From the NCBI GenBank assembly GCA_963556695.1, contig CAUWAG010000012.1, positions 4,774,001 to 4,838,000 of the forward strand: 64,000 bases of DNA. The letters are read 5' to 3'. This DNA comes from Anthostomella pinea. Lineage: Eukaryota; Ascomycota; Sordariomycetes; Xylariales; Xylariaceae. How positions within the stretch are numbered: the stretch's first letter is position 1; each line of letters opens with the position of its first letter. Below are positions 1 through 64,000 of this stretch, in pieces. Position numbers and translations under genes: made by a program. Under the pieces are notes generated by a model that was not told the DNA's origin, searched no databases, and was given only the letters and a program-made list of their open reading frames with translations.

Positions 1-1315
1 CGCTCAATGAGACGATCGAGACTTGACTCGGCAGCGCATACAATGTGTCAATGCATCCCAACTCATGATCCTCCCCCTTCAGTTGAGACAGTTGGACAGT
101 CAGAGCTGACCGTATGACTGGGAAGCTCTGACACCAAGCTGATGTTCCTGGCCCAATCGGCGGCCTGCGCAAACAAAGTATAGGGAAATTGGATGTCCAA
201 ATGCCCAAAGCTTCTATCACATAAGGTATTCCGCTCTTGTGGACAGTGTGTCCAGAGCCTCCGCCCTTTCTAATCTTGATTGCTCAACATGAATGAGCAA
301 ATCGTTGAACACCAGTCGCATGTTCACGGATGCCGAGTCGGCGGCAGCTTGTAGCCTGACCGCAAGCTTGGACTGCAGGACGAACGCCCACTGGCTGCAA
401 TTCTGCATGCAGAGGCGAGCTGCGGGAGGTATTCGATCTTGTGTGTTTGTCATTGGCACTAGTCTACACGAGACGAAGTCACCAGGACCATGGCTGACTG
501 CAAACAGTGCGCATATCGCCAGCTGGGAAGAACCACGGCGGACGCCAGGTCACAATGACAGCCGAGTACCGGTCGGACTCTGCTGAATGGTTCATCCTTC
601 CGTCACCGTTGAACAATGTTGGTGTAGTCTCATAGAATTGAATGATCCTGAGCCTGTGCGCGGCAATCCACTTGGAGCACCTCTTAATCTTGCGCTCCCA
701 ATTCGATGTCTTGGATTGCCATTTGGCACGGTGTTGATGAGTCACCATAGCGTTTTCCATTACTACCAATTTAGCATTCGGCAGCTATTGCGTCCTGGAG
801 CGCACGCCTCGCAAGCAAACTTGCAAGTTGCGACCGGGAAATGTATGCGTCTTGCGGACTGGTGCTGCATTCTGGACCGTAACGTAGACCCGGGAAAAGC
901 GCCAGATGACGAAAGGTGTCAAATGATTGCAGGGAAGCGTGATAGTGGCTCTAACTTCGCTCTTTCTGGCCCTGGACATCTGTCCAGCAGCTTTCATCGA
1001 GCATTTAGAAGAGCAATGCCGGGATGCCGCGACGCATTGGGCTATCTCGAACTCGTTGAACAGAAGCATCGCAATATTGCTTTCGTCTAGGGGGTCCCGT
1101 GAGTCGGCCTGTAATCATTATAGCCTCCGTGTGCTGACCAGCCAGAACCTGTCTGTTGAGAGCAGCTCGTGGACGTCGATGTGGCGGAGAACAAATTAGG
1201 TATGCGCTGCTGGGACACATTGAGACTCGACACAACCCAGCAGACTGTTTGGTGGCGATGACCCAAGGAAATCATGTTGGGCTTCCGTTGCCACATGGGA
1301 CCTGACAATGCGCCT
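1..1315. other. intergenic, no gene recognised
   Basis: Several overlapping open frames of 60-170 codons occur on both strands, but none shows a recognisable domain, a good codon pattern or a plausible splice structure. I see no RNA gene or repeat here. It may include the downstream region of the ankyrin gene, which ends at 1316 on the minus strand. Confidence 0.5.
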
Positions 1316-2035
1316 TCAGCCTGCGGTGCCGTCTTCCTGCTGCACCATGCGTACAGCACCCCCTTTTCGCCCCTCCTCGACGTCGCTTTTGACCCGCCTC
1401 CGCTGCTCGACGTCGAAGACGAGGTTCTTGAGATAGACCTCAGCCTGTACTGTCGCACTGTAGGCGACGGCGCTCCAGCTCCAAACGTTCCGCTTCTCGG
1501 CATCGGCTCCAGCGGCAAGGAGGGTTCGTAGGACGAGGAGATGGCCATTGCTGCTGGCGAAATGCAGGGCAGTATTGCCGTCAAGATCGGCTCTCCGGAC
1601 AGCCGTCTCGGCGCCTTCGGGCACGTAGGTGAGGAGGATCTGGATTACGGTGTCGTGCCCTCCCACGCTAGCTTCCATTATGGCATCCCGGCCTCGGATA
1701 TCGTGTCGGAGAATGGAGGACGGGTCGCTCTCGGCGAGAAAATGGACGACTTCGGTGTGGCCAGCCGAGGCTGCTAGCATCAGGGCGGTCTGGTGTTTCT
1801 CGTTGAGAGCAGGAGTGGGAAGCTCGTGGTCGTGGGCAACGAGGACCTTGCAGACTTGGAGGTGGCCGAGGCTGGCGGCGAGGTGGAGGCTCGAGTTGGA
1901 GAGACCGGTGATGGAGTGGTCCGGATTGTGGATGAGATCGGGATGGGACTTGACAATGCGCTGCACCAATAGGGCATCATTGGCAAGGACTGCTCGTCGC
2001 AGCCTCTGCGATGGTTCGATCCTGGAATTGGCCAT
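1316..2035 (-). CDS. ankyrin-repeat protein
   Basis: This is an intronless 239-aa protein starting at the ATG whose complement lies at 2033-2035. Ankyrin repeats are visible as successive units with the consensus feel of xLHLAASLGHLQVCKVLV (about residues 50-68), TALMLAASAGHTEVVHFL (about 83-100) and TALHFASSNGHLLVLRTLLAAGADA (about 155-179), plus weaker units around 17-35 and 114-137. There is no signal peptide or membrane segment, and the C-terminus is basic and charged. Ankyrin repeats are protein-binding scaffolds, so no enzymatic role can be inferred. It resembles the short stand-alone ankyrin proteins of filamentous fungi, but I cannot assign a specific orthologue. No introns are needed and no defects are seen. 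Confidence 0.85.
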   Translation of the reverse strand: MANSRIEPSQRLRRAVLANDALLVQRIVKSHPDLIHNPDHSITGLSNSSLHLAASLGHLQVCKVLVAHDHELPTPALNEKHQTALMLAASAGHTEVVHFLAESDPSSILRHDIRGRDAIMEASVGGHDTVIQILLTYVPEGAETAVRRADLDGNTALHFASSNGHLLVLRTLLAAGADAEKRNVWSWSAVAYSATVQAEVYLKNLVFDVEQRRRVKSDVEEGRKGGAVRMVQQEDGTAG

Positions 2036-3698
2036 GAATCAGCTGTGGGCTACCAATGTGGAAGTTGCACCTTCAAAGGTTGGCAGAGGTGGAATTCCCA
2101 CTCGGTGCAATGACTGACATGATCGCTGTTGCATCCAGAGCCGCACTCACGGCTGCAACCCTACAACAACCTCGAATCCCAGCCGTGCGCAATGTCGTCG
2201 TGGCATCGGAACCCGACTCTTGAGATCGATGCTGGTGGCTAATGCCGGAGTACCTCGTCTCTGGAAGTGTTGTCGATCAAGTACCGATTGATGTGCTGAT
2301 TGTGACGGCCAATTGCCAAAAGCTCTTGTGATGGTTCAGGACTTCCCATGGGTGTTGTGCACTCTGGCGGCATATCGCCGATGGTGCCTTGTACGAAGAA
2401 TATGCGATGTGAATGTTGAAGTTGGGGAAGTGACTCTGTCGTCGATCAACACACCGGTGGGTTAACATAAGGTACAGTAGGTTTGGCTGACTGGCAGCTG
2501 GCTGACTGACGCCAGATGTAGAACAGTGGGGTATGCCGTACAGTGCTGATACTGTACCGGCTACCACCTGCGTCGCGTCTCAGGGGTATGAAGCATTGGT
2601 GGTGTTATCTTTATTGACAACCCTTCAACCCTTCAACCTAGGTGACAACCCTTCAACTTTGTAGGTGTCATTGGGACCCATGACTGAACGACCTGTCTTC
2701 ATGAAGTGCATCTGTCGCGCGACAACTCGCCTGCCCGTTACTCAACACCGCACACGTCACGACATCACATCACATCACATCACACGTTGGAACCCGACGC
2801 CAGATCAAGTACCATACAACTGTGGGCGTGCAGGATCTTCACGTATGCTACCTACCTTAGTCATCTAGCTACAGCATGTGCTTCCTAGTAGTAATCAGCC
2901 TTTATAAACTCTCACGTCTAAATGCAGACAACGACATGTAAATGAACCCTTGGTGCACAGAGAGCAGCGCTCACCTTCTTTGGGAGTTGGCCTATCGGCC
3001 ACTGGATGAGTACAAAATACATTTACCTTCCGACTACTTAAAAACGTCCGATCATCACCAAGGTAGCATTGGCCCTTGTATAAATCGTCTGGCCTTTGTT
3101 TGCAAAATGTTTAACGTCTTTTAGAGATCATCTAATGTATACAGCGGACGCTTGTTATGTCCATGAGACGAAATGCAGGGGATGATTCGTCTGGTTTATA
3201 GGGGAAACATCGTCCTTATCCATGTTCAAGAGCTAATGGCAGATATATTGAGGAACCAGAACTGACTGCTTACCTACACAGATTATCCAGGGACTTGGTC
3301 AACAACTTCGAGGTGACTACTTCCGACTAGGAACCCACCCACCGCCGTGCCAGGCTTGAGGCGGGCTAGGCTGCTGCCAAGGCACCTCCTTGCTACGGGG
3401 AGCTTCTATACTTTATCTGCCATGTATTACTATTCAGATACAAGGAAAGCTTCGCGGCAGCATGTGCTGACATGGGTTTGGCCCTACAGTATGAGGAGCT
3501 ATGCTCTGTCGCCAATAAGACCGTACATAAAAGTGGACCAGCGAACGACGGCCTGATGAGGGAAGTCAGCTGATGAGGTGATGGGCTATGTTTTCCTCTT
3601 CGTTCCAACTTCACACTCGGCGCAACACCACACGACGCAAGATATTGAACTACTCGGTACACTTCACGCCCAGCCCCACGTCCGATACCACCGCTACT
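2036..3698. other. intergenic between divergent genes
   Basis: This is the shared upstream region of the minus-strand ankyrin gene and the plus-strand F-box gene. It contains a short CATCA-type pentanucleotide repeat at about 2763-2784. No coding sequence that I can support is present. Confidence 0.5.
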
Positions 3699-4748
3699 AT
3701 GCAGCACCTCCTACAGAACCTACCCCCTGAGCTGCTGGCGGCCATAGTTGAAGAGCTCCCCTGGGAAAGCCGCCTGTCACTCAGCGCCACGAGCTCCGTC
3801 TTCCGTGCTGCCCTGGCGGCTCGTTTTTTTCGTGCCATCGTGGTGTCGAATAAGCCTGGCACCAGTCTGGATGGTCTGCGGGCATGGGCAGAGAAGTACG
3901 GGTCTCTAGTCGACGAGGTGCATTTCCTCGGGTCGCGAGATGGCTTGGACAACACTGTCCGGGAGACCTCCCAGGAGGAAGACGGCGTTCACCGTGGCAC
4001 GCAGTGTCTCCTCCCCACTCTGCTGCAGGGCATACTCTCTGGCACACGCCTCTCACAAGCAAGTACTGTCAGGGTCTCCTTTGACTTCGACTTCAATCGT
4101 GGTCACGAGCCTGGAAGTGACTGGGAATCCGAGAGCGAGTTGCTTGATGACGACATCGATTCAATATACGTGTTCCAGGTACCTGAAGAGACATTGCAAG
4201 TCATCAAGCACAAGGAAGACAGGTATCCCTGGCGCCAGCTTATGGCAGAGACATGCGCTACATTAGCCCAGAACCAGAATGTCAGGAAGTTGGTGATGGA
4301 GGAGCTAGTGCCCAAGCCCACGTCTACTTTCTTCACTACGGCCTGGTCCTCTTTCCTCGGCCAATTGGACGTGCTGGACATATCAGGAATTTGGAGCGAG
4401 GATAACGGCGCAGGATGGCACGCGAACACCTTGGACGGCTATCTCCATTTTGAGGCGCACATGGGCGACTATTTCTTCGAGCATGCCCGAAGTCTGAGAC
4501 ACGTGAGGCTCTCCGCCGCCTCGGCGACTGCCTTTGGAGTTGACGGGAACTTGTTCGACTGCGCGTTGCCACTGGAAAAGTGCCACCTTCCGCATCAGCA
4601 GAGGCTTGAGCTTCAGTATATGCTGATAAGCCCCAAGCTCGCCGATTTTGTGCTGGTCAAGGGCACAACGCTGCGGAGTCTACGGCTGGTTGACTGTCAT
4701 GCCAATACCGATGCGGACCTGGACCAGAACCGGACTTTCCCGTGCTGA
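3699..4748 (+). CDS. F-box domain protein, possibly C-terminally truncated
   Basis: The ATG at 3699 is chosen because an F-box begins almost at once: residues 3-40 read LLQNLPPELLAAIVEEL followed by W-xSR-LSLSATSSVFRAAL, the usual Pezizomycotina F-box pattern. Open sequence upstream of 3699 carries no homology signal. F-box proteins bind Skp1 and bring substrates to SCF ubiquitin ligases. The rest of the 349-aa protein resembles the poorly conserved substrate-side region of fungal F-box proteins, including a TLRSLRLVDCH-like stretch shortly before the end. Fungal relatives normally continue well beyond that motif, whereas here a TGA follows about 16 residues later. A frameshift, an unrecognised intron or a real truncation is possible, and coding-like sequence follows at about 4990-5090 in another frame. 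Confidence 0.7.
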   Translation: MQHLLQNLPPELLAAIVEELPWESRLSLSATSSVFRAALAARFFRAIVVSNKPGTSLDGLRAWAEKYGSLVDEVHFLGSRDGLDNTVRETSQEEDGVHRGTQCLLPTLLQGILSGTRLSQASTVRVSFDFDFNRGHEPGSDWESESELLDDDIDSIYVFQVPEETLQVIKHKEDRYPWRQLMAETCATLAQNQNVRKLVMEELVPKPTSTFFTTAWSSFLGQLDVLDISGIWSEDNGAGWHANTLDGYLHFEAHMGDYFFEHARSLRHVRLSAASATAFGVDGNLFDCALPLEKCHLPHQQRLELQYMLISPKLADFVLVKGTTLRSLRLVDCHANTDADLDQNRTFPC

Positions 4749-5744
4749 ACCGCGAACCACATTTTGAAGCCGGCCGACATTCAATCATCACTTGGATCAG
4801 TGTGACGCACACTGTCACATGCGCCTGGTTGTTGTTTACTCAGATGCCGTCTCTGGAAGGAGCACAAACCTCCTTAATCAGATATTTTTCCGGCGTTCGG
4901 ACACGACACCCTCCTACGACCAGAGTGGCAGAGGGGTGGCTACTTGGCAGCTTGGCAGCTTGGCAGCCATTAATTCTTCCGTGTGGAGACCGGCTTCCGG
5001 AGTGGACGTGAAGTTGCAATATGACTCTCGCCGTGTCTTCCCCATTCCCACCACTCTGTATGAAACCATGGAGGATCGACAGGACCTGGTCCGGCAACCC
5101 GGGTGCCAACCCCCATGCGGAACAACGGAGGCAACGGAGGTGAGCCGGTTCTGGCGCACCTGCACATGCCCGCCAAAGAGCCAACAAAACGATGCTGGAT
5201 CTAGTATTCGTTGCGACGCGCGACAGGGCGCCTGTCCCTTGGCAAGTTGGAATTGAGGTGACGGCACTGATGATCATGGGAGCCTTTCTCCCTGGAGCCC
5301 GCATTCAAGTTCCGAGGACAACTGTCCGTCTTGAGCAGGTGTTTATTTATGATCACTGAAATCCGACTCTTGCTCGCGTGGACGAGGTGGCTTTGACTTC
5401 ATCGCTCATCTTCGTACCTTTCTGCGCCCTCGCATCGCACGCTTCGCCATGGCGTCAATGAATTTCCCACCATACGGCTCGCCGCTCGGAGCGCTTGCTG
5501 CGATAGCATGTCACCTCTTGTAAGTTCCGCCGATGGCCGCCCAGGTCTAGTTCGTATGACCGCCTGTCCTCAAGTGAGCATTCGGCATCGTGGTCGTCGT
5601 TGGTACAAAAGAACGTGGTTCGCCACAATGGGTTGCTGTGTCGCAGTGTCGCTGTGTCGTTGTGTGTGTCTGTGTGTCTGTAGCATACCTGTCAAGCCTC
5701 GACAACTGCAGAGTCTGTGGATCGCTCTACGCCCGACCCTCGCG
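4749..5744. other. downstream of F-box gene; coding-like but unresolved, then GH5 promoter
   Basis: A plus-strand open stretch at 4792-5256, in a different frame from the F-box gene, could be a detached remnant of its C-terminus, but I could not find a splice or single frameshift that joins them convincingly. The part from about 5300 onward is the upstream region of the GH5 gene. A TGTGTCTGTGTGTCTG-like low-complexity stretch lies near 5660-5682. Confidence 0.35.
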
Positions 5745-7959
5745 ATGAGGTCTACGGCTGCCCTTGGCGTGGTGCTTGCACTGGCTTCAGGCTCAAACGC
5801 TCAGCAGAGCGCATATGGTCAATGTGAGTGTCCGCTGCCGTGTGGATTGAGCGCAGCGTGCTGATAATAAACGAGGGTGGCGGCATAGGCTGGACAGGAC
5901 TTACAGCTTGTGTTACTGGGTGTACCTGCGTATCGTCGAACAGCTGTAGGTTTTGATCGCAGGATCCCAAGAGCGTGGCACTGAACTTAAGCCACAGACT
6001 ATTCGCAATGCATCCCAGGCACAGGATCGATGACACAGACTACACAGACAATCCTGACCACTTCCGTGCAGTCGACCAGCTCGTCTAGTACCCAGCTGAC
6101 CAGCACTAGGAGCACAACCTCGGCAGCACCGACTGGGACATCTGCTCTCGAATGCACCGGCACTTTCACACCAATCTCGGCTTCCGAGTACGTGGCGGCC
6201 ATGAACCCTGGCTGGAATCTGGGTAACACCTTGGATGCAACGCCAGACGAAGGCTCGTGGAACAATCCGCCCGTCGTGGCCGAAACGTTCGCGGACGTCA
6301 AGGCTGCCGGGTTCAAGAGCGTGCGAATACCGGGTATGATGGTTGAAACTAGCTATGGAAGGACATGTGAATAGGTACTGACATCCTCTGGTGATGTAGT
6401 TACCTATGCCGACCACTTCACCGGCAGCTCTCCTGACTGGACTATCGACCCGGACTGGCTGCAGCGGGTATCCGATGTGGTCGACATGGCCGTGGACGCC
6501 GGACTATATGTCCTGACAAATGTCCACCACGGTACGTGTTGTGTGACATGAATTGATCCTAGCTGGACCTTGGGCTAATTGCTGACCAGATTCGTGGGAA
6601 TGGGCCGACGTGTCAGCGTCGGGTGCGAACTTGACCATGATCGAAGAGAAGATGCACCGGACGTGGGTCCAGATCGGCGAGACTCTGGGCTGCAAATCCT
6701 CCATGGTGTCTCTCGAGCCCATCAACGAGCCCCCAGCTTCGGATGCCGAGGATGGTACAGAACTAAACAAGATCAACGGAATATTTCTCCAGGCTTTGGC
6801 CGAGTCTGGAGGGTTCAATACCCAACGGGTCGTAACTCTTGTCGGCGGTGCCATGGACAGTATCAAGACCTCCGAGTGGTTTGTGGCCCCTACCGGATAC
6901 GATAACCCATGGGCCCTGCAGTACCACTACTACAGTCCATATGACTTCATCTTTAGCGCTTGGTATGGCTACTGATCGACTTCTGCGCGTCGTGCTGACG
7001 AGATCTGCAGGGGCAAGACGATCCTGACCGACTCGGACATCGCCACCATTGAGGCCGACCTGGCCAACATCCGGGGCAACTTCACCGATGTGCCTCTGCT
7101 CATCGGCGAGTTCGACGCCAGCCCTATAAACTGTGAGCCCGCTGCTCGGCGGAAGTACATGGACGTCGTTGCTCGAACAGCCAAAGAACTCGACACGGCG
7201 GTCATCCTCTGGGATAACGGACTGGACCACCTTGACCGCGATACGCACACCTGGAGAGACGTTCACGCCATACAGATTCTGATGAATGCTGTGGCGGGTG
7301 TAAGCAACAGTCTCTCGGATGCCACAACCGACGCGGCGGCCACAGAGCAGTCGAGTTCCGCATACTTGTTCCACAAGGTGGGCGATGCTGTGGCCGACCA
7401 GGCAATCACAGTCTCCTTGAATGGCAACACTCTGGACTCGATCGCTACCGACGACGGAATGACCCTCACTGCTCCGACCGATTACTCCATCTCGGACGAG
7501 ACTATCACTTTTACATCGTCGTTCTTATCGCAGTACGTGTCTGAGACAGCAGAACCGGGAACCAAAGTCGACCTGACTCTAACCTTCTCCGCTGGTGCCA
7601 CGGCCGGCGTGACCGTGGCTCAGTGGGAGCTCCCGACTCTGGCTTCAACGTCTTCCACCGCCGTCGCAGGCGCCGATCTGCTGATCCCTATCACCTGGGG
7701 CGGAATCAACGAGCCCGCTGCTGTGAAGATGCTGCGGAGTGACGGGGACTATCTTTTCGACGACTGGACCCAATATCTGGGACCCCTGCAGGCAGCCTAC
7801 GGCACCTATTCGGGTCAATGGAACTGGGACAGTGGCGATCTGATCTTGACCTCTACCACCGTCGCCGCTGTCATTGCTGCACGGGTGCCCACGACCTTCA
7901 CGTTTGACTTCTTCCCTAGGGTCGCTGGGAACTCGTTGAACTACACGTTGAACGTTTAA
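5745..7959 (+). CDS. secreted GH5 endoglucanase with N-terminal CBM1
   Basis: The six-exon model is 5745-5823, 5877-5945, 5998-6333, 6400-6531, 6590-6962 and 7011-7959, giving 645 aa. Residues 1-20 form a signal peptide, followed by a cellulose-binding CBM1 (AYGQCGGIGWTG to YYSQCIPGTG), a Ser/Thr-rich linker, and a GH5 domain starting at MNPGWNLGNTLDA. The predicted acid/base Glu lies in LEPINEPP and the nucleophile Glu in LLIGEFDA; H-H-D and ILWDNG motifs are also present. The C-terminal ~200 aa look like an Ig-like CBM_X2/CBM46-type module. The layout recalls GH5 subfamily 4 endo-beta-1,4-glucanases or xyloglucanases. Introns 2-5 have clean GT-AG borders and phases. Intron 1 does not: the only AG (5874-5875) is one base too early for the CBM1 frame, so a one-base insertion or an unusual acceptor is present. 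Function is inferred from domains. Confidence 0.9.
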
Positions 7960-9395
7960 TGGCAGATTTGGGGACAAAGCCGGATGCTGGCGGAAATCGG
8001 GGACATGCAGGGAATACAAGTTCTCTATGCTCTTCTTCCTCGTATATATTGATCCACACGTACATAAGAACGTCTCTCCAACTCATGTGCAATTCCCAAG
8101 CGGTGAGCCCTTCCATGACAAACCTCTACCGCCGCCAAGTACCCAAAGTCATGCCATTCTATGTTGCTCACTGCATGTGGTAAAGAGTAGTCGTTAGATA
8201 TTCGAACAATTGCCTGGAAATACTGAACCCTCAGAAATCTCCGTACATTCCGTACTCGGAAGGTCTCCGATCTCAAGCTCCGTGTATAATCTATGGAATA
8301 ACCACTTTAGAACAAGCATTAAGCTTGGCTTGATAGAGTTTAACTGCTTATTATAAGGTGCTTATTCCACCGATTATATCCCATCGAAAAGAACACTTTA
8401 GAGGTGCGCGGACGGAGACCTATGGGGGGTCACTGTAGCAGATAACCCAGGGGCAACGTACTGGTGTACCACTTGAATGCTGGTCTTTATACAGCGATCA
8501 TGTTGTCTGCCGCTAGGATAGCAACACCAGTCGCGCAGTCAAAAGGAACCAGTACCTTACACAGCGACTCCAACCTTCCCTGCGCAGGGGTTCCTTTAGC
8601 TAACGTAAAGTGAAAGGCGAGTGGCTGCCACCCGGAGTCCGAATAGTCAATCCGTCATAATGGTAGGATTGGTGTTACCACACCCAGTTGTTCGGTGGCT
8701 TTGATGGCACCACCTGAATACAGTGATGCCGATGGTCCAGACTGTCTGCGTATCTCAGGAAGAGGAACAAGAGCGAAGGTCTACCCGGCCATTGGTGAAT
8801 GATCTGGGAAGGGGAAGTCCTCATTAGGTAAATCGTCTTTTCAGGAGCCCCTGACAGGACGCGCAAGTGCCCTACCATGATGCTGTCGGACCGTCCACTG
8901 CACCCGCACCCGGAGATGCATTGCACGTTGTCTTCACGTTACATCTCACCAACCACCGTCTGGTTTAGGAATTGGGGCATTTGTTGAGGCCCCCGATTGC
9001 CCAATCAGAGCTGGCACGCCCGCGAGATAAGAAGACGAAGAGAATGCATGCGAGCAGCGCACCAGGCTCTGTTATCAGTCTATGGCGTTCATCCCCTGTT
9101 GACGCCACCGGGAGAGTGCATCATTGCAGGTCGACTGCAACCTCTACTCACCACTTGGGAACTCCGTGCTGTCCCGACTAGTAAGTCATAGCCTGCCGCT
9201 GGGGGCGAGGTTTCCTATCCCGCTGCCTCCTGTTCCTTGATGCCAACTGCTCAGGCTGCTGGCAAGCGTAATTGTACCTGTACCCATTCAAGCTCAATGC
9301 AGATTACAGCTTAGCACTGAAGGCAACAACCTCTGAGCAAGTGTCAGACCATCGTGCCAGATCTCCTGAATTTGAGCGGCTCACCTCCTATTCCA
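7960..9395. other. intergenic, no gene recognised
   Basis: This 1.4 kb region separates two plus-strand genes. It contains only short open frames without domain signals. Parts around 8280-8400 are AT-richer. It presumably holds the GH5 terminator region and the transporter promoter. Confidence 0.5.
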
Positions 9396-11363
9396 ATGGC
9401 TGCCCCTCAACCAGCGACGCTTGCCCTTGACGGCAGCGACCCTCGCAAGCCTTTGTTCCAGGTCGACAATATCACAACCGATGCTGCACGCGTCGAATAC
9501 GCCAAGGGGAGGCCAGTCAGTTTCGAAGAGTACATGTACCATGCCGCAATCACTCGTGCCGAGGAGCAAGAGGCCAATGCTCGTTTCATCGCTGCTCGGG
9601 GCCCGAGGACGCTCAAGAACATCATCAAGGGGAGGTTTACGAGGACGAAAGACCCACAAGTGCCTTCTGGTGAAGTGGCTGGCTCGCTGTCAGAAGGGAA
9701 TACTGGAGAGAAGGGCGGCTATGTCCAGAACGACAGCATGTCTCGGTATGGAGTCACTCCGGATCAACGAAATACCGTCAGTCGAGCTGTCAGAACTGCT
9801 AGCTGGGGAACCATCTTCTATCTGATTACGACTGATATTCTGGGGCCGATGGGTGCACCGTAAGTCATGTTCACTGGGCGAAAGCCCTGAGCGATGACGA
9901 TACTGAACCGCCAACAGTTGGGCGTTTGCGCAGTTGGGGTACGGGCCGGGTGTGGCGCTATACACCGTCTTCGGCGTGATGAGTTACTATTCCGGCTGGA
10001 TTCTGTGGAAAGTCTTCCTCGCTCTGGACTCGGACAAGTTCCCACTCAGGGGGTACGGCGACTTTTTCTTCAGGATGTTTGGACCGTGGGCGAGGCACTT
10101 TGTCAACCTTGCACAGTCTGTTCAGCTGCTGCTCACCGTGTCGCTCTTGATCATCAGCAACGGCCAGAGTATCTCGCAGATCAGCCGTGGGACAGCAGGA
10201 GGTTCCAAGGGGCTTTGTTTTGTGGCTTGTCTGGTCATTTTCATGGCAGCAGGCTTGATATTGGGCCAGATCAGAACCCTCCAACGACTGGGATGGCTCG
10301 CTAACCTCTGCGTGTGGCTGACCGTCGCCACGGTATTGCTAGTGTACATTTTCCCTGTCAACGATAATGTGAACGTCTGTTACTGACAGATGAATAGCAT
10401 GGGGTCTGTTGGGCACGGACCAAATTACGCAGCTGTGGAGGCGAGCTTCGGGTTTCCACAAGACATGCCCATAAAGAGATTTGCAGGAACGCCGCCTCCG
10501 GGACTGGCCTCGGGGGGCTCGGGCTTCGTCGGGTCGTTGAACGGGCTGAACGTCGCCGTATACGCGTATGGAGGCGCCATGTTGTATGCCGCCCTGCTTG
10601 CGGAGATGAGGTACCACCCAGCCACTCCACCACGGAGAGAAGAGATGCTGACGTCAACTAACCTAGGCATCCCATGGACTTTTGGAAGAGTCTACTGATT
10701 GCCGAGATCTTCATATACACAGCTTACGTGTTCTTCGGCATCTTCGTATACTCATACGAAGGCCAGTATTCGTACAACCCAGCGGTCCAAGGCATTCCGG
10801 TATACGGCATTCAGACCGCCGGAAATATCTTGAGCATTATCTCCAACCTCATCGCAGCCGTGCTATACAGCAATATCGGCCTGAAGGTTGTGTATATCGA
10901 AGTATTCCATGAAAATTTCGGGTTCCCGCACCTAACGACCAAGATGGGTAAGATCTGGTGGTCGGCATTGGTTCCAGTCTACTGGGCCCTGGCGTTCGTT
11001 GTGGGAGCAGCTGTACCGCAGTTCTCCTACATTGTCGGCTTGGTGGGAGCCCTGTTCATCCTCTCATTCACGTACACGTTCCCTGCTTGGCTGGCGGTAG
11101 GGTTCTGGATCAAGAAAGATGCGATGATTGAAGGCGAGGAACGGTTCGACCCGGCGACGAACACGTACAACTACGTCGATCAGGGCTGGAAGCGATGGAG
11201 GCGGGGGTTCATGAAGAAGCCGTTCTTCAACACATTCAACATTGTCTACTTCTTCGGGGCCTTGGTGACGTGTGGGCTGGGCTGCTACAGCAGTATCGTA
11301 AGTTTGCGCCAGGCTTTCGAGAGCAACATTGCGACTAGCCTATCCTGCACGCCGCCCCTATAG
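9396..11363 (+). CDS. amino-acid transporter, AVT/Aa_trans family
   Basis: Four exons, 9396-9859, 9918-10341, 10390-10610 and 10667-11363, encode 601 aa. The first in-frame ATG is at 9396; a GTG lies at 9354 but is not needed. The first ~130 residues are hydrophilic and cytosolic-like. About ten or eleven hydrophobic segments follow, beginning at TASWGTIFYLITTDILGPMG and ending at YFFGALVTCGLGCYSSI. The order of glycine-rich first helix, WAFAQLGYGPG, NGQSISQIS and the late CGLG-YSS ending is that of fungal Aa_trans (AAAP) proteins, which move neutral or other amino acids across vacuolar or plasma membranes by proton coupling. The substrate cannot be told from sequence. The protein ends by reading through 11300 to a TAG at 11361-11363; a GTAAGT at 11299 looks like a donor, but splicing there would replace a family-like C-terminus with junk. 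All intron phases fit. Confidence 0.88.
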
Positions 11364-14080
11364 CTACTTCGACCTGGGAAACTTCAATGTCCCTGTATAT
11401 TCAGGAACAGGTGGACAGCAGTTGTCAAATAGTTATTTGGGTAGACTGCGAATGCCAAAGCCGCTGCGTGTTTCAAGGCAATTTACGCGTCTCGAACATG
11501 ACGGGATCATTGAACCGCCGTGTGTTGTGTGCTATCGTCACAGCTGCTCCTAAATTTCGTGGGTGAGGATCTCATAGTCTCTCTCATCCCAACAGGACAG
11601 ACCACAAGAATTCCGTATCAGCTATTCTCGTCCCGATCCAACAATCTGACGAGACGCACGACATCTTTACAGTTGGCAGCTTTGGGCGAGAAGGCCGTGG
11701 GTACACCCCGTCCATCAGGGCAGATCGCAGTATTCATCCTCAATAAGCTCAGCGGCCCATGGACAGAACAGCAACACGGCGCAGCTTTTGATGGGCGATA
11801 TATTCGCCTCGCTGGTCGTGATCCGGATTTGTATCCGTGCCTGCCGCGGGACGCCTTGATCAGATGCATCATTCAGCAGCCCGGATATCTTTGGTTGTTC
11901 TTGTCCAACGTCATCAAGACCATCATTATGGAGACCTCGATTTCCTCCTGGCAGTTCACTTCTTCGGTTGTTGGGGTTTCGAGGGTGGCTTCACTGCATC
12001 CGGCGGCGATCCGCGCAACGAAGTCCGAATTTCGTCGATGAAATGGTTCAGGAAGCCAGTCGAATCTGCGCTGGGGTCCTCTAGCACATCGTCGTTAGAT
12101 GCAGTGCGACAGAAGAAAGCCAGCAGGGACTTGACATACTTGTAGCCTCTCCTTGCCGCATGGGCTCGTGGGGGTTGCGTCCATATCTGCGGTCTTGTAT
12201 AGTATCGTGGATACGCTGAACGCCGCGGTGGAATCTAGGTGACCGGAGAATCTGCGCAGAAGACGCCGGTTAGGTTGGAACCGATGAGAACGAATCGGTT
12301 CTCCGTGGGCGTTGGCGTATCTACCTGTCTAACGAGATAATCCTACAAGAGGTCAGCGAGGGAACGACGAGTCAAGGGCGGTGCTGGCTACCTCTGCCAG
12401 AAGGAAGGCCTGGAGAAAGAGGCGCGGACTCATCTTGAGTACTGATGCGTCTATGGTAGATCGGATGCCAGCTTGCAAGCTCAACAACGGCGATGATATT
12501 AATAAATATAATGGATATGGCTGTTAGGTAGTTTCGGTCATGGCTTCGGTCGCCACATTGTGCCTTTGTGGTAGCGGAACCAGAACAGAGATCTATCACA
12601 AGTCTCGGTTGGGATGATCTGTATTCTGGTTGGTGCTTGGTTACGTTCGGATGGGAAGGATCCCATCCGAGAAGTATCTAAATACCTAAATTACAGTGGG
12701 TTGGTACCTGTCACCTGGGGCAGCCATCCCAGGTAAGCTTATCGTAGAACGTGGGTCCAGTGGCTGGGATCCACAACATTGTGCTGACGCATGACGGAGG
12801 CTTCCTTGCGACTCAGTAAGTGCAAATACCCTGTACAGAGATACGAAAATCGAGTTATCCGGGACTGCCTACAGATCTGATAGGTACACATGTAGTTGCG
12901 ACTGCTTACAAGGCGCTCAAGTACCACTACCACTACCTCTCGAGAATAATAAGCTTTACATAACGGACTTATGGTCATAAAAGCATAGTCATATCATCCA
13001 AGCTAGTACACCAAATAAGCCGACGAGGTTGTCGTATTTGACGGCGTGCGCCGGGAAAGGAAACGTTGACAAGCACTTCAGGACATTTGCTGTGCGCAAC
13101 AGACATGACACGGGCAGAACGGGATAACGGAGACAATCATCAATCTGGTCTACATCAGCCCTGACCCGGCAGCTGCCCGAGTAACTTTCTGATAGTCCGT
13201 TTGGCGATACTTGAGTATCTTTTCGCCGGCAACGGAACGGGTCGATAGAGAACAGAGCCGGGTTCCGGGCCATGATGGTTCCAGTAGCCAAGCCCCGGTC
13301 CACAGCTCGGGGTATCACGTGCAGTCGAAGGGAAAGCGTCGGGTTGAGGCGGCTAGCTGGTCAGGCTCGTTTCCCCTTCCAGGTTAGTGTAAACCAAAAC
13401 TGGGATGGAAGCTTCGGCTGAAGAAGGGTCAACGGCGGCGGGTCGAGGCAAGGGGGAAAGAACAGGCCCGGTCCGCCGCTCAATACGGAATACGGGCAAC
13501 AAGTCGGGTGGACCTCGGAGGGGGAAGGGCTCAGGGCGTGGAGGGGCAGAAAAGGAAAGGAAAGAGGCGTGGAAGGAATGAAAGACAACCCCACCTGCCC
13601 ACCATGAGAAGATCACAAGATCAAATACTAGGTATCTTCTTGGAACAGGCAGTTGAAGCACCTTCACCTTCGCTACGGGGCTGACTACGATAGGTATGTG
13701 CTGTCGTGGGCCACGGACTTCATTTGTCCAGGTCAGGTAGGTGATAGAATACCGGTATGACAGTATGGTTTTACATAAGGTAATGGAATGACAGCTCCCT
13801 GTTGGGACTAACCTAGCGGACGACGATTTCTTTTGAACTTTCAACTCCCAACTTCCAAAGCTCCCGTCTTTGCTTCCCACCTGTCTATTTTTACACAATA
13901 GTACAGTACGTATAGGCAGTTCTTTGTTGGCAGTTGGACTCGAAAGACAACGACCGTACTCGATTTCCGTCGCAGTCGCAGTCGCAGTCGCAGTCGCAGT
14001 CGCAGCGAGAGATAACCAACAACCGCCTCGAATACCCGACCTACACACCGACACACTTATTATTAAAGCGCCGACCGACC
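11364..14080. other. long intergenic region, no gene recognised
   Basis: This 2.7 kb region separates the transporter from arginase. Open frames at 11520-12145 (+) and 12989-14054 (-) show no domains, and the latter is largely the antisense of the arginase 5' region and of a simple repeat. The last few hundred bases are the arginase promoter and 5' untranslated region. Confidence 0.5.
13968..14005. repeat. hexanucleotide microsatellite (CAGTCG)n
   Basis: About six tandem CAGTCG units lie roughly 80 bases upstream of the arginase ATG, in the presumed 5' untranslated region. In the arginase frame they would read as alternating Ser-Gln, but no in-frame ATG precedes them. Confidence 0.9.
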
Positions 14081-15239
14081 ATGAACACCTCGATGATCAA
14101 GTCCAAGTTCCTCTCCCAACCAGAGGACCTTGGCGTCGTAGCTGTTGGCTTCTCGGGTGGACAGGTACGCTCATCTACAAACGTGTATACTCTGGCTGTG
14201 TCGCTCGCCCACTGACCATTCCCGTGCTTTCAAGTGCAAACCCGGCGTCGACGCGGCCCCCTCGGCACTGATCGAGTCCGGCCTGCTCAAGCAGCTGCGA
14301 GACGAGCTCAACTACAAGCTCCATGGCGACGAAACCGTCCACGCCTACACCGACCTGGTGCCGAAGGAAGACCCGCCCTTCCGGAACATGAAGAACCCCA
14401 AGGCCGTCAGCGGCGTCACGCAGCGCCTGAGCGAACAAGTCTACACCCACGCGCAGGAGGGGAGGATGGTCCTTACGCTGGGCGGCGACCATTCCATCGC
14501 AATAGGGACCATTGCCGGCACCGCCAAGGCCGTGCGCGAGAGGCTCGGCCGCGAGATGGCTGTCATCTGGGTGGATGCACACGCCGACATCAACACGCCC
14601 GAGACGAGCGACTCGGGGAACATCCACGGCATGCCCGTCAGCTTTCTGACGGGTCTGGCCAAGGAAGACAAGTCGGAATACTTCGGGTGGCTCAAGGAGG
14701 ACAATCTCATCAACCTGAGGAAACTCGTGTACATCGGACTGCGCGACGTGGACCCTGGCGAGAAGAAGATACTCCGCGACAACGGCATCAAGGCGTTTAG
14801 CATGTTCGATATCGATCGGTATGTTTCCCCTATTATCACTGTGATTCCCCAGTCGTCCTATCCTTCCCCAGTCCTCCCCTATCCTTCCCCTGTGATGTCT
14901 GGCGTTGACGCGTGTATACCGCGTAGGCATGGGATCGGTCGTGTGGTGGAGATGGCACTGGCGCACATCGGCACCGACACGCCCATCCATCTATCGTTCG
15001 ACGTCGATGCGCTGGACCCCATGTGGGCTCCCAGCACGGGCACGCCTGTCCGTGGTGGACTGACGCTGCGGGAGGGTGACTACATCTGCGAGAGCGTACA
15101 CGAGACGGGAAGCCTGGTGGCCATCGATCTGGTCGAGGTGAATCCGAGCCTGGCGGCGGAGAGCGACCTGGGAGCGCACGAGACAGTTAGGGCCGGTTGT
15201 TCGCTCGTACGATGCGCGCTTGGGGAGTCGTTGCTGTGA
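14081..15239 (+). CDS. arginase
   Basis: Three exons, 14081-14164, 14235-14818 and 14927-15239, encode 326 aa, the normal arginase length. The enzyme hydrolyses L-arginine to ornithine and urea with a binuclear manganese centre. The ligands are visible: His in GGDHSIAIG (GGDH at about 111-114), Asp-His-Asp in VDAHADINTPETSDSGNIHG (D142, H144, D146), and the two Asp of SFDVDALDP in exon 3. Intron phases 0 and 2 keep the frame exactly across both catalytic blocks. The second intron (108 nt) contains a small pyrimidine-rich direct repeat. The gene is complete with no defects. It stands alone; no other arginine-catabolism gene is adjacent. Orthologous to fungal CAR1/agaA/aga by domain, though I leave the symbol blank because the species is unknown. 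Confidence 0.96.
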
Positions 15240-16773
15240 GTTTGAAGCGCAGGCGTCGTCGGGCGTCGGAAGTCAAGTGGGTAGAGTGTAGCCGTCTCTT
15301 TCTGTCTTTAAGAGAGAAGCCGCCGATGGCGACAGCAGCAATGCAATACAGGTCGAATCATGCATGGCGGCAACGGAACGCGCGCAGCATGAAATACAAT
15401 TCGCATTGTAGCACCCCAAGCGTGAGCCATACCTATGGCTACCTTACCCAAACATCTCGAGCACACTTGGTGGTGTTTTGCAGTAGAGAAGACCGACCGG
15501 AGGTGGTCTTTATCTCTTCCAGGCTTTGGAATACTCGGTGGGAACAACTGCCGGTTGCTGTGCTGCTGTGCTGCAGTGCTGCAGGTCCCTCTCTCCAATC
15601 ATAAGTAACCCCCCGGGCGACGGGATGGAGTCATTGCCATTTGGAAGTATCCCGGCTCCAGCTCGCGTTGCTGGGCGGACTCTAGCGTTGTCCACGGCTT
15701 CCCCCACAGTCGCACATGCTAAACAGCAGTAGTTCTTCATCTGGTGAAGTTGAGGCGAATGCGCCTCCCGTCTTGTGCTCTGATGCCGTCTCAAGTGAGA
15801 TGACGACCGACTCTTCTCGTCGTTTGCCAGACTGGATCAACCTCTGGTACAACGGTAGAACGAATGCGCCGCGAGGGAGAAGATTGAATGGTACAGATAC
15901 CTACAGATACAGATGCGGTAGGATCGAGAAGGTAGAAGGATCCTTGACCCCGTGTTGTTCTTAAATTACGGCCCATCCCACCAACAACAAACTGCAACAA
16001 CCGACGCGGCGCGCGATTAACATCCGCCAGTCTACCTATCTTCGTTTTCTACCTCACACCTTGCACCTTGCCTCACGATCCTCTCCTGGTCCTGGTCTTG
16101 GTCTTGGTGTTGATTCTGGCCTCTGCTTTGCCGTCACCGACTCTGGCAGCCCGCCGATCCACGGTCCACGATCCACGTATCGCATTGTCCCTCGCTCTAC
16201 GTGTACATCTCTCCTGCGCCCGACCGTCCCAGTGGACGCCCATCGGTCCCGCGGGGCAGCGCACTTGCATACGCACATCTCGTCGACCCAATCGGCTGTC
16301 CATCTGTTGACCGACGTCTGAGCTGGCAATTGGGCGGCATCTGTCTCTCTGCCCTATCCAAGTTCTCGTCGTCGTCGTCGTCGTCGTCGCGGATGCGCAT
16401 ATTAAATACGTCGACATCGCTCCTCGACCACTCGACCGCTCGACACTTCTTGCGGCCAGCGTCGCTACTGCGCAACCTCATCTTCTCCGAGTCCGAGGGA
16501 ACAGCCGTGGGGGGGATCAAGACTGTGACTATTGCAGTTGGGGTGATTGACTGCAAACCCTGAACATCGCGCATCTTCCACATCGAGTCGCAAAGAATCT
16601 CGTCTCCGAGACCTCCCACCTACCTAGGTAGCCACAGCGAGACTCCCGGCCGCAAGGCAAACAACGACGACGACCCTGTGTCTAACAACGACGACGAATC
16701 TGTGTTTTTCGATCCAACCCGACGAGCATCCAAGCCAGTCTTTCCACGACTCCACGGGATATTCGTTCGTACA
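15240..16773. other. intergenic; promoter and 5' region of the four-TM gene
   Basis: No convincing gene. The region from about 16000 is pyrimidine-rich and contains a GTC trinucleotide run at about 16367-16390 and imperfect TGGTCT repeats near 16085-16110, consistent with a long fungal 5' untranslated region upstream of the ATG at 16774. Confidence 0.5.
16367..16390. repeat. trinucleotide repeat (TCG)n
   Basis: About eight uninterrupted TCG units, roughly 385 bases upstream of the four-TM gene start. Confidence 0.9.
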
Positions 16774-17510
16774 ATGGCCGCCTCTGAGACCACGGGGACG
16801 GGCTCGCTCGTCTATGAACGACGGGTGGCCCGCGTCCATCGATACCACTGGCCCGCTATACAGTTGAATATCTGGATGTTGATCATGTTGGTCGCATCTT
16901 GCCTCATCATTGGCGTCTTCGCCACCTTCATCAGCACTCAGCAACAACTCGGACTATATGTTCCTTGGTAGGCCCTCCTCTTCTCTCTTCTTCCGGCGCC
17001 CGCCGTCGGGCGTTGTATCGGGTTGTCCATCAATACAGTCCGCCACTGACACGAGTGGCCATCGCCTAGGTACTTTCCTTACTTCATCACCGTCTCCGCC
17101 TTGATGGTCGTCTTCATCATCATCTTGCTATGGCTGATATCACAACGTCGCCTGCTCCCGTCCATCGTCGTCATTGGCGCCTTCATGTTCTTCGTCCTCT
17201 GGATGGTGGGCCTGGTCGTCGTGAGCATAGAGCTCTGGGGCCCTTCTGGCTCCGTCAGCTCCAATTGCGACCTACTGGTGTGGAAGGATACGCCCATGGG
17301 CAACTCACAAACCACCTTGGCCTGGCTGGAGCAAAGATCGATATGTAAGTGCACGACCATAAAGTCGGCAGAGGACTGTTGGGCATTGTACTAAAACCCT
17401 TTCGAACAGGTCAACAATGGGAGGCCGTTTTTGCCTTTGCCCTGATAGGCTGCATATTCTTGTTGTGGATTATCATAATGGCAGTGCAGGTCTTTTATGA
17501 TGATGCCTGA
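16774..17510 (+). CDS. four-transmembrane-segment protein, function unknown
   Basis: Three exons, 16774-16967, 17070-17344 and 17410-17510, encode 189 aa with correct phases (2, then 1). Four hydrophobic segments are evident: around residues 31-53 (IQLNIWMLIMLVASCLIIG), 69-86 (ITVSALMVVFIIILLWLI), 93-115 (SIVVIGAFMFFVLWMVGLVVVSI) and the C-terminal VFAFALIGCIFLLWIIIMAV. A short loop with CDLLVWKD and WLEQRSICQQWEA lies between segments three and four. The hairpin-plus-hairpin layout recalls MARVEL-like fungal membrane proteins, but I do not recognise a named family. It is probably in the plasma or secretory membrane. It ends in YDDA with no sorting motif I can name. Confidence 0.8.
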
Positions 17511-17854
17511 ACATCATCTTATCAGTACATTACCAACGGCAAAATGGAGTATATTTGAAATATGAAATTTCGTAGTTAATTCAGTCAGAATGTATCTACA
17601 AGGTTCAAGTGCGCTTCAGCGGCAACGACACAATAAAACGACGAATTCGAGGTTTTCTGCGCATGTCCCATGTTTTGGCGGAGGTTGAAACCACACTTAC
17701 CACGTGGTTATATATCCAGACCGCGCTAGATCGTGATTGTTCATGAATGTATTGACCATTGAAGCTATGATATACTATCCTCTTATCAGATTCGAAACTC
17801 CAATGCTTCGAGTTGTGGCCTCCCTTACCACAAGACCCTTAAGCAGTGCTACTC
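17511..17854. other. convergent intergenic region
   Basis: About 340 bases lie between the ends of the four-TM gene (+) and the 73-aa gene (-). I see only 3' untranslated-type sequence, including TATTTGAAATATGAAATTTC near 17551. Confidence 0.6.
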
Positions 17855-18185
17855 CTAGTTTGAGACCTTGTCCGGTACGTTCTTGCTGTTGCGGCGTCAG
17901 CAACCATATCAAGTTGTTGATGCTGCGGTCGCACTCACCCAGTTTGCTTCTCGAAGGTTTCGCGAATCTTGTCGGTGTAGCCCTCGGTCTTTGAGTCGTC
18001 GAGCTTGTTGCCCATGTATTTATTATCGACGTAGTTGAAGGCTGTTGGAAACCACGCGTTAGTCGTCTGGCGGTGCTTATCCGACAGCTGTACGTACCTT
18101 TGTCACCATAGTCTTCCTTCTGAGCAATGGACTGCTGGCCTGCATTGCCCTGAGCCTTGTCGGTAACCTTCTTGAGCATATCCAT
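17855..18185 (-). CDS. 73-aa conserved small hydrophilic protein
   Basis: Three minus-strand exons (18098-18185, 17939-18041, 17855-17885) total 222 nt. Borders are GT-AG with the strong donors GTACGT and GTGAGT, and all phases agree. The protein starts MDMLKKVTDK, is rich in Lys, Asp, Gln and Gly, and has the pattern EDYGDKAFNYVDNKYMGN, then TDKIRETFEKQTGKNVPDKV with a terminal SN. This matches a family of 70-100 aa fungal proteins, often stress- or development-induced, that share an EDYxDK motif and a TGxxVPxKxSN C-terminus. The biochemical role is unknown. The gene would be missed by open-frame searches because each exon is very short. Start choice: the first ATG in frame, closely followed by a second at codon 3. 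Confidence 0.8.
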
Positions 18186-18679
18186 ATTGAAGTGGGGTTG
18201 GACGGCTGAGGGTGACTGTTGATGTTGTAACTTGGGTAGGTAGTTTGAAAAGGGGTTGGCTTGGTAAAGTTGAAATGGAGATCATGTAGGCCAGATAGAC
18301 CTAAACAGACACGCACACGCATATATATACTTTCGCTGCCATTGCCATCAAGTAGCCCCTCAGTGCTTGACATATGCCATGACGTCCCATGCCCTCCACG
18401 AAACTCAGCTAGTGAGAGCCTAAGTCGGGCCTCGAAGCTAAGGTAAGCTTTCCTGTTTCTAAGAGTGGTTCGAATGTTTTCTCCGAGCATCTTAATTTCA
18501 TGACTCGTGCTAGTCTGTGCACGTCACTGTCCCGGCTTGAAAGAGCGAGGCTTACGACAGCGTACGTCATGTGAAGATGGTGCTCCGTGGGGGATCGATG
18601 GGCAAGCCATAATACTGGGTACTATCTCGTACCATCTGCATATATATGATCTAGGATGTGAGGATTATCTGAATATACA
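18186..18679. other. promoter region, no gene seen
   Basis: Upstream of the 73-aa gene. It has a CACACGCATATATATAC stretch at about 18313-18330, which on the minus strand could serve as a TATA-like element. No coding sequence is supported. Confidence 0.4.
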
Positions 18680-19337
18680 CATGGCGGCTCTGCCTTCTTC
18701 GATGGCCTTCAAGCCTATAGGGTCATTGGAGGGTGGAATTGGTCGATGACCAGCTCTCCGTTCTCGGCTAGATGAACCTGGCCCTCAATATCGTAGGCGG
18801 TAACCTACAGATGGTGTTCGTTACCAGATGGGTTGTCCGTGACGTTTCCTTCGAGTGCGTAGCGGACCTCCTGAAGATCCTGGCATCCAAACACTCGTAG
18901 TCTTTCCGAATATTCAGACTCTGTTTTCCTTAACGACAGGACCAGCCGGAAAGCGCAGGATAAGGCGCTTTCCAGCTCTGCGCTGGTAGGTTTCGAGGTC
19001 TCGAGAGCAAACTGCTTCTGTGTAAGTGCGACGAGGACGGTCTGTAGCGGAAAAGATGTACATGCGTCCCGTTGCCGTCCGTAATTCGCAACGTACTCGA
19101 CGCGAAACCACCAGAACCGTTGGATAACCGCTCAAACAGCTCAAAATCTTTGTAAATAAGTGGCACAACCCGTTGAATTCGGTCTAAATTGACGCCGTAA
19201 ATTTGCAATACAACATCATCAACAAATCTTGGGCATTTCGGGACACAGCCTATCAAGCCAAGCTGGCCGTGGATCCAAAGGTTGATAGCCGCGAATAAAC
19301 TCATGCGATTCAATACCTTGCCGCCTGGGTTGGGCAA
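18680..19337 (-). pseudogene. decayed gene of unknown family
   Basis: Reading the minus strand in alternating frames gives coding-like peptide: QIYGVNLDRIQRVVPLIY, FELFERLSNGSGGFASSTL, THVHLF, then after a frameshift near 19065 ATDRPRRTYTEAVCSRDLE and RAGKRLILRF, then RVFGCQDLQEVRYALEGN and, past a TAG at 18805-18807, VTAYDIEGQVHLAENGELV. The stop fits a CAG-to-TAG change. Further frame changes occur near 18740. The composition and regular hydrophobic pattern point to a once-functional protein of at least 200 aa, but I do not recognise the family, and the start is not identified. Confidence 0.45.
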
Positions 19338-20127
19338 TGTAATGCTGCTGCTTGCTCCGGGCTCGCACCCAGGAGCGGCACAACAGGGGCGAGAGGGCCA
19401 TTCACTGATTCGACATAGTCCCTATGCAATGACATGAGACTTTAAGGCTGGCTCCTGTCCTACAGATGCGTACAATATACCTACCACCATCCTCCACCAT
19501 GTATCATGGTCATTGGTCCAGATAGGAGTCAGGACGAGCAAACCGAGCATCACGACCGGGTTTGAGGTCCGAACAGTGTTGTATTCAGAACCGACTATAA
19601 TGTACCTGAAGATATGCGTCACTCAGTAGTCTGCCTCTGCTGGCCAACCTCCCACACCACTGACCCAGCGACCTTTCTCCGCTGATAGGTATACTGCAAC
19701 CGACCTTGCTGGCTCGAAACAAGCAAATATAATCGTACAGACAAGCCCGAGCACGAGTCGTAAAGCACGACATCAGCAAACATGGCTGGCTCTTGGTAGC
19801 ATTTCCCCCTATCCTAACGCGGATGGGAGCTCCTGAGGATCGAGATACCATCTCGTACCAGGTCAAGCCGTATGCCCATATTCTTCAACCACAATCGTAA
19901 TGATATAGGTATGCGGCCGAAAGCCACTTGATGGAGAACCGCTTTGCGCGCGCGCACTGGCGTCGCCACGCCATCTCGAACCCATGCGTAGCCCAACCAA
20001 ACGCCACCACCCAGCCTGACACCGTCGTCTGATAATACACCCATGATAATTCAACGCAATGGCAGCTGATAATTTCCACTCCCGGGTATGATGAAAAAAA
20101 GGAAGGCGAGTTCCAAAACGCTTGCTC
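19338..20127. other. intergenic, no gene recognised
   Basis: About 790 bases downstream of the GT90 gene and upstream of the decayed gene, both on the minus strand. Only short unrelated open frames are seen. Confidence 0.5.
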
Positions 20128-22264
20128 TCATGACAATAAGTCATCTACCCAACCCATTGTTTCTCTTCGGTCGTCGCTGATGCGAGCATATTCGAGGAGT
20201 AATCTGAGAGCATAGATCTGCATGTCTTCTCTCCTGAGTACCTTCTCCGCCCAGGCTTTGCCATCCATAGCAATCTTCTCGGCGGCGGCATCGTGACTGG
20301 GAACGGAGTCTTCGTATCCTAGGAAGTACTCCATTATGCCGTAATAATCGTTGAAGCGATTATCCATGGGCACGAAATGCTTCCAAGCTACTAGCCGGCT
20401 GTCATGCCACTCGTGCCACATGGTGCTCTTGATGGGCAGACTGGTGCTCCTCAGGAAGCCCAAATACCGACCGGAAAAGGAGTTGCCATCGACATCAGGT
20501 AGGTACTTGTAGTTGAACTGGACTCCGAGCGTCTGGCCCAGAACTACGTCGTACTCGGCATCTGTGTAGGGGCAGCGCGCTTCGTCTTCTTGCGGCTTGA
20601 AGTCGGGGTCGCAGAAAAGATCGGTAAATCCCACATCGGCCCACTGCGACACCCAGGAGCCCAAGCGCTGTTCCTTCTGGGCTGCGATGTTGTAGATGGT
20701 ATCGGGCAGCTCAAAGTTATTGGGCCGTTCTACTTCTTCCTCGGCGCGGGTGAGTTTGGTTCCGTTGTTCATCGAGACGAACCGATGCCGTTGGAAACCC
20801 CGCCAATTGGACTCATTGTTCCGTCCGCCGGTAGCTACTCCACGCCAGATTAGGTCGCCAAACTTCTCTTTCCATGGCGGGCCATGATCGTCTCCTCCGG
20901 TGAACCTCTCTTCCTCGTTCCAGTACATGGGCGCAGGCAGAAGGATCTCATTGTTAGTGGCTAGTTTGCTTCCTCCAAACAGGGGGAAGAGGACTTGGGT
21001 AGTCGAGGTCGACAATGGCTTGATGAAGATGCCTTCCAGTCCTTGCAAGTCAGGCTGATGGCAGAACTCGGTGGACAAGGTGAAATTGGAGACATAGCCT
21101 TGGTATTGGTGGGGTGTGGCCCACGAGGGCGAGAAACTCGGCGTATCGTTGTAGGATTCCAGAATCGGTGTCTTGCGAGCTGGACTGTCTGGTGAGCAAC
21201 CCCGGCGAGCGATCGCCCAGTAAGGATCTGGAACAATGACAAGTCAGCGCCTCGGTCAGACCCGAGTCTATCAAATATAGCTTACCAGTATCTTCCCAGT
21301 ATTTCTCCCTGGTTGCTGGAGACTTATCACCTTTCCCAGGGGCAGGCAATGACTGGAATTCCCGGACGACATTTTTGACCGGAGTGATGACGCGCGCCTG
21401 ATCGCCCTTCCGCATTAATGTAGACATGTCCTCCCACGGCACAATAACTCGAGGCTCGTCCATGGCGTTCAGGGCAATGTCCATATCGGGAAGCAGGTGT
21501 TCGATGGTTTTGAACATGTCCAGCCATATCTGCGTCCAGAACCAATCACTCTTGGCGCTGGCGCTGCCACTGCGGATGTTGATGGTCATTTCGAAGTCCC
21601 ATGCCTCCTTGCGAATGCGTCTCGGATCAACACCCCAGAAGGGGTTCAGATCGTGATAAATCTGGTCAAAGAAGTCCTCAACCATCACGGCATCGTTCTC
21701 CTTAGCAAAGTTGTACCATTTGTCAAAGCCCGGGGGGGGGTGTCTGCCGCGGCGCTTGCGGTATGCGTCTGCAGCTTCGGCCAGCGTGCGAGACTGCTTG
21801 GCAAGCATGCTAGTAAAGTCCTTCTCGGCGCCGTCTATCAGCTGGTCGATGGGATGGGTGGCCGGTGTCTCGTGGTCAGGCTGTTGGGGCTTTGACTTGG
21901 AATCGCCCTTTGATTTCCAGTCGCCCTTTGGACTCGACTCGACGACAGGCGCATCGTGCTTGTCGGGTGTTTGTTTCTTGTCATCGGCAACGTTTTGAAC
22001 CTGCTCATGGCTATTGGGTATTGGCTGTTGCACTGGCGGGCTGTCGGTCTCGGGGGTGCGGTGGGTGGAAGAGCCGTGGCCGGCAGACATGTAATTTTCG
22101 GCATCGGAGGCATGACTTGTATCATGAGACAGGTAAAAGAAGAGGCATAGCAGCAGCACGGCCGGGAATATGTATCGTATTAGATGCGACGGCCGCCTCG
22201 GGGGGAAAGCGGGCGACCGCATGGCGAGACAGTGGCGTCGGTCGCCTGTTTCGGTTCGAGGCAT
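20128..22264 (-). CDS. GT90 (CAP10-like) glycosyltransferase, type II membrane protein
   Basis: Two exons, 21286-22264 and 20128-21227, are joined across a 58-nt intron (GTAAGC to CAG, phase 1), giving 692 aa. A short basic N-terminus is followed by one membrane anchor (about residues 28-46, YIFPAVLLLCLFFYLS), then a long Pro/Ser/Lys-rich stem to about residue 150. The catalytic region follows the Glyco_transf_90 layout: GFDKWYNFAKEN, DPYWAIARRGC, KFGDLIWRGVATGGRNN, QFNYKYLPDVDGNSFSGRY, FLRSTSLPIKSTMWHEWHD and the late HFVPMD. Family members act in the Golgi lumen; Cryptococcus CAP10 relatives are linked to capsule xylosylation, but the donor and acceptor here are unknown. The start at 22264 is the first ATG; a second at 22222 is equally possible and would still leave the anchor. 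The gene is intact. Confidence 0.9.
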
Positions 22265-24954
22265 GCGCTCGTTGAGGGGAGGAGAAATGCGGCCAGATGT
22301 CTCGATGCGATATGTCGAGGAGGGGACTCGGATCAGCCTGGTACTGGTCACCAATCCGAAGGTGATGGAGACGTGACGGTTCAAGCTGTGGCATGCGTCG
22401 GCGCCGAGGTGAGATACCACCCGTCAGACATGTAGAGGCAATGAACCGCAACGCGCCCCAGTCCTGAAGGCGCGTATCCGTACAACGACTCTAGTCCACC
22501 TGCGTCCGTGGGCCTGGTGGTGGTGGTGGTGGTGGTGGTGGTTCGCAGTCTTGGACGTCGCGCTTGATGTGCCTGCCGCTGACGCTGACGCTGACGCTGT
22601 CGCGGTCGCCGTGGTCGTTGCTATCAAGCTCAGTTAGCAGTAGCCAACATCTCGGCACGGGGTAGACCCAGATATGCGAGAATGATCGCGGAGGAACTGG
22701 GGAGATAGGAAGTATAGGGGCATATGAAGAGAATGTAGGTAATGAGGCAGTTGAGGGTGTGAGGGTCGAGAGATTTCGCAACGTTTGCGGCTGTAGGCGG
22801 CCGCGCTGCTAATTACCTTACCTTAATGAAAGGTGGCACAGTGCCAGTAATAGTGTGACACGGTGTTGATGCAACATCCCATACATCCTCCGATCCTTCT
22901 TCACCACCACAGCACACCTGCAGTGAGGACAACAAGCAACTTTGCATGCATTGTACCTACATGTAGCGAAAAGGGGGACGGATCTACCATAATCACGGGT
23001 TTAATTGACAGGCAGAACGGCGGCAAAATCCTCCCTCCCTCCTACACCACCAAAAACAATTATCATTCTGGAATAGGTAAGTTATTGACGCCGTTCTGAC
23101 AGGCCGGTAGAGCCTCTACTGTGCAGACTATGTAAGGTCCTAGGTAAGGTATTGTTATTAGCCGACGTGGGGAACAGCCCAGATCCCCAGGTTCCACTGC
23201 GGGATTCAATCTCCATCATCCTGCGAGTTCGACTGGCCAGTGACAGTTGAGTCCGTCCATCTCAATACATGCATGTGTGTAATTATACTCAACTTGAAGT
23301 ATCACGGTTGCGCTCGTGTAGGGTTTCATGTTATTTGTCCCTTGTCCCTCGCCTTCGGAATATCCACCTTGTATACTTGAAGAGAGCCACAATAAAGTCA
23401 ACCAATAGTATTGGTTGGAGCGAGGAAAGACCACCAATCAACGGGGCCCTTCTAGTACTCCTTGCTTCTAAACTTGCTCCTAAATTAAACCTCCTGCATA
23501 ACTTGGAAATGAGGCTCAACTCAACCTTGATCTATTCGAGCCTTATCTCGACAAGCCAGTTGAGTCCTCCTTTGCGCCACGGCTGGATCTACACTGCACG
23601 AACACAGGACATAGACTTCCGGTCCGTAGGCCTTGCAGGATGCCTCCACGCATCCTTCGAGTGCCGGCGCCGGCTAGCTTGACGTGCTTTTCTGCCATAC
23701 CGGGACTCGAGCTTGCTCCAAAGGACCTCGGGGACGATTCATTGTTGACCTCCATGTCTTCGTACGGGAGTGACGGTGTACAGGTACCCCTCATTCCAGC
23801 TCTCATTATTTACGGTCCTCGTGGTACCGGTACTGAGCGTTGCCACTTGTCCTCTTTGCTGGTCCCTTGTGATCAATGAGATCTCGAACGTGTCTTGTTT
23901 TACCCAGATACATGACCCGAGCCGGGCCGCTGCGCATGACGAGGGACAGGAGCAATCTGAGCCGATGCAGACCTACCATGCCGTACTCACAGCGGAAAAG
24001 ACATTTGATATCTGGCCTGTTGTACATAGGTAGGTAGTTGTACATGCAGTAACAAGGAAGGTATAGTGATAATGACAGTGACGGTGTGTGCTGTAATCAT
24101 TCCACCGAGGATCCTTCAACTTCTCCTGTCGGTGTACGATGTATACCCGGTGATAATTGTAGGGCGGTGAGCCAACTCTGCAGATGTTGTGCGAACGCCC
24201 CATACAAGTCCTAGCGCAGCTCGGTGACAGACAGCACTCGTACAACCGAGCAAGTCAACCCGGCATGTAGTCAATCGCTAAACCGGGACCGGAACCGAGA
24301 CCCGGATACTATGAGTGAGACCTCCGGATCACGGCCGAGAACAGACCAGCGGGCGTCTGCAGAGCGATGTTAGGAGTCGCACACAGACATCGAGGTACAA
24401 TACAGATCATGGAGACCCGGAGAGTTTTGTTGAGCTCTGATGGAACTTGGTGGGGAACTGGATGGCATTGCACTTCAGTCATGGTTCCAGGGGCAAATCT
24501 GCTGTGATGATGAATCACTGATTAACTGCCTATTCCTGTGTAAACCCCTCTTCCACATCGCCCTCTTCCACATCGCCCTCTTCTTGACTGGTGAGACAGG
24601 GGCGGTCAGATTTGGCGAGTCTGGCGTCAGCTAAAAGACGAAGGTTGCTTATGTCACGGGCCGGCCAGATCATGCACACATAATCGACCGGCAGTGACAG
24701 TGATGCTATGATGGTTTCATCTCGAGATCATCTCGATATCTCACATGGGACGCAGCGCAGACGGAGACTCTGCCATGGCCTAGACCACCCAGAACGACAT
24801 GCGACGAACACTGAGGTGCAGTAGAGAGAGAACAATGGACACACGAGGAGTAGACTTTGTTATGGCACTATTACACGTCATTTAATCACGACATCGCAGT
24901 GTCGCAGCATCACCAGAGAGGTGCGGCGTCCAGACCGCACATCGAGACATCTTA
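22265..24954. other. long intergenic region, no gene recognised
   Basis: About 2.7 kb between two minus-strand genes. A GGT repeat lies at about 22515-22541 and short GACGCT repeats near 22580-22600, both in the GT90 promoter side. The rest shows no coding pattern, no tRNA-like B box and no transposon homology that I can see. Confidence 0.5.
22515..22541. repeat. trinucleotide repeat (GGT)n
   Basis: About nine GGT units roughly 250 bases upstream of the GT90 start codon. Confidence 0.85.
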
Positions 24955-26775
24955 TCAGTTGGCGACGGGTCCCGACTCGTCGTACTTATCCCAGTCTTCC
25001 TGCGTTCGTGCAACCAGCTCGTGGAACTCCGGGCGAAAGGGCCACTCCATCCATAGTTCGAGGAGCTCCTCCCATTGCCCTGCATTCAACAGCCTCGCTG
25101 TCGGCTCTGCATGCTTCAGGTGGTCAAGGAAGCCCCCACGGGCAAAATCCTTACCACTCTTCCAGCGTGGGAGGATATAGTCAGCGGCACCGGGCCACAG
25201 AGCATCCAAGGTCTGACCCAGCGGCTGCGTACCTTGGTTCATCAGAGAACCAGTGATCAGCTCGAACGAATCGGCGGCGCGGTTCGAGTTTGGCCCCGTC
25301 TGGCGGAGCAGCGGATGTACCACCTTGGGCTGGATATCGAGGAGGCTGCACTCAATATTAGGGAAGAACTCGGCAGGCCGTACCACCATCGGGTCGTATT
25401 GTCGACGGTCCCAATTGAGCAACGGCGGGTCCTGACGCCAGAGGTGGATATTGTCTTTGTATGTGGTGAACTCGCCAATCATTCCCTGACCCCCCTGACA
25501 AAGCGCAAGGAACTCTGCCTCGGCTGCCTCAATCGACTTGGGGGTTGCCCTGCTGGATTTGTGCAGGGCAACGACGCGATCGAGGGCAGTTTGCAGCTCA
25601 AGCATTCGCTGGTGCTTCCTGTCCTCCGAGCTCGACCTCCACCGGTAGCGTTGCAGGGCCTTGAAATCCTCGGAGCCTTTGGCGAAAAGATCCTCATCGT
25701 GCGCCGTCTCCAGGTCCGACAGAGTGGCTTGAAAGGGCCTCTGGAAGGTTGGCAGCGACTTTCCCGGCACGGGTCCCTTCACCCGGGATTTGGACGCGGC
25801 TAGGGCTCCCTTCAAAGACTCGGGTTCTCTGCCCGCAGGCATTCGCATCTTGGCAGCCCGCATCCTCTTCAGTGTTGTCCTGTTGCTGTCGTTGATGATG
25901 GCGTCCTCGCGGATGAACCAGGGCGATTCGGGCACGTCGCGGCCACATACCTCGTGGACGTACTCGCACAAAAGCTCGAATTCGAGGGCGCCCCGCCTCC
26001 GCTTCTGCATAGATTTCGGAATGACGCCCCCCTTGTCGTCGCTCCTGGTCCATACCAGCATGCGGACCAGCCCGTACCGCTGGAATAGGTTGCTCGTACG
26101 GACGGCGTCGACAAACTGGTGTAGCAATAGTTGTGCCATGGATTCGAAGGTGTGGAAGCGCTTCTTGGGGTGGAAGGAGAAGTTGGCGGTGACGAGGAGG
26201 GTGTCGTTCTGGCGCATCTGTTCGGCGGGCTCGGGGACGACTTGGTGTGGCAAATACTCTGGGGTCAAAATGGAGTTGAGGTCTCGCCAGACGAGACCCG
26301 ACTTGGGAACGATGGTGGCGCCGGGCCGCTCGAGGATGGGCTCGAGGAATGGCCGATACAACTCGGCGTCGGGCTCCATCAGGATGTGGGATCGGGGCTG
26401 GAGGCGTTCGTGTAGCTTGCGACTCCATACTCCGGCGCCCGGGTTGATGTCGATGATGTCGCAGCCCTTGTGTCGGTCGAGCGAAGAGCCAACGTAGGAG
26501 AGGATGTCGTCACATAGCCCGTCACTGACGATGTTGACCCTGGTCTTGTCGCCCTGGACATCCTTCGTCTTTTCTTTCGTCTTCTTGGCACCGGGTCCCC
26601 GCGTGGGTTTCCATAGGCCGGTTGCGACGAGCTGTTCGGCTACGGGGCCTTCGGATTGCACAATGGCTTTTTCGAGATGGGGCGGTCCCGGTCTGTGACA
26701 TGTCGACGACAGCAGCCGCTTGCTGACGGGAAGTCTGAGGAGGGCGGCCGGCACATGGCTGCGGACAGTAAACAT
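24955..26775 (-). CDS. mitochondrial transcription factor MTF1-like (rRNA dimethylase fold)
   Basis: This intronless frame encodes 606 aa from the ATG complementary to 26773-26775; longer open sequence upstream has no ATG. The N-terminus MFTVRSHVPAALLRLPVSKR is Arg-rich, amphipathic and lacks acidic residues, as in a mitochondrial presequence. A class I methyltransferase-like core follows, with CDIIDINPGAGVWSRKLHE (SAM-binding motif I, about residues 105-123), SHILMEPDAELYRPFLEPIL (motif II), and LLVTANFSFHP in the position of the adenine-dimethylase motif IV. This combination and the long C-terminal extension match the Pezizomycotina relatives of yeast Mtf1, which help mitochondrial RNA polymerase recognise promoters. 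Methyltransferase activity is not implied. The gene is complete; it is the last clearly ordinary gene before the repeat-rich part of the window. Confidence 0.82.
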   Translation of the reverse strand: MFTVRSHVPAALLRLPVSKRLLSSTCHRPGPPHLEKAIVQSEGPVAEQLVATGLWKPTRGPGAKKTKEKTKDVQGDKTRVNIVSDGLCDDILSYVGSSLDRHKGCDIIDINPGAGVWSRKLHERLQPRSHILMEPDAELYRPFLEPILERPGATIVPKSGLVWRDLNSILTPEYLPHQVVPEPAEQMRQNDTLLVTANFSFHPKKRFHTFESMAQLLLHQFVDAVRTSNLFQRYGLVRMLVWTRSDDKGGVIPKSMQKRRRGALEFELLCEYVHEVCGRDVPESPWFIREDAIINDSNRTTLKRMRAAKMRMPAGREPESLKGALAASKSRVKGPVPGKSLPTFQRPFQATLSDLETAHDEDLFAKGSEDFKALQRYRWRSSSEDRKHQRMLELQTALDRVVALHKSSRATPKSIEAAEAEFLALCQGGQGMIGEFTTYKDNIHLWRQDPPLLNWDRRQYDPMVVRPAEFFPNIECSLLDIQPKVVHPLLRQTGPNSNRAADSFELITGSLMNQGTQPLGQTLDALWPGAADYILPRWKSGKDFARGGFLDHLKHAEPTARLLNAGQWEELLELWMEWPFRPEFHELVARTQEDWDKYDESGPVAN

Positions 26776-27482
26776 ATGAAATGAGCGACGAGGGGTGGGA
26801 GAACAAACAAAAGAGGGAGTGATACTCGTTGCTAGTGTTGGTCTCTGCCTTGCCGTATGTTGTGGCGCCCGTCTCCCAATCTCCTGATATACCAGTAGAG
26901 CGGTAGAGCGGTGCTGCTTCAATGCGAGAAGCTCCCGAACTCCAAGCTAGAATTTAAGTGGGTACGGGTGGGTACCGGGGGCGTGGAGTTTCTGCCCGTT
27001 GCGACCGCTAAGCCCGTGGACCCACTCCGGCACGGTAACACAGACCTCGGCATCCCGCCGCCGGCCGTCATAGGCGCAATAACCTCACAGTTGAACACAA
27101 CCTAACCTACCTACCTCGTTAAAGTCGAATTTGACGGCAGTGTGTCTGCACGAAACGTGGATAAGCTGTAGGTCCAGGGTCCAACCTAATTGCCTGGGCC
27201 CATTCCATGACGTTCAGATACCGATTGACGGACTTATAACTGGCAACCAGCAACTCCCCCAAGACCCCAGTCTGTGAGAGCTGGAGTGAGATGTGAGGGA
27301 CCACACCGCTAACAATGGAGATAGTGAGGGCAATGGCAATGGCGACGACATGGTTTTTTTCTCGAATCCTAGGCATTATTCCCAAATCAACTCTACTAGA
27401 GTTGATTTGCGCACGGACCCGCACGTGGCCCACGCGGGCACGTGCACGGTGACAAGGGGGGTAGAGTTGATTTGGTTCCCGG
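26776..27482. other. boundary between gene-bearing and repeat-rich sequence
   Basis: The first ~340 bases are the MTF1-like gene promoter. From about 27293 a plus-strand open stretch leads into the first TLH fragment but is interrupted by a palindrome-rich insert (27383-27478) described separately. Confidence 0.45.
27383..27474. repeat. perfect palindrome plus third arm copy inside TLH fragment 1
   Basis: Positions 27383-27409 form a perfect inverted repeat with 13-base arms (CAAATCAACTCTA) around a single C. The right-arm sequence occurs a third time at 27462-27474. Between them, GCACGTG and CACGTGC arms (27421-27427, 27439-27445) can pair. The block sits where the first zinc-finger half of the TLH protein should be encoded, so it is probably a small insertion. 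Confidence 0.75.
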
Positions 27483-28261
27483 TCGAGACACATCTGAAAG
27501 CTGCTGGCCACATGTCGCGAACAGCGTAACAATAACGACGCGAGATTGCGCAACAAGTCCAGCATATTCCCGGCATCTTTTCTAGCCAGGCGCAACTACA
27601 AGCCGGCTTTGAGTTCCCGCCACCCGAGTGCGCTGCCAACCCGCATCTGCAGCCGCCAGAGAGAGACGGGCTGGCATGTACGCAGTGCCCACACATCAGC
27701 CGGCAGGTTCAAAAGATGCAAGGCCACTGCCGAGCAGCACACAGATGGACCAACCCGCGAAATCGAGGTCGGGTCGCAGGAGGGCAAGACACCGCAGCAG
27801 AAGACAAGGTGCCGTGGCGTACAGGCGTGGCGTGCCAGAGGTTCTTCCGCAATCGGGCGGCAAGCGGCTGGTTCGAGGTGGAGCGGCTGTCGAACAAGCA
27901 GACTGCGACCGCCGGAACTGATACAGGAGCAGGCGGCAGCACCAACAGCGACACGTGGCAGCTCATGCTAGCGGCATATGACGTCAAACTGGCAACAGAA
28001 GAGGAGGAGCGGCGACGGAAGGCGGACGGGCCCGGCGGAATCGACGCGGACTCGACGTGGGTTCGGGAGATGGGCTGGGCCAGGCATCTTGAAGGCAAGG
28101 ATCTGGTGGTATTGCACGACGCCAGCTTGGGCCCGCTGTCGAGAGCTGCGCTGGAGAGGCTGCGTGACATGACATCAAAGGACGAGCAGCAGCAGCTAAC
28201 ACGGCTCGCCGAGAGCTTCGACCGGGAGGTGGCGCGGTGCACGGCACGGCTGGAGCTGTAA
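27483..28261 (+). pseudogene. fragment 1 of a telomere-linked helicase N-terminal region
   Basis: The frame reads ETHLKAAGHMSRTA, two TAA stops around a CAA (27527-27535), then RREIAQQVQ and AANPHLQPPERDGLAC. A C2H2-like unit and WTNPRNRGRVAGGQ follow, then the block ASGWFEVERLSNKQTATAGT and SDTWQLMLAAYD to the end. It aligns throughout with the larger copy at 57,914-58,615, with most residues identical. It stops at 28259-28261 just after the sequence for TARLEL, where the larger copy continues, so at least three quarters of the gene is missing. The two TAA codons replace CAA in an expected Gln-Gln-Gln run, both C-to-T in a CA context. It is a dead relic, and was probably never the functional copy. 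Confidence 0.8.
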
Positions 28262-28693
28262 TAAGGATGGGTGTCCTCATTGGCGAGATCGCCTGGGCAG
28301 CGAATTCACTTTAAGCAAGAAGATTGGTATCAAAGCCGATAGACGTCGGTCTTGATCTGTAGATATGCGAGAAAGGGCCAGAAGATTCGATTGTCCAGCT
28401 TAGTAATTTAGAAATCTTAAAAACCGAGTGATTAACTTATCATCGACGTACGGTTGAGTCATATAAGGCGAAAGCCAATTTGGGAGGAAAGGGTTCGCTA
28501 GAGATGGTAGATGACCCTTTAGAGCTCCTTGAGACATGCTCAACACTGAGGCGAGAACGAAAGTGGCAGCTGGGATTCGAGACGTTCCCATGTGCCAAGG
28601 TGTTTAGGAATAGTATTTAAAGCAGGCGGTCGTCCCTCGCGCCTTGATCCCAATCTTACCTCTTTTTTGAAAACACCATCCAGCCCATTCACT
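28262..28693. other. short intergenic region with promoter-like features
   Basis: No gene is seen. TATTTAAA at 28613-28620 lies about 75 bases before an ATG at 28694 and a TTTTTTGAAAACACC tract precedes that ATG, an arrangement that looks like a fungal promoter and leader for the small frame that follows. Confidence 0.35.
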
Positions 28694-29020
28694 ATGGACT
28701 ACCTTCAAGAAATGCTAGGCTACCCTTGGGCTTCCGACCCTAAATTGCCATCTTCTGTCTGCATTCTCGATACATGTGACGACGACCATTTCGACTGCAA
28801 TTTCTGGGGCATTCCTCTCGACAACACCTCCGTGGTACACGGCGGCTGGCCCACGCTACCTGCCTATACTGCTCTTTTGAGCGACTTGTTTCACTTTATT
28901 CTGATGCGTGCTTTTGGGCGAATTTATTCAAGATATCCGATGAGACTGCCGTCCCACCAGATAGGAGTCCTGACAACCCGATTGATCTTACCGCCGGTTC
29001 AGATATTCACCCCTCTTTAG
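28694..29020 (+). CDS. hypothetical 108-aa protein, doubtful
   Basis: The frame starts at an ATG in a reasonable context after a TATA-like box. The protein begins MDYLQEMLGYPWASDPKLP and has an acidic patch CDDDHFDCNFWG and an aromatic middle. I recognise no domain. The last 30 residues are low in acidic residues and may be the product of reading into a missed intron or a broken 3' end, since unrelated repeat-derived sequence follows within 110 bases. It could be a small accessory gene or a chance frame. Confidence 0.3.
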   Translation: MDYLQEMLGYPWASDPKLPSSVCILDTCDDDHFDCNFWGIPLDNTSVVHGGWPTLPAYTALLSDLFHFILMRAFGRIYSRYPMRLPSHQIGVLTTRLILPPVQIFTPL

Positions 29021-29126
29021 CAGGAGAACAGGGAAGGAGGCCGTTCAGACGTCCCCAAGCTCGGGGTTCGGGACGCAGAGCCCAGTCTCATAGGCTCAAA
29101 CCCGCCGCCGTCCCGAACGTTCACAG

Positions 29127-29260
29127 CAGATGTATCGCCAGGGATGGTATCTGATGATCCGCGATCTGTTTGACCCCCATGGGACATGGGTGGCATCATT
29201 CCACCAGGGAATGTACGTTCAGACAGAGATCCCTAGTGTCCAGAAGGTCGTATACGGGAT
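29127..29260 (+). mobile_element. copia fragment (protease to GAG-pre-integrase region), plus orientation
   Basis: This stretch encodes MYRQGWYLMIRDLFDP, GTWVASFHQGMYVQTEI and VQKVVYGI, nearly identical to residues of the full copia copy encoded on the minus strand at about 53,420-53,555. The match begins at 29127, with unrelated sequence to its left, and stops abruptly at 29260. The next copia bases expected after 29260 (CAATC) are found, on the opposite strand, ending at 57913. It is therefore one side of the inversion breakpoint described in the findings. Confidence 0.88.
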
Positions 29261-29480
29261 ACGTAAACGTCTCCTGGAGCTGATGCTGGGAGCGTATAAT
29301 GCCGTCCAGCTGCTGTGCGGCCTCCGCGACCGATTTCCGCTGCTGCGCCGTTCTCGACGCGTGTCCAGCCGCTTTGAGATGGGACTGTACTTCGTTGGCA
29401 ATACAGCCGAAGCCGCATTCCTTACAGATTAGTACCCGAAGCTGGGTAGGATAGATGAACGGTTCCATAACGAAAGTCAT
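29261..29480 (-). pseudogene. detached N-terminal exon of the telomere-linked helicase gene
   Basis: On the minus strand an ATG at 29480 opens MTFVMEPFIYPTQLRVLICK, followed by a zinc-finger-like CKECGFGCIANEVQSHLKAA-GH (C-x2-C then H-x5-H), then ASRTAQQRKSVAEAAQQLDG and QLQETFT, where the copia junction cuts it. This is the region missing from the 5' end of the larger TLH copy that begins at 57,914. When the two are placed end to end the reading frame is continuous. The first fragment at 27,483 carries the equivalent THLKAAGHMSRTAQ and QAGFEFP sequence, confirming the order. In its present position it can encode only a short truncated peptide fused to antisense copia codons. Confidence 0.85.
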
Positions 29481-30232
29481 AATATGTGTCGTATAATGAA
29501 TAGAGCAAGTAGAATATAAAGCAAGTTTTTTATTCTGTTTTTGCATGCTACCGACCTACTTGCGCTGTTACCGCTAGCCTGCGCGCGCCCCTGTCTGGCG
29601 TCGCGTATCCCGGTCGGGGGGCCTCTTACACCAGCTTACCCTCACTTACCCTTACTTGCCCTCACTTAGCCTCACTTACCCTAATCTGGCCCATGCACGC
29701 CCTTCCCGTCGCTGCACTGGGTCGTTAGCGGTACCGTTAGAATCGCCGGATCGAGCTCTATGCCGGAGCGTATTGCGCGTCCTTTTTACGCCGCGGTCGT
29801 AAAAGCAGTCTACTCGATGTCGGGAAAATGCAGCCTACAGGGAAGAGCACGCCGCACGGGCCGCGCGGCACGCCCGGCGGGCGTCGGAGGCCCGAGCGTT
29901 AAATGCAGTCTACTTCAATTCCTTTGGGAATAATGCCTAGGGTCACTCGGCAATTGTTATTGGCCAAAATGCCGCCACTCCTGGGGTTGGTTCGCTTCGA
30001 CCGCTCCTGACACACAAGATGATACACCTTGATATTCGCTAGCTCAGAGCTGGGTGCATATCAGAGGTGTGGCTAATCAAAAAATAACGTTACAGTATTC
30101 AGGCATTCATACGCCCGCGAAAGATCAATGACGCTTATATACATACAGTGCTACCCTACATTCCTAAACCAACAACATCGAGACCAGTATGCCCCGTGAC
30201 CGCGCACGTGATGGTCTATTCTGGTGCCTGCT
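29481..30232. other. TLH upstream region, GC-rich, subtelomere-like
   Basis: This lies upstream of the detached TLH start (reading leftward). It has runs such as GGTCGGGGGGCC and CGGGCCGCGCGGCACGCCCGG, AAAGCAGTCTACT and AAATGCAGTCTACT direct repeats near 29812 and 29901, and the telomere-like array. No coding sequence is supported. Confidence 0.5.
29636..29686. repeat. degenerate telomere-like decamer array
   Basis: Five consecutive ten-base units related to TTACCCTCAC occur: TTACCCTCAC, TTACCCTTAC, TTGCCCTCAC, TTAGCCTCAC, TTACCCTAAT. The core TTACCC/CCCTAA matches the fungal telomere hexamer, but the ten-base spacing shows it is not a simple telomere tract. Confidence 0.75.
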
Positions 30233-31127
30233 TCATCGTTTCAGGTAGGTCACGAACATGAGTTCAGAGTCCTCTCCATCCTTGTCCACATGGCTCCCAT
30301 ATAGCCTGCCTCCTTTGTAAACGACGGTATAGACCTTTTGGATACTGGCGCCCTCGTATATGTCTGCGTAGTCTATCAACGACTGTTGGAACCCCCCGAG
30401 AAGACGGTTGTTTGTCATGAGTTCCTATAGCCATCGTCTGGTCAGCATGGTCCGTTTCCCATCCCGGGCGCCCTTAACCCCACGAGAGCCTCGCTATAGA
30501 TATTTAGATGAGAGAGAGAAGACTCACAGCCCACCCTACCCCACCCGGTATGAATTCGGTTATCTCCTGAGTATTATAGTCCCGATACTCATCATAGTCC
30601 TCATCGTCCGCATAAGGCTGGCTGTGAAGGGTACCAGAGCCGCCTCTAGCTTTCAAGGCTGCCTTGGTTGCCTGTCTAGCACCTGGTTCCTCAACTTTGT
30701 AGTTGAAGATGACCTTTAGGTCATTCGCGTTTCTATTTCCCGTCCATGCCATGTAGTTCGCCAGCCGCAGGTCTCGGGCCCGGAGCGGCGTCTTCCTCCG
30801 TCCGTTCTCCACCATCTGGGTGGTAAAGCTTATATAGGCCCCCTTGGTGACCCCGTACTCGCTTAGTAAGTAATACCCTATCTCGTTCCGGAACGTTGCG
30901 ATGTTCGCGTGCGGCTAGTCCAGGAACTGGCGGCACCAGTCGGTATCCTCCGTACTCCGGTCGCTAATCTCCACTGTCGTCACGCCAGCAGCTTTCACTC
31001 TTTCTTCGAGCTGTTTCGCCTGAGAGGTGGTATCCCTACGACTGCGAATCGTGTCGGCGCCAGTCAATGGCAGGTGAAGGCTTGCCAGCAAACCGAGGCA
31101 TAGCTGGCTTGCGATTTGGAGTCTCAT
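30233..31127 (-). pseudogene. secreted protein gene with one in-frame stop, function unknown
   Basis: Exon 1 (30528-31127) and exon 2 (30233-30424) join across a GTGAGT-to-TAG intron of 103 nt in phase 0, giving 263 codons. The N-terminus MRLQIASQLCLGLLASLHLP with a TGA-D cleavage-like site is a clear signal peptide. The mature part has AKQLEERVKAAGVTTVEIS, YYLLSEYGVTKGAYISFTTQ, LANYMAWTGNRNANDLKVIF and the ending SELMFVTYLKR. It has few cysteines and no domain I recognise. Codon 71 (30915-30917) is TAG, while everything on both sides stays open and spliceable. The stop fits CAG or TGG mutated by a single transition. It could be a freshly inactivated effector-like or defence-related gene, or a polymorphic null allele. 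Confidence 0.6.
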
Positions 31128-31976
31128 CGTGGCGGCTTGGTTATGGCGTCCTGTAAATTCCGACCTTAAAGTCCTCACAGGAGATCTAGGGAGTCTTGAG
31201 GGAATGATGATCGATAGGGTGGTTAACAGGGCGGGTTGTCCATGTAATTATGATGAGTTGACCTGGTCGTCTTTAGATTTTTACTATCAACTTAAGAAGT
31301 GGTCTTTTTATTTTATTTTAAAGGTGTTGTTATCATCGTGATTAGCTAATTAGAGAAAAGGATTAAGTTCCGTAGTTGCAAAATCGAGGCTACGCCACGG
31401 CCCTACGTAAGCTACCAGGAGGTGAAAGATAAGTTCCCGACGCGAATGCCCTATAGGTGTTCAAGAAGGTAATGATTAGCGGTTCTACGTATATCTACAA
31501 TGTAATAGGTAGAACTTTACGCGATAGGAACTTTTTTATAGGAATTTTCATATAGGAACTTTCTCATAGGATCCTTCACCCCATTCTGGAACTTATCTTT
31601 ACCGAACTACAGATTCTACGACCGACATACCCACTTTGCTAAAAATACGCAAGCCGGATTCCTGAGTAGGATTGGACGTCTCCGCTTGTTGCGATCGATG
31701 GTTTTTTTCACGGTGATGTATGGAGCTTGATACGCCAGAGGTATGTGCCCCTTCGAGAGACGGCGTCCCTTAAGTATGAATTCCAATCAAAAGACTTAAA
31801 GCTAAACAATACGACAGTCACAAAAGCAGATCCGCACGCAATATAGAGTTATATTAATAGAATAAATAAGGACTTATCAGCAGTGCTGACTAATTCACAC
31901 ATTACTCGTGCCGGACAGCATTCTACAGGTTAGTTGATCGGGCCACGTACCTATATAGCCAAGGGTGACTTACGCA
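31128..31976. other. intergenic, AT-rich, no gene recognised
   Basis: This 850-base stretch holds short direct repeats such as ATAGGAACTTT (near 31524, 31541 and 31556) and no supportable coding sequence. Confidence 0.5.
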
Positions 31977-32867
31977 TCAGTCCAGTACGATAACATCGGG
32001 CATAGGGACGTCCCCAGACGAGGCTTCATCAGCTAGAGGTGCATCGACAGGGTCCATCACAGTCGCCCAGAAACCGAGATGAACCGCCGGGCTGACCAGT
32101 GCGACAGAATCCACGCGATGGTCAGACGAAGCTTCCACGGCCTCGTCAACTGCTGGAGACTGCGGTGAAGATTCTTCGGGCGCAACATGGCCGTCTGGGA
32201 GGTCCACGTCAACCTCGCCATCCCCTGATTTCATAGTGGCTTTGCAGTGAACACGCTGGTACTCCCTGCAGTCTGAGCAGCAAAGAAAGCGCTCATTATT
32301 GCGCAGTTTTCCGCAGCTGGTGCACAGGCCTGCGTCTTTGTTACGAGCTCTGCGTGAGGTCGCACTCGAGTTCACCTTCACCTGACATCCCGAGCACAAA
32401 ATGAAAGCCTTGCCATCAGTGTCCAGGCCGCAGGACGTGCACAAGACTGCTTCTATACGGCGATAGAAAAAGGGATTGTCGGCTGTTTTTGAAGCGGTTG
32501 ATGGGCGTTCCCGCTTAGTCGATGCACTACGGGCTGCTCTCCATTTGCGTTGGGCCGTCCTGCACTTCTGGCACGATGCCAAGCTTTTATCCTCGCGCTC
32601 CTTGCCACATTTATAACACATCCCTGCCTCCCTGCGAGACGCCTTGCGTGAAGTTTCCTCAGTCCGACAGCTCAGGCATGCCGTGGAAGCGGGATCGTCG
32701 ATCTCGAGTTTGCAAGCCCGGCATGGATTCTTAACACCATCCATACCGACAGACTGAGATTCCGAAGTGGCGTTGTCCGTGCTAGAGGTCATCCACGAAT
32801 ACTTTGGCTTCTTTGGCGTGGGTGGGCCAAAGGGTAGGGGAGTTCGCGGTTTGGTAGAGGAACTCAT
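31977..32867 (-). CDS. protein with four zinc-ribbon-like CX2C-X11-CX2C modules
   Basis: This intronless 296-aa frame runs from an ATG (complement of 32865-32867) to a TGA. Four pairs of CXXC motifs have exactly 11 residues between the two CXXC halves each time: Cys 49/52/64/67, 84/87/99/102, 143/146/158/161 and 182/185/197/200. Each module is followed by a basic, Arg-rich stretch such as RKASRREAG or SRRARNKDAG, and modules 2-4 start C-x-x-C-G. The N-terminus is Pro/Lys-rich and the C-terminal 90 residues are acidic. The pattern predicts four zinc-binding ribbons and a nucleic-acid or protein partner, probably nuclear. I know no named family with this exact arrangement. The gene has no stops or frameshifts despite being surrounded by decayed elements, which suggests it is under selection or recently arrived. 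Confidence 0.7.
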   Translation of the reverse strand: MSSSTKPRTPLPFGPPTPKKPKYSWMTSSTDNATSESQSVGMDGVKNPCRACKLEIDDPASTACLSCRTEETSRKASRREAGMCYKCGKEREDKSLASCQKCRTAQRKWRAARSASTKRERPSTASKTADNPFFYRRIEAVLCTSCGLDTDGKAFILCSGCQVKVNSSATSRRARNKDAGLCTSCGKLRNNERFLCCSDCREYQRVHCKATMKSGDGEVDVDLPDGHVAPEESSPQSPAVDEAVEASSDHRVDSVALVSPAVHLGFWATVMDPVDAPLADEASSGDVPMPDVIVLD

Positions 32868-34078
32868 CTCGATTCTTTTCCTTCAGTTGGTCTTTGGGTG
32901 CAAGATGCACGCCGATGCCGGCAGCGGATCCCGTGGTTATATTTGGCTGGGGCCGGTGTGCCATCGGCCTCGCGTCGAACAATGATCATTGTCATTTTCT
33001 CGGGGTGGCTTTTCATTGTCAACCACGTCCGATCTTGTTTGTCGAGATAACCGTACAAGCTTGACCCAAGGCCCCCTTTCACGATTTCATCAAAGAGGGC
33101 AGCGTCCACTCGTCGTCTTCTCTCGTCGCCTTCTCTCATCGTCTTCTCTCGTCGCCCACCTTCTCTCGAGAACTTCTGAAGCCTCACACATATCCAACCT
33201 GCCGCTTCCATCATACACTCTGCAAGTATGCACATAAGCACACAGACACACACGTATACACACCTAACTAGTTGTTCGGCCACCTCCGAGCTTGTTCTCA
33301 GACCTTCAAGCCCTCACAACTTCAAAGCACACCATACAGCAGCAGCATCATCCTACAACACGTGTAAACTCGCCAATCTGCTCAAGGTTGCAACAGAGCC
33401 TAGATTGTTTTCAAGATTGGTACAATCTCTGAATTTGCTGAGTTGGGAACCATGAAATCCTACAACACCTTCACACAATAATGCCCCGTGCAGCTTGCAC
33501 TTCTGGTGCTGCAACAAGACAACGAATTCCTCGCCTACCTTATACATAGAACCTCGGGTCAACTCGGCAGAGTAACATTAAAGCATCCAAAGACGAGCAC
33601 AGGCACCGACGCGTCTCCCATTGAAATCTTCTCATAAGGTAGTAGCACTGGAGCACTGGGTGTGGTAGACTCACGGGGGTTCCTGAAGTCATTACGGTTA
33701 CATGTCACCGACATGGGTATCCTGGCACGCAAAGCCGTCTTCCGCGCTCGACAACAGGTATGAATTTTCTGCCCAGTGCGATTCGAAACATCCATTAGTT
33801 TGGCGCTCCCGCGGCCCAAGCCTCGGCATCTTGGCGCAGGTAATACAGTTCAGTCTGTTAATTTGCCGCTCGAAACAGACAAATCTTATATGCGGTATTG
33901 AGGGTATTATTCGCAACCTGATGAGGACTGTATGAAGGTGACAGCGTTGTTGCCTATTGGGGTGTGTCTATCTACCTCGCCGTTGGTACGAGAACGCACC
34001 CAAGGGGCTGTAGTGGGGCCTTGATGAGCGACACTCTGCTGTCAGATGCAAGCGAGTTCAGATTATTCAGGTTGTTCT
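32868..34078. other. intergenic, promoter of the zinc-ribbon gene and unclassified sequence
   Basis: A CA-rich stretch (CACACAGACACACACG near 33240) and CTTCTCTCGTCG-type repeats at about 33115-33170 lie upstream of the zinc-ribbon gene. No supportable coding sequence is seen up to the LINE tail. Confidence 0.45.
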
Positions 34079-34636
34079 GTTTTTGTTTGTTGTTTGTTTG
34101 TTTTGTATTAACGTGAGGGGTAGCTCCTCAGTAGTGCAGACCACGCCTCCCAGAGCCTCTGCATCGCAGGGTTGTGGAGGTCTCAAGAAAATAAGTACAG
34201 TCAGTCCCGCTCACGGGCCCATCCCCGTTATTGCGGCGGTATGACCTTGGGGTCATCCATCTGGTCCTTCAAGGAAGGCTATCTATCAGGGGCAGATTGT
34301 TGAAAAGAACTTGCTCTTCTCCACGAATTTTGCCCATTCTGTGCTCCTCTCTCCCAAGTATTGTAAACAGGCTGTTCTAGGCGAGTACCTAGGCAACAAC
34401 CGATTTTTCCCCAGCCTCTTACAAAAGAAAATGTGTTGTGGTGTTTTCTTCTCACCACAGTTGCAGTGGTTGTTCGAGTCTGTATGCCCAAAGCGTTCAT
34501 GGTATCTGGCAAAGTCGCCATGTCCAGATCTGGCTGCTAGAAGTCTGTGTAGAGTGCTCCTCTTAAAAGATATAAGGCCTCTTTCAGTTACTGCATGTGA
34601 GTATACTTCTTGATACCTAGGTTCTGATTGGTCTTT

Positions 34637-37600
34637 CTACCATTGATTGAACTCTTTCTTGCCCTTTCTTTTGAGATCTCTCTTGACCCAAGAGATTGTG
34701 GGAAGGTTTATTGTGTCTGTTTCTAGCATGGCGCCCTCTTTTGCTAGTATGTCAGCAGCCTCATTACCATCAATATCTCTGTGTCCAGGAATCCACTTGA
34801 CGGTCACTCCAGGAGTGTGTGCTGTGGCAAGTTCTTGAAACCGTAGAAAAATGTTCTGTGATGTCTCGGGTGGAGTCCCATTGAGCCCATCTACCACTGA
34901 TGTGTTGTCCAGGCAGACATATAACTGTTTTCTGTATCCAATTGCCCTGGCTGCTGCAAGACCTTGGAGAGCACCATGGACTTTAGCATCCACTACTTCT
35001 GCTTGTAGAAGTCTGTCCCTTCCCCGGTATACTTCTTGTGTAGTGCCGCCTTTCCTGATGGTATAACCCCATCCAGTGCGGATTGTGCCTTGGTCATCCA
35101 ACTGTGATCCATCTGAGTAGATGACAAGGTCAGTGTTCACGTTTCTCTCTTGTAACCATTGCTTGAAGAGCTCTGTTTCTTTGTCTTTGTCTTTGCGGAT
35201 TGGGCGCTTCTTCCATGATGGCCTGGTAAGTATTGGTCTCTGGAAGTCAGGGACTAGCTGGAAGCTCCTTTGTAGCCTTGTTGGATCCTTGCGAGCTTGT
35301 ATTTGGAGCCTGCCAACCAGAGGGTGTCTCTGATCTATTCGACCTAGTCGGAGGCCGTGACGTCGTCTTATTGTCTCTGCAAGAACTCCTGCTGGGGGAA
35401 TCTGCGATTCAAAGTGTAAGATATGTCCAGGGTGTGTTTTCCAGACTGGCAAGATAGCCCTGATCGCCGTTCGTAGTACGGCATCTATTGTTCCAAGAAG
35501 CCCCTTAATGCGACATGCTGATGTCTCACCTAAGCTCCCAGCTTTCTCGATTCCTGGGTACCAGGCCTCCAGGCCATGTGTGAGAATAGGAATAACACAA
35601 GCTTTCACAGCCCTCTTGGTTGACTTTACTGGAAGTCCTTTGACTGTGTTGCATAGTCCTCGAAGGTGATTTGCTACCCTACTAGCTTTCTTGGCCCAGT
35701 AAGAAACATGGTCTTTGAAGTTTAGTTTCCTATCCAGAAGGACACCTAGCCATCGCATGGAATGCTTAGCTGTTTTGTTCATTGTTCCGTGGCAAACTGG
35801 GGGATTGTCTGAGTTCTTTTTCCGTGAGAAGTGCATGATCTCGGTTTTGTCGGGATCAAATTTAATAGCATTGTTATGTCCCCATTGATTGAGTAAATGA
35901 AGATTTTCAGAAGCCTCTGTAGCTGTTTCTTTAAGGTTCTTTCCAATGCAGAGTGTTGCTAGGTTATCTACATATCCAAAGCGTCTTTTTTTCATGCCAA
36001 GTCGGGCACAGATTGGCTCTGTATACAGCATGTAGAGGATTGGAGAGACTGGTGAGCCTTGTGGGAGCCCACAAGTGAGAGCTTTTATGTTGGTCACAGT
36101 ACCTTCAAACCGAACTCTTGCGGACCGCTCGGACATGAACGACTGGACCCATCTTATGAGAAAGCCTGGCCAGCCCTGTTCTCTCATGCGAACCACCAGC
36201 CGTCCCATTAGGGCAGCATCAAAGGCCCCTTTCACATCTGATATGACTACCGTTGCAACGAGGCCTTGGTCAAGGGCCTGCTCAATATCGTGTATGAGTG
36301 CAGCTACCAGGTCAGTGGCAGAGCGCTTTGGTAGAGCTCCAAAATGTTGTGGGGCTAGAATTCCAAGTTTGACAACAAACCAGGTAATTCTTTTCGCAAT
36401 GAGTCGTTCTAGGCCCTTGCCAAGACATGACAGTAGCGATATTGGTCTGTAGGCCCTGGGATTGGAGTAGTCTTTCTTTCCTGGTTTTGGGATCATCACC
36501 ACCTCAGCTACTTTGAATGGTTTAGGGTGGTGTCCAATCAGTAGGCAGGTCTGGAAAAGGGCTCTGATATGTTCACCAATGACTGGCCAGCAAGCTTTCA
36601 GAATCCGTACTGTGAGGGTATCTACTCCCGGGGAGTTGCTCTTGGTTCCTAAAGTGCACCCTTCAGCCTCTTCCAGTCCGACGTGGTATTCAAAGGGGAT
36701 GTGTGGCTTGGGTTGTATGATCTGAGCGGACCAGGGGTCGATGATATCGTTGTCTGAGGTACTTCGTTCAAGCGTGGCTGAGCGTAATGCATTTGCCTTG
36801 CTCTCTTGTGACTCGAATATTTGGTCTCCTATGATGATTGGAGGGGAACGCAATCCTGCTGATAACTTGTGCCAAGAGACAATTCTGTATAGGTCCTTTG
36901 GCTCAGTTGCTGAATTGATTAGAGTCTGCCAGTACTCTCTCCTAGCTTTCCGAACCACGCCGCGAAATTCCTGTCGGGCTGAATTCCGTCCTTCTTGGCT
37001 TGTAGTCTGTTTGGAAAGGGCCCTGTATGTCTGAACAGCTGCTTTGCAGTCATCATTCCACCAAGCAGTGGGCCTAAATTGACGGGGCCTCTTGCCCACT
37101 GTCCTGATACAGCCTTGGATCATGTTGATCAGGCTTTGTGTAAAGGTGTCCACCTGGCCAGGGGATACACCCAGCCGGGGGAGTTCATGAATCCTGGTTT
37201 GGACATTATCTGCCAGCTCCTGTAGTTTATCGTCCGGTACTATCCAATGATTGGCCTTGGGTACTCGGTCCAGATCTCCCTGGATTGGAATGACTATTCG
37301 TAATGTCTTATGATCTGAGGTGCACTGAAGTGCATCATTGACTGAGGCTTCAGCCATGGGGACATCAGAGAACACCAGATCTAGTACATTTCCGTCATTA
37401 TGTGTCGGGACATCTGGTTCAGAAATCAGATCCAGTCCGTGGTCTGCCATAGTTTGTGCAAGTATAGCACTACCATGATATCCTGGATTGCTTGAGTCCC
37501 AGGATGTGTCGCCAGCATTGAAATCTCCAGCTATAACGCAGCCAAAAGGTGGAGTCCATACTTCCAGAATGTCATCCACTTCCTGTGGGTTGTCACATGG

Positions 37601-37975
37601 CCGGTAGACACTGGCAAATGTAATGCCTTGTACCTTGACCCAGGTGATGTCTCGTGTAGCATAGGGCCGAAGTTGATCCGCTTGAAGGTATTTTCTCACA
37701 TAGATGAGAGATCTGGGCCGTGTACTGTCGCTGTCCCAGGAATCCACTGGGGAGTATATATCGTAATTGGGGTGTGTCTTTACTCCCATTCTCCTGCCTG
37801 GTGGTATGCCAACCCAGGGCTCTTGCATCAGAATGATGTCTGCTTGTTCTCCTTTATAGTCAGCCAGGTTGATGGCTAACTCTGTAGGGCCTGCACTCTT
37901 TTGTCCCCCTGCTGTATTCACAGAATGGATGACTAGATGCCCGTGTCGATGTGTTTCGTTTGATGTACCTAACAT
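34637..37975 (-). CDS. LINE ORF2: endonuclease, reverse transcriptase, RNase H (likely inactive)
   Basis: A single open frame of 1112 aa. Residues ~20-230 form an APE-type endonuclease (QEPWVG, YRPCDN, AGDFNAG, SDHKTL). Reverse transcriptase covers ~470-760, with PKPGKKDYSNPRAYRPISLL, SDVKGAFDA and GLPQGSPVSPILY. The active-site box reads FGYVDNLATL (codons 35963-35974) where the family has Y-x-D-D; the second catalytic Asp is Asn. RNase H occupies ~940-1080 with IYSDGS, CLDNTSV and GHRDIDGNEAAD. The domain set, including RNase H after RT, fits the Tad clade of fungal LINEs. The ATG overlaps the end of ORF1 by a few bases, a normal arrangement for termination-reinitiation. The long open frame suggests a young copy, but the Asp-to-Asn change should abolish polymerase activity. 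Confidence 0.92.
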   Translation of the reverse strand: MLGTSNETHRHGHLVIHSVNTAGGQKSAGPTELAINLADYKGEQADIILMQEPWVGIPPGRRMGVKTHPNYDIYSPVDSWDSDSTRPRSLIYVRKYLQADQLRPYATRDITWVKVQGITFASVYRPCDNPQEVDDILEVWTPPFGCVIAGDFNAGDTSWDSSNPGYHGSAILAQTMADHGLDLISEPDVPTHNDGNVLDLVFSDVPMAEASVNDALQCTSDHKTLRIVIPIQGDLDRVPKANHWIVPDDKLQELADNVQTRIHELPRLGVSPGQVDTFTQSLINMIQGCIRTVGKRPRQFRPTAWWNDDCKAAVQTYRALSKQTTSQEGRNSARQEFRGVVRKARREYWQTLINSATEPKDLYRIVSWHKLSAGLRSPPIIIGDQIFESQESKANALRSATLERSTSDNDIIDPWSAQIIQPKPHIPFEYHVGLEEAEGCTLGTKSNSPGVDTLTVRILKACWPVIGEHIRALFQTCLLIGHHPKPFKVAEVVMIPKPGKKDYSNPRAYRPISLLSCLGKGLERLIAKRITWFVVKLGILAPQHFGALPKRSATDLVAALIHDIEQALDQGLVATVVISDVKGAFDAALMGRLVVRMREQGWPGFLIRWVQSFMSERSARVRFEGTVTNIKALTCGLPQGSPVSPILYMLYTEPICARLGMKKRRFGYVDNLATLCIGKNLKETATEASENLHLLNQWGHNNAIKFDPDKTEIMHFSRKKNSDNPPVCHGTMNKTAKHSMRWLGVLLDRKLNFKDHVSYWAKKASRVANHLRGLCNTVKGLPVKSTKRAVKACVIPILTHGLEAWYPGIEKAGSLGETSACRIKGLLGTIDAVLRTAIRAILPVWKTHPGHILHFESQIPPAGVLAETIRRRHGLRLGRIDQRHPLVGRLQIQARKDPTRLQRSFQLVPDFQRPILTRPSWKKRPIRKDKDKETELFKQWLQERNVNTDLVIYSDGSQLDDQGTIRTGWGYTIRKGGTTQEVYRGRDRLLQAEVVDAKVHGALQGLAAARAIGYRKQLYVCLDNTSVVDGLNGTPPETSQNIFLRFQELATAHTPGVTVKWIPGHRDIDGNEAADILAKEGAMLETDTINLPTISWVKRDLKRKGKKEFNQW

Positions 37976-39546
37976 TGACTGACAACAATGGTATCGGCAT
38001 CTCTGGGATGAGTTGTATCTGTTGTGTCGATTTGCATTGTGGTGTCTTTGTTATTATTGTTAGGTGTTGACCCAGCTTGGTTTCTGCCTGCTTCGTTGAA
38101 GGCCTTGGATCTGGCTCTTTCTCCGGCTAGCCTTATTTCCTGGATTTGCTCCCATGTGTGCTTATGGATGGTACCTTTCATAACCTTGGGGCGGGCAGGG
38201 CATTTGTCGAAGTTGGCAGCATAAGGTCCTTTGCAGTTGACACACTTTGGGATTGGGTTTTCGCACTCTCCCTGGTGTACTGTGTTGGCGCAGTGTGCAC
38301 ATACTTGCTTTTCGCATCAGTAATTCCTACCATGGTATCTGAAGCAGCTTGCATACTGGTGAACCTTGGGGGTGTGTTGAATATGCCTTGAGGTCATTGA
38401 GTGGGCAAAAAGCGTGAATGGTTTCCTTGCTGCACTGGGCAGAGAGATTATCCATGTAGTTTCTGGATCAGAATTAATCGTGTTCCTTGAGAGTATGCAC
38501 CTCAGAGGTCTGTCGCCTGTTTGGGCTTCAACTTTATCGGTAACAACAATATCAGTAATATCGATTGTGAACCCTTCTGTACTGATGACCTTTCTTGGGC
38601 ATCCATTGACCTTGTAATGATGCCAGACTGTGTGGGTCTCAATCTTTTGTGCCTTGAGAATGTCGGCAATTTCTTCTTGGAAAGCCAGAAGCTTAGCCTG
38701 AGTTGGCTTGTCCCTTGGGTGTAAGGTAAAACCAGAAGGACACCGTGTCACTTCTCTAAGCTCCTGAGGGTGGAGCTTAAGTCTTCTGTTCAGTGTAGAC
38801 TTGATTCCATAAGGCTCTAAGTGGCTATTATCCATGCGGACAAAGACCCGGAGATCATCCTGCTTCTTCTTCAGTTGGTTGGCAGTGATAAGGGCGCCAG
38901 GCTGTGTTTTCTTCATGGTAGTGTTGACTGTCCATGGATGCTGTCGTTGGCCAGAGGAGACAGCTTGGGCGAAGGTCATGGTGGGCTTCCCTATCCCTAT
39001 CCCGCCAGGAGTGGTCTTTTTTTTGGGCAGATCTCGGGTTTCCAGCCACTCGTTCAGGCATTTGGAGAAGAAAGCGCTGAACTCCTTGGCATGAGAGTAT
39101 AGTTCGGTTCCAGCTTTTTCCAGTGTCTTATCGACTGCTGCAGCACATTCTTGAAACATTGTCATCCTGGCTTCATAGAGATGCTTGTCTTTAGCCAGTA
39201 TTTTGGCTACTTGGTCCTGGCACTTTGAGGAAGAGACCTTGTTCCCTGTATCGCCTCCAATGGCTTGGTCTGTAGAGATTTTGTTTGATTGAGGTACTTC
39301 CATATCAATGATGCTGCTAGTATTAATATTTCGGGATTTTCCTTTCAGAGGGGAAACAATGGTGAAGTCAGCCTCAGAGACCTGTGACGGGCTGCTGTTG
39401 ATGTCGTCGAGCAGTGCCTGGCGGAGCTTGCTTGGGGTTGCCGGGCCATATGTTCTTTTAGGGACCGGGGATTTGAGCACGCCGCCAGTAGTCGTCTTTG
39501 GGACGGCCACTGGCGTATTTGGGGGCCTATCGTGAAGGGGTGCCAT
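37969..39546 (-). pseudogene. LINE ORF1 (Gag-like), one nonsense codon
   Basis: The frame opens at an ATG (complement of 39544-39546) and runs 525 codons to TAG at 37969-37971, interrupted once by TGA at 38317-38319. Before the stop: a Ser/Thr/Pro-rich N-terminus, a coiled-coil-like middle (CQDQVAKILAKDKHLYEARM), and the FVRMDNSHLEPYGIK block typical of Tad-type ORF1. After it: the zinc-knuckle region CEKQVCAHCANTVHQGEC and CVNCKGPYAANF, of which the last knuckle has lost its usual His. The TGA lies between two knuckles and fits CGA-to-TGA. ORF1 proteins coat LINE RNA; this copy would make a protein lacking all intact knuckles. Confidence 0.85.
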
Positions 39547-39650
39547 CCAGCTTGTGAGAAAAATTTTCTGCGCCTTGGCAAGGATAGTCAGGTACTGAAA
39601 TAAATGCCTGTTTTAGTGCAGATATAGAGGTTGCGCCCTAACAGCGGGGC

Positions 39651-39943
39651 GCCAAGAAAAATAGTTGTGCTGGTCTCTTCTGTTTGGCAACTCTCTTTTG
39701 CTCACTGAGCAGACGTGAGCAAGGTCTGATCACGTGACCCCGATCCTCTGGATCACGTGATCGGCTACCATGCGTTGTCTCGTATCGTGCCTGTGTTCCC
39801 ATTGGCCCCCTCTGGTTGCCTTCCCTTCGGGCCTGCCAACGGGCCTGTGGTGATTGTTGGTTCGTAACACTAGTCAATATCCGTGGCTTTGCATTCCGGA
39901 GCGACATGGCCAGGTTGGTATCCCAGCTGTAGAATCCCGACGG
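39651..39943. other. short region between LINE and Hsp70-like remnant
   Basis: It carries a perfect inverted repeat GATCACGTGA / TCACGTGATC at 39728-39737 and 39753-39762, each arm with a CACGTG core (bHLH-type site). No coding sequence upstream of 39944 belongs recognisably to the Hsp70 N-terminus. Confidence 0.5.
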
Positions 39944-41395
39944 ATGACTACGCCCTTCAAGGCAGAGGCGTACTTGGATTGCCCTCACAGGTTCGAACTT
40001 GACGCAATCGCGCCCGGCTTATTATCCCACTATAAGAGCCAAGCGACGATCGAGATAATGGACGCAAACCAGACGGCCGCACTCAAAGCCGTACGCGATG
40101 ATGTCTCCAAGAAGTGTGTGGCGGAGAACTTAAAACTTCGGACTGTCACAGTAACTTGTCCGCGTTCATAGCAATTCGATCCTACCGACACGGAAGAGGG
40201 CATCGAATAGAAAAAGAATGTCTCTGAAAGGACGAGAGGCGTTTTCAAATCAGTCTTCAAAGGTTGCGACGTTGATACGTGTACGGAACCAGAAGCCTTG
40301 ACTTGGGGTGTTATGGAGCATCTAAAACAAGATGTGTTACCAGAATTGAAACCTGTGTGGTTATTCGATTTCGGCGGCCATTCTCTCGTAGGTTTTCTGA
40401 TTATTTCCCCCGGTGGCAGATCACAGCTCTCGCTAAGTCGTAACAGGAAGGGTGTATATTTCATCTCGCCAGAAGAGATGAACAACTCTGTCACTACGTC
40501 GACGGGCAATTCTGTATGTATCTCATGTAATTGTGTCCTGTCCATCCAAACAGTATCTAACAACTCCAGACGGGCGAGGCGGCCCAGAGTCGCTAAGAAC
40601 AATGTTCTTGCCGCTGCACAAGTCCCAGACGGTTCCCTCCCAGGAGACTTGGAGACCATCATATCGAACTTGACACCAACATCTGAACCAACAACGCTTT
40701 ATTGCTCAGGCGCCTCATTCCCCCTCAGTCAAGAATCCATCGTGAATTGTTGGGAAACCGCAATGTCTCATGCCGTTAGGGTTCTCACAGAAGAACTGAG
40801 GAATATCCCTGAGGGTAGCACTGTCGTGTTCTTTGGTGGTGGTTTCTATCAGAAACACGTTGCTGGTATCGCCAGACAGATATCCGAGTCACGGTCTTTA
40901 AATGTCATCGATCTCAATCTGGCAGATTGTGCGGCAGTATCGCTTGACCTAGCACTACGGTAAGTCTACTTCGTGAAACACGTCGTACATGGGTCCCGCT
41001 AAAGAAACAACGTCAGGCATATATTGATTGCTCGTGGTGCTGCCGCAGCACGTGCGAAAGGTTTGACAGAAGACGAGTTCCACAAACAAGGTGCAGCTAT
41101 ATATCTCCAGATGATCCATCCAATCTTTGGTAGCAAGGCCACAGTGGCGTTGATGCTGCGAGGGGAGTCTCTGGGTCCCAAGCCGTTGAAGAATTGGGTC
41201 GATAAACATATCCGACCCAAGCTCCGTCTCATCTGTGACCCGTCCTTTGATAGAGAGGACATGTCTAATGACCCAATTGACTTGGCCAAGTGCTACGATA
41301 TCCACACGCTAGGCAACAAATGGCCCACACCGCGCACTTCTGTTACGCTCGAGCGGAGCCATGATACTCTCACGTTCAAGATCAAAGGAATTTAA
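39944..41395 (+). pseudogene. Hsp70-like (actin-fold ATPase) gene remnant
   Basis: Starting at an ATG at 39944, the frame reads FELDAIAPGLLSHYKSQATI, then two in-frame TAG stops at 40169-40171 and 40208-40210, both fitting TGG-to-TAG. Beyond these come CTEPEALTWGVMEHLKQD, a phosphate-1-like LFDFGGHSL, a phosphate-2-like STVVFFGGGFYQKHVAGIA, and, across a GT-AG intron at about 40962-41016, ALRHILIARGAAAARAKGL. A further intron near 40517-40570 is likely. The motif order matches the divergent fungal Hsp70/HSPA12-like family. The N-terminal quarter, including the first ATP-binding DxG, is absent. It therefore cannot make a working ATPase. Function of the parental family in fungi is largely unknown. 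Confidence 0.6.
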
Positions 41396-41603
41396 GATAC
41401 CGGTATTTCATCATTTTGGATCCGGATACTTACTCGCCAACTCGGATAGGCCCCTGCCTATTCTACGAAGTGAACCTCTTTAAGATCTCTGCTTTGGCAT
41501 TATCCAATGTGCAGTTCTAAAGCATAACAAGCGGCATAAATGTCACATCGTCTGGAACAAGGTAAGAGCATACTGCGTCCCCAGTATTACCATCTAACCG
41601 TAC

Positions 41604-42041
41604 TTGCAGGAGAGATCGAAGCTGCCGGCTCGAGTCTCAGTCGATCCAAGAACTGGGACTCTCGAGGTCTACTGCGCTAATAAGACCATACCTAAAAGCG
41701 CCAACCAGTTCCATGATGGGTCTCTCGTCGCCCAACTTGAAGTGCCTAATGCGGAGAGTGGGGTGGCTATGGTTTCGATGCGGGTTCACAATCAATGTTT
41801 CCTCCTAGTCATGAACATGGGGTCCATGGTGCACACTTGGACCTTCGGGGTCAATGAGCCGCATGATGGCCCTGTCAACCCGTCCCGGTCAAACCCAGGA
41901 GTTCCTCCAGAATCCAACCAGGTATTTTCGAAGGGCTCTTATTGTTTGACCGACTCGGAGCTACGTCCTGCAATTGTGATGGAGGTGATTGATGATAGTA
42001 ACAAGACAACCATCTGCCATCTGGATGATTTTACCACGTGA
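41604..42041 (+). pseudogene. unrecognised coding-like stretch after the Hsp70 remnant
   Basis: A frame entered from an apparent acceptor (TTGCAG at 41604-41609) encodes KLPARVSVDPRTGTLEVYC, DGSLVAQLEVPNAESGVAMV and YCLTDSELRPAIVMEVIDD, with a regular beta-strand-like pattern. Sequence upstream in the same frame across a GTAAGA donor gives HKCHIVWNK but meets a TAA at about 41480. It may be the C-terminal domain of the Hsp70-like gene or part of a separate gene. I recognise no family. Confidence 0.35.
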
Positions 42042-43711
42042 GTCAGCCCTCGTCCCAGTGTCTCTTTACAAAAGTGATTGATGCAAGACGTAGTGATACG
42101 GTCCCTATCACTTAATTGCGTTCGCTGGAGAGTCCCCAGTTTCTTTGCTGTATCACAGACGATATGCCGGCAGAGAGGAAGGAGCCCTTCCTCTACGCTG
42201 CTGCAGGGCCTCTATGGTCAGAGGTCAATGAGAAGCGTAAGCTACAAGGTAACCAGCTGTCTGTCCAAGGCCAGAGTCGGCAGATTAACGCTAAGTTGCT
42301 ACAGCCCCTGATAATTCATGCGGCCTGCATACAAAGCGACGAAATGATCCTATCAGGCAAGTTCTACTGTAAATACTCCAAATTGGTATAACCTATTAAG
42401 ATTACAAAACTTAGCAATGCGAACAAAAGACGAAAGCTACCTGGAAAGACCATGAGTACAAACATTGCCAGAGATAATTTGATTATTTCTGCCTGTGATT
42501 GGAGCAGTCCTACAGTGCCTCGCGAAGATGGTGAAGATCACGACGATGTTCGTTCTCGCCTGTCTATATCCTCTCAATCTGGATCAGAGTTCTAAGGAAT
42601 ACTTAAGTGGGTTGCTTTTCTTCATGTATCTAATAGCTTTCCGGCATCAGGAGGGCAGGCACCAGCATACTGCCTAAAGCTATCGGCGTGCATTTATTCC
42701 AACTACATTCCCTTATAAAAATAGATAGAAGGATAGTGTTTTTTTAATGAAGGACAACCAGCGTCGCTCGATAAAATGTGTCCCATCGGAAAAGGCCAGA
42801 CAGCAAGGTTGCCTATGCACTGTGCTGAGTAGACGAGGACATCAGAAATATTACATAGAAAGCGTTATAAGATGACACCACAATAATCGATTTGCCGGTA
42901 TCGCTCACCATGTGCTCTGGGATCAGGAGGCTTGAACACAATATGTGTCAGCGACCCCTGGTTGTGGGCCTAGGATGATGTCATGGAACAATATGGAACA
43001 GGTATCGTGGAACGAGTTAGAGTCTCTGAACGAAATTCTATATAATTGGCTTGTGAAATATCTCTTTGTTTGTTTTGTCTTTTCTCTTTGTCTCTCGTCT
43101 TGTACTACACCACTAGTGCATAGGATAGCAATATCAGTGTCGATCTACTCACCGGCCAATCTTTGTTCGTCTCAGCCTTGACACTTCTTCTACGACCCCA
43201 TCGAAGAAGACGAGGAAGATACAAGCGGAACCACGTGAACATAAGCGAAAAGGACTCGACGAGTGAAGAGCATAGTCACTCTTCTACACAGGCGCCTGAG
43301 GCTAAGAAAGCCCGGATGATAAACCGTCCGAAACCACACACTGATAGTACAGGAACTGGACAAATCAGACTGCCCCAGGGATCTTCAGACCTTGAGAGGC
43401 TCAAAAGAAAACTTGCTAGTGGAGCTAGAATACACCGGAGCGAGCTCCCATCACTACCGAGAACTCACAAGGATCTACGAGACCACTTGATGGGTCGGGG
43501 TTCCGGGGGTGCAGAGAGAATGCCGTCATTTAAGAAGATATTATACAGTATATAATTGATTATTTCATTATTGCAAGGGTAGACACTCTGGGAAATACGA
43601 GCTGCGGGTCATACAACCAAGGACAGAATGCCCACAAACAAGGTCGGACCTCCAAGACTATATGTGTGAGCCGTTCGTATGGTACGTTACGTCCGGTACG
43701 AGGGCTTAGCT
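42042..43711. other. unassigned sequence with possible exon remnants
   Basis: Short frames at 42166-42391 (+) and 43163-43555 (+) have plausible composition; the second is Lys/Arg/Ser-rich (LERLKRKLASGARIHRSELP) and could be the end of a nuclear protein. Neither has a recognisable domain or a supportable gene model. Confidence 0.35.
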
Positions 43712-44314
43712 TCATGGCCTTGGCCCTGGGCTCGTCACGGCTGGGTGGCTGCGGCGCTCTCGTCCTGGCTGAGCTGTATTTCTAATGCTGTTGTTCCCTT
43801 CGCCACGGAGCCGTTGGGCGAGCTGCAAATCTCTCTAAAGCTGTGATTAATCCAACTATTAAGCCTAATGACTCAGTGCACACACATACCTGCTGGATTG
43901 TAACGCGCTTTGCGTGGATAGCACAGAGGTTGGTATCTTCGAACAGAGACACAAGATGTGACTCTAGAGCTTCTTGGAGAGCACCGAGCGCTGACGATTG
44001 GAATCGTATGTCATTCTTATAGTCATGGGCAATCTCACGAACATGTAGTTCAGTCAGTAGAGTCATCACTTAAAAAATAAAAATAAAAGCTTTATGCAAC
44101 CTACTAGTCGCTGAAACAGTAGCTTGCGAATTAGTAGATCGGTCGACCTCTGATAACGTCGAATTTCGCGCAGGGCCACGGTACCAGGCTTATAAAGACG
44201 TGATTTCTTAGTATGAACCGTTTTCGGCTTGCTCCCTGTGCTCTTGGATGCTAGTTGCTTGCGTGGAGCTTTGCCGCCGGTGGATTTTCGTTCTGTCTGT
44301 TTTGTGCGTGCCAT
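43712..44314 (-). CDS. divergent histone H3 variant (first intron doubtful)
   Basis: Exons on the minus strand: 44105-44314, about 43890-44033, and 43712-43834. The protein begins [20 protein letters not shown], so K4, K9, K14 and K18 are kept but A7 is Glu. The tail then departs from H3: [20 protein letters not shown] replaces the K27 ARKSAP region and is one residue shorter. The histone fold is clear: [50 protein letters not shown] clean intron (43835-43889, GTATGT to TAG) joins RVTIQQ to [13 protein letters not shown], after which ~27 extra basic residues replace the usual stop. Intron 1 is uncertain: donor GTAGGT at 44104 with the AG at 44034-44035 omits V-R-E, whereas the AG at 44069-44070 would need a weak GTTGCA donor and would add ~9 residues. 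It may be a real variant or an early pseudogene. Confidence 0.7.
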
Positions 44315-44545
44315 AATGCGGACAGTAAATGAGAGGAACAACGTGGTAATTTATAAAGAGGTAAGTGGTGCCAGTATTAAAATCATGGTATAAGAGTTTT
44401 GTCATTGAAGATGACAAAGTGAAACATTGTGTTATCTAACGCAACGCCACCTTGGCCGCTTTTTACTGTTAGATTTCGCGGGCTGGGGATGATAAAAAAA
44501 TGTTTGCAAGAAGCTTTTGTCTAGTAAGATTCAAAAATAGCGGGC
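44315..44545. other. short upstream region of the H3-like gene
   Basis: About 230 bases between the H3-like start and the LINE scrap. It is AT-rich with GAGGTAAG and ATAAAGAG elements; no gene is seen. Confidence 0.4.
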
Positions 44546-44561
44546 TCAAGGTCATATACAT
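44546..44561. repeat. target-site duplication, left copy
   Basis: The 16 bases TCAAGGTCATATACAT are repeated exactly at 44742-44757 and bracket the short LINE copy. Confidence 0.9.
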
Positions 44562-44741
44562 GACTGATTGATTGATTGATTGTATTTAACGTGGGGGATC
44601 GCTCTTCAGTAGTGCAAACCACGCTTCCCAGAGCCTCTGCATCGCAGGGTTGTGGAGGTATCAAGATAATAAGTACAGTCAGTCCCGTCACGAGCCCATC
44701 CCCGTTGTTGCGGCTGTATGGCTTTGGGGTCATCCATCTGG
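44562..44741 (-). mobile_element. 5'-truncated LINE copy (180 bp of 3' end)
   Basis: The sequence matches the terminal part of the 3' untranslated region of the LINE at 34,107-34,265 (shared blocks such as CCCAGAGCCTCTGCATCGCA and TAAGTACAGTCAGTCCCG), in the same orientation. Its own tail is GATT repeated (CAAT on the element strand) instead of the AAAC tail of the large copy. It is flanked by a perfect 16-bp duplication, the expected result of target-primed reverse transcription that stopped early. It has no coding capacity. Confidence 0.92.
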
Positions 44742-44757
44742 TCAAGGTCATATACAT
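44742..44757. repeat. target-site duplication, right copy
   Basis: Exact repeat of the 16 bases at 44546-44561. Confidence 0.9.
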
Positions 44758-46792
44758 CATAGTGAGCTTCACCCTAGTCATACCTCGAGCGGACCGACGG
44801 AACTTGTGGCCGAGGTTATTGATAGGTTATCGCAGTGGAACCCATGTTTGTGTAAATGACGACGGTAAAGGAGACACGGTTGCGCCTGACGACGAAACAT
44901 GAGATTAGACCGATTGGACTGCTCGACTGGGACATACGGATGAAGGCACATGACTAGTCCAAGAGGTGGATTGCGCAAACGATGGAACCTGCGAGAAGAC
45001 TGAAGCCTGCGATCCGGTCATGTTCTCAAGGTGGCCCGGTGATACGGACTGGGTCATCAGCTCATATCCCGAGTGATGATGCGGATACTTATGCATCGTT
45101 TCACGTGTTTCATGTGAGACTCTATTCTTTTCTGGCAAAGGATTCAGTTCGTCATCTCCGTCCATCGTCTGATATCCACCTCGAACAGTCTGAGATAGTC
45201 TCCCATCTCGACATCCTCCGCTGTTGCGCGGCGATTAGGCGTCCTGTGTGGTCATCCGGACAGCACAGGGGCAGCGCTCATAGTTGCAGCCACGAAGCAG
45301 AACATACTTTTGTTCTTATCAGAGACATTGTCATACATTTATTGATTTGATGGACGATCCATGCAAAGGAGATCCTGGTCCCCAATTTTTGCATGTACGG
45401 ACTGGACACAGGAAGTTGAAGCCTGTCTCATCACCTTCCGGGGAGCTATTACCATTCTCCGAGGACAGCCTCAAACTCGAAGACAAGATGAAGCAAATCT
45501 ATCAAGAGAACGAGATATACACCTGGCCACCAAAAAAAAAAACCTCTAAACAATGGCGTCAAATAAATAGCGGCACTTGCAGCCCAAAGCGACAACTAGC
45601 TCCGCCGGCGAAGCGAACCAGTTTGACCGTCGGCGGGACCATCGACGGCAGCGACGTCGTCCCCAGAACCACCCAATGCTGCCCTTTGCACAGACGGCCA
45701 CCAGGACGGCACCAGTCGGGTCTCAAATTCAACGTCAACACAACCTCTTCGGTTCTCTCACTTCTAAACAATCATCTTAAGTCCGGTGCTCTTGTGCTTG
45801 TGCTTGTGCCGCCCCGGGGTCTCAAGAAACTCTACACGGCATGTTTAATTTGTTGTCGACCCGTGTCGAAGAGCTGGTTACAATGTGAGTAGACAAGCAA
45901 CTTGATAAATAAAAGAAACTAATGTATGCTTGCGTCTCCAGGAACGGGACAATGTAAGTGTCAACAATCCTCCGACGCAGCCGGCATACACGTATGCCGG
46001 CGTGTGGGCACCCATCGCAATTGGGATAACCGAGGCATCAGCTATGCATCAGCCACGCATCAGCCGTGCATCAACTTTAATCGTGCCGTAGCTTTTATCT
46101 CCATTGCGCACGTCTTAAAGCCTACTACAATGGCCATAGGACCACTACCACTCCTAATAGTACGATGCGAGTGACCTACGAATAAGCAACTTGCAGATTC
46201 AACCACTGCAAGTGCACAGCCACCACTATTATCGGGCTGCGTGCAATTCTATTTCTACAAACATGCAGAGACCATCTGCAAGTACTCATCAAGTGGTTAC
46301 ATCCTCCATGTTAGTACGATTCATTATGGCATCGGTTTCTTGCAAGTTACCACATCATGGAAATTCCTAGAATCCTTCAGATCTCAGTCGTCTGCACGGC
46401 ACTAGCTATTGAGAGCTCGATCACTGTGTTAAGCTTGATAACCACCTTTAGGCTACTCAGACATATATCCCCATAGTCTCCTTTGCCTATGAGAGATCTG
46501 TATAGGCGCCCGTACCTAATTTTTGTTGTTTCAACCCGCAACACTAAGCACGACACTTATGGTTTCATTTGTAAGCCTATCGTGCCTGAAGAGCGGATAT
46601 TGGCCAGTTTGGTTTTTCGGGACCGCAATTCAATGCAGCATAATACGTGAAGTAAGTAGAGCCCTCGACTCTCGGTTATGCTTGTGCTTCAGCATTGGGA
46701 CAGGAGTCGAATAATGGCGTCCGGCCTGGGGCCGCTCCTTGTATCAAGCTTTACTCACATTATTTTGGCTCTGGATTGTGCAGAAGTGGGTC
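44758..46792. other. unassigned sequence, no gene recognised
   Basis: About 2 kb. A plus-strand frame at 45,350-45,890 has a charged N-terminus (MDDPCKGDPGPQF) but no domain, and it contains a run of ten A at about 45531-45540. A TTGTGC triplet-like repeat lies near 45789-45808. I see no transposon homology. Confidence 0.4.
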
Positions 46793-47640
46793 CTATAACT
46801 GCAAAGCACGACCGCTGTTACTGATAACTTTATGTCTATCATGTTGGAAGCAGGTGATACCACCAGCGTGCATTGCCAGTGTTGATTGACATCGTTCGCT
46901 CTCGGGTTTGACTATTTTCAGAGTGCTGTTTCCTGCGGTCAAGACCAGGCGCTCATCGCGGAGATCTAGCAGGCCAACATGCGGTGAGTGCCCTTCGAGA
47001 GTATAGAGACACGATCCCGTGTCCAGATCCCAGATCTTGGCGTAGCCGTCCATGCTACCCGATATGCAGCGGTTACGGGAAACATCTAGAGCGACACTAT
47101 GCATCTTTTGCTCATGGCCTGTTAAAATATAAACCAGCTCTCCCGTACTGATATGCTATAAGTGGGTTATGTTATTGTAGCTCCCGCTTATCAGAGTATC
47201 GGCATGCGCAGTGATAGCACGTACTGAGTGACTGTGACCTTGAAGCGTGCGGATAAAGTAGAGACAGTCAGTACCATTAGCTTGCGGGCCGGTCTGAATG
47301 TATCTTCTCGATCCCGTCTCTGGGAAACGCCACACACGCAACTGGCTGTTGTGAGATCCGGTGATGATTAGGGGGTTGGGAGGCATCATGACGGCCCGTC
47401 CATTCTCGACCTTTCCAGTGTCGGTTGGCATCAGGATCTGTAGACATCGGACAGTGCTGGTGTGGCCGTAAAAGACCTGCGTACAGAGCCCCTTCTCGAT
47501 GTCCCACATGCGAACAGAACGATCCTTTGACCCCGACATAAGTACGTTGCCTTCATATTGCAACACCACCATCGTGGCTCACTAGGTGTCTATAGAGCTT
47601 GCCTGTCTTGGTATCATAGACGTGGATAAACATTTCATCG
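46793..47640 (-). pseudogene. WD40 fragment related to Cdc4/FBXW7
   Basis: On the minus strand the repeats read EMFIHVYDTKTGKLYRHLVS, then after a frameshift near 47575 LQYEGNVLMSGSKDRSVRMW and GLCTQVFYGHTSTVRCLQIL, then LQGHSHSVRAITAHADTLIS, a broken repeat with TAG at about 47159, STGELVYILTGHEQK, and NRCISGSMDGYAKIWDLDTG with GLLDLRDERLVLTAGNSTLK. The order and wording match the C-terminal propeller of fungal Cdc4, the substrate receptor of SCF ubiquitin ligases. The F-box, the first blades and the end are missing, and IVKPE stands where the blade needs a Trp-Asp. It is a non-functional duplicate; the true gene must be elsewhere. Confidence 0.7.
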
Positions 47641-47642
47641 CT

Positions 47643-47687
47643 GTAGCTGGAATTCCTCTCCTTAATAGAACACTTTGAAATCTCACA
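47643..47687 (+). mobile_element. 45-bp copia LTR scrap
   Basis: This is the terminal 45 bases of the copia LTR, in the opposite orientation to the LTRs at 49458, 50019 and 55187, ending TGAAATCTCACA instead of TGAAATCTAACA. It directly abuts the WD40 fragment at its upstream side, so it marks the point at which that duplicate was cut. Confidence 0.85.
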
Positions 47688-49066
47688 GACTTGCACACAA
47701 GCTAAGCCAGGTGGAGGATAGAATAGCGCAGAGAGCCATAAGGGCAGACGCGCCGGGAGAACCAAATTGCCACATGTGCGTTAAGTGGCCATCGGGGACG
47801 ATGCGGGCCTGATTGGGTCCAATACATCCGAAGTTGGCCTGCACTTATGATACTGTAAAGCCTATAATGATTTATATTGACGTGTCCAGCCAGGGAAGCT
47901 TCGTAAATATCAGATAATTTGGCCTTTGATGCTCGGTGCGAAGCTTGGGGCCAGGTCGCCAGGTGTTCTTCACCGAGGGATCCATGTTGTCTATTAGAAA
48001 CGAAGCAGGCGAGCGGCGAGGTAGCGATGATTACTAGGCCATGCTTTAGTAATCATGCAAGTAAGCACAGCAAGCTATGTGGCGCGTTCACCCTGTTCTA
48101 GCGTCCCCGATAATTGTAAGGATAAGGTCAGCCAAATGCGCACCGCAATATTGATCTCTTTAGCGTCTCTGACATGAGCAGGGATACGGCCAGCCAGGTT
48201 TGTGTTGATCTCTTAGCGTTCCCGACGAGAGCGGGGGTGGGTCAGCGCGGCACGGGCCGTGTCCTATTCCCAGAAGAGCCCCGGGCTGTGCCCCAGCGGC
48301 TGGAACAAGCGGGACCCCCATGAGCCTACCACGCCCAACCCAACGCCACCTTACCTTGCATCGTAAGACTCGCCGGAGGATCGTCAATCCAATTGTCGAT
48401 AATATACAGGCAACAAACCAATATACAGTAGTGCGGTTCCAGGATGGAATCACTGTTGATATGAGTATAATAACAATTCGAGATCATTATTCAAAGCGCA
48501 TCAGATGGGGTGTGTTCATGCAGCTATTAAGCAAGATCCCTCAGAAAACGCTTCTTCGCATCTTCAGAAAATTGGCACCCTCCCGATAAACTATAGTACC
48601 TGACAACGTCTTGGGGCCACAAAGCAAGGTGCTGACGCAAAGGTTGGGCTGTCTGTCAGATTCCCTTCTAGGTCCTGCGTGGTGTATATTGCATGCACAT
48701 CTGGCTGGAAGAGTCTATCCGATACTTCAACCGGGCTGCACGTTCCGCGATCAAGCTGGAAGATGACCCAAAATAGAGGCATACATGTGCAACACGCAAT
48801 CAATGAACAAGCAACAGCAGCTCAGAGTATTACAGTATCTTGAGGACGTATAAGACAGCTGTAAGAACGTCGACGGGATCGGCTCTAGGTGTCCGGGAAT
48901 ATCAACCGCGGCCATGACACTAATTGAATGCTCGCCCTTTTTAGGAGTCTACCCAGATCCTATGTCATTGCTACCCCTATCTTCTATATAGCTTGGTTAT
49001 CATTACCTGTTCTTGAGCAACCTTATCCCACTACTTGTGGATCTGTTTAAGCCTCTCAATTAGACC
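47688..49066. other. unassigned sequence, no gene recognised
   Basis: About 1.4 kb. Contains a short direct repeat of TTGATCTCTTAGCG type (48150-48220) and no supportable coding sequence. A TATA-like TATATAGC at about 48986 and a pyrimidine-poor leader precede the next gene. Confidence 0.4.
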
Positions 49067-49457
49067 ATGGCCTTCGACCTTCAGTCTGGCATATTCAGTG
49101 ACTGGTTACATACAGTCCTTGGGCCCCTGGTGCCCCTAATTCTAGAAAGCTGCGTGTCGGTCATGCTTAAAGTCGACCTTGATCACAAGGAAAAGAAGAC
49201 AAGCAAAAAGTACAAATCTGTACATGGGATGATGAAATCCGTGATGAAGATCCCTAAAGCACTCGTAACGATCTACAGGGCGTTTGGGAACCCTTGGCAG
49301 TTCTTCCTGATGCCAGCTTTTCAGATAATAGCTATTATTATCTCCTCGCAAGTGGCTGACAAAGCGCAAAGTCGAAGACTCGGATGCGAGACAGAGCTGG
49401 ACGATGTGCTGACCAAGGCGCTGGCCGCACTGGAAGCAGTTGGAAAATTGGATGTAC
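49067..49457 (+). pseudogene. hypothetical gene cut by a copia LTR
   Basis: The ATG at 49067 (context GACCATGG) opens MAFDLQSGIFSDWLHTVLGP. Two hydrophobic stretches (about residues 14-35 and 78-96, FFLMPAFQIIAIIIS) flank a basic middle (KVDLDHKEKKTSKKYKSVHG), and an amphipathic helix LDDVLTKALAALEAVGKL follows. After about 130 codons the frame enters the copia LTR at 49458 and stops at once. No continuation is visible on the other side, because that end of the copia copy lies beyond a rearrangement. The family is not recognised; it was probably a small membrane-associated protein. Confidence 0.5.
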
Positions 49458-50018
49458 TGTAAGATTTCAAAGTGTTCTATTAAGGAGAGGAATTCCAGTT
49501 ACTCTGGAGCGGCCAGAGTGGCCCTATATATATCCAAGATATTAAAGGAAAGGATACGTGGCCTTATATTGGCCACGTATATGACAGAGTCACAAATGGG
49601 AATAGTGATCCTGAAGGATGACTATTGATGGGCTAACATAGCCCAGAATCCAATACGCCCTCTCAGACTGAGGGAATTAACATAACCAGAATATCACCCC
49701 TCTATATGAACCAGTCCTAGCAACTCCAGAAACTTAAAGAACCTTGCCTTTATCAAAGCTTTGGTAAGACCGTCTACAGGTATCTCATTAGTTCTAAGAA
49801 GAGAGAGCCGTATATGGACTTCTGAAATCTTCTGACGAATATAGTGTTCCCTGACTCGAATGTGCGTAGTTCGACAATGGAATTCAGCGTTCTGAGCTAA
49901 GTGAATAGCTCCGGCACTGTCTGAACGGATGTTGATAACATTCAGAGTGAATCCAAGTTCCAGCATTAGTTCTTGTAGCCAGGCAGCCTCTTTGACGGCT
50001 TCAGAGAGTGCGTAGTAC
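49458..50018 (-). mobile_element. copia copy B, 3' part with LTR
   Basis: A 198-bp LTR (49458-49655) begins TGTAAGATTTC on the plus strand and ends CCAATA. Next to it, on the minus strand, is the end of an RNase H domain: HLAQNAEFHCRTTHIRVREH and LTKALIKARFFKFLELLGLV. The element is interrupted at 50018 by copy A, and its sequence resumes at 55385. Confidence 0.9.
50014..50018. repeat. AGTAC target-site duplication of copia copy A (left)
   Basis: AGTAC at 50014-50018 is repeated at 55385-55389, exactly outside the two LTRs of copy A and within the RNase H coding region of copy B. Confidence 0.92.
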
Positions 50019-50216
50019 TGTTAGATTTCAAAGTGTTCTATTAAGGAGAGGAATTCCAGCTACTCTGGAGCGGCCAGAATGGCCCTATATATATCCAAGA
50101 TACTAAAGGAAAGGATACGTGGCCTTATATTGGCCACGTATGTGACAGAGTCAGAAATGAGGATGGTGATCCTGAAGGATGACTATGGATGGGCTAACAT
50201 AGCCCAGAATCCAATA
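50019..50216 (-). repeat. copia copy A 3' LTR
   Basis: 198 bp, identical in length to the LTR at 55187-55384 and to that of copy B at 49458-49655. Confidence 0.95.
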
Positions 50217-50254
50217 CGCCCTCTCAGACTGAAAGAATTAACATTACCAGAATA

Positions 50255-53212
50255 TCACCCCTCTATATGAACCAGTCCTAGCAACTCCAGAAACTTGAAG
50301 AACCTTGCCTTTGTCAAAGCTTTGGTGAGACTGTCTGCAGGCATTTCATTGGTTCCAAGGAAAGAGAGCCGTATATGGCCTTCCAAGATCTCCTGACGAA
50401 TGTAGTGTTCCCTGACTCGAATGTGCTTAGTTCGACAATGGAATTCAGTGTTCTGAGCCAAATTAATAGCTCCAGCACTGTCTGAATGGATGTTGATAGC
50501 ATTCAGAGTGGAACCAAGTTCCAGCATCAGTTCTCGTAGCCAGGCAGCCTCTTTGACGGCTTCAGAGAGTGCGTAGTACTCTGATTCCACAGTAGACTGA
50601 GCCATAACAGTCTGCAGCTTGGATGCCCAGGAGACAGCGCCCCCAGCAAACGTGAATAAGTAGCCTGAGGTGGATTTGGCGCTGGTCTTGATGCTTCCAG
50701 CATAGCTGGCATCACAGTAACCAACCAGCAGATCCGGAATCATCTCAAGAACCTCCCAGTGGGTCTTCCCGACATATTCAGGACCTCCAAATTTGATCCC
50801 AAGATCTAGAGAGTGCCACAAATAACGAAATAGGCGCAGAGTGGCCTTATATTGGGCTGAGCCAGGATTGTAAAGGTATCACGAGAGAACACCCATAGAG
50901 TATGCAATATCTGGTCTTCTATATGACGTAAGGAAGTTTTTAGAACCGATCAGGGACTGGTATGTCTGAATATGATATGTATCGATCTCAAGGTCTTTGT
51001 CCAAGGACTCCATCTATTCCACTGCTTGAAGAGATATCGGCACGTTCATCTTGCCAGTGTTCTGCTGGTTGAACGCCTCTTCAGTCCTTCTCATATATGT
51101 CTGTTGAGAGAGATATAATGTCCTCCCAGCTTGGTTTCTGACAATGTGGACTCCTAAGAAGTGTTCAACAGCTCCCATGTCCTTCATCTCAAATATAGAA
51201 CCTAGTTCCTTCTTGAAGACAGCGATCCCATCATGATTAGCCCCCAGAATAAGGAAATTATCGACGTAATTGATCACTATAATGCCACGGCTGATGTTGA
51301 CATAGACTGCGTTGTCAGAGACCAGAGGGTCGAATCCGAGGTCCTTCAGAGCGCTGCGAATGCGCTTCTGCCACTGCCTGGGGCTCTGCTTGAGCCCATA
51401 TAGCGGTTTCGCAAGCTTCATAATCATACCAGGTCTCCAGTTGATGGTATTCTCATCTGGATACATCTCAAAGAAGTCAGAGAGACCATCAGGCGTCTCC
51501 ATGAAGATCTCTTCATCCAGTTCTCCCATCAGGAAGGCAGATACAGCATCCATCTGGTCAATTTCCCAGTCCAGAACGGCAGCAATGGCTAGAAGGAGCC
51601 TCCAGGTGGTAGTACGAGCGCCTGAGGCCTGGGTTTCGAAATAGTCGAGGCCATGGCGTTGCATGAAGCCTCGTACAACCACCCTAGCCTTGTACCGAGA
51701 GGTGTTGCCGTCAGAGTCCCTCTTCCGCTTATAGACATTGCGGCTAGAGAGAGTTTTACGCCCAGCAGGCAGATCAGACCTCCACAAAGGAATAAAGGTA
51801 TTATTGCGCAGCAACGCCCGTATCTCTGTGTGAGTGCCATCCAGCCATTGAGGTGCCTCGGCAGACTCCATGGCTTCCTTGTAGCTAAAAGGCTCGTCAT
51901 TACGGGGAAGTGCCTGATCAGGGTCAGAAGACGGCCAATTGGCATAAGATGCCTCGATCGTAACATGTGGAGATATGCCAGGGGTGGAAGACTCGGACAC
52001 GTAGTGGTTGTGAGTCCTCCGAGTGCGCCCTCCGGAGAGTACATTCTCTGGGTTGAGCCCTGATTGGATTCTTGACCTCGGAGCAGCCGTTGGTGCTACT
52101 TCTTGACGAGGTGGTTCAGATGATAGAAGAATCGAGTCAGCTAGAGCAGTACTAGGCTCAGGGTTGCTATATCCAGAGTCAGAATGATGACCATCATCAT
52201 TATCAGAAGCGTCAGGGGACCCAAGAGGGGTCCCTAACGTGACAACTGGTTGGGGTGAATCATCTCTACCATCCCTTCCGTTATCTGACTCGATATATAT
52301 ATGCTGAGGATCGTGAGCGCCCTCTGGTGAAGACGGCGCCGGCAGATCTTCAGCATCGGGTCTGGTTGTCTCATAGTCATCGAGTGTACCACGGAAGTTT
52401 GGAAAGATGTGGATCAAATCTCTTGAAAGTACATACCCATCCAAAATCTCAAGATGGGCAGTAACTACAACCTTTCTCAGGTGTGTAAGATACACCTGGT
52501 ACTGGTTGGAACCAAGGGAACGAAGAATACGACCTCTCCTTGCGTGTGGAGTGGTCTTGTCTCCCTTAGGGCGGCGCTGCTGCGGCAAATGGACCATAGC
52601 GGCCTGCCCGATTGACAGTAAATTCGTCAAATCAGGCTTGTTATCCTTTCTAGGGTTCAGATCGTCAAAGAAAACTTCAAAGGGAGTCTTCTTAACGCCC
52701 TGGAGGAAAGATGTATAGCTCACATTGAGCCTATCACATACGGCAGGTCCAACAACCGGCCAAAGGGCTTCAGGTAGCCCAGAATCCTTCATAATACTGC
52801 GAATGAGAGCGTGTATAACGCCAAAGGATCTCTCAGCCACTCCGTTCTGCTCGGGAGTGTATGGAGCGCTGACTTCGAACAGGATACCACGTTCAGCTCC
52901 CCATTGCTTGAATCTCGCGTATTCAGAACCACCATTCATTCGGAATCGCTTCGGATAACGCCCGTACTGGGTGTGAGCGCATTCACAGTAGCGAATGGCT
53001 TGGTCGGAAGCTTCCCCTTTCTTCTCGTGAGGGCAGTACTCCCTCAAACGAGACTTGCCATCCACAAATACGGTGGCATAGAGAGAACCATTATAGCCTT
53101 GGACAGAGTGCTTGGCTGTATCTATATGGACAAGGTCTAAAGCATGATCTGGATGTTTCTGTTCAACTCGAGAGACTAGCGACGTAGATTGGACTCCAGA
53201 CATTCCAGACAA
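50255..53212 (-). pseudogene. copia copy A Pol: integrase, RT, RNase H
   Basis: From 53212 downward the frame encodes an integrase core (HIDTAKHSVQGYNGSLYATV, then MNGGSEYARF where copy B still has Asp, and SAPYTPEQNGVAERSFG), a GKEY-type linker with a Ser/Pro-rich region, and RT (AIAAVLDWEIDQMDAVSAFL, YGLKQSPRQW). The RT active site reads INYVDNFLIL (51257-51268) in place of Y-V-D-D. A TAG at 51014-51016 ends this frame; copy B has CAG there. A TGA at 50879-50881 stands where copy B has CGA. RNase H follows (VGYCDASYAGSIKTSAKS, QSTVESEYYALSEAVKEAAW, KHIRVREHYI) to TAG at 50255. It joins Gag-Pro by a frame change near 53200. Inactive by several independent lesions. Confidence 0.9.
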
Positions 53213-54939
53213 GTGAATTCTTTTGCCCGCTCTTGTACATTTGGCGGCAATTCAATCCCTTTGGTGATACTGGCTGTCTTGATCAGGTCACCAATAGACC
53301 GGTGGCCAAGTCTTGTATGCCAGTGGTGGAGTAGTCTCAGCGCCACAGATTTGGCTTGAGAGGTCAGTTCCTGGGAAGAATCCTCGGATACCATATTGGT
53401 GAACACGTCCGGGGCTTGATTGATCCCGTATACGTCCTTCTGGACACTAAGGATCTCTGTCTGAACGTACATTCCCTGGTGGAATGATGCCACCCATGTC
53501 CCATAGGGGTCAAACAGATCGCGGATCATCAAATACCATCCTTGGCGATACATCTGGTCTCCCGAGAGAATATTGATTGGAAAGGAACGCACAAATAGTA
53601 CTCCAGAGATTGTCTGAGTGACGGTATCACCGTTGGAGGTAATGAATGGTATCTCCACGTCGCCAATACCTTGAGGAGTAACAGGGCTTCCTCCAGTGTT
53701 AAAGGGGACCAGGTCAGGGTCCATTCGAAGGCGAGTAAACCACTTCTTGCTATTGCAAATAGGAACGGTAGAGCCTGTGTCAAACAGCCATGAGTCTGTG
53801 CTTGTCGTGGCATGAACGATGTCGATCAGATTGGTACTCGCTCCCTGGTTGGCGCTATGTGGTCCTTGAGTGAGGACAGATTGACTGGAGATGGCTTTAT
53901 CGGCATAATTGCACCATTGAGCGGCGTCGGGAGCGCCAGTGCGTCCACTCTGGTGAGTGGGAGCGCTGCTTGAAGGCCTTCCATCTTTCCTAGCCTTCTC
54001 AGAGGCCTGGATGATCTGGCTGAGGATGCGTTTGTTGCATCCAAGGTGGCCCTTCTTCTTGTCAAGCTCTCCGCACTCATAGCACCAGATAGGATCCGTG
54101 GTGTTGCTGTTGGAAGAGCCCTGGTTGACTCCAGGGGTTCTGGGGCCATCAAGAGATGGGCGATTACTGCCTTTCCCCTTGTTCTTTCACTTGCTCTTGC
54201 CTTTACTAGGCGTAGCAGGCTTGCCAAAGTTAGTGGCAAAGGTCTCATCTTGAGCCTTGCGAATCTGTATCTCCTCCTGGAGCCGGTACAAGAGATTCTC
54301 GGTCGTAGGGAAGATTCCACGGTTATAATCTTTTGAGATTTCGCGGTGAAGGGTTGGAAAAGCCGTCCGAATAGCAGCCAGAAAATTGGCAATGCGAATA
54401 TTCAGAGGATATGTGATATTTTGCCGCAGGACCTTGTCCATTAGTCTGCGGTAGTTGCCCACGAACTTGTCTCCATGGTCAGGGAATCGAATGGCAGCCA
54501 GTTCATCTACAACGGATGAAACTGCGTCAATTCTCGTGCCTGAATATGCCTGTCGCAAGGCTATCCAGATCTGACCAGGGTCAAATAAACCCGTGATACG
54601 AGAATCAGGGTCAGACTTGATGTTCTAGGTGATAGCGAGGTATAATTTTGACCTCTTGATGCTCAGACTAGCATCCAATTCAGGGGGCTTGGAAGAGGCT
54701 CCCGCGGAAGGTGTGGCTGGGGCGTCGACAGCTCCAGTTGTGGCCTTATATGGTTCCTTCTCGTCCGCCTTGATGGCTTCAAGGATAAGAGACCAGAGCC
54801 CGAGAGTAGTGAGCAAATGCTCCATCGTTTGGGCCCAGACCTCCCAGTTCTCCTTGCCGACGAGCTTCTGATGGTCTTGGAGGCGAGGGATAGAGGTGGA
54901 TGTAAAGGCGAGGGCCGTCTCTGGGGTGGATTCAGACAT
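53176..54939 (-). pseudogene. copia copy A Gag-protease
   Basis: The ATG complementary to 54937-54939 opens MSESTPETALAFTSTSIPRL, then the Gag core (KENWEVWAQTMEHLLTTLGL, YSGTRIDAVSSVVDEL, NIRIANFLAAIRTAFPTL), a zinc knuckle-like CYECGELDKKKGHLGC, and an aspartic protease with the SWLFDTGSTVPI active site. The GAG-pre-integrase region follows (LLHHWHTRLGHRSIGDLIKT). Two stops interrupt an otherwise continuous frame: TAG at 54625-54627 and TGA at 54187-54189. Both fit C-to-T changes of CAG and CGA. Gag builds the virus-like particle and the protease matures it. Confidence 0.9.
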
Positions 54940-55176
54940 AATGTAAAAAGGATAATACGTCGTAAGGCTAGCCTACAAATAAGGCAAAATATAAGCCAAG
55001 GAGCGACCTCTTTCTGTATAAAAAGAACAGTTACGACGGAGAAACACTTGAAGGCTTGTGGCAACAAGGGTAGCTAGTTCTGGAGGCGCGCAAGCAGAAA
55101 GAGGGTGATCAGAATGAATCAGACCAGTAGAAAAAGCTTAAAAGGTAAGGGCTGCTGGAGGTCGTGATCGATCAGA

Positions 55177-55186
55177 GATGCTACCA
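55177..55186 (-). other. copia primer-binding site
   Basis: Immediately inside the 5' LTR of copy A, the element strand reads TGGTAGCATC. TGGTAGC complements the 3' end (GCTACCA) of fungal initiator-Met tRNA, the usual primer of Ty1/copia elements. Confidence 0.7.
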
Positions 55187-55384
55187 TGTTAGATTTCAAA
55201 GTGTTCTATTAAGGAGAGGAATTCCAGCTACTCTGGGGCGGCCAGAATGGCCCTATATATATCCAAGATACTAAAGGAAAGGATACGTGGCCTTATATTG
55301 GCCACATATGTGACAGAGTCACAAATGGGGATGGTGATCCTGAAGGATGACTATGGATGGGCTAACGTAGCCCAGAATCCAACA
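55187..55384 (-). repeat. copia copy A 5' LTR
   Basis: 198 bp, plus-strand TGTTAGATTTC to CCAACA. It carries the intact TG...CA ends. Confidence 0.95.
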
Positions 55385-57913
55385 AGTACTCTGATTGCAC
55401 AGTAGATTGAGCCACAACAGTCTGCAGCTTGGATGCCCAGGAGACAGCGCCCCCAGCAAAGGTGAACAGGTAGCCTGAGGTGGATTTGGCACAGGTCTTG
55501 ATGCTTCCAGCATAGCTGGCATCACAGTAACCAATCAGCAGATCCGGAATCATCTCAAGAACCTCTTGTGGGCTCTTCCCGACATATTCAGGACCTCCAA
55601 ATTTGATCCCAAGATCTTGAGATATTGAGCTGAGCAAGGGTTGTGAAGGTATCGCGAGAGAACACCCATAGAGTATGCAATATCTGGTCTTGTATATGAT
55701 GCAGGAAAGTTCTCAGAACTAATCAGGGACTGGTATGTTTGAATAGGACATGTATCAATCTCAAGGTCGTTGTCCAGGGCCTCCATCTGTTACACTGCTT
55801 GAAAAGATATCGGCACGTTCATCTTGCCAGTGTTCTGCTGGTTGAACGCCTCTGAAGTTCGTCTCACATACGTATATTGAAAGAGATATACTGTCCTCTC
55901 AGCCCGGTTTCTGACATGTGGACTCTTAGGAAGTGTTCAGCAGCTCCCATGTCCTTAATCTCAAAGAAGTCAGAGAGACCATCAGGCGTCTCCATAAAGA
56001 ACTCTTCATCCAGTTCTCCCATCAGGAAGGCAGATACAGCATCCATCTGATCAATCTCCCAGTCCAGAACGGCAGCAATGGCTAGAAGGAGCCTCCAGGT
56101 GGTAGTACGAGCGCCTGAGGCCTGGGTTTCAAAATAGTCGAGGCCATGGCGTTGCATAAAGCCTCATACAATCAGCCTAGCCTTGTACCAAGAGGTGTTG
56201 TCGTCAGAGTCCTTCTTCCGCTTATAAACGTTGCGGCTAGAGAGAGTTTTACGCCCAGTACGCAGGTCAGTCCTCCACATAGGGATAAAGGTATTATTCC
56301 GCTATAGTGCACGAATTTCTGTGTGTGTGCCATCCAGCCATTGGGGAGCCTCAGCAGATTCCATGGCTTCCTTGTAGCTAGAAGGCTCGTCATCACAGGG
56401 AAATGCCTGACCAGGGTCAGAAGAAAGCCAATTAGCATAAGACGCCTCGATCATAACATATTGAGATATGCCAGAGGTGGAAGACTCGGCCACGTAGTGG
56501 TTGTGAGTCCTCCAAGTGCGCCCTCCGGAGAGTATATTCTCTGGGTTAAGCCCTGATTGGATTTTCGACCTCGGAGCAGCCGTTGGGGCTATTTCTTGAC
56601 GAGGTGGTTCAGATGATATAAGAATCGGTTCAGTTGGAATAACACTGGGCTCAGGGTTGCTGTCTCCAGAATCAATCGGAATGATTATCATAGTCAGAGG
56701 CGTCAGGAGATTCAAGAGGGGTCCCTAACGTGACAACTGGTGGAAGGGTATCATCTCTACCATCGCTTCCATCATTTGACTTGATACATATATGCTGAGG
56801 ATCTTGAGCGCCCTCTAGAGAAGATTGCATTGACAAATCTTTAATATCAGGTCTGGTTGTCTCATAGTCATTGTGTGTACCACGGAAATTTGGATAGATG
56901 TGGATTGAGTCCCCTGAAAGCACATACCAATCCAAGATCTCAAGATGGGCAGTGACTACAACTTTTCTCAAGTGCGTAAGATACACCTGATACTGGTTGG
57001 AGCCAAAGGAACGAAGAATACGGCCTCTCCTTGCATGAGGTGTGGTCTTGTCTCCCTTGGGGCGGCGCTGCTGTGGCAGATGGACCACAGCGGCCTGCCC
57101 GATTGACAATAAATTCGTCAGATCAGGCTTGTTTTCTTTTCCAGGGTTCAGATCGTCAAAAAAGACTTCAAAAGGAGTCTTCTTAATACCCTGAAGGAAA
57201 GATGTATAGCTCACATTGAGCCTATCACATACAGCAGGTCCAACAACCGGCCAAAGGGCTTCAGGTAGCCCGGAATCCTTTATAATACTGCGAATGAGAG
57301 CGTGTATAACGCCAAAGGATCTCTCAGCCACTCCGTTCTGTTCAGGAGTGTATGGAGCACTGACTTCAAACAGGATACCACGTTCAGTTCCCCGTTGCTT
57401 GAATCTTGCGTATTCAGAACCACTATCTATTCAGAATCGCTTTGGGTAACGCCCGTACTGGGTGTGAGCGCATTCACAGTAACGAATGGCTTGGTCAGAA
57501 GCTTCCCCTTTCTTCTCATGAGGGCAGTATTCCCTCAAATGAGACTTGCCATCCACAAATACAGTGGCATAGAGAGAACCATTATAGCCTTGGACAGAGT
57601 GCTTGGCTGTATCTATATGGACAAGGTCTAAAGCATGATCTGGATGTTTCTGTTCAACTCGAGAGACTAGCGACGTAGATTGGACTCCAGACATTCCAGA
57701 CAAGTGAATTCTTTTGCCCGCTCTTGTACATTTGGCGGCAATTCAATCCTTTTGGTGATACTGGCTGTCTTGATCAGGTCACCAATAGATCAGTGGCCAA
57801 GTCTTGTATGCCAGCGGTGGAGTAGTCTCAGCGCCACAGATTTAGCTTGAGAGGTCAGTTCCAAGGAAGAATCCTTGGATACCATATTGATGAACACGTC
57901 CGGGGCTGGATTG
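55385..57913 (-). mobile_element. copia copy B, remainder, cut by the inversion breakpoint
   Basis: The sequence resumes copy B exactly at the duplicated AGTAC and runs through RNase H, RT, integrase and GAG-pre-integrase on the minus strand. An in-frame 279-bp deletion at 55958-55965 removes the RT active site. The integrase box still has Asp (IDSGSEY), although a TGA occurs just before it. At 57913 the element stops in the middle of the pre-integrase region and TLH sequence begins. The missing neighbour of this breakpoint is the copia fragment at 29127-29260. No gag or 5' LTR of copy B remains. Confidence 0.92.
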
Positions 57914-58853
57914 TGAACCGGACTGGGCGGCGAACCCATTCTTGCAGCCACCGGCCGAGGACGGGTTGGCTTGCCGGTCGTGTCGGTACGTCTGCCGGGC
58001 CGAGAAGCTGATGAAAGAGCACTACCAAAAAGAGCATTCGTGGGTTAACCCGCGTAACCGGGGGAGGCCGGCCGGCTCTTTTCAAGGCCCGGGCCCAGCA
58101 GCCACGAAAAGGAAAGAAGGAGAACGAGGGGATGACACAGGTCTGCCGTGGCGTACGCAGGTCCGCTGCCAGCGCTTGTTTTCCGGGCGGGCGGCAAGCG
58201 GCTGGTTTGAGGTGGAGCGGCCATTGAGCAAGCAGATCGCGGCCGCAGAAGCGGATGTAGGAACAGGCAGCAGCAGCAGCATTGATAGCACTGGCACCAA
58301 CAGCGATACGTGGCAGCTCATGCTAGCAGCATACGACGCCAAACTGGCAGCAGAAGAGGAGGAGCGGCGACGGAAGGCGGACGGGCCCGGCGGAATCGAT
58401 GCGGACTCGGCTTGGATACGGGAGATGGGGTGGGCCAGTCATCTTGAAGGCAAGGATCTGGTAGTATTGCACGCTGCTAGCTTGGGCCCGCTGTCGAGGG
58501 CCGCACTAGAGAGGCTGCGTGACACGGCATTAAAGGACGAGCAACAGCAGCTGACACGGCTTGCCGAGAGCTTCGACCGGGAGGTGGCGCGGTGCACGGC
58601 ACGGCTGGAGCTTGTGCCGCACGAGACGCTGCGATGGCTGGCAAGCATCGACCCGGGCAAGCCGGCCGGGCGGCCGTTCGGCGTCAAGGAGCACGCCAGC
58701 TCGATGGACCGGTACAAGGGGTATTGGAAGCGATATCTGTGCTACTGCTTGCGGGCGCTGCAATTAGGGCGGGAGGAGGCGGCGGCGCAGCACGCGGTGC
58801 GGTTTTCCGACCCGCAGTGGGGCCGGCTGGAGGCGGTCGCGCAGCTGCTGGAC

Positions 58854-59045
58854 GACGCTGCTAACGACGCTGCTAACGACGCTGCTAACGACGCTGCTAA
58901 CGACGCTGCTAACGACGCTGCTAACGACGCTGCTAACGACGCTGCTAACGACGCTGCTAACGACGCTGCTAACGACGCTGCTAACGACGCTGCTAACGAC
59001 GCTGCTAACGACGCTGCTAACGACGCTGCTAACAACGCTGCTAAC
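58854..59045 (+). repeat. 12-bp minisatellite, 16 units, coding Asp-Ala-Ala-Asn
   Basis: Sixteen tandem GACGCTGCTAAC units (192 bp), the last two with AAC in place of GAC. They lie in the TLH frame and keep it, adding a (DAAN)16 stretch. The first TLH fragment ends before this point so the original unit number is not known. Confidence 0.95.
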
Positions 59046-62040
59046 AACGTCGGTGCTGCCGCCGACATGGAGGACAAGGACAACGACAACGAAGCCGAGA
59101 GGCAGGCGCGTGCGCTAGACCGGCTGGTCTTTCTTTTCTGTATCGGCTCGCTTGAACAGAAGGTGGCGTTCGACGTATACGTCAACCCGCTACTTCACTT
59201 TGCCGCCGTGCTAGGGATCGACGGGCCGCGGCGGGCGTGGAAACAGGCAAAGGACTACACGGGCCAGCTCGCCGGGATTATGTGGTGCGGGCGGCTGCTC
59301 ATGCTGGAGCGCGTGTTCGAGGGCCAGCCGGAAGACCCGGGCGAGATGGACGCCGAGGTGGCCGAGCAGTTCAAGGAGGCGTACTGGCAGTGACTGGCGG
59401 ACAGGTCAAACAGCCCGTTCAGCACGATGATCCGGTGGATGTCGTACGGCAAGAGACACCGGCGAAAGGAGGGCGGCACGGCACGGATCACGTGGGAAGA
59501 GGGCGGGCAAGCGCTGCGATATCTGGGGCAACGGGTCACGGTGCAGGAGTTCAGGGGCGCGGCACAGGCCGGGGCGCGAGGCCGAGGGGCTGCTGGACGG
59601 GCTGTGCTTTCGGCGGTGGGCGGAGGCGCGGGCGTCGGTGAACACGGGCCGGATCGTCGACAGCATGGTGTACAAGGGGCCGGGACGGTCGTTCGTGACG
59701 GGCGGCAAGAATGACTGGCTGCGGCCGGGGCACCGCCGGATAGCGGAACTGGCACTCGAGACCGGCAGGCTATGGGACGCGCAGAAGGGCCAGTGGCGCG
59801 ACAAGCAGGTGGCAGAGTGGGCAGCACGGGCACAAGAGTTCAGGCGGGCGCTTCTGGCGTGTACGCACATCTTGGGAGGGCAACCGGGCCAGAGATGATG
59901 ACGATGCGGCACTGCGACACGCAGCAGCTGCTGCAGAACGTGTTCGTGTTCGACGGGGACGTGCTGCTCGTGACAGACCGGGACAAGAACAAGACAATCC
60001 GGGGCATCGAGCGCAAGGTGGCGCGGTTTCTGCCGGCACACGTGGGCAAGATGATGGTGGCGTACGTGGCGTGGGTGCTGCCGTTCGAGAAGATGCTGCA
60101 CGCACAGGCGGGCGGGGCGGTAGGCGGACGAGCGCTGTTGACCGCTCTGGACAGGTGGCTATAGAAGGACGGACAGAAGGGACGGTGGGAGACGGCGGAG
60201 CTAAGCAAGCAGCTGGCGGCGCTGACGGGGCAACATATCAGGGTGGAGCTGACGGTAGCAGACTATCGACACGTGACGATCGTGCTGGGGCGGAAGATCC
60301 GGGGTCTGGTGGTACGACAGCTCGAGGTGGATATCGGGACAGCCGAACAGGATGACATTAGAGGCGGCGGGGGCCGGGACGTGAAGATGCGGTGACGGGC
60401 GAGACGCGGGAGCAGCAAAAGACGGAGTCCATCTGGGATCTGCGGGCGACGCACGGCAGCGCGATAGCACGGCAGCATTACGTGCTCGACGTACGATTCC
60501 CGGGGCAGCTGCAGCCGCAGATGATAGCAAACTACCGGGAGATCAGCCAGTTATGGCACGGGTACATACAGGCAAGCGGCGGCGGCGATCAGGATCAAGA
60601 CGATGATCACAAGAGCGCCGGCAAGGACAAGAAGAGACAAGCCAAAACAGCAAGCGGGGGCAGGGACAATGACAGAGATGGTAGAGACAGCAAGAAAAAG
60701 AAGATGGGCAGCGTCAGACCCAGCCCGAGGGCTACGGAGAGGAAAGACGGCAGGGACAAGATCAAAAACAGCAGCAGCAAGGGGAGCCGCGAGACCAGGA
60801 TAGACGGCGGGCTGCGCACGCTGCTAGGCATCGACGCCCGCTGGAAGACAGAAGAGCAGCCGGCTGCAATGGCAAAGGTGATGGCAATGAAGGGTGGACA
60901 GGCACTCATCGTGGTGCTGCCGACGGGTGGCGGGAAGAGCATTCTCTTTATGCTGCCAGCAGTGACGGAGAAGACGGGGACAACGGTAATGGTGGTGCCG
61001 TTCGTGGCGCTGATAGACGATCTGGTAGCGCGGGCACGGGACTTTGGGGTGGACAGTCTGCGGTGGCAGACAGCCGCGCGGACGGGGCAGGACGAGCCCC
61101 AGCGGGAGGCACGGCTAGTGGTGGTCAGTGCGGACGTTGCGAGTAGCAACGAGTTCACGACATACGCGGACGGACTGCGGGCGCGGGGTCTGCTGTGACG
61201 GATCTTTATAGACGAGTGCCACATGATCATCATGGACGCTGGGTACCGGGCTAAGCTAGCGGGGCTATAAGGGCTGTACCGGTTCGACTGCCCGGTAGTA
61301 CTGCTAACAGCAACGATGCCGGTGCGGCTGGTGCGGTAGTTCCGGGAAGCGATGGTGGCGCAGGACGCGGCGATGGTACGGGCGGCGACGGTCAAGCGGA
61401 ATACCCGGTACGGGGTGGCGGAGGTCAAGGCGGGCAAGGACATGGTAGAGGAAGAGGTGGTCCAGACGGTCGTACGGATAAAGAAAGGGATACATACGGG
61501 GCAGAAAGGCGTGGTATACTGCCAATCAAAAAACAAATACGAGGCGCTAACAAAGAAGTTAGGGTGCGCATTCTATCACAGCGGCATGGTCAACGAGGCC
61601 CGGAAAGCAGTGCTAAAAGAGTGGGCAGAAGGAAGAGGAGAGACGCGTTGGGTAGTGGCGACGACGGGGCTCGGGACTGGGGTAGACATTCAGGGGCTCG
61701 TGGCGGTGATACATGCGGAGCAGCCGTACGGGTTGGTCGACTTTGTGCAGCAGACGGGGCGAGGCGGGCGGCGGGCGTGCGAGGTGGTCGAGTCGGTCAT
61801 CGTGACGGACGGACGGGCAGGGTGGCACAATGAACAGGACAATGACGTGGAGCAGCTCAACCGGCAGGCGATGGCATGGTTCGTGCAAGGGGCGGACTGC
61901 CGGCGGGTGGTGCTGGGGGTGTTTATGGACGGGGTGGGAAAAGACTGTGAAGAGGTGGGTGGCGAGTGGTGTGACCGCTGCCGGCAGCGCACCGGCGGCG
62001 GCAGCAGTAGCAGCAGCAGCCGGGATATCTTTCAAGGAAG

Positions 62041-62100
62041 GGAGGAGACGGAAGAGGAGACGGAAGAGGAGACGGAAGAGGAGACGGAAGGAGAGCCGGA
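62041..62100 (+). repeat. GAGGAGACGGAA repeat coding an acidic run
   Basis: Four to five 12-base units near the TLH C-terminus encode EEET repeats followed by EGEPEGEP, in frame. Confidence 0.85.
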
Positions 62101-62569
62101 AGGGGAGCCAGCGAACCGGCTTAAGGAGCACCGAAAAGAACAATATCGACGAGTTCAACGGCTACACAACTGGCTACAGGAAATCAAAGGAAAGTGTGCG
62201 GTATGTTACGTTATGTGGCATTATCACGGACGGCAAGATAAGCAGCGAACGCGGTACAAGCACACGGCAAGAGAATGCAGCGCAATACGGATACAGGAGT
62301 ACGTAGCGTGGCGACAAAAGGTCCGATTCAGAGAATACAGCTGCTGCTAGAAGTGTGGGCTGCCGCAAGGGTGGTGCGAAAAGACAATGACAAGGCAAAG
62401 AGAGATAAAAGAAAGGACGGGAGAAAAGCAAGAAGGAGAAGCAGCATGCAAGTGGATGGATCAGATATTACGGGTGGTGATGCTGGTGACAAAAAGCAAA
62501 ATAATTAAGCAATTGTTTCAAAAAAGATTTAAAATAAACACGGAGAAAGAAGGAGACTATATACAATGA

Positions 62570-64000
62570 GTAGGGCGATCGCGAAAGGTATACGAGGAAG
62601 ACGCAACAAACGGGGTAGCATCATGGGCTTGCATAGTAGAAGTATGCTTTTCATAGTACTTTATCTATTGGTTTGTTGCTATATTTCTTTTTGATGAAAA
62701 CGTAATTGTAGGTTTTGAGTCTTGTGTACGATTAGTAAAGATGAAGTCAATTTAACTGATTGTATTTTTCAAAAAGTCGCACGTTGAAATGAAAGGCGTA
62801 ATTATATTTCATTTGAGAACCAACCCGGCACCAAAAAAAATAATAATACATCATTCTATATAACATTTATGATATGAAAAAAGAGATGGAAAAGCTCAAT
62901 GTTTTCATATTAAAAGAACAACATTAAAATAAAAACAATATAGTATAAAGATAGAATAGAATAAACATTTAGCCGGACGTAAAAGGTAGACAGATTATAA
63001 AGAACACCGGGTCAAAGGAAAAGAGCGCTAATGTTCTAAAAAGTTGTACTATAAGGCAAAGAAAAAACAAAAAATAATAAGACAAAGACTACAAAGCTTG
63101 ATCATAAAACAAGACATGAAGTAAATTACACATAATAAAATTCTTATTAATAAATGTACAATTAGCATGAAGATAATGTTGTTATAAGGGTTTAAACCCG
63201 AAACATAAACTATAATACTACTGGATTAAAGTACAATATTATAGAACAGGTACTAAGATAGTATAGTATACATAAACACAAGAATAAAGTACGTTGATAA
63301 TCGGGTAAAGAAAAACTTGTAGGAAATAATGGACTTTTTATATAAATAAAATTATTTTATTCAAAAAATGATGTAACGTGTATAGCGAATAAGATTATAA
63401 AGATTGTCACTCGATTATACGAAATAGTTACTAGTGTTCATTATATGAAATGTTATTTAGCGTACAACATTTTCATAGCTTAAAACGGATTAGATTTAAA
63501 GTAAAGAACTACAAGTATGTAGTTGTAAGAAAATAAATTTGATAATAGTTACGTGTATTGAAACGGTAAGTGTCACATTCCGTAGATATTGGATGGTAGC
63601 GACCATCACAGTAAGCATACATTTGAACTTTTATCTGATTACTTTTTGTAAGGGGTACGAGGCGCAACTCGATGCTCGTGTGTATAGTAGCACGTATGGA
63701 ATGTGTACGTATATGTGCTGTATTACTTCTATTTTTAGGTATATATTAAACGGGTAACGTGTACCGAGATATTATATACAAAAAGGTCGAATAAGAGGAG
63801 GATGTTTAAATAAGCTTAATGATAGTAAAAGCACAAGAATAAAAATAGTCAAAGTCAAAGAGGAAGAATTAACGTATAACAAAACGAGCAACTTGTCACG
63901 ATTAGTGTAAAACGCGGCACAGGTTATATAAAAGAAAAGATAGAATAAGACAAAATATAAAATCTAGTAAAACAATGGTATTATGAAGAAACTGAACAAA
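62570..64000. other. AT-rich terminal region, no genes
   Basis: About 1.4 kb of strongly AT-rich sequence follows the TLH end, with frequent TA steps and A/T runs. There is no open frame with coding character, no LTR or LINE homology visible to me, and no TTAGGG array within the window. It may be RIP-degraded repeat or a natural AT-rich subtelomeric block. Confidence 0.55.

Follow-up and report, generated by a model that had tools for sequence, protein, structure and literature searches.

A probable 28,653-bp inversion with reciprocal breaks in a copia copy and a TLH helicase gene near a chromosome end of Anthostomella pinea

At two sites in the subtelomeric part of an Anthostomella pinea contig, copia sequence runs directly into sequence of a TLH helicase gene, and the question raised by this locus is whether the two hybrid joints are the two ends of a single turned segment. 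The window analysed here is a stretch of 64,000 nucleotides, C9:4774001-4838000, whose right edge lies about 20 kb before the right end of contig C9 (4,858,380 bases) in a genome of 16 contigs and 53,736,082 bases. A. pinea is classed in Xylariaceae, and the available text of its genome paper describes strain F5, nanopore Q20 reads with a filtered N50 of 8,291 at ~80x, and assembly with Flye, Racon and Medaka (PMC10763133); at this length a typical single read would be too short to cover both joints. The paper's table gives 19 contigs and 53,727,737 bases, so that the version used here is slightly different. Telomere repeats are seen at the left end of C9 only and are absent from its right end in the assembly. 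An Rfam scan of the window at gathering scores gave no match and a tRNA scan found none; an arginase-type open reading frame lies at 14142-15239. The names TLH and RecQ are taken from the sequence-only reading and the literature, the Pfam matches obtained here being DEAD and Helicase_C. The features on which the argument depends are as follows.

29127..29260, plus strand: internal 134-nt piece forming the left part of the broken copia copy, 96% identical to copy A at 53556-53423
29260..29261, no strand: left breakpoint joint, copia to antisense TLH, with no shared base; found once in the genome at 0 mismatches
29261..29942, minus strand: 5' end of the TLH unit, upstream region and N-terminal codons; 90.2, 91.2 and 87.2% identical to the C16, C2 and C9-left copies
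29261..57913, no strand: segment read as inverted, 28,653 bp, holding a LINE (34090-39668), copia copy A (~49.4-54.2 kb) and a portion of another copia copy
53423..53556, minus strand: corresponding stretch of copia copy A, against which the copia break is read within the window
55172..57913, minus strand: right remainder of the broken copia copy; 55958-57913 is 91% identical to 51465-53422, with more matching pieces down to 55172
57913..57915, no strand: right breakpoint joint, antisense copia, one unassigned base (57914), sense TLH; found once in the genome
57915..62350, plus strand: remainder of the TLH gene, with the rest of OrsD, a 12-bp minisatellite, DEAD and Helicase_C; interrupted by stops

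The copia side of the break is exact. Plus-strand copia runs to 29260 and antisense TLH starts at 29261, while antisense copia runs to 57913 and is followed by sense TLH, which confirms the joints that the sequence-only reading had placed at 29260/29261 and 57913/57914. The two copia pieces align to copy A at 53423-53556 and 51465-53422, so that they end at adjacent nucleotides and a flip rejoins the element exactly, as had been proposed. Matches listed for 29127-29260 comprise 29 copies at 90-98% identity, copy A included, and 2 more at 88%. Among these, the copia halves directly abut in 29 of the 31 other copies compared and are separated by a 5-nt diverged patch in the remaining 2, both on C8; none of the 31 is broken at this point. 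Before this count the left-piece search was cleared of the self row, of three rows that match TLH, of one C5 row and of four rows for partial, diverged matches; the search with the second side was cleared of its self row, three two-sided TLH rows, four short matches to TLH and a single partial copia match (C8:852062). The searches scored the best 40 of 44 and 40 of 40 candidates, and the copy counts are accordingly lower bounds.

The TLH halves tell a similar story with a small deficit. In all three other copies found with both sides among the matches listed, the halves adjoin (C16:6170923/6170924, C2:4272298/4272300 and C9:21741/21743), and in each of them the aligned ends are exactly 5 nt apart, where the window has a single base, 57914, which fits neither the copia nor the TLH parent. 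This leaves the gene in the window with a deficit of 4 nt, and its reading frame would stay broken after a flip of the segment. The earlier statement that no base had been lost therefore holds for copia (0 nt lost) and fails for TLH, and the in-frame restoration of TLH that accompanied it was mistaken because bases 57912-57913 had been counted for TLH although the flip gives both to copia. The N-terminal identities listed above are paralleled by 92.2, 92.1 and 86.6% to the C16, C2 and C9-left copies over the first 929 nt of the C-terminal half, and since each relative is about equally distant from both halves, these look like parts of one gene. At the protein level the break falls within an OrsD domain: profile positions 3-67 of 114 are on the left piece (E 2.9e-08) and 82-113 on the right part (E 3.5e-05, below the curated cut-off). 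Fifteen hits were obtained in a protein search with TLH, of which four were aligned; gene models run continuously through the break, with two residues between, in A. pinea C2 (P0121), Monosporascus (P0123) and Daldinia (P0128), and the fourth (P0124) is too diverged at the break to be read. A MAFFT addfragments alignment of the TLH halves was dropped as largely misaligned (10 of 12 pairwise values at 25.6-50.6%) and a second alignment was used. With DEAD and Helicase_C domains and several copies near chromosome ends, the gene has the features of a subtelomeric helicase; one further copy, at C2:4.27 Mb, lies away from contig ends.

Neither parent appears to have been intact, contrary to what had been supposed. 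The left copia piece is cut at 29127, where it adjoins DNA (28547-29127) with 85% similarity to C5:3817619-3818219, and the copia copy is therefore a fragment that was 5'-truncated before, or besides, the inversion; the right part of TLH carries stops when introns are disregarded. Insertion of copia into the TLH gene, which would leave LTR ends and a target duplication at the joint, does not describe the locus, since the break point on copy A falls inside the open frame 53176-54186 and not at an LTR end.

The joints themselves are unique. The left joint has three other genome sites at 2 mismatches, which are noise given that a reversed control yields 6, and the right joint has no other genome site within 3 mismatches. 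By eye, the two parents have no base in common at the exact point of either joint, and no inserted stretch beyond the one base is seen. The ATTG/AT microhomology previously suggested at the junctions is not borne out: copia and TLH share no word longer than 5 nt within ~20 nt of the breaks, and that length is reached by 1296 of 2000 random pairs. Microhomology-mediated end joining accordingly does not fit, with no shared base at the joints and the nearby word at chance level. The double complementarity is far from what chance would give: taking a single pair from each family, its rough probability is ~7e-7, calculated as offset 0 in a 2876-nt copia span combined with agreement within 4 nt in ~4400 nt of TLH and uncorrected for copy number.

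Taken together, the two joints hold complementary halves of one pair of ancestral sites, turned opposite ways, as a simple inversion would leave them; each joint is unique, the halves are adjacent or nearly so, and the relatives are continuous across both breaks. It is on these reciprocal, oppositely oriented halves that the proposed inversion of 29261-57913, with breaks within a copia copy and a TLH gene, gains its support; it is the simplest single-event reading and very probably the right one. Its direction is given by the unbroken copies elsewhere. Against it count the short reads of the assembly, the 4-nt shortfall in TLH and the right-joint base that fits neither parent. The orientation of TLH termini near chromosome ends adds little: within 100 kb of contig ends 11 of 17 face outward and 6, including this copy, inward (20 sites listed, 3 beyond 100 kb dropped), and with termini facing both ways orientation alone hardly supports the flip.

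The most serious of the competing explanations, although an unlikely one, is that the copia/TLH joints were made by the assembler or came from a chimeric read. The region is rich in repeats, the right end of C9 lacks a telomere repeat, and the filtered read N50 is only 8.3 kb. Assembly misjoins mostly occur in shared repeats, however, whereas copia and TLH share near the breaks just a 5-nt word at chance level; two artefacts would further have to complement each other to the base in copia and to within 4 nt in TLH, and an orientation error between inverted repeats would produce no hybrid joint. A slighter chance still attaches to a complex single repair event, either template switching during replication that left several joints, or a rearrangement with multiple breaks that included this inversion. 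The meeting of copia with other unrelated sequence only 134 nt away, at 29127, and the parentless base 57914 could be read in this way, but the joint at 29127 needs no common cause and neither breakpoint joint shows an insertion beyond one base.

Coincidence between separately truncated copia and TLH copies that happen to end at matching places is very improbable. Both are multi-copy families with partial copies, yet 0 of the 31 other copia copies compared among the matches listed break here, and the TLH halves are complementary within 4 nt, with the chance already given for one pair of each. The joint sequences already contradict both homologous recombination between inverted repeats and a programmed site-specific switch, explanations that can be regarded as having next to no probability. 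The left copia piece and copy A do constitute a 134-nt inverted pair, but that pair lies away from the right breakpoint and the joints are copia/TLH hybrids without shared sites. Across 26000-60500 there are 5 pairs of inverted repeats of at least 40 nt, none of which links the two breakpoints, as an inversion by recombination would require.

Under the favoured inversion, the TLH gene would originally have lain ~28.65 kb nearer the contig end than the copia copy and in the same direction. A double-strand break in the 5'-truncated copia copy and another in the sequence coding for the N-terminal part of the subtelomeric TLH gene would then have released the segment between them, which was presumably rejoined turned round, copia losing no base and TLH suffering a net loss of 4 nt (or a loss of 5 offset by the gain of one). 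The likely repair route would be end joining with no useful homology to guide it. The joints have the form of products of non-homologous end joining, with no extended homology and few bases lost or gained (0 nt in copia, 4 nt net in TLH, one base unassigned); the repair pathway and the simultaneity of the two breaks are both inferred.

A separate observation concerns the 5' end of the TLH unit. TLH units in the A. pinea genome share a conserved 5' terminus of ~15 nt. With at most one mismatch, the 15-nt terminus word occurs at 18 genome sites as against 2 for a reversed control, and 15 of the 18 are no more than 100 kb from a contig end, zones that make up ~6% of the genome; a longer terminus word recovers one more diverged site, mid-contig, at C9:941887. 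By eye, in 17 of the 18 sites, the DNA immediately outside the terminus varies between sites. In one subfamily the terminus is followed by an 11-pair hairpin in which 98.3% of cells are paired across 14 aligned copies (11 distinct), two pairs showing double changes. The hairpin count covers 14 of 20 termini, five being omitted as members of the other TLH subfamily (window 29941, L010, L011, L012 and L086) and L075:1645 as a poor match without a hairpin. The covariation score and the count of doubly changed cells were reached by 0 of 500 shuffles. As many as two pairs with double changes, however, turn up in 276 of the 500 shuffles, and the observed number of further pair types in all 500, and these two measures therefore give the hairpin no support.

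The terminus may resemble a Helitron end. No paper among those listed pairs TLH-type helicases with such a terminus, judged by title and abstract. Had a TLH unit inserted into the sequence of C16:4345731-4346150, that sequence should resume beyond the unit; no such match was found in the window or at 7 other loci, so that an insertion with both flanks is not shown. It is conceivable, and we suggest it tentatively, that A. pinea TLH genes ride on discrete mobile or chromosome-capping units, that the inversion split one of these, and that such breakage is a recurrent source of subtelomeric rearrangement. If the units prove mobile, the conserved terminus would matter more than the inversion.

The rearrangement itself is real and unusually clear but ordinary in kind. 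Its value lies in the exact breakpoints and the relative order of events, with copia in place first and the inversion later, that can be read at a subtelomere from a single genome; broken repeats can thus act as their own reference for past rearrangements. No earlier report of this inversion was seen among the papers listed for the species or for similar rearrangements, and in the A. pinea genome paper the strings 'transpos' and 'telomer' are absent and 'inversion' appears once, for tube mixing (PMC10763133).

Among known systems, rearrangements in Fusarium graminearum, inversions among them, are described, in the available part of that report, as overlapping repeats and enriched within 1 Mb of chromosome ends, with some breakpoints inside coding sequence (PMC11152077). 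Those were found by comparing isolates, whereas the A. pinea event is inferred within a single genome, to the nucleotide, from copies that are broken reciprocally. Canonical non-homologous end joining, as outlined in the accessible text of PMC9779921, resembles the A. pinea joints in lacking long homology and in the small change at the joint; in A. pinea only the products are seen, and the pathway is putative. Subtelomeric or telomere-linked RecQ helicases are known from Fusarium oxysporum (PMC12857005), Mycosphaerella (PMC4522978) and Agaricus (PMC7473861), where, in the portions of these reports available, the genes are likewise repeated near chromosome ends and many copies are truncated. 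The Agaricus genes examined are reported there without a domain beyond the helicase core (PMC7473861); the A. pinea copy differs in its OrsD-type N-terminus and in having been cut by the inversion.

The units of TLH, a subtelomeric helicase gene family, carry a conserved terminus of about 15 nt at their 5′ end, which was recovered at 18 sites with at most one mismatch, 15 of them lying less than 100 kb from contig ends. In one TLH subfamily this terminus is followed by a covarying hairpin. The sites in the window, the relic associated with one of them, and some of the sites on other A. pinea contigs are as follows.

TLH termini and second TLH relic
29941, minus strand: TLH terminus
27368, plus strand: TLH terminus
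27481-28258, plus strand: second TLH relic; it belongs to another subfamily and has a terminus of its own (27368)
C2:16209, C4:4740184 and C5:837: further TLH termini, among others

The DNA adjoining the terminus at 29941 (29946-31230) is 82% similar to contig C16 (C16:4344465-4345730), and this similarity ends at the terminus. The second relic lies 0.87 kb to the left of the copia piece at 29127-29260.

Elsewhere in the window, the TLH coding region contains a minisatellite at 58852-59049 (12-bp unit, 16.5 copies). Copia copy A carries at its 3′ side a 566-nt sequence that occurs twice in tandem at 92.6% identity (49454-50580), a pair that may be a doubled LTR.

TLH sequences also occur in the middle of C2, the largest contig, at 4.27 of 8.92 Mb (locus L070, C2:4268500-4277500), where they may be left over from a former chromosome end or from a fusion. 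Within the TLH relic at L070:7687-8737, near 4.276 Mb, a 267-nt piece is inverted beside its neighbour with a gap of 8 nt in TLH coordinates, an arrangement that may represent a second, smaller inversion within a TLH copy.

At its right end (L074:4422-10000), the window's own contig, C9, lacks telomere repeats and terminates with the 3′ tail of a LINE; this LINE is 98% identical to window positions 34090-39668. At its left end (L075:1-1641), 240 nt of telomere repeat pass directly into an open reading frame that encodes a reverse transcriptase domain, possibly a telomere-attached Penelope-like element.
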